Under the pieces are notes generated by a model. The model did not search any database. It was given only the letters and a program-made list of their open reading frames with translations, and was not told the DNA's origin. A program made the translations under genes and the position numbers. Below, in pieces: positions 1-23,445 of a stretch of DNA of 23,445 nucleotides (positions are counted from its first letter, which is position 1; each line of letters opens with the position of its first letter). The DNA comes from a virus, in IMG/VR virus record IMGVR_UViG_3300017917_003363, positions 1-23,445 of that record. One strand, given 5' to 3'.

Positions 1-1230
1 AAACAAAATCCAGATATTAAAAATACATACCTACTTTTACATACTCATTGGGGAGAGGGATGGAATATACATAAATTAGCCGCCGAATTAGGAGTAAATC
101 CACAAGAAATATTAACAACTTATATATGTAAAAACTGTGGAGAATATGAAGTAAAAAATTTTACTGGACAAGACTTAAATTGTAAATATTGTGGTGCAGA
201 AAAAAGTCAAATAACTACAAATGTTGGACTAGGAGTAACAGAATCTCAACTAAATGAGGTATATAATTTAATGGATGTATATTGTCATCCATTTACTAGT
301 GGTGGTCAAGAAATACCTATCCAAGAAGCAAAGTTAACTGAATTAATAACTCTTGTTACAAATTATTCTTGTGGAGAAGAAATGTGTGAACCAGAAGCTA
401 ATTCTTTAGCCTTGGAATGGGCAGAGTATAGAGAGCATGGTACAGAATTTATAAAGGCTTCTACTTCTCCAGAATCAATAGCAAAACAATTAAATATTGT
501 ATATAAAATGCCAGAACATAAAAGACTTGAGATGGGCAAGAAAGCCAGAGAATGGACAATTAAAAATTTTGGAGTTAAAAATGTAGCTAAAATTTTAGAA
601 GATTTTGTAGACTCACAACCAATGATAGATTGGGAAAAAATTAAAGAAAATGTTGAAGATAAAAAAGATCCATATTATCAAATCCCTAATATTATAGATG
701 ATTCTGAATGGTTAACATTTATGTATCATAATATTTTAAAAATGAAAAATATAGATAGAAATGATTCTGGCCATCAATATTGGATGGGAGAATTAAGTAA
801 AGGCGCAAAGAGACAAGATATTGAAAATTATTTTAGAAACGTAGCACTACAAGAAAATAATAAATCTAAAGAGATAAAATTTGAAGATCTTCTTGATCCT
901 AACGATAAGGGAAGAGTAATCTATGTAATGCCAGAAAGTGCAGGGGATATATTTTTAAGTACAGCTTTATTTAAATCTATAAAAAATAGATATCCAGAAT
1001 ATAGTCTATATGTTGCAACAAAACCTCAATACAGAGATATTTTAGAAGGCAATCCTTATGTTCATAAATGGATCGAGTATAACCCCATCATGGATAATCT
1101 CATTTGGTTAGAAGGAAATAATCAACACAATGGTCATTTCGATATTGCTTACTTACCTTATACATGTACTCAAAGAAATTTAAACTATCTACATAATGGA
1201 TTAGATAAACTAGATTTTAGTCTAGTTTAA
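1..1230 (+). CDS. Glycosyltransferase chain, 5'-partial: GT4 C-terminal domain with zinc ribbon, DUF4214, N-terminal half of GT9
   Basis: The frame is open from base 1, so the 5' end lies outside the window; 409 residues are visible. Residues 1-205 look like the sugar-nucleotide-binding half of a GT4 enzyme: a GLGV segment near 76-79, then PFTSGGQEIPIQEA (97-110), which carries the family acidic pair. A Cys4 ribbon (CxxC at 43-46 and CxxC at 61-64) is inserted before it. Residues about 233-285 fit DUF4214 (YHNIL, YWMGELSKGAKR), a module often found in glycosyltransferases and surface proteins. From about 305 a GT9 (ADP-heptose transferase type) N-domain begins with GDIFLSTALFKSIKNRYP and stops at residue 409, before any nucleotide-binding C-domain; that half lies in the next ORF. 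Likely role (inference): building or modifying a surface glycan or glycosylating a phage product. Domain calls are firm; substrate is unknown. Confidence 0.8.
   Translation, partial: KQNPDIKNTYLLLHTHWGEGWNIHKLAAELGVNPQEILTTYICKNCGEYEVKNFTGQDLNCKYCGAEKSQITTNVGLGVTESQLNEVYNLMDVYCHPFTSGGQEIPIQEAKLTELITLVTNYSCGEEMCEPEANSLALEWAEYREHGTEFIKASTSPESIAKQLNIVYKMPEHKRLEMGKKAREWTIKNFGVKNVAKILEDFVDSQPMIDWEKIKENVEDKKDPYYQIPNIIDDSEWLTFMYHNILKMKNIDRNDSGHQYWMGELSKGAKRQDIENYFRNVALQENNKSKEIKFEDLLDPNDKGRVIYVMPESAGDIFLSTALFKSIKNRYPEYSLYVATKPQYRDILEGNPYVHKWIEYNPIMDNLIWLEGNNQHNGHFDIAYLPYTCTQRNLNYLHNGLDKLDFSLV
1206..1229. repeat. 9-bp inverted repeat over the end of the first glycosyltransferase ORF
   Basis: TAAACTAGA (1206-1214) is a perfect reverse complement of TCTAGTTTA (1221-1229), with a six-base spacer TTTTAG. 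It covers the last codons and part of the stop codon of the upstream ORF. There is no following U-run, so it is not a convincing intrinsic terminator. It marks the same few bases where the GT9 reading frame appears to break. Confidence 0.6.
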
Positions 1231-1244
1231 TTTATCATAATAAA

Positions 1245-2396
1245 ATGAGACTGCTAGATACTTACGCAACAAATACAGGATCAAAAATAGATAAACCTTT
1301 TATTTATACTAAATTTTTTCCACTTCCTTTGGGTAAATTTATTACATTTCAAGCTCAGACTCCATATGATTCTAGAAATTATTCATATTGGCAAGAAGTT
1401 ATAAATCTTATTCATCCTATCTTAAGTAAAAATAATATTCATATAGTACAAGTCGGAACAAAAGATGAAAAGACATTTAATGGTGTTATAAATTTATTAG
1501 GTCAAACAACAATCAATCAAGTCGCCTATGTTGTTGAGAACGGAGTCCTACATTTTGGTGCTGATAGTTTTTGTGTTCATTTAGCCTCTCATTTTAATAA
1601 GCCAATCGTTTCTATATACAGCATAAGCAATCCTAACGTTGCAGGGCCTCATTTTGGTGATAAAAGCAAACATATACTCTTAAAAGGATACGAAAGAATT
1701 GGAAATAAAAAGCCATCATATTCTCAAGTAGAAAATCCAAAATCTATAGATACAATAAAACCAGAAGAAATAGCAACTGGAATTTTAAATCTTCTTGACA
1801 TAAAACATTCTAACTTTCCAGAATCAGTTCATTTTGGAACAGATTATAATGTAAAAAGTTTTGAAATTATACCAGATGAGATCATTGATCCTAATTCAAT
1901 ACCCGTAGAAAATCCTATAATAAGAATGGATTATTCTTTTAATGAAAAAGCTCTTGAACAGATACTATCAGTAAAAAAATCCATTATTTTTACAAATAAA
2001 CCTATTAAGAAAGATTTAATTGAGAAATATAGAAGAAATATTAACCAATTAATTTATATTATAGACGAATCTAATAATGTTAATTTTGTTAAACTTTTAA
2101 AGAATAGTTCTATTAATTATGTTCTACTATCTTTCTTAGATGAAGAAGTTTTAAATAGATATAAAATAGACTATATGGACTATAATCTTATAGTTAATAG
2201 AAAGCATAAGACTAAAGCAGATACAAATATTCAAAAAGTAGAAAATCTACATTATAAGTCGTCTAGGACGCTATATTCTTCAAAGGGTCAATTTATATCA
2301 AGATATGATTGGATTCACAATACTGGAAATAAAGTTGTAGATGATCCAGATTTTTGGAAAGAAGTAGATAATTTTTATATTTTTAGATTGACTTAA
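1245..2396 (+). CDS. C-terminal half of GT9 glycosyltransferase plus a C-terminal domain of unknown function
   Basis: Residues about 30-185 match the nucleotide-sugar-binding half of GT9 enzymes. The segment HFGADSFCVHLASHFNKP (103-120), followed by IVSIYS, is the family's conserved donor-site region. No GT9 N-domain is present here; it lies at the end of the upstream ORF in another frame, and this frame is open back to 1221. The first residues (MRLLDTYATNTG) read like the helix joining the two GT9 halves, so this is probably the 3' part of a gene broken by a one-base frameshift rather than a gene of its own. Against that, TATCAT ends 7 bases before the ATG and the 18 bases around this start closely match those at 2411. 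No Shine-Dalgarno is visible. Residues 200-383 are an unrecognised alpha/beta region ending in an aromatic-rich tail. Confidence 0.7.
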   Translation: MRLLDTYATNTGSKIDKPFIYTKFFPLPLGKFITFQAQTPYDSRNYSYWQEVINLIHPILSKNNIHIVQVGTKDEKTFNGVINLLGQTTINQVAYVVENGVLHFGADSFCVHLASHFNKPIVSIYSISNPNVAGPHFGDKSKHILLKGYERIGNKKPSYSQVENPKSIDTIKPEEIATGILNLLDIKHSNFPESVHFGTDYNVKSFEIIPDEIIDPNSIPVENPIIRMDYSFNEKALEQILSVKKSIIFTNKPIKKDLIEKYRRNINQLIYIIDESNNVNFVKLLKNSSINYVLLSFLDEEVLNRYKIDYMDYNLIVNRKHKTKADTNIQKVENLHYKSSRTLYSSKGQFISRYDWIHNTGNKVVDDPDFWKEVDNFYIFRLT

Positions 2397-2416
2397 AAAA
2401 TAAAACGTGCTATCAT
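2388..2416 (+). promoter_or_regulatory. Sigma70-type promoter, possibly giving a leaderless transcript
   Basis: TTGACT (2388-2393) and TATCAT (2411-2416) are separated by 17 bases, with TG one base before the -10 box (extended -10). Counting the last -10 base as -7 places +1 at 2423, exactly the A of the next gene's ATG. There is no Shine-Dalgarno before that ATG. The -35 box overlaps the end of the upstream ORF. The promoter call rests on sequence only. Confidence 0.5.
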
Positions 2417-2422
2417 CATAAA

Positions 2423-3232
2423 ATGAGTCCAAAACTAAAACCAGACGAAGAAACAATCTCAATTGGTAGCTCAGAGTTAACAAATTTTGTTTCACAAACA
2501 TTTAATTTAGATGCAAAAGATATCTCTCAAATACCACCTAATATTATTACTAGAAATAAATATGGTCTTCTAGAAAACAATAATATTAAATATATTTATA
2601 ATGAAGATGGCACAATCAACTGGCGTAAAATGGTAAAAACAGAATATCTTGTTCCAAATCGCCAAAAGACACAAGAAACAGATGTGTCAAAATTAGAAGA
2701 TAAGGATTTACTTATTTTACTAGGCGGAATTAAAGAATTAGCACAAATTCGTGGATACACAACCGTTGAATATAAAGTTGTTGCTGCAACAGAAAATTAT
2801 TTTGCTACAAGCTGCAGGATTACTTGGATTCCTAATTATGAAACTGATGGTAGAGAGATAGTATTTGAAGCACTTGCTGACGCAACTTGTAATAATACAA
2901 AATCTTTTGCTCGCTTTTTCCTAGCCGCAATCGCAGAAAATAGAGCTTTTGTACGTTGCGTCCGTAATTTTCTTAAAATTAATATTGTTTCTCAAGAAGA
3001 ACTTGGTGATGCTAAAATCCTAGATGAATCTAATATTGTAGTAGAAAATCCAACATCTCCACAAACTCTTCTGGAAAAGACGATGAAAGATAAAGGGATT
3101 ACATTTGATATTCTTAAAAAGAAATTGATCAAAGAAAAGTTTGATGGAGCAGAAAACTTTAATGTCATTACTGATATTCCAAAAGTAAAAATATTTGAAC
3201 TAATTGATAGGATTAAGAAGATTAAAGATTAA
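2423..3232 (+). CDS. Candidate Rad52-like single-strand annealing protein
   Basis: A 269-residue soluble protein. The best-structured part is residues 58-200: LLILLGGIKELAQIRGY (97-113), a beta-rich stretch with CRITWIP (131-137), then FEALADATCNNTKSF (148-162) and a helix with AENRAFVRCVRNFLKI (171-186). A helix-strand core closed by a conserved basic helix is like Rad52-type annealing proteins of phages, and I recall similar sequences in marine phages, but I see no motif that settles it. Residues 210-269 are charged and helical and could be a separate DNA- or partner-binding domain. It has its own promoter and no Shine-Dalgarno, consistent with separate, perhaps early, expression beside structural genes (inference). 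Its TAA shares the bases TTAA with the stop codon of the opposing gene. Function is tentative; the gene itself is secure. Confidence 0.45.
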   Translation: MSPKLKPDEETISIGSSELTNFVSQTFNLDAKDISQIPPNIITRNKYGLLENNNIKYIYNEDGTINWRKMVKTEYLVPNRQKTQETDVSKLEDKDLLILLGGIKELAQIRGYTTVEYKVVAATENYFATSCRITWIPNYETDGREIVFEALADATCNNTKSFARFFLAAIAENRAFVRCVRNFLKINIVSQEELGDAKILDESNIVVENPTSPQTLLEKTMKDKGITFDILKKKLIKEKFDGAENFNVITDIPKVKIFELIDRIKKIKD

Positions 3233-3525
3233 AATTCTTTATATTTAACTAAACCATTTCTTACGAAATATAAATTGATAAAAAATCCGCAAAATGCACT
3301 AAAAATATTAGTTAAAAATGGATAAGTCAATCCTAAAAATGGATTAATAAAAAAGCTAATAGCTAAAGATATCCAAAAACTAGAACACTCATGGCAGAGA
3401 AGCGGTTTATGAATATATGGAATCTTTGCTATAAAATTACGAAAAGGTCTTGCAATTTCAGTATCGCTCCAAGCATAAGTAATACCAAGGCAAAGAAAAA
3501 GATAAACTAAAAATTCGTAAAACAT
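3229..3525 (-). CDS. Small membrane protein with a CxxC motif (DUF1360-like)
   Basis: 98 residues, strongly hydrophobic. One membrane helix at about residues 3-19 and one or two more at about 49-90 flank a short cytoplasmic or periplasmic loop holding LLCHECSSFW (42-51), so C44 and C47 could bind a metal or form a disulfide. The pattern of a Cys pair directly before an SFW-led membrane helix is like DUF1360 proteins (family resemblance, not a firm match). Translation is coupled to the upstream gene through a TAATG overlap at 3523-3527. Its stop overlaps that of the convergent gene at 3229-3232, and no terminator hairpin is visible there. Role unknown; a host-membrane function is possible. Confidence 0.55.
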   Translation of the reverse strand: MFYEFLVYLFLCLGITYAWSDTEIARPFRNFIAKIPYIHKPLLCHECSSFWISLAISFFINPFLGLTYPFLTNIFSAFCGFFINLYFVRNGLVKYKEF

Positions 3526-3995
3526 TATACAAAATAAACTACTAACTTATCTTCTTTTTCTACTACAGAAAAAGACTTAAATACTATCTTTTCTAGTTCA
3601 AGTTTTTTGCAGAGATTTTTCCAATCTTGTTCGGTCTTACCAATTTCAAATACTTTACCACCACTATTTCTAAACATATTTTCACGCATCATTCTCATAT
3701 GTTCTTCCATTGGGTCTTTAGACTGAGTAGTTTTTATTTCTTCTGCTTTTTCATTCACTATTTTTTTTACTTCTTCATTATTTAAAAGATTAGTAAAATA
3801 TTCCGCTTCTGTTTGTAATTTAGATTGAAGATGAGCCTTAACCCTATTTTTACAAGAGCAATTTGGATTATTTCTAGAGCTTGTTAGATCTGCAAGTATT
3901 TCTGGGAATTTTTCTTTTAATGAATTGAATAATGTATCATTTTTAATGAAAGTACTGAAAAATACTGGAGAGTTAAGTAGTTCTTGAAATGTCAT
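3525..3995 (-). CDS. Protein of unknown function, helical with a CSC motif
   Basis: 156 residues; I do not recognise the family. The N-terminal 80 residues are predicted helical, with NPNCSCKNRVKAHL (43-56) carrying C46 and C48. A Met-rich helical linker follows (about 95-110). The last 45 residues look like a small alpha/beta unit (GGKVFEIG, then a helix, then VVEKEDKLVVYFV). It is probably cotranscribed with the small membrane protein that follows, through a TAATG overlap, and lies 44 bases after the tube-like gene. There is no Shine-Dalgarno. A perfect TATAAT lies on this strand at 4006-4011, close to the ATG, but base composition makes that weak evidence. Confidence 0.5.
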   Translation of the reverse strand: MTFQELLNSPVFFSTFIKNDTLFNSLKEKFPEILADLTSSRNNPNCSCKNRVKAHLQSKLQTEAEYFTNLLNNEEVKKIVNEKAEEIKTTQSKDPMEEHMRMMRENMFRNSGGKVFEIGKTEQDWKNLCKKLELEKIVFKSFSVVEKEDKLVVYFV

Positions 3996-4039
3996 ATATA
4001 TTTATATTATATATTAATTTTTAAATATATTCTAATATT
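3996..4039 (-). promoter_or_regulatory. Short AT-rich gap with a possible -10 box
   Basis: This 44-base gap is nearly all A and T. On the minus strand it holds TATAAT (4006-4011) and, overlapping it, TATAAATA (3999-4006). A transcript from TATAAT would start about 4 bases before the ATG at 3995. No good -35 box (best TAGAAT, 3 of 6 matches), no hairpin and no GTGTAAT heptamer. Confidence 0.2.
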
Positions 4040-4846
4040 TTAAGTTCCGCTAAGTATATAAGTATTTAAATTAATTTTCAATTTTGCATCATTATCTATA
4101 GAATAATTTAATTGACTTTGATTATTGATTAAATTAGAAAAGTTTAAATTCAGTAAATTTGCGTTATTATGATAATTTAAGAAGGTAATGTTTAAATTTT
4201 CTTGGGTTAAACCAGTAAAGATATTTGTTACTTTTTCTTGATTATAATTACTCATAGAAAACTGGAACTCAAGATTAACAGCAATTGGATATTTGATTAC
4301 AACATTTTCTGGTAAAAAATTACCTATCGTATAAACTCCATCTCTTGGAACATCTATAGATAAAGAAAATTCTTCCAGTCTATTCTCATCGCTTTCTTGA
4401 AGGTTTAAATTAACGTAACAATTGTCACCAACATTAAAATTATTTAAAAGCTTTGATTCATAATTAAATAAGCCTGTGATATTTCCAAGCTCGCCAAATA
4501 CTAAACTTCTAATAGATACTTTTGGATATTGACCAAGAACATAATTTAGAGAATAATTTGTGATATAACCACTAGAAAAATTAAAATATTTATTTCCATA
4601 TTCTATCTTACCATTAAAGTAATTTGAACCAGTATAAAATATAAATCTATCATTATCACTTAATAAATAATCGAAGCTAATTTCTGCTACAATAGGTTGG
4701 CTTATATAGTAATTTTGACTAGGACTATTTATAGCTAAAGAAGTATTAATATTGTTACCATAAGATACTGTTAAATTCTGTATTCCAGATACAAGTGAAT
4801 CATTTAGATAAAAATTTTGATTTTCTATAGAATATACGTTAAACAT
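4040..4846 (-). CDS. Tail tube-like protein, diverged paralogue of the major tail tube protein
   Basis: 268 residues, almost entirely beta-strand-like and Asn-rich. Three blocks align in order with the tail tube protein encoded at 20527-21681. First, QPIVAEISFDYLL (50-62) against NPTVSLDFSYILA (82-94). Second, GYITNYSLNYVLGQYP (93-108) against GFISSYSTEGSVGNFP (161-176). Third, FSLSIDVPRDGV (160-171) followed by KYPIAVNLEF, against YTISFDLGRTPI (261-272) followed by DFPLTVTMSV. It lacks the tube's long N-terminal extension and part of its middle region. It sits beside the tail tip operon but on the other strand, and shares a divergent control region with M. A role as a tip- or end-specific ring of the tube, or a decoration, is plausible (inference). 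Paralogy is well supported; the exact role is not. Confidence 0.6.
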   Translation of the reverse strand: MFNVYSIENQNFYLNDSLVSGIQNLTVSYGNNINTSLAINSPSQNYYISQPIVAEISFDYLLSDNDRFIFYTGSNYFNGKIEYGNKYFNFSSGYITNYSLNYVLGQYPKVSIRSLVFGELGNITGLFNYESKLLNNFNVGDNCYVNLNLQESDENRLEEFSLSIDVPRDGVYTIGNFLPENVVIKYPIAVNLEFQFSMSNYNQEKVTNIFTGLTQENLNITFLNYHNNANLLNLNFSNLINNQSQLNYSIDNDAKLKINLNTYILSGT

Positions 4847-4854
4847 TAAATATA

Positions 4855-4861
4855 ATTACAC
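4855..4861 (-). promoter_or_regulatory. GTGTAAT heptamer upstream of the tube-like gene
   Basis: On the minus strand GTGTAAT ends 8 bases before the ATG at 4846. It is one of five sense-orientation copies of GTGTAA[T/A] found upstream of structural transcription units in this window. If it acts as a -10-like box the transcript would start 1-3 bases before the ATG. The short spacing makes this copy the least comfortable of the five. Confidence 0.35.
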
Positions 4862-4877
4862 TTCTTTTTAAGTGTAA
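4856..4877. repeat. 8-bp inverted repeat in the divergent control region
   Basis: TTACACTT (4856-4863) and AAGTGTAA (4870-4877) are perfect reverse complements around a CTTTTT spacer, in the middle of the 52-base gap between divergent genes. Because of this symmetry each strand carries the GTGTAA heptamer core. It could be a symmetric divergent promoter, an operator, or both. Confidence 0.6.
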
Positions 4878-4878
4878 A
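4872..4878 (+). promoter_or_regulatory. GTGTAAA heptamer upstream of the tail tip operon
   Basis: GTGTAAA lies 20 bases before the ATG of the M-like gene at 4899. If treated as a -10-like box, the transcript would begin near 4885, at the GAGGT (4885-4889) that serves as Shine-Dalgarno with a 9-base gap to the ATG. It differs from the other copies only in the last base. Confidence 0.4.
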
Positions 4879-4898
4879 TTATATGAGGTAAAAGGTAT

Positions 4899-5447
4899 AT
4901 GGCTAGTATTTATGATACAGTTTTAAGCTGGAGCGCAGCTACAACATACAATAAATATAATATTGTACTAGGTAGTGATAATAGGTATTATTATTCAATC
5001 ATTGATAATAATGTTGGAGCGGGAAATGATCCTATTACACCTGCTAATTTAGGGGTATATTGGGATGGATATATCTCATTAAATGGTAATCTAATACCTG
5101 ATTTTTGGTGGAAATCATCCTATAACGCAAAAATAGATAATAAACCAAGAATAAGATATAACCAATTTGGTAATGGATATCAGCAAAGAATACCAGATGG
5201 TCTAAATACGAGTTTTGTTGAGTTTAATTTAACCTTTGAAAACAGAAGTGAATTAGAAACTGTATCTATTTTACATTTTCTAAGACAAAGAAATGGTCAA
5301 GAAAGTTTTATATATAATTTACCAACAATATATTCAAAATCTACAAATAATTTAACCACAAGATTTATATGTGCAGATTGGAGTTCATCTTATATTTCAT
5401 ATAATAATTATACAATAGACTGTAAATTTATCGAAGTACCAATATAA
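4899..5447 (+). CDS. M: Minor tail protein, lambda M-like, with N-terminal CBM5/12-like module
   Basis: 182 residues against about 109 for lambda M. The C-terminal part (about 68-182) has the M-family pattern: FGNGYQQRIPDGLN (90-103), then LTFENRSELE, then FLRQRNGQESFIYNLP (127-142), and a final RFICADWSSSY (155-165). M helps build the tail tip complex and joins it to the tube. The extra N-terminus (about 11-55) reads W11-x5-Y17-x5-V23, YYY (30-32), P45 and YW (54-55), the aromatic spacing of chitin/cellulose-binding CBM5/12 modules; a matching module is inserted in the next gene. GAGGT 9 bases before the ATG supports this start. It is the first gene of a tightly packed operon (8 bases to L). 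The M domain is firm; the sugar-binding module is inferred from aromatic spacing alone. Confidence 0.75.
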   Translation: MASIYDTVLSWSAATTYNKYNIVLGSDNRYYYSIIDNNVGAGNDPITPANLGVYWDGYISLNGNLIPDFWWKSSYNAKIDNKPRIRYNQFGNGYQQRIPDGLNTSFVEFNLTFENRSELETVSILHFLRQRNGQESFIYNLPTIYSKSTNNLTTRFICADWSSSYISYNNYTIDCKFIEVPI

Positions 5448-5455
5448 TATAGTTT

Positions 5456-6847
5456 ATGCCAACTTCTTCAGAAATATACGGCTTAATTGTAAGTGGTTCG
5501 AAATCAATAAATTCGGAACTTTTATCATTAACGCCATCAACGCCAGTATATCTTTACGAAATAGATTTATCTCAAATTGCGCCAACTACAATTAACTATA
5601 ATTATAATGGCGAACAACCAATGAATAATGGTATATATAGGATATATAATGACTATAATCTTTATAAAATTCTAAACAACCAATATGGTACATTAAAATG
5701 GCAAGGAAATTTTTACTATCCATTTCCAATTCAAGCAGAAGGCTTTGAATATAATTCAGCAGGTACATTACCTACGCCAAAACTTACAATTGGTAATTTC
5801 TCTCCAGATGGATCTAATAATTCATTTTATAAATATATTAGAATGCAAATGCAATCTTTGGGTGATATTGTTGGCGCAAAATTTACCAGAATTAAAACAT
5901 TTTTAAAATATATAGATGGATGGAATTTTTCTGGCAATATAAATCCATTTAATCCTCAAACTGGAATTTATGAAGTTCAATTACCAAGTGATATATATTA
6001 TATTGATAGAAAAAGTCTAGAGAATAAAAATGTTATTCAATATGAACTTGCTTCTATTTTAGACGTAGAAAATATTACATTACCAGGAAGAACAATCTTA
6101 GCTAAAAAATGTCCATTTCAATATAGAGGAGAAGGTTGCTGTTATGAATATGATTCTAGATTAACAGCCTTACACAGTGGAGTATATGCCTATGTAGAAA
6201 ATTCACCTATATCAGTAAAAGGACTACAAACTGCACCACCAGTTTCAACAGATAACAATCAGTTATTTATTGGAAGTATTTTTAATACAGGAGATCAGGC
6301 TGGTAGGACCGCAATTTTTAGGATTACTGGTGGTCTAGGTAACTCTGGCTTATGGCAAACTAACGCAAACTATACATCTGGAGATTTTGTTTTCTTAACT
6401 AGTAATAATCTAAAATTCTATTACGTATGCATCCGACCTCATACATCAGATATATTTAATGGTCCTCCTAGTGTTAATTATTGGACTGCAGATTCTTGCG
6501 CTAAAGAAATAAGCTCTTGTAGACTAAGATGGTTAAAAAATCCAGCATTTCGTCCAGTTATTTGGCCAGTAAATCGAGGTGGAGAAACTTGGTCAGGATT
6601 TTATCAAAAAATGCATGCAAGCGACGGATTAGCAGGCTATATACCATTATATACTCAATATGAAGTAGATACTCAATTTATAACTGGAGTAAATGGAGTA
6701 CCAGTTTACTATCCAAGAAGGCCTGGAGCAGAAAATCCAATTTCAGAGCAGTCTCATGGAATTCCTAAAGATGCGAATGGAAATTATTTAAATGGATATT
6801 TACCATTTGGAGGATTTCCTGGAACAAGCAATTCATCATCTGTATGA
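5456..6847 (+). CDS. L: Tail tip protein, lambda L-like iron-sulfur protein with a large insertion
   Basis: 463 residues, about twice lambda L (232). L-family features are clear: KKCPFQYRGEGC (217-228), DSCAKEISSC (346-355), and LPFGGFPG near the C-terminus (449-456). The cysteine spacings C219-x8-C228 and C348-x6-C355 match the four cysteines that bind a 4Fe-4S cluster in lambda-type L, so the cluster is probably kept. The loop between the two pairs is 119 residues here, far longer than in lambda. It holds W300 QTNANY, GDFV, YYV, GPPS and YW (342-343), a second CBM5/12-like module resembling that in M. The N-terminal 200 residues form the tail-hub-like part. No Shine-Dalgarno precedes the ATG, so translation is probably coupled to M. 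Stop and next start overlap as ATGA. Confidence 0.85.
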   Translation: MPTSSEIYGLIVSGSKSINSELLSLTPSTPVYLYEIDLSQIAPTTINYNYNGEQPMNNGIYRIYNDYNLYKILNNQYGTLKWQGNFYYPFPIQAEGFEYNSAGTLPTPKLTIGNFSPDGSNNSFYKYIRMQMQSLGDIVGAKFTRIKTFLKYIDGWNFSGNINPFNPQTGIYEVQLPSDIYYIDRKSLENKNVIQYELASILDVENITLPGRTILAKKCPFQYRGEGCCYEYDSRLTALHSGVYAYVENSPISVKGLQTAPPVSTDNNQLFIGSIFNTGDQAGRTAIFRITGGLGNSGLWQTNANYTSGDFVFLTSNNLKFYYVCIRPHTSDIFNGPPSVNYWTADSCAKEISSCRLRWLKNPAFRPVIWPVNRGGETWSGFYQKMHASDGLAGYIPLYTQYEVDTQFITGVNGVPVYYPRRPGAENPISEQSHGIPKDANGNYLNGYLPFGGFPGTSNSSSV

Positions 6848-7569
6848 TAGATAAAAAAATAAAAAATTTTATTCGCGCAGAATCTATAAAAAATTCGCCA
6901 AGAGAATCGTGTGGATTTATTGTTGAAAAAAATAATAAAATCTCATGTGTTAGAACAAAAAATATTGCAGAAGATCCAATATCTTATTTTCAAATTTCAT
7001 CAGTAGATTTTCTTCAGACAAAAAGAAATTATGACAATATTTTATATATCTATCATAATCATTTAGATGAAAATTTTGATTTTAGTGAATTAGATATTTT
7101 AACTTCTGATAATATCAATATACCTTTATTGTTGTATATTTTTAAAGATGATTGTTTTAAAACCTATTATCCAATATCTTTTAAAAAGACTTATATCGGT
7201 AAATGTTTTAAGATTAAAGAAAATGATTGTTTTACATTTATAAAAGATTATTTTTTAAATGAATTCAATATAAATATACAGCCAATTACAGAAAATTATT
7301 CTAATAGTAAAGAAGCTCAATTTAGATTAGAGGAAAATTTAAGTTTAAATTTTTTAGAAAAAAATGGATTTTATAAAATCGAAGACATGCAAGTACTGGA
7401 AAGTAACGACATACTTTTGATTTCAACTAAATTCGGCAAACATTTCGCTATATACATAGGAAATAATAAAATTATTCACCAGCCTATATTTGGTTTCTCA
7501 AAAATTGAAAATTATTGTAATTTTTATAGAAGGCATACGGTGTCAGTCTACAGGAGGAAAATATGGTAA
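6844..7569 (+). CDS. K: Tail tip assembly protein, lambda K-like: JAMM plus NlpC/P60 domains
   Basis: 241 residues, close to the usual size of K proteins. The N-terminal half is a JAB/MPN (JAMM) domain with an intact metalloprotease motif: E21 in ESCGF, then H71-N-H73-x7-S81-x2-D84. The C-terminal half is an NlpC/P60 domain with catalytic C129 in ENDCFTF and H200 in GKHFAIYIG. Lambda K acts in tail tip assembly and is thought to process or be processed during maturation or to cleave peptidoglycan at infection; both active sites look complete here. It starts in an ATGA overlap with L and overlaps I by 7 bases, so the three are translationally coupled. Residues 125-195 are unusually rich in Asn, Lys and Phe, as expected from AT-rich drift. 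Confidence 0.85.
   Translation: MIDKKIKNFIRAESIKNSPRESCGFIVEKNNKISCVRTKNIAEDPISYFQISSVDFLQTKRNYDNILYIYHNHLDENFDFSELDILTSDNINIPLLLYIFKDDCFKTYYPISFKKTYIGKCFKIKENDCFTFIKDYFLNEFNINIQPITENYSNSKEAQFRLEENLSLNFLEKNGFYKIEDMQVLESNDILLISTKFGKHFAIYIGNNKIIHQPIFGFSKIENYCNFYRRHTVSVYRRKIW
7552..7557 (+). promoter_or_regulatory. Strong Shine-Dalgarno AGGAGG before gene I
   Basis: AGGAGG lies 5 bases before the ATG at 7563 and inside the end of K. It is the only full-consensus site among the plus-strand tail tip genes and decides this start. It shows that the host ribosome uses Shine-Dalgarno pairing, although L and J lack a site. Confidence 0.85.
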
Positions 7570-8333
7570 AGGTAACTTTACATGGAAAATTAGGTGAAGA
7601 ATTTAATTCCGAATGGGATTTAGAAGTTACTAGTGTTGCAGAAGCTCTAAGGGCTATTGAAGCTAATACTAGAAAATTTAGAAGATGGTTAATTCAAAAT
7701 AAAGATGTCTTTGCATATGAGATATTAGTTAATCAAACTAATTTATTTTCTGAACAACCAAATTTAGATTCTTTAGATGATATAAAAAATTCAGAAATTT
7801 GTGTAGATTTTAAAGATAAATTGCAAACAATAGATATTGTTCCTGTTATAATTGGCGCAAGTTTTTTACTTAAACCAGCAGCAAAAATTATTATTGGCGC
7901 AGCAGTAGTAATTGGGGCAATTGCTTTAGCAGTTTTTACTCCATATCTTTTACCAGCCGTAGCACTTGGTATAGCTGGTTTGGGACTTATAGCTGCGGGT
8001 ACTAGTCAGTTGTTATCAAAGCCCCCACCAAATGTTCCATTCAATGCACAACAAGTTGATCCGATTGATGGTACTGAAGGTGGAGCAACCTCATATTTAT
8101 TTAATGGTCCAGTAAATACTGTCGGAGAAGGTGGTCCAGTTCCTGTTGGTTATGGAGAATTATTAATTGGTGGAAATAATGTTTTTGCTAACTACGATAT
8201 TCTATATAGAGCTTATAAAAGCGATTTTAATTCTGATACTTTGCAATATTCTTTACAAGGTACAGATAGTTATATCTTTAATTCAAGAGGGTTTTTAATA
8301 GATCAACAGCCTTCTTTTGTAGAACCAGTTTAA
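7563..8333 (+). CDS. I: Tail tip assembly protein, lambda I-like
   Basis: 256 residues. The N-terminus (1-90) matches the small ubiquitin-like part of lambda I: VKVTLHGKLGEEF (2-14), then EALRAIEANTRKFRRWL (27-43). A long Gly/Ala/Ile-rich hydrophobic stretch follows (about 93-150, PVIIGASFLL through GLGLIAAGTSQLL), which could cross or insert into a membrane; lambda I has the same feature ending in a Pro-rich turn (SKPPP here, 152-156). Residues 177-204 (SYLFNGPVN, GPVPVGYGELLIGG) carry the pattern shared by I and J proteins. I is needed for tail tip assembly and is missing from the finished lambda tail. It overlaps K by 7 bases and lies 4 bases before J. Confidence 0.85.
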   Translation: MVKVTLHGKLGEEFNSEWDLEVTSVAEALRAIEANTRKFRRWLIQNKDVFAYEILVNQTNLFSEQPNLDSLDDIKNSEICVDFKDKLQTIDIVPVIIGASFLLKPAAKIIIGAAVVIGAIALAVFTPYLLPAVALGIAGLGLIAAGTSQLLSKPPPNVPFNAQQVDPIDGTEGGATSYLFNGPVNTVGEGGPVPVGYGELLIGGNNVFANYDILYRAYKSDFNSDTLQYSLQGTDSYIFNSRGFLIDQQPSFVEPV

Positions 8334-8337
8334 TTTT

Positions 8338-11300
8338 ATGGGTAATCCAAATAGATTTGCAGAAGGAATAGATAATGTTTTATTTCCAGCTAATATTGGA
8401 TTTACTTTTTGTGGTTATAATTTTCCAGAAAGCACAGCTCAAGATCTTGGGTCTTTGAGTTTATCTTTTTCTGGATTAAAGATTCCATTTAGTACATCAG
8501 CGGCAGGTGGATATGGTTATGGACCAAGTGGATATGACTCTAGTTGGACTGAACTACAAACTTTAAATGATGAACTTATATATGATTATATTGGGAATTC
8601 ATTTAGAGCAGTAAATTTAGATCCAGGTACACCTGATTTAAATAGTTTATTTCCTACTGGTGATTTTAAAACTGAAGCTCAAAGAGCATTTACATCAATA
8701 ACTACAATAGAAACTTTAGATTTAATCTCAGAAGGTCCAATTGAAGGATTTGTATCAGGTTTATATATTCCAAATCTTAGCGGTAAAACAACAGGAGATA
8801 TTGGTTATACAAGCGTCACTTTTCAACCATATGAAGAAACATATTCTAATCCAGAAACACGATCAATCTATTGGGATGACACACCAATAACCGATCTTCA
8901 AGGATTCTATAATTTTCAATACGCAAATTATAGATTTACTTATGGAGAAAAAACTAATGATCATACAATATATAATCCATATTTAAATTTATATGAGAAT
9001 AGATATAACTATTTTGGTCGCCAAGTAGATAAGAATAAAATTCCACTTGAGACATCTACAACAAAAGCAATAAATGAAAGATTATATGGAGCCTATCTAG
9101 TAAGTGGTAATTATTTAAGATATTATCCAAAATCATATTATATCTATAATACAGAAATATCAGCTCTAAAAATTAATATAAAGATTAATGGTCTTTACGA
9201 GCAAATATTATCTGGTAGTAACGTAGGAGATATAGAAAGAAAAGCTATAGAAACCGTCTTTGTATTATATAGGCTCTTAGATGATGGAACAGTTATTCCT
9301 CTTGATACTTCAAAATATGCGCCATATATTGCTGATATATATTCTAAAGATTCAGTTTATGTTAATGGTAAAATTAGCGGACCAGTAGTATTTACATATC
9401 AATTTAACATTAGACCATATTCAGAAAATCAACCATTTTTTCCATTATTTCCTAATCAAATTGGTTGGGTTGTAGATATATATAGAACAAGTTTAGAAGG
9501 AATTGGTAATTCTAATCAAGCATCAACAACAGTTGATAGTATAACTGAAATTTACTCTGATAGATTTGTCTATCCAGACACAGCAATGGTATGGTCTAAA
9601 TTTGACGCAAGGTATTTTAGTAATGTTCCTTCTAGATCTTATAAAGTAAGACTTCTAAAAGTTAAAGTGCCAATTAATTATGATCCTATTGCAAAGACAT
9701 ATAGTGGTCCTTGGAATGGAAAATTTAAAGTTGCTTGGACGGATAATCCAGCATGGTGTTTTTATGATTTGGTAACTAGTAATCGTTATGGTTTAGGTAA
9801 ATATATTGATCAAGCTTTAGTTGATAAATGGACTTTATATGAAATTGCACAATATTGTGATCAATTAGTTTCAGATGGATTTGGTGGTCTTGAACCTAGA
9901 TTTAGATGTAACGTATTAATAGCGACAAAAGAAGAAGCCTATAAAGTCCTTAATGATATGGCAAGTGTATTTAGAGCTATAATATATTATGCAGCAGGGC
10001 AAATTGTTGTAAGTCAAGATTCTCTTAAAGAACCAATATATTTGTTTAATAATAGCAATGTAATTGATGGAATATTTAATTACTCTGATGCATCAAAGAA
10101 GTCCAGAAAAACCGTAGCATTAATAAGATATAATGATGAAAACAATAATTATAAACCAGCAATTGAATATGTTGAAGATAAATCTTCTGTATTGAAGTAC
10201 GGAATAAGAGAAACCGAAATTGTAGCTTTTGGTTGTACAAATAAAAATCAAGCCAGAAGAATTGGTAAATGGCTTGTAGTGACTGATAATACAGAAACTG
10301 AAACTATTGATTTTCAAGTTGGATTAGAAGGAAACTATGTTAGACCAGGCGATGTTATTTTAGTTTATGATCAAGATAGAAAAAATCAAGTTTACGCGGG
10401 AAGAACATTGGAATTAACTACTGGATATGCAGTTTTAGATGTTCCTTACAATACTTATAATAATTTTGCAATTACTGGAGTAAATAGTGGATTTAATTTC
10501 GCAGTTGTAACACCAACGTATAATTTAGAGTATGGCACAACTTTAGGTAATTTATATTATACAGGATTTTCAGATGTTACATCTAGCGGAATAACTGGAT
10601 TGAATAGTTCTTTCTTTAATAGAAGTCATATACAAACTATTTCAATTAACAATCCTAAAAACTATCTAACTAGTGGAGATGGTGTATATGCAAATAATAT
10701 AAAATTAATATTTCCTACAGCTCTGAATACAGGTTCTTATGATCTATATCAAAATACCGTTTGGACAATAGATATTGATCCTAATCAATATAATGTTAAT
10801 CAGGGTCTAGAAATTAGGTCTGAAATTAATAATCCATCTAATATTGCTTATCCAGGATATTATTTAGAACCATATTTAAATGAAGTTAAAAAATATAGAA
10901 TATTAAATATAACCGAATCTGAAAATTCTTTATTTAATATATCTGCGCTAGAATATAATGATCAAAAATATAAAGATATAGATAATATTGCTACATTAGT
11001 TAATGTGCCAGTAAGACCAGCACTTCCACAAACTCCAGCCTTATTTTTGAGTGGTATATTTAGAAATCGAAATACAAATTCATATTGTACAACAGACCCA
11101 TGTAACGGAACGATTTATACGACAAATCAAGGTGGTATCAATAGTGTGCTATATAATATACAACCACCTAATGGTAATACTAGTAATTCCTTATATTATG
11201 TATATGTTAAATCTGGATCTAATTTTACTAACAGTATTACAGAATCTACATATCTAAAAGATGTTATAAGTTCAGTTTTATTAAAAACAGGTTTAACTCC

Positions 11301-11484
11301 AACCGATTGGATAAATGGAACTATTCCTCAATTTTTTACCCCATTATATACAGGATCATATTACTTTAGAGTTTTTGCTGAAAATACCATAGGTGAAAGA
11401 TCATCTCCAGCTACAGGAGTATATGTATTACAAAATCAAGCTTCTGTTTTCAGCGTTATGGCTTCTGGAAATAATATATTTTAA
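8338..11484 (+). CDS. J: Tail tip attachment/central hub protein, lambda J-like
   Basis: 1048 residues, near the size of lambda J (1132). SEGPIEGFVSG (131-141), then YWDDTPITDL, is the J-family entry to the tail hub domain. The core follows through NPAWCFYDLVTSNRYGLG (around 470-490), an IVVSQDS segment near 558 and ETIDFQVGLEG near 660, all typical of J. Residues about 885-1030 look like a fibronectin type III or related beta-sandwich (VFAENTIGERSSPATG). J plugs the tube end and touches the receptor through its C-terminus, which is short here. An extra N-terminal 115 residues, rich in Gly and Ser, precede the family region. There is no Shine-Dalgarno; the ATG lies 4 bases after the stop of I. 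The following gene starts 2 bases after J, so a partner or chaperone role for that gene is possible. Confidence 0.9.
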   Translation: MGNPNRFAEGIDNVLFPANIGFTFCGYNFPESTAQDLGSLSLSFSGLKIPFSTSAAGGYGYGPSGYDSSWTELQTLNDELIYDYIGNSFRAVNLDPGTPDLNSLFPTGDFKTEAQRAFTSITTIETLDLISEGPIEGFVSGLYIPNLSGKTTGDIGYTSVTFQPYEETYSNPETRSIYWDDTPITDLQGFYNFQYANYRFTYGEKTNDHTIYNPYLNLYENRYNYFGRQVDKNKIPLETSTTKAINERLYGAYLVSGNYLRYYPKSYYIYNTEISALKINIKINGLYEQILSGSNVGDIERKAIETVFVLYRLLDDGTVIPLDTSKYAPYIADIYSKDSVYVNGKISGPVVFTYQFNIRPYSENQPFFPLFPNQIGWVVDIYRTSLEGIGNSNQASTTVDSITEIYSDRFVYPDTAMVWSKFDARYFSNVPSRSYKVRLLKVKVPINYDPIAKTYSGPWNGKFKVAWTDNPAWCFYDLVTSNRYGLGKYIDQALVDKWTLYEIAQYCDQLVSDGFGGLEPRFRCNVLIATKEEAYKVLNDMASVFRAIIYYAAGQIVVSQDSLKEPIYLFNNSNVIDGIFNYSDASKKSRKTVALIRYNDENNNYKPAIEYVEDKSSVLKYGIRETEIVAFGCTNKNQARRIGKWLVVTDNTETETIDFQVGLEGNYVRPGDVILVYDQDRKNQVYAGRTLELTTGYAVLDVPYNTYNNFAITGVNSGFNFAVVTPTYNLEYGTTLGNLYYTGFSDVTSSGITGLNSSFFNRSHIQTISINNPKNYLTSGDGVYANNIKLIFPTALNTGSYDLYQNTVWTIDIDPNQYNVNQGLEIRSEINNPSNIAYPGYYLEPYLNEVKKYRILNITESENSLFNISALEYNDQKYKDIDNIATLVNVPVRPALPQTPALFLSGIFRNRNTNSYCTTDPCNGTIYTTNQGGINSVLYNIQPPNGNTSNSLYYVYVKSGSNFTNSITESTYLKDVISSVLLKTGLTPTDWINGTIPQFFTPLYTGSYYFRVFAENTIGERSSPATGVYVLQNQASVFSVMASGNNIF

Positions 11485-11486
11485 AT

Positions 11487-12311
11487 ATGAAAATTAAAAA
11501 TTTAAACATAACATTAGAATGGAATACTATTAGAAATATTCCATCATTTGTTGAAGTAAATGCTGAATTTCCTTCGTACAATATTAAAGCTATTTCAAAT
11601 AATGAAATTATTTATCAAATCAATCAATTAAAAGATTATATACCCATACATGAAATAGAATATAAAGTTATAAATAATTCTAAAAAACCAAAACTTATAT
11701 CTGGATATTCTAAAAATAAAGTATCATCAAGATATATATTCGATTTCCTTCATAACTACTCTCATTTCTTTCAAAAATATAATAAAATAGGATATCATAA
11801 AAATATAACATTTGAAGTGGATTATAATAATGATGGAAAGGGAGATTTTCAAATTGAAGCCGAATACGCAGAAATAGAAGACATCAACAGAGACTTACTT
11901 TTTTCTAAAATATATAGAAGTAGTGATTATCTAAACATTAAACTTTTAATGCATAAAAAATATTTAATAGAAAAAGAAATACATTCATTTTTAATATCTA
12001 GTAAAATTAATGATGTGGTTAATAATACCGACACAGATTATCCTTTAAGTAATTTGTTTATTGAAAATATCGAACAGAAATGGCTAGATGTAAATCAAGA
12101 GACTGCATTATTAACTATACCATTTATAGAGAGTCATTTAGTAGAAATAGCAAACAATTTAAACATTAAAATAATTCCATTAAATAAACTTCAATCTGAT
12201 ATGTATTTATTCTTTAAAGATAAATATTTTCAAGATGAAATTATAAATTTTTATACAGAGTTTTTTCCACAACAAACATTAGATATTGGACAAATATCAA
12301 CAATTAGATAA
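11487..12311 (+). CDS. Unknown protein, last gene of the tail tip operon
   Basis: 274 residues; I recognise no family. It begins with beta-like segments (1-75), then has aromatic and basic residues. At 112-121 lies DYNNDGKGDF, which places D112, N114, D116 and D120 as in a calcium-binding DxNxDGxGD loop of the EF-hand, dockerin or FG-GAP kind. The rest is mainly helical with many Ile, Leu and Lys. Its position, 2 bases after J, suggests it serves the receptor-binding tip, either as a fibre-like component or as an assembly helper (inference from place only). There is no Shine-Dalgarno. The stop codon is part of a palindrome shared with the convergent tape measure gene. Confidence 0.5.
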   Translation: MKIKNLNITLEWNTIRNIPSFVEVNAEFPSYNIKAISNNEIIYQINQLKDYIPIHEIEYKVINNSKKPKLISGYSKNKVSSRYIFDFLHNYSHFFQKYNKIGYHKNITFEVDYNNDGKGDFQIEAEYAEIEDINRDLLFSKIYRSSDYLNIKLLMHKKYLIEKEIHSFLISSKINDVVNNTDTDYPLSNLFIENIEQKWLDVNQETALLTIPFIESHLVEIANNLNIKIIPLNKLQSDMYLFFKDKYFQDEIINFYTEFFPQQTLDIGQISTIR

Positions 12312-12327
12312 GGTTAATTTTAACCTT
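12310..12327. terminator. Palindrome holding both convergent stop codons; weak bidirectional terminator candidate
   Basis: AAGGTTAA (12310-12317) and TTAACCTT (12320-12327) are perfect reverse complements around TT. As a hairpin this gives a stem of about 7 bp. The plus-strand stop (12309-12311) and the minus-strand stop (12320-12322) both overlap it. Neither side has a good U-run (GTTTCTT on plus), so termination would be weak. Confidence 0.4.
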
Positions 12328-15300
12328 GTTTCTTATAAATATTACTTCCTAATAACCCACCTGGTCTTTGTTGTTCAGTAATGACTCTGATTACTTGAGT
12401 TTTAATCTGTTCGGCTAACTGTTTATTTTTTCTTGCTTCTTGATCTTGTAATCTTTCTCCACTTGTAGAGGTTTCTTCTGAAGTTTTTTCTATTTGTTGA
12501 TTTAAATTAACAGTTACATTAACATTATTTGTTGGATTATAATTATTTGTTGAAAGCCCTGTATTATTTGAATTTCCTACAACCCCACCATTTGCAAACT
12601 TAGATACTCTACCTGTATTTAAATCGTCAAAGAATCTCTTGCCATAAAGATTAACAGCTTCCTTTCTCATTACGAATTCTCCGCCCATCAACATAGCTGG
12701 AATATTATCTGTATTTTGTCCACCTCTTGCAAATCCTTTTATATGACCACCATTTCTAAGAAATCCTAATCCTGCCCCAGCCAATCCCATACCAAAAGAT
12801 GCATATGCGCCCCAAGAATTTTGCTGTGCATTATATTGATCTTGTATTTCTTGATTAATTCTTTGATTTTCAGCTAAAGCTTCCATGTTTCTCATATTAA
12901 CATCTTGAACATATTGAAGATATGCAAATAAAGTTTCTGCTCTTTGTTCGCGTATTCTATTTTGTGGATTATTTTCATCTAATAAAGCCGATAAATTAAG
13001 CGTTGGATCAATCATATATTGTCCACCAGTTGGATAACCAGCTGGGCCAGTATATTGAAAATAATTAGCTTTATTAAAACTTCCTTCTCCACCATATTGA
13101 TACTTACCAACTCTTCCTCCATTTAACATTCCTAAAAATCCTGTACCATATTTATTAACAGAACTCTTTTTTATTACATATTCTCCACCACTCAACATCG
13201 CTGGAACATCATCTTTTGTGCCAGACCCGCCAGCTACTTTTCCTCCAGTAGAATAACCTTTTATAATGCCACCTTTTGATTTACCTAATGAACTTAAAAA
13301 GTTTCCAAGACTTCCACCAAATGCACTTGTACTTCCGAATAGTTGACCAAATATAAGATTAGTGCTGAATTCAAGAGCTAATTGTTGTATTTTATTAGAT
13401 ATGTTAAGAGCAAATTTTTGAAAAGCTTCTCCAGCGGTAGTAGTACCTTGAGCAAAGTCTAGAAATGCATTGTTAAATTCACTTTTAATTGTTCTCGCAG
13501 TTTCTTTTGCGCCTAATTGAACTTCTCTATACGCATCTTCTGCTCTATAATCAAATTCATCAAAAAATGCTGCACCAAAATCTCCTATTTGAGTGTCTCC
13601 ACCAAGCGTTCTTAATTCTCTAGCAGCTTGCCTTCCTTGTCTATAATCTTCAGCAAATATTAATCCTCTACGACGTTGAGATTCCAATACAATCTCTTGC
13701 TCAGAACCTTCTAAAGCTTTAGAAAATTTATCGAGATCACCACCTGTTTTAACTAATAATTCATTAACTCTTTGAATATATTTTGCTTCCGCCCCTCTTT
13801 GTTCTGTTTCATTTAATATTTGAGTTCTTAATCCTTCTTGAAGCGTAAGGACTTTTTCAGCAGATATTCTATTTGGATTTAGTTGTTCATTTGCATTTAG
13901 AACTTCTTTTCCATATCTTGTTAGATTTTCTACACTTAATGCTCCTTGAAATTTTTCTAAATTAGCACTTGAAGCGCTTACATCACCAGCTTGACGAGCT
14001 AAATTGAGTATATATTCTTTTGTAATTCTTTTTTCTTCGTCTTTTGCATTTGTAACTTCTTTTACTTTAAATCCTAGCGCTTCTAATAATTTTATTAATG
14101 CTTCTACGCTTGAGCCTAGTTGATCAAATGGGACTGATTGTAAATCTGCAGCTGTTCTATCAATTACTTCTTTAGGAATATTAGCTTTTTGAAGAAAATT
14201 AGTTAATGAATTAATTATATTTTGTCTAGTTCCTGCTTCTATTCTTGCTTGTTTTCCAGCTAAAAGTTTATCAGTTTCTTCTTTTGTAATTCTTTTTACT
14301 TCTTCCGCATTTCTTTCTTCTGGTGGTACAAAATATCCTATTTCACCTGTTTTTGTATCTCTTTTTGTAAATCTTTCTTCTACAGCAGCTTTAAGAGCTT
14401 CATTAAATACTTTCGTATTAGCCAATATATCAGCATTAACATATGCTTTTTCTATCTCTTTTCTAAAAGTTTCTAACATCTGTGGATCTTGTCTTACCTG
14501 CATACCTAATGAAGTTCCACTAGTATTCTTAAAAGAAGCTAAAGCTTTTGCAAAATTTTCTCTTTCATCTGGATTTATACCACCTTTTGTTAATTCTAAA
14601 ATTCTAGATAAATTATCTGTATTTGTTGCATTACTTTGTAATGCAGCTTGAACTTTTGCTAATTCTTCTATTGCCCTAGGAAGATCGCCTGATTCTATTG
14701 CAGCTTTTAGACCATCTCTAAATTCTGCTGGAGTTTCTTTAAAAATATCAATTAAAGCTTCTTCTTTTTCAGCGAGTACCCTTGTTCTTTCTATATCAGT
14801 TAATGTAGAATTACTTAATTTATCAATACTTGTTTGATATGTAGTCATTGCAGCAGAAAACTCAGCTAATGAATCTTTATTAGATTCTGATGCTGCAATT
14901 ACTTCTTTTTGAGTTTTAGTTAGTGAATCAAATGATCCAAGTAAACCAAAACCAAGACCTGTTGCAGCGCCAGTTAAGAAAGATTTTTTTCCACCACCAA
15001 GTGCTAATGAACTTACTCCAAATGACAATGCTGAAGTTGCAGCTTGTGTAATAGCTTTACCTCTTTCATTTTCTACAGATTCAACAATTCTTCGACCAAT
15101 TTTATCGATAAGAGTATATAAAGCAAAACTAAGAACAGATCTTACTATGGTACTACCTAAAATTGATGTTGCCACAGAACCTACAGTAGCAGTACCTCCT
15201 ACTCCTGCTGCGGCTCCTAATCCTAAAAGAGGTACAAGAAAGTTTGGAATAAAACCTTTTGATGCACCAGCAGTTTTAGCTTTAGAACCGCTATACCTTG

Positions 15301-18088
15301 AAACTCCTTGACTTAAACCAAGTGGTTCATCTTTTGTATTGTATACTCCAAGACCCAATGGATTATAAGCGGAGGTTAATCTTTTATCTCTACCTATTCT
15401 AACTCTAGATGGAGATACTCCAGCTGCTAATTCTCTATCAATAGATTCACTTAGAGCTGTAAAATTAGGAATAAAACCATTCGGAGCTTTCTTACCTTTT
15501 ACAGTACTAAAACCACCAAGCCCCATCATACCTCGTTCTTTATAAATTTTAGCAGCAAAACTTTGTAAATTACCAGTTGATAATCCACCTTTAAAATCAG
15601 CTAATAATGTAGTAAAACCAAATAATTTTTGTAAAGTCTTTAAATTTTTACCACCTCTTACGTCAAAATCGCCAAAACCCTTAGCAGATTCCAGAGAAGT
15701 ATAGTTTAAAGCAGTTTTTACTCCAATTTCAAATGCGGAACCAACTGCCGCTCTAACTGCTCCATATGCTCCTTTTTCACCAGAACTAGAAAATGCACCA
15801 GCTAAAACACTTTTATTTACAGTTTTTCCTAAAGGTTTTAAAGTATCAATAAAATTAGTAGTATTATCTAAAATGCTATTTGTTATATTTGTAAATAATC
15901 TTCTTTTATCATCAGCTAAGTCGCCTTCTAATGCAGATTTTTTCATTCCATAAACAGGAATATTTCTTATTGCAAATTCTGAAGATTTTCCTTTTGGAGA
16001 AAATGGTCCAGCTAATATTCTTGATGATCCAATAAATGGTAGTAATATACTAGCAATATTACTAACATCTAATGGAACCGCTTTTTTTGAAGCGGCAAGA
16101 CTTTTTCTCTCAGCAATCTTTACGTCTGATTTAACGTATCCTAATTTTGCTGCTTGGTCTGGGGTCATTTTACCAGTTCTAAGGGCTGCTGCAATTCTTG
16201 CGTTACTGATAAAATTTGGAATAAATCCGTCTGCTGCATATGGATTAAATCCATATATTGAATCAAATGTATTTTTATAATTTTTTCCAGCTATACTTTG
16301 GCTAGGAGGCATAATCGCAGGTTGAGACAATCCTGGAAATCTTTTAACTTTCTCTGCACTATTATAAGTTATTGGGCCTTCTCCAGGTATATTCATTCTT
16401 CTTATATTTCCTGGATTATATCCTCCAGCCAATGCACCAAAAATTTCACTCATAGCAAAATTTGGAATAAATCCAGAACTTTTAGCATTTAATGTTCCAC
16501 CTTTAGTACTAACCCCTCTAGTTAATAAACCACCAGCGATTGTTGTTGAAATTGCAGCAGCTCTTGTTCTTTCTAATGTTTGTTGACGAATAATATTTAA
16601 TATTTTATTTTCAACATCTAGAACACTAATTTGTTTATTATAAACTGCTGCTACTAATGCTGGTTCTTGGGCTAAAACTTGATTTATTCTTGTTTGTATC
16701 TGCGCTCTTTGTTGTGCTTGAGTATTAAGATTTAAAAGTGTCTGTAATGATTGACTAGCAAATTTAGCTAAATTAATTACAAGTTTACCAATAACAGCAG
16801 TAGCTAAAACTACTCCTGGACCACTTATAAATGAGCCAACGCCTTCTAGAATTCCTTTAGCAATTTTACCGCCTACACTCTGAGATTCTACATCTAGACT
16901 TTCTAATCCTCTATTTAATGTATTTAATAAATTCTCAAACGTAGGTTGAAACGAAATCCTACCGATATCTGCTCCAACTTTTGTAAGATTAACAAATGTT
17001 TTATTAATTAATGCTGATAAAGTTTGATTTAAGGCTTCATTTCTTTGTATAGCTTCATCTGTTGCCCCAGAAGCAGTTCTTAAAGCATTATTATAAACAG
17101 AATACTCTTTTTGTAAATCGCCTAAAGCTGCTTTTAAAATATTTATTTGGAAAACGCCGCCAACAGTTTCTGCTACTTGCGCTCTTTGTGAATCGCTTAA
17201 AGTATTAAATGTGCTAGCAAGATTAGATAAGATAGTAATTGCTGGTAAAGTATCTCCTTGTAATGTTCTTACTTCAATTCCTAATCTTTCTAATTGATCG
17301 AGAGTATCAGTTCTTTGTATTCTTGTAAAAATGGTTTTTAATGAGTTACCAATAACTGCTCCACCTCTAGCTGTCGTTTGTTGAACACTTGTAACGATAG
17401 CTAATAATTGATCAAAATCTACTCCAACATCTTGCGCAGAACTTCCAACTCGTTTAATAGCTTCTGCTAAGTCTGCTGAACTAACAGCAAATGCAGCATC
17501 AACATTAGCTAATTTATTAATAATTGTTGTGGAATCTAAAGCTGCATTACTAAAACTATTAATTGTAGCAGTTAATGCTTCTACGGCGCTAACTGTATCT
17601 AAACCACTAAGACGAGTCAATATAAGTGCATCTCTTGTTCTTTTAAGAGTTTCTTCTAAACCTAAACCTTGACGCGAAAACTCTGTTGCAGCTTGAGCTA
17701 CTGTATCAAAAGACTGAGCTGTATTTTTTGCAATATCAAATAATTGACCCCCAAAATTTTGAAGTGTTTTATTGCTTACATTTAAAATAACATTAATATC
17801 TGTCAATGACTTTTGAACATCTATTGTACTTTTTACAAGAGCTGTAAAAGCTCTTTCTACTGAATATATTAGACCAGCACTAGCACCGAATGCAATAACA
17901 CGAGCATTAGAAGCATCTAATGATTTTTGAAACTCATTGGCTGCACCAGTAATTCTACCCAATGGTTGAGTAAAGGCCCTTTCATTTAATCCTTTGAATT
18001 TAAAATCACGCCCCAAGGCCCTTTGAATATCTCTTTCGAGTTGCCTTGTATCTGCACCTACAGAAATTGTAGCCGAAGTCCTTGCCAT
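12320..18088 (-). CDS. Tail tape measure protein, TP901 family, with GFIPNF repeats
   Basis: 1922 residues. The protein sets tail length; at about 1.5 angstrom per residue this predicts a tail near 290 nm (rule of thumb). Residues about 80-380 fit the TP901 tape measure core (Ala-rich helices; TEFSRQGLGLEETLKRTRDA; GGAVIGNSLKTIFTRIQ). Four GFIPNF motifs follow, at 539, 621, 871 and 945. Between the second and third lies a compact region whose E787, D807/D809, D831-F-K833 pattern resembles a PD-(D/E)XK nuclease fold. Residues about 948-1060 are hydrophobic and Gly-rich, a likely membrane-active part. Coiled-coil-like helices fill about 1070-1560. The C-terminus has two Gly-rich repeats (1606-1668 and 1780-1835) with PAMLxGGE. 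AAGGA 8 bases before the ATG supports the start. It lies downstream of two chaperone-like genes and has its own GTGTAAT heptamer. Confidence 0.92.
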   Translation of the reverse strand: MARTSATISVGADTRQLERDIQRALGRDFKFKGLNERAFTQPLGRITGAANEFQKSLDASNARVIAFGASAGLIYSVERAFTALVKSTIDVQKSLTDINVILNVSNKTLQNFGGQLFDIAKNTAQSFDTVAQAATEFSRQGLGLEETLKRTRDALILTRLSGLDTVSAVEALTATINSFSNAALDSTTIINKLANVDAAFAVSSADLAEAIKRVGSSAQDVGVDFDQLLAIVTSVQQTTARGGAVIGNSLKTIFTRIQRTDTLDQLERLGIEVRTLQGDTLPAITILSNLASTFNTLSDSQRAQVAETVGGVFQINILKAALGDLQKEYSVYNNALRTASGATDEAIQRNEALNQTLSALINKTFVNLTKVGADIGRISFQPTFENLLNTLNRGLESLDVESQSVGGKIAKGILEGVGSFISGPGVVLATAVIGKLVINLAKFASQSLQTLLNLNTQAQQRAQIQTRINQVLAQEPALVAAVYNKQISVLDVENKILNIIRQQTLERTRAAAISTTIAGGLLTRGVSTKGGTLNAKSSGFIPNFAMSEIFGALAGGYNPGNIRRMNIPGEGPITYNSAEKVKRFPGLSQPAIMPPSQSIAGKNYKNTFDSIYGFNPYAADGFIPNFISNARIAAALRTGKMTPDQAAKLGYVKSDVKIAERKSLAASKKAVPLDVSNIASILLPFIGSSRILAGPFSPKGKSSEFAIRNIPVYGMKKSALEGDLADDKRRLFTNITNSILDNTTNFIDTLKPLGKTVNKSVLAGAFSSSGEKGAYGAVRAAVGSAFEIGVKTALNYTSLESAKGFGDFDVRGGKNLKTLQKLFGFTTLLADFKGGLSTGNLQSFAAKIYKERGMMGLGGFSTVKGKKAPNGFIPNFTALSESIDRELAAGVSPSRVRIGRDKRLTSAYNPLGLGVYNTKDEPLGLSQGVSRYSGSKAKTAGASKGFIPNFLVPLLGLGAAAGVGGTATVGSVATSILGSTIVRSVLSFALYTLIDKIGRRIVESVENERGKAITQAATSALSFGVSSLALGGGKKSFLTGAATGLGFGLLGSFDSLTKTQKEVIAASESNKDSLAEFSAAMTTYQTSIDKLSNSTLTDIERTRVLAEKEEALIDIFKETPAEFRDGLKAAIESGDLPRAIEELAKVQAALQSNATNTDNLSRILELTKGGINPDERENFAKALASFKNTSGTSLGMQVRQDPQMLETFRKEIEKAYVNADILANTKVFNEALKAAVEERFTKRDTKTGEIGYFVPPEERNAEEVKRITKEETDKLLAGKQARIEAGTRQNIINSLTNFLQKANIPKEVIDRTAADLQSVPFDQLGSSVEALIKLLEALGFKVKEVTNAKDEEKRITKEYILNLARQAGDVSASSANLEKFQGALSVENLTRYGKEVLNANEQLNPNRISAEKVLTLQEGLRTQILNETEQRGAEAKYIQRVNELLVKTGGDLDKFSKALEGSEQEIVLESQRRRGLIFAEDYRQGRQAARELRTLGGDTQIGDFGAAFFDEFDYRAEDAYREVQLGAKETARTIKSEFNNAFLDFAQGTTTAGEAFQKFALNISNKIQQLALEFSTNLIFGQLFGSTSAFGGSLGNFLSSLGKSKGGIIKGYSTGGKVAGGSGTKDDVPAMLSGGEYVIKKSSVNKYGTGFLGMLNGGRVGKYQYGGEGSFNKANYFQYTGPAGYPTGGQYMIDPTLNLSALLDENNPQNRIREQRAETLFAYLQYVQDVNMRNMEALAENQRINQEIQDQYNAQQNSWGAYASFGMGLAGAGLGFLRNGGHIKGFARGGQNTDNIPAMLMGGEFVMRKEAVNLYGKRFFDDLNTGRVSKFANGGVVGNSNNTGLSTNNYNPTNNVNVTVNLNQQIEKTSEETSTSGERLQDQEARKNKQLAEQIKTQVIRVITEQQRPGGLLGSNIYKKQG
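12584..13273 (-). repeat. Two diverged Gly-rich repeats in the tape measure C-terminus
   Basis: Codons 1606-1668 (13085-13273) and 1780-1835 (12584-12751) encode the same order of motifs. GGIIKGYSTGG aligns with GGHIKGFARGG. DVPAMLSGGEYVIKKSSVN aligns with NIPAMLMGGEFVMRKEAVN. LNGGRVGKYQYGG aligns with LNTGRVSKFANGG. The span also includes the unrepeated 111 residues between them. Such PAMLxGGE units are common at tape measure ends. Confidence 0.8.
15239..16473 (-). repeat. Four GFIPNF motifs in the tape measure protein
   Basis: GFIPNF is encoded near 16456-16473, 16211-16228, 15461-15478 and 15239-15256 (residues 539, 621, 871, 945). Gaps are 82, 250 and 74 residues. Each is preceded by a small or polar run (KSS, AAD, APN, ASK). 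The motif probably separates folded modules and may be a processing or unfolding hinge (inference). Confidence 0.85.
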
Positions 18089-18111
18089 GCCTTATTCCTT
18101 TGCTAAAATAA

Positions 18112-18118
18112 ATTACAC
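18112..18118 (-). promoter_or_regulatory. GTGTAAT heptamer upstream of the tape measure gene
   Basis: On the minus strand GTGTAAT ends 23 bases before the ATG at 18088. Treated as a -10-like box it gives a leader of about 17 bases carrying the AAGGA Shine-Dalgarno. It lies in the 58-base gap after the second chaperone-like gene, so the long tape measure gene may have its own promoter. The gap also holds TATCATAAT but no hairpin. Confidence 0.4.
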
Positions 18119-18146
18119 AAAATATACTTAATTATGATAGTTTTAC

Positions 18147-19163
18147 TTATTTAATACCATGTAGTTTCATTAGATCTTGCATACTTAAAGTGCCACCTTT
18201 TTTCAATGCTTCTCCATGTAAACTTAATCCCTTCTCATCTGCTCCAATTTTAGCAAGATCTTCTTTATTAGCTCCTACTATAGAAGTTCCAACCGCACCT
18301 TCGCTTTTCTTATTCTCTTTCATATTAGTTTTAGCGAGTACTTCCTCGGCATTTTTACTACTTTCGAGCCAATCAATGAGTTTCTCTGGATCTTCATATA
18401 ATTCATCTGCTGGTTTATGTTTAGCTTCAGAAAGGGCATTTCTAAAATATCTAGAATAGCTAAATACTTCGATTTGATAAAAAGTAAGGTATATTACAGG
18501 CTTTCCATAAAGATAATATGCGCTATCTTCACACATATTATACAAGCTAAGATAAAAAGAAGATAATGCTATTTTCTTTAAATTTTTTTCAGAAAAGTCT
18601 TTATTTATATTATTATATATATCTATAATCTCTGATACGTCTTTATTCTCCAACTCATCAAACTGATCTTCAGAAAAGAATCTTTCATTTAAATTTTTAT
18701 CTTTAAATAATGAATTATACATATAATATTCATTAACTTTTTTATTAGCATAATCTTCAACAGTAAACCCTAATAAATCTTTTCTTTCACTTATTAATTG
18801 GATTAATTTTAGATTTTGTTCATTAAGTTGTTGATTAATAGAATTTATTTCTTCATTTCTAAACAGCTTCGATTTTGTTGTTTTAAGATTAGAAATATAA
18901 GATTTTATCTTTTGTATTTCTTCATTTTTTTCCTGCGACCAAAGCTTTTCTAGTATTAAATACTTTTCTTTTTCTTCTTCTGTTGGTAGACCATTACTCT
19001 TGGCTTTCCTTACGAAATCCTGTCTTTTGGAATCTATATCGCCAGAATCAAAACTAGTATTATGTTTAAAATAGACTTTATTATTTTTATAATATGCTTC
19101 CGTATATCCCTTGAGTATATCAACAAATAGTAGTCTTATTTTATTTTTATTTACAGTTTCCAA
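18147..19163 (-). CDS. Probable tail assembly chaperone, second of a pair (TTG start)
   Basis: 338 residues, mostly helical and charged; no signal peptide or membrane segment. The assignment rests on position, between the tail tube and tape measure genes where lambda has G and T, plus overall helical character. Residues about 200-245 (SSFYLSLYNMCEDS, then YLTFYQIEVFSYSRYF) are the most hydrophobic and likely the folded core. The tail ends GGTLSMQDLMKLHGIK. The start is TTG, 9 bases after GGAG. An ATG at 19167 is ruled out because its frame stops after six codons. This ORF is in the same frame as the upstream gene, separated by tandem TAA TGA, so translation probably restarts at the TTG. No slippery site joins the two frames. 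Could instead be a tail protein of another kind. Confidence 0.5.
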   Translation of the reverse strand: METVNKNKIRLLFVDILKGYTEAYYKNNKVYFKHNTSFDSGDIDSKRQDFVRKAKSNGLPTEEEKEKYLILEKLWSQEKNEEIQKIKSYISNLKTTKSKLFRNEEINSINQQLNEQNLKLIQLISERKDLLGFTVEDYANKKVNEYYMYNSLFKDKNLNERFFSEDQFDELENKDVSEIIDIYNNINKDFSEKNLKKIALSSFYLSLYNMCEDSAYYLYGKPVIYLTFYQIEVFSYSRYFRNALSEAKHKPADELYEDPEKLIDWLESSKNAEEVLAKTNMKENKKSEGAVGTSIVGANKEDLAKIGADEKGLSLHGEALKKGGTLSMQDLMKLHGIK

Positions 19164-19166
19164 TCA

Positions 19167-19928
19167 TTACTTCTCCGCTTTTTTACCATCTTTATTTATT
19201 GCATCAAGAAGCTTAGAAAACTCTTCTTGTGTTGCGGCTCTACCAATATACCAGAAACTAATCAAATATAATAATTTTTGAAGAGCAATTTTTTCAAGAC
19301 CTAATTCTGATTCTTCAATTTCATCATATTTCTTTAATTTTTCATCATAAGAACCATCTCCAAAAAGTTCTTTTAGCTTTTTATCTTCACCTTCAATAAG
19401 ACTAAGTTGAAGTACCCACCACATAATTGTTTTATTTCTTGCTCTATTCTCGGCGGTTTGTTCAAAAAGATTAGCTTGTGCCATTTCATATTTTTGAATC
19501 ATTTCTCTTGTTTCTGTCATCTTTTCGATAATTTTAGCGAGTTCACTTTTTTCCTCATCTGTTCTTAATGATTCTTGTTTTAAGGATAATTTTTGAAAAT
19601 CAACTTGTAGATTTAGAAAATCATTGTAAAGATCATTATATTCTTTTTGCTCTTCTTCGCTTAAAACTCCACCATCATTATTAAATCTTTTAGCTAGTAA
19701 AGCACGAGTTAAAAGGCCAGCCTTAATACCTTCAGATAGTCTAACTCCATAGAAAAGTTCAGCTTCGTCAAAAAGACTTCTTGTTGGTTTTTTGATACCA
19801 AGTTTAACTGGCGCTGTAGTTTTAACTTTAGAAGTTACTTTAACTTCTTCACCCTTTTCATTAGTGGAAACTTCAATTTTTTCTACTTCTTTTTCATGAT
19901 AAATATCAAATTCAAACATTGTTTTCAT
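19167..19928 (-). CDS. Probable tail assembly chaperone, first of a pair
   Basis: 253 residues. A basic, Val/Lys-rich N-terminus (15-45) leads to KKPTRSLFDEAELFYGVRLS (46-65) and GIKAGLLTRALLAKRF (68-83). A long coiled-coil-like stretch follows (about 88-165), then a helical C-terminal part with MWWVLQLSLIEGEDKKLKE. This layout, with a conserved N-terminal block and a central coiled coil, is what I recall for pre-tape-measure proteins of marine tailed phages; it is not a strict match to lambda G. GGAG 7 bases before the ATG and an ATGA overlap with the upstream gene support the start. A second ATG three codons in is possible. It ends with TAA TGA just before the TTG start of the next gene. 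Confidence 0.5.
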   Translation of the reverse strand: MKTMFEFDIYHEKEVEKIEVSTNEKGEEVKVTSKVKTTAPVKLGIKKPTRSLFDEAELFYGVRLSEGIKAGLLTRALLAKRFNNDGGVLSEEEQKEYNDLYNDFLNLQVDFQKLSLKQESLRTDEEKSELAKIIEKMTETREMIQKYEMAQANLFEQTAENRARNKTIMWWVLQLSLIEGEDKKLKELFGDGSYDEKLKKYDEIEESELGLEKIALQKLLYLISFWYIGRAATQEEFSKLLDAINKDGKKAEK

Positions 19929-20200
19929 ATTTTTTCTCCATTATTTTCAACTATCTCATTGAGATATTTTTTAATTTTTCCATAATAAACGACACCACCT
20001 ATTGTTTTTATAAACAGATGTTTCTTTGTTTCGTCCCAATTTTTATAATTTTTGATAAAATTAGGATTTTTAAGAATAGTTACGCTAGGTTTCAAAATGC
20101 CAAAATTATCTTTTAAGCTTTTTTGTATGCTTTGGACAGAAAGATTGCCTTCTATAATTTGGTCTATACTAAAATTATAATTTAATCTTTTAGGTTTCAT
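19925..20200 (-). CDS. Small protein of unknown function between tail tube and chaperone genes
   Basis: 91 residues, basic and rich in Lys, Ile and Asn. Residues 10-50 look helical, followed by a likely beta-hairpin (HLFIKTIGGVVYYGKI, 61-76) and a C-terminal helix. No motif I can name. It is coupled at both ends by ATGA overlaps (20197-20200 and 19925-19928), so it belongs to the chaperone operon. There is no Shine-Dalgarno of its own. A role as a tail assembly accessory is inferred only from place. Confidence 0.5.
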   Translation of the reverse strand: MKPKRLNYNFSIDQIIEGNLSVQSIQKSLKDNFGILKPSVTILKNPNFIKNYKNWDETKKHLFIKTIGGVVYYGKIKKYLNEIVENNGEKI

Positions 20201-20421
20201 TTTATTGATATATTTAATTTACTGAAACTTTCTTCTATTTCTCTTATCGCATCATTTGCATTATCGAGTATTCTTTTGCGTATTTTTTGATAAGTTTCAT
20301 CATTTATATTATATCCAGAATCACTTAAATCTTCAAGAATAAAAAAGAAATTCTTGTAAATATTTGTAATTTTTCTCTTTATTTGAAAAAGAGTAATATC
20401 TTTTATAGGATCATTTTCCAT
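20197..20421 (-). CDS. Small helical protein of unknown function, first gene after the tube terminator
   Basis: 74 residues, almost wholly helical and charged, with a Phe-rich patch (YKNFFFILEDL, 22-32). I recognise no family. AAAGG 9-10 bases before the ATG supports the start. It opens a new transcription unit: a strong terminator lies upstream, followed by a GTGTAAT heptamer and a 40-base leader with three AAGGT copies. Its stop overlaps the next start as ATGA. The real gene status is supported by this layout rather than by homology. Confidence 0.5.
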   Translation of the reverse strand: MENDPIKDITLFQIKRKITNIYKNFFFILEDLSDSGYNINDETYQKIRKRILDNANDAIREIEESFSKLNISIK

Positions 20422-20461
20422 AATCTTTTACCTTTATTTTAAACCTTTAACCTTACGATAC

Positions 20462-20468
20462 ATTACAC
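20462..20468 (-). promoter_or_regulatory. GTGTAAT heptamer after the tube terminator
   Basis: On the minus strand GTGTAAT ends 40 bases before the ATG at 20421 and starts just after the terminator's T-run. A -10-like reading gives a leader of about 34 bases holding three AAGGT copies, the last of which acts as Shine-Dalgarno. A promoter right behind a terminator would restart transcription of the chaperone operon. Confidence 0.45.
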
Positions 20469-20471
20469 CAA

Positions 20472-20504
20472 AAAATAACCCCCGCAGAACGCGAGGGTTA
20501 TTTT
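20472..20504 (-). terminator. Strong intrinsic terminator after the tail tube gene
   Basis: AAAATAACCC (20472-20481) pairs with GGGTTATTTT (20495-20504). After one C-A mismatch, CGC pairs with GCG around the loop AGAAC. On the minus strand the stem is followed by a TTATTTTTT run. It is by far the most G+C-rich short segment here. It ends the tube transcript 23 bases after the stop codon. The A/T flanks on both sides would let it work from either direction. Confidence 0.9.
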
Positions 20505-20526
20505 ATAATATTTAATTAATTATTTA

Positions 20527-21681
20527 TTAATATTGACCACTAATAAACAATCCATTATTTAAGTCTTGTGGACCACCAACTTGAGTACTGAATGTCAATG
20601 TTACGGTCTTGTTGGCTCCGATATCAGAACTAAATTCTTGACTATCGAGTTTAGCGCCTTTAAGCTTAAATTGGGCAACTACAGTATTATCATTACATAT
20701 TGGTTTTTCAATTGTAACGATTGGTGTATATGTTGTAGAATCATCGCATACAAGACTTGCAATATTTCCAGCTACCATTTCAGTTACTTGTGCGTCAACG
20801 CTCATAGTTACTGTTAATGGGAAGTCAATTGGTCTTGCAAATGCAAATCTACTGCCAAGTTTTTCGATTGGTGTACGACCAAGATCAAAACTAATTGTAT
20901 AACTTTGAACATTCATTGTACTTGTATTTACTCCACCGCCAGTTGTTTGAGGTATAGTTAGAGTAATATCTCCTGGGCGAAGAGCGCTAATGCCACTTAC
21001 TGTAGCATTTGTAGAAGTATTTTGTAATGTAAATGGTAATTGATAAAAATTATTTAAAGTACTACCATCTACTGGATTTACTGCTGGAACATAATTTCCA
21101 CTTAGGCCTTGTTGGAAATTCATGTTTAGTCCTTCAACATTAATTGTTGTTGTTGGGAAATTACCAACAGAACCTTCTGTAGAGTAGGATGATATAAATC
21201 CATTACCAATTCCAATTACGCCGTTTGTTCCGCTAGTAATATTATTAAATCCTACTGCATCACTACCTTCTGGTACAGTACGGATAAAATAATTTCTTTC
21301 GTCTTCTGTTCCATTTAGAAAGCCTGATATAGCAGAAACGTCTTGAGTAGATCCTGGTGTAGCAATTGTAAATCCTAGATTTTCTTCATTGATAAGATTT
21401 GCTAGAATATAACTAAAGTCTAAAGATACAGTTGGGTTAGTTAGGATAACTCGATCAATTGCAGCTAGTTGACCGAATTGATTTACATCAGTACGATCAA
21501 CTGTAAAGCTGTAATTTGCTGTTTGAATTCTTTGAAGTTGATTAACTAAATTATTACTTGAATTTGGAACATTAGAACTTCCACCAATACCAGGTGTGAA
21601 AGTACCATAATGATAACCTGTGGCTGGTGCTGGGCCAGCGTATAAAGCTTCTGATTGATAAATTATTCTATTTCTTGGCAT
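20527..21681 (-). CDS. Major tail tube protein
   Basis: 384 residues, beta-rich with many Thr, Ser, Asn and Gly. The placement before chaperones and the tape measure gene, its own promoter-like heptamer, a consensus Shine-Dalgarno (GGAG, 10 bases before ATG) and the strong terminator behind it all fit the most abundant tail protein. Residues 57-95 (SFTVDRTDVNQFGQL, then NPTVSLDFSYILAN) and 161-176 (GFISSYSTEGSVGNFP) form the first tube-like unit. Residues 259-300 (QSYTISFDLGRTPIEKLGS, then DFPLTVTMSV) form a second. A two-unit subunit is larger than lambda V (246). The N-terminal 50 residues are flexible and Tyr/Gly/Pro-rich. Two Cys (312, 329) sit in the C-terminal strand region. The tube-like gene at 4040-4846 is a diverged copy. 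Confidence 0.75.
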   Translation of the reverse strand: MPRNRIIYQSEALYAGPAPATGYHYGTFTPGIGGSSNVPNSSNNLVNQLQRIQTANYSFTVDRTDVNQFGQLAAIDRVILTNPTVSLDFSYILANLINEENLGFTIATPGSTQDVSAISGFLNGTEDERNYFIRTVPEGSDAVGFNNITSGTNGVIGIGNGFISSYSTEGSVGNFPTTTINVEGLNMNFQQGLSGNYVPAVNPVDGSTLNNFYQLPFTLQNTSTNATVSGISALRPGDITLTIPQTTGGGVNTSTMNVQSYTISFDLGRTPIEKLGSRFAFARPIDFPLTVTMSVDAQVTEMVAGNIASLVCDDSTTYTPIVTIEKPICNDNTVVAQFKLKGAKLDSQEFSSDIGANKTVTLTFSTQVGGPQDLNNGLFISGQY

Positions 21682-21705
21682 ATTATTGTTTCTCCATTTA
21701 TTGTT

Positions 21706-21712
21706 ATTACAC
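21706..21712 (-). promoter_or_regulatory. GTGTAAT heptamer upstream of the tail tube gene
   Basis: On the minus strand GTGTAAT ends 24 bases before the ATG at 21681. A -10-like reading gives a leader of about 17 bases with GGAG inside it, nearly the same geometry as at the tape measure gene. It lies in the 57-base gap after the preceding gene; that gap is otherwise A/T runs with no hairpin. Confidence 0.45.
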
Positions 21713-21738
21713 CTTATTTTTTATATTTTTACTCTTTT

Positions 21739-22602
21739 TTATTGATGAGGTTGACGATTTTGAGCTAATTCAAAATCAATAAAAGCTGTGAAAAGATTAG
21801 GGTTTAATTTATTATAGCTATTACTAAGTCTACTGTCGGTTTTGGATACACTAACATCATTAATATATAAATATTGATAATCTACTTGCTTATTAGCGAC
21901 TAATTCTTGGTAATTAAAACAGTGTCCCGTACAGCTACCAAGCATATTAAATGGCATTTCATTATCATATATTAGTGGTACAAACTGCCTAGATGTGTCT
22001 CTAAATATACTAATAACAGCGTCTAATTTAAATATATTATCAGATAATACTATTGCTCTCACATTAATATATGTTGTATCCATACCGCCAAAAGCTAGTG
22101 GTTCATTTGAACCTCCTTGATATTTTAAATATATTACAGGATATGTCTCGGCATTCGAGGCTAAACCAGTAGGATTTTGATAAGTTTGAGGCTTTAATTG
22201 AAATTGAGTTTCGAATAATAAATCTTCTTCTGTTTCACTTGTCAAGTACAAATTAAAATCTTTAACTGCATAATTACCACTTATTGAAGTTGGGGCGCCA
22301 GCGATTGGCTGACTAAAATATAATTGTCCTTGAGAAGCGTTAATTCCACTTAGATAATTTTGCCCTACTTGAGTAAATGTTCCGTTTATATATACTCCAC
22401 TTATAATATTTGCTCCAGAAATAGATTCATCAATTACCATTTGTTTGAATGGTGCGCCATAAGTATAGTATCCATAATATCTTGTGTCAACTGGCCAAAA
22501 ATAACTAGCATGATTAGTAAAAGCTTCACCATTGGTTAATAGTTTATTATCAAACCAGAATAGCATGCTTGTCATTGCTATATTATTAAATTGTATTTTC
22601 AT
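21739..22602 (-). CDS. Neck or tail-completion protein candidate
   Basis: 287 residues, beta-rich, Tyr- and Asn-rich. The middle part (about 168-225: ETYPVIYLKYQGG, LAFGGMDTTYINVRAIV, KLDAVISIFRDTSRQFVPLI) looks like a folded alpha/beta unit of the tail terminator or completion type, and the C-terminus ends TAFIDFELAQNRQPHQ. A cysteine pair, C229 and C233 (SCTGHC), could bind metal. I cannot name the family firmly. Its place directly before the tail tube gene fits a protein that caps the tail or joins it to the head. The start lies one base after the upstream stop, so translation is coupled; there is no separate Shine-Dalgarno. Confidence 0.4.
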   Translation of the reverse strand: MKIQFNNIAMTSMLFWFDNKLLTNGEAFTNHASYFWPVDTRYYGYYTYGAPFKQMVIDESISGANIISGVYINGTFTQVGQNYLSGINASQGQLYFSQPIAGAPTSISGNYAVKDFNLYLTSETEEDLLFETQFQLKPQTYQNPTGLASNAETYPVIYLKYQGGSNEPLAFGGMDTTYINVRAIVLSDNIFKLDAVISIFRDTSRQFVPLIYDNEMPFNMLGSCTGHCFNYQELVANKQVDYQYLYINDVSVSKTDSRLSNSYNKLNPNLFTAFIDFELAQNRQPHQ

Positions 22603-22603
22603 T

Positions 22604-23185
22604 TTACTTGAAACTTTCTATAAAATTTTTATATAAAACACTAAAATATTTTGTTGGTTTATATGATATTCTTCTAATTTTATTTTTGCTTTGAATAGCT
22701 CTTCCAGAACGACTAGTAGGAAATAATAGACCATACAGATAATTGCTAAAACCAGATATTCCTTTTTCTATTCCTCTCAACCAACTATTTCCACCTTCAA
22801 ATGGCATTGGAGTATATCCTTTAAGCTCGTCTAAAGATGGAGTATAAACTTGGAAATTGAATACATCACCTTTAGATTTAATTGGCTGTATTCTTGTATT
22901 TCTATCTACTATGTCTATAAGATTTTCTACTGGTCTATCACCAGCATCAAATCCTATAAAAGTATAAAGATTACCTTCTCCATTTAATGTATTTGAAATA
23001 TTTTGACTGTCTGGACCAGCGGTAATCTCTTGAGATACAGGATGTTCAATTATTTTAGATAAATATTCTTGTTTTTTTTCTTGTAAAATTTTATTAGCAA
23101 TTACATTAGCTTCTTTTTCTAAAGATTTAAATTCTGCTTTAGATATCTCATCCTTAAGAATTGACTTGTTAATTCTACCAGCCAT
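22604..23185 (-). CDS. Head-tail joining/tail completion protein candidate (HK97 gp10-like)
   Basis: 193 residues. The N-terminal helix (12-45) is charged and followed by IIEHPVSQEITAGPDSQNIS (45-64) and NLYTFIGFDAGDRPVENL (71-88). The order helix, short E-I turn, then a FIGF strand near a Pro resembles HK97 gp10-type tail completion proteins (partial resemblance). The C-terminal 60 residues (GRAIQSKNKIRRISYKP and on) are basic and may contact DNA or the head vertex. The start forms a TAATG overlap with the upstream gene and has AGGAG 9 bases before it. It is followed one base later by the next gene. Position upstream of the tube gene supports a neck role. Confidence 0.4.
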   Translation of the reverse strand: MAGRINKSILKDEISKAEFKSLEKEANVIANKILQEKKQEYLSKIIEHPVSQEITAGPDSQNISNTLNGEGNLYTFIGFDAGDRPVENLIDIVDRNTRIQPIKSKGDVFNFQVYTPSLDELKGYTPMPFEGGNSWLRGIEKGISGFSNYLYGLLFPTSRSGRAIQSKNKIRRISYKPTKYFSVLYKNFIESFK

Positions 23186-23445
23186 TATTTTGTCTCCTGC
23201 AAATAATATTGATAATATGTATTATTAAGATATTTTCTTACTCCTGCTGTCGTAATTTTATTAAAAGTTTTACCATCAAATTGGATATTTAATGTTATTC
23301 CAGTATCTATATAATTTTTGGCATCTTGTTTTACAATTAATGTTACAATTCCTTCTGTTACATTTACCCTTAGATCAGCAAGCAAATCTTCGCTTTGTTT
23401 TTTATTGTAAGATATTCTACCTTTGAAACTTGCTTGAACTGGAAT
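23185..23445 (-). CDS. 5'-partial gene of unknown function, likely neck or adaptor protein
   Basis: The frame stays open to the window edge, so 86 residues are visible and the true start is outside. A TTG at 23383-23385 could be read as a start but has no Shine-Dalgarno, and the open frame above it makes that unlikely. The visible part is beta-rich: ASFKGRISYNKK, LRVNVTEGIVTLIVKQ, TGITLNIQFDGKTFNKITT, then a helix and YYQYYLQETK. I do not recognise it. The TAATG overlap with the next gene places it in the same operon as the tail-completion candidates, so a head-tail connector role is a fair guess only. Confidence 0.45.
   Translation of the reverse strand: MPVQASFKGRISYNKKQSEDLLADLRVNVTEGIVTLIVKQDAKNYIDTGITLNIQFDGKTFNKITTAGVRKYLNNTYYQYYLQETK

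What the first reader, a model, noticed from the sequence alone, without database searches (positions are those of the whole stretch)
4847..21712. GTGTAAT heptamer in front of five structural transcription units: candidate phage-specific late promoter
GTGTAAT occurs on the sense strand before the tube-like gene (4855-4861), the chaperone operon (20462-20468), the tail tube (21706-21712) and the tape measure gene (18112-18118). GTGTAAA precedes the tail tip operon (4872-4878). These gaps total under 300 bases, where chance would give far less than one copy. If the last base is taken as -7, three units (tube, tape measure, tip operon) get leaders of 14-17 bases that contain or begin with their Shine-Dalgarno. 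No conserved -35 box accompanies it, and the usual A at -11 is replaced by G, so host sigma70 is not the obvious reader. This looks like T4 late promoters in design (a -10-type box alone) but with a different word. Two copies that I noticed elsewhere (minus strand 5034-5040, plus strand near 15035) are antisense within genes.
Basis: partly seen in the sequence, partly recalled or inferred. Interest (0 to 1): 0.7.

Follow-up and report, generated by a model that had tools for sequence, protein, structure and literature searches.

The report
New phage late-gene promoter word
A seven-letter DNA word, GTGTAAT, marks where a large, uncultured group of phages most likely starts transcribing its late (virion) genes, apparently read by phage-made sigma factors, and about half of these starts fall right at the gene's first codon, so the messages would carry no leader.

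Summary
All five copies are where stated. The raw count in the window is chance-like (7 vs 6.9), but 5 of the 8 GTGTAA lie sense-side in gene leaders (0.06 expected). In all 34 relatives whose tail tube is 65-93% identical, GTGTAAT is invariant before the tube gene while the 5' flank drifts. Across 13 contigs, 129 leader copies occur against 2.9 expected. Inside genes GTGTAAT is the rarest of the 210 permutations of its letters; between genes it is the commonest. It tolerates almost no substitution except the last base (T>A>G). No -35 box accompanies it.

The spacing to the start codon peaks at exactly 7-8 bases. Where the start codon is farther away, the eighth base is A in 94% (core set) or purine in 84% (wide set). 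That places the start of transcription at that base, so about half of the late mRNAs would be leaderless.

Early genes in the same phages carry TTGAC[AT]-N17-TATAAT. No phage multisubunit RNA polymerase was found, but two sigma-70-like proteins were. Best reading: host polymerase redirected by a phage sigma factor, a new variant of the phiEco32/T4 strategy. Which sigma reads the word is open.

The parts
4855..4861 (-). GTGTAAT promoter word of the 4040-4846 gene; predicted start of transcription A at 4847, 1-nt leader (leaderless class)
   Evidence: orthologous promoters keep a spacing of 8 in 11 of 13
4872..4878 (+). GTGTAAA promoter word of the tail tip operon 4899-12311; predicted start 4886, 13-nt leader AGGTAAAAGGTAT
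   Evidence: spacing of 20 kept in 11 of 12 orthologues; GTGTAAA 29 vs 3.5 expected in leaders
18112..18118 (-). GTGTAAT promoter word of the tape measure gene; predicted start 18104, 16-nt leader AGCAAAGGAATAAGGC with Shine-Dalgarno
   Evidence: spacing 23-25 in 14 of 16 orthologues
20462..20468 (-).
   Evidence: spacing mostly 36-40 in orthologues
20469..20503 (-). intrinsic-terminator-like hairpin and T run (AAATAACCCTCGC-gttct-GCGGGGGTTATTT-TTT) ending the tube transcript just before the next promoter word; arrangement also seen in relatives
   Evidence: sequence; same order in G001, G003, G009, G010, G014, G017
21706..21712 (-). GTGTAAT promoter word of the tail tube gene 20527-21681; predicted start 21698, 17-nt leader AATGGAGAAACAATAAT
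   Evidence: word invariant in 34 of 34 relatives of 65-93% protein identity
4040..4846 (-). first gene of the minus unit behind the first word (268 aa; no PHROGs family)
4899..12311 (+). tail tip operon (lambda M/L/K/I/J-like minor tail proteins and central fibre) behind GTGTAAA
   Evidence: phrog_14, 18, 30, 32, 31
12320..18088 (-). tape measure protein gene
   Evidence: phrog_4211, E 2e-50
18147..20421 (-). four-gene unit between tube and tape measure (position of tail chaperones; no family match)
   Evidence: function by position only
2388..2416 (+). contrast: sigma-70-type promoter TTGACT-N17-TATCAT, 6 bases before the start codon at 2423; belongs to the other promoter class

Best explanation
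GTGTAA[T/A] is the -10 element of the late promoters of this phage clade. It is used without a -35 box. A phage-encoded sigma factor bound to host RNA polymerase reads it, and RNA starts at a purine, mostly A, eight bases after the word. Where the start codon begins at or next to that base, the mRNA is leaderless. Elsewhere the leader is about 5-35 nt and often carries a Shine-Dalgarno. Early genes use host sigma-70 promoters (TTGAC[AT]-N17-TATAAT), which also end 6-9 bases before the ATG. Shown here: strict word, strand, spacing, aligned purine, conservation, avoidance in genes, separate early class, sigma genes present, multisubunit RNA polymerase families not found. Inferred: that transcription starts there, that it is late in time, and that a phage sigma factor reads it. 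Candidates: sigA (about 200 aa, sigma2 and sigma4, in the nucleotide-metabolism operon and never found behind GTGTAA) at about 55%; sigB (227 aa, ECF-like sigma2 plus a Cys cluster and a C-terminal helix-turn-helix, in the packaging operon) at about 30%; both or another factor for the rest.
For: Invariant word in 34/34 tube leaders. Strand bias, e.g. 24/3 and 1/20, against near-even controls. 184 of 211 copies intergenic. 129 vs 2.9 expected in leaders, with substitutions at positions 1-6 at or below background. 432 nonredundant sites with spacing peaks at 7 (121 sites) and 8 (64 sites), and no -35. Eighth base A in 51/54 (core) or A/G in 135/160 (wide) of sites whose start codon is at least 12 nt away. 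Third-codon-position mismatches dominate straight after the ATG in the short-spacing class (0.34 vs 0.16/0.13), so those starts are real. Rarest of 210 permutations in genes, commonest between genes; the ATGTAAT control is not depleted. Early-class -35 peaks 30-34 nt and TATAAT 5-9 nt before the ATG. Sigma proteins present in every fetched contig that holds their operon. Multisubunit polymerase families absent with working controls.
Against: No transcript 5' ends exist for this clade, so start site, timing and reader are unproven. sigA carries a region-4 domain, which normally contacts a -35, yet none is seen. A few GTGTAA sites lie in the early block. The contigs are fragments and the host is unknown. 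The T7-type polymerase search had no ringing control.
Confidence: 0.85

Rival explanations
1. The host's primary sigma factor reads GTGTAAT as an ordinary, slightly off-consensus -10 box, helped by a phage activator or by AT-rich flanks.
For: TGTAAT differs from TATAAT by one base, and the spacing to the start codon matches the TATAAT class.
Against: The same phages use TTGAC-N17-TATAAT elsewhere, and the 26 core matches never share a leader with GTGTAA. The consensus-ward change GTATAAT is not enriched in the core leaders (7 vs 10.2 expected), so the G is required, unlike a weak sigma-70 site. No -35.
Confidence: 0.08
2. GTGTAAT acts at the RNA level, as a translation-initiation element about 7 nt before the start codon in place of a Shine-Dalgarno.
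For: The modal spacing of 7-8 nt is also that of a Shine-Dalgarno; sites are sense-stranded.
Against: About a third of sites lie 12-60 nt from the start, many with a Shine-Dalgarno in between, and those keep a purine at the same eighth base. The early TATAAT class has the same spacing.
Confidence: 0.03
3. The word is a binding site of a repressor or activator, or part of the palindromic divergent region, and not a core promoter element.
For: 4855-4878 forms an inverted repeat (AAGTGTAA.../...TTACACTT), and divergent pairs recur in relatives (TTACACT enriched).
Against: Most sites are single and directional, with base-exact spacing to the start; an operator would not need this. Two divergent promoters back to back produce the palindrome by themselves.
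Confidence: 0.03
4. A phage RNA polymerase of an unrecognised type reads the word, as in phiKZ or AR9.
For: Short strict words close to the start site are typical of phage polymerases (PMC5312081: phiKZ late TATG; AR9 late AACA-N6-TA/G).
Against: No beta or beta-prime family match in 10 contigs with controls ringing; no T7-type match (control silent). Two sigma-70-like genes make an extra polymerase unnecessary.
Confidence: 0.04

Closest known systems
phiEco32 (Kuravirus) sigma36 promoters and the related phage 7-11
   Same: Phage-encoded sigma factor redirects host polymerase; a single -10-like word, tAATGTATAtA, 6-8 nt before the start, serves middle/late genes while early genes keep sigma-70 promoters (PMC4281155, PMC4331800). 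The sigma gene lies near a dNMP kinase gene in both.
   Different: Different word; tens of sites per genome (20-29 within 60 nt of a start in the larger core contigs) instead of about six in phiEco32; leaderless spacing; no detectable homology of sigA or sigB to gp36; two sigma genes; larger phages (contigs up to 170 kb) with lambda-like tail tips.
T4 late promoters (gp55/gp33/gp45)
   Same: Bare -10-type box, no -35, many copies, phage sigma factor, late structural genes (general knowledge; PMC5780444 for gp55/gp33/gp45).
   Different: Word is GTGTAAT, not TATAAATA; no detectable homology to gp55; dependence on a sliding clamp untested, although a clamp-loader-like gene exists.
phiKZ/AR9 late promoters
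   Same: Short strict word close to the start (PMC5312081).
   Different: Those are read by phage multisubunit polymerases, which were not found here; AR9 leaders are 26-491 nt.

Membership tests
T4-type late promoter system | TATAAATA word | tested here: not met
   Word is GTGTAA[T/A/g]; single substitutions at positions 1-6 at background
T4-type late promoter system | gp55 homologue | tested here: not met
   hhalign of sigA and sigB alignments with T4 gp55: probability below 1%
T4-type late promoter system | gp33 co-activator and gp45 sliding clamp needed | not tested
   clamp-loader-like gene seen; clamp and gp33 not searched
phiEco32 sigma36 system | gp36 homologue | tested here: not met
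   hhalign probability below 1%
phiEco32 sigma36 system | single -10-like word 6-8 nt before start, early genes on sigma-70 | tested here: met
   word with aligned purine 8 bases on, no -35; TTGAC-N17-TATAAT early class
sigma-70 superfamily (for sigA) | region 2 and region 4 domains | tested here: met
   32 of 35 members match Sigma70_r2, 8 match Sigma70_r4; model's top PDB matches are sigma factors; profile matches SigA and ECF sigma
sigma-70 superfamily (for sigB) | region 2 domain | tested here: inconclusive
   Five of six aligned members pass the Sigma70_r2 cut-off, G001's copy only comes near it; 10 of 22 match phrog_1740; no strong PDB match; low-confidence model
host sigma-70 promoters | -35 TTGACA at 16-18 bp and TATAAT | tested here: not met
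   no -35 in 294 sites; no co-occurrence with the TTGAC class
phiKZ-like polymerase promoters | phage-encoded multisubunit RNA polymerase | tested here: not met
   PF04997 and PF00562 absent in 10 contigs; controls rang in 14 of 14
leaderless mRNA | transcript 5' end at the start codon | not testable with these tools
   predicted from spacing 7-8, aligned A and coding signature right after the ATG; needs 5'-end mapping

The most novel reading that the evidence does not exclude
A widespread uncultured phage clade runs its late programme on a bare GTGTAAT element read by its own sigma factor(s), and about half of its late mRNAs are leaderless by design while many of the rest get a minimal Shine-Dalgarno leader from the same element. 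Early genes are leaderless too, so promoter-to-AUG spacing would act as a genome-wide setting of translation mode. Two sigma factors would form a cascade.
Probability: 0.55. Interest if true: 0.72.

Novelty: new variant of a known kind. Interest (0 to 1): 0.62.

Why it matters
It adds an independent case of sigma appropriation with a different word and sigma proteins not detectably related to the known ones. It makes testable whether phages organise translation through leaderless messages. Such a short, strict, countable late promoter is unusual, and GTGTAAT with its sigma factor could also serve as an orthogonal expression part.

Tried and rejected
(1) Isolated relatives: the tube, sigA and sigB have no match in 50,697 phage records, so no transcriptome can be borrowed. 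(2) Presence/absence to choose between sigA and sigB: both follow their operons perfectly, so it does not discriminate. (3) A third promoter word for the other sigma: none stood out beyond TATAAT-like and Shine-Dalgarno words. (4) AlphaFold of sigB: pLDDT 58, not searched. (5) Word drift: the most distant contig G024 has GTGTAAT, GTGTAAC or GTGTATT at several structural genes, including its tube and tape measure; suggestive, too few sites. (6) Host: two GTDB bins carry a sigB relative (one Flavobacteriales MAG), but the phage's TTGAC-N17-TATAAT does not fit Bacteroidota promoters as I know them, so the host is left open. (7) Paper search for GTGTAAT as a motif: none. (8) One search was a malformed alignment and is not used.

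Full report
WHAT WAS CLAIMED AND WHAT IS THERE. The window is a 23,445-base IMG/VR virus contig. GTGTAA[AT] occurs seven times on both strands, which is the chance number (6.9). What is not chance is the place: the hexamer GTGTAA occurs eight times on both strands, five of them on the sense strand in gene leaders, where 0.057 would be expected. It is the best hexamer in the leaders (-log10 p 8.3; the best of 500 shuffled sets reached 6.3). Both extra copies are antisense within genes, as stated.

RELATIVES. A tube-protein search found 36 contigs. In the 34 with 65-93% identity and an intact start, GTGTAAT stands 20-24 bases before the tube start, unchanged, while the sequence upstream drifts. 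Over 20 contigs the word is strongly strand-biased, with the reversed word as a largely unbiased control. In the window plus 13 large contigs, 184 of 211 copies are intergenic although intergenic DNA is about 5% of the total. Among 459 distinct leaders of the core contigs there are 129 copies against 2.9 expected from dinucleotides and 0.2 from the rate in genes. Changes at positions 1-6 are at or near background; the last base may be T (129), A (29) or G (6). Inside genes GTGTAAT is the rarest of the 210 permutations of its letters (59; median 368), while ATGTAAT, with the same TAA, is not depleted. Between genes it is the commonest (282; median 24). So the phages keep the word out of genes, as expected of a strong signal.

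ANATOMY. In 432 nonredundant sites no -35 column exists; only an AT-rich stretch 8 to 2 bases upstream shows. Spacing from the word to the start codon peaks at exactly 7 (121 sites) and 8 (64). Sites with the start codon 12 or more bases away give an independent test: the eighth base after the word is A in 51 of 54 in the first contig set, and A or G in 135 of 160, never C, in the wide set. In the short class that base is the A of ATG or the base before it. The reading is a start of transcription at that purine, giving leaderless messages in the short class and leaders of about 5-35 nt elsewhere. That the short-class ATGs are real starts is shown by third-codon-position mismatches right after them (0.34 against 0.16 and 0.13). 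Spacing is kept within orthologous groups: 8 in 11 of 13 for the 4040-4846 gene, 23-25 in 14 of 16 for the tape measure, 20 in 11 of 12 for the tip operon. In the window the predicted starts are 4847(-), 4886(+), 18104(-), 20454(-) and 21698(-), with leaders of 1, 13, 16, 33 and 17 nt. The word before the 20421 operon follows an intrinsic-terminator-like hairpin, also in relatives.

A SECOND, SEPARATE PROMOTER CLASS. Leaders without GTGTAA carry TTGAC[AT]-N17-TAT[ACT]AT; the 26 core matches and GTGTAA never share a leader. In 1,829 leaders TTGAC peaks 30-34 bases before the ATG (193 against about 5) and TATAAT 5-9 bases before it (192 against about 30). This calibrates GTGTAAT as lying in the same register as a -10 box, and would make the early messages leaderless as well. 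In G001 the sigma-70-type sites concentrate in the 95-134 kb block and GTGTAAW in the 1-69 kb block with the structural genes. 'Early' and 'late' are inferred from this layout.

WHO READS IT. No beta or beta-prime polymerase family was found in ten contigs, with controls ringing; the T7-type search was also empty, but its control was silent. Two sigma-like proteins are encoded. sigA (about 200 aa) has sigma2 and sigma4 regions, profile matches to SigA and an ECF sigma, and a model whose top PDB matches are sigma factors, though with low global TM-scores. It lies close behind the dNMP kinase gene in the nucleotide operon, and its operon was never behind GTGTAA in the 11 contigs inspected. sigB (227 aa) matches sigma2 weakly and has a Cys cluster and a C-terminal helix-turn-helix by eye. 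It lies in the packaging operon, directly behind GTGTAAT in G002 and G021 and behind TATAAT-like sites in several others. Every fetched contig with the nucleotide operon has sigA and every one with the packaging operon has sigB, so presence does not decide. Compared by eye with E. coli sigma-70, sigA has N and Q where sigma-70 has W433 and W434, which fits a changed -11/-12 preference (inference from remembered sigma-70 numbering, not tested).

REACH. The word stays top-ranked or near it in contigs whose sigA is only 35-47% identical (G023, G027, G028, G030, G021, G022) and at G+C up to 39%. In the most distant contig tested, G024, structural genes have GTGTAAT, GTGTAAC or GTGTATT at matching places, so the core GTGTA may outlast the 3' end.

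COMPARISON. The nearest known design is phiEco32: a phage sigma factor with a single word, tAATGTATAtA, 6-8 nt before the start for middle and late genes, early genes on sigma-70 (PMC4281155; PMC4331800). Neither sigA nor sigB is detectably related to gp36 or to T4 gp55, though these comparisons used single gp36 and gp55 sequences; the word differs, and it is used at far more sites. It works like those systems but fails their sequence membership tests. The 5.4-million-paper library held no paper with the word GTGTAAT, and my searches found no description of a phage with a genome-wide leaderless late class; this is limited to open papers.

LIMITS. Everything is sequence inference. Contigs are fragments, gene starts come from a simple caller of my own, and relatedness among contigs inflates raw counts, which is why nonredundant sets were used where it mattered.

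Noticed in passing
L050:14722-15112 (-), also L057:19044-19431 (+): These phages encode a tmRNA (Rfam RF00023, 111.8 bits in L050) with an unusual tag, AKTAKYKGHISARASLVEMTASVA, and tRNAs Thr, Asn, Ser in G001 and G003.
   Followed up: partly
window 18127-18140 (-): CTATCATAATTAAG upstream of the tape-measure word; similar CTATCATAATTAA sequence recurs at this place in relatives (G001, G003). Function unknown; not shown to be a second promoter.
   Followed up: no
window 21682-21698 (-): The tube leader begins AATGGAG..., so its first bases contain an ATG-headed 4-codon reading frame; some relatives have ACG instead, so it is probably only the Shine-Dalgarno region.
   Followed up: partly
L046:9301-11760 (+) and L046:13218-14114 (+): Late-block phage genes with a passenger-associated repeat plus weak PEP-CTERM match, and a FecR domain, unusual for phage; a possible host clue.
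   Followed up: no
upstream of the sigB operon, e.g. L046 near 16715-16790, and equivalents in G014 and G016: Conserved AATTTAATTTATTTAGATTAAATT sequence before a TATAAT about seven bases from the start; possibly a regulated middle promoter or operator.
   Followed up: no
sigA loci L185-L209: Near the nucleotide operon GTGTAAA is as common as GTGTAAT (31 vs 33), against 9 vs 71 near the packaging operon; last-base choice might tune strength or timing.
   Followed up: no
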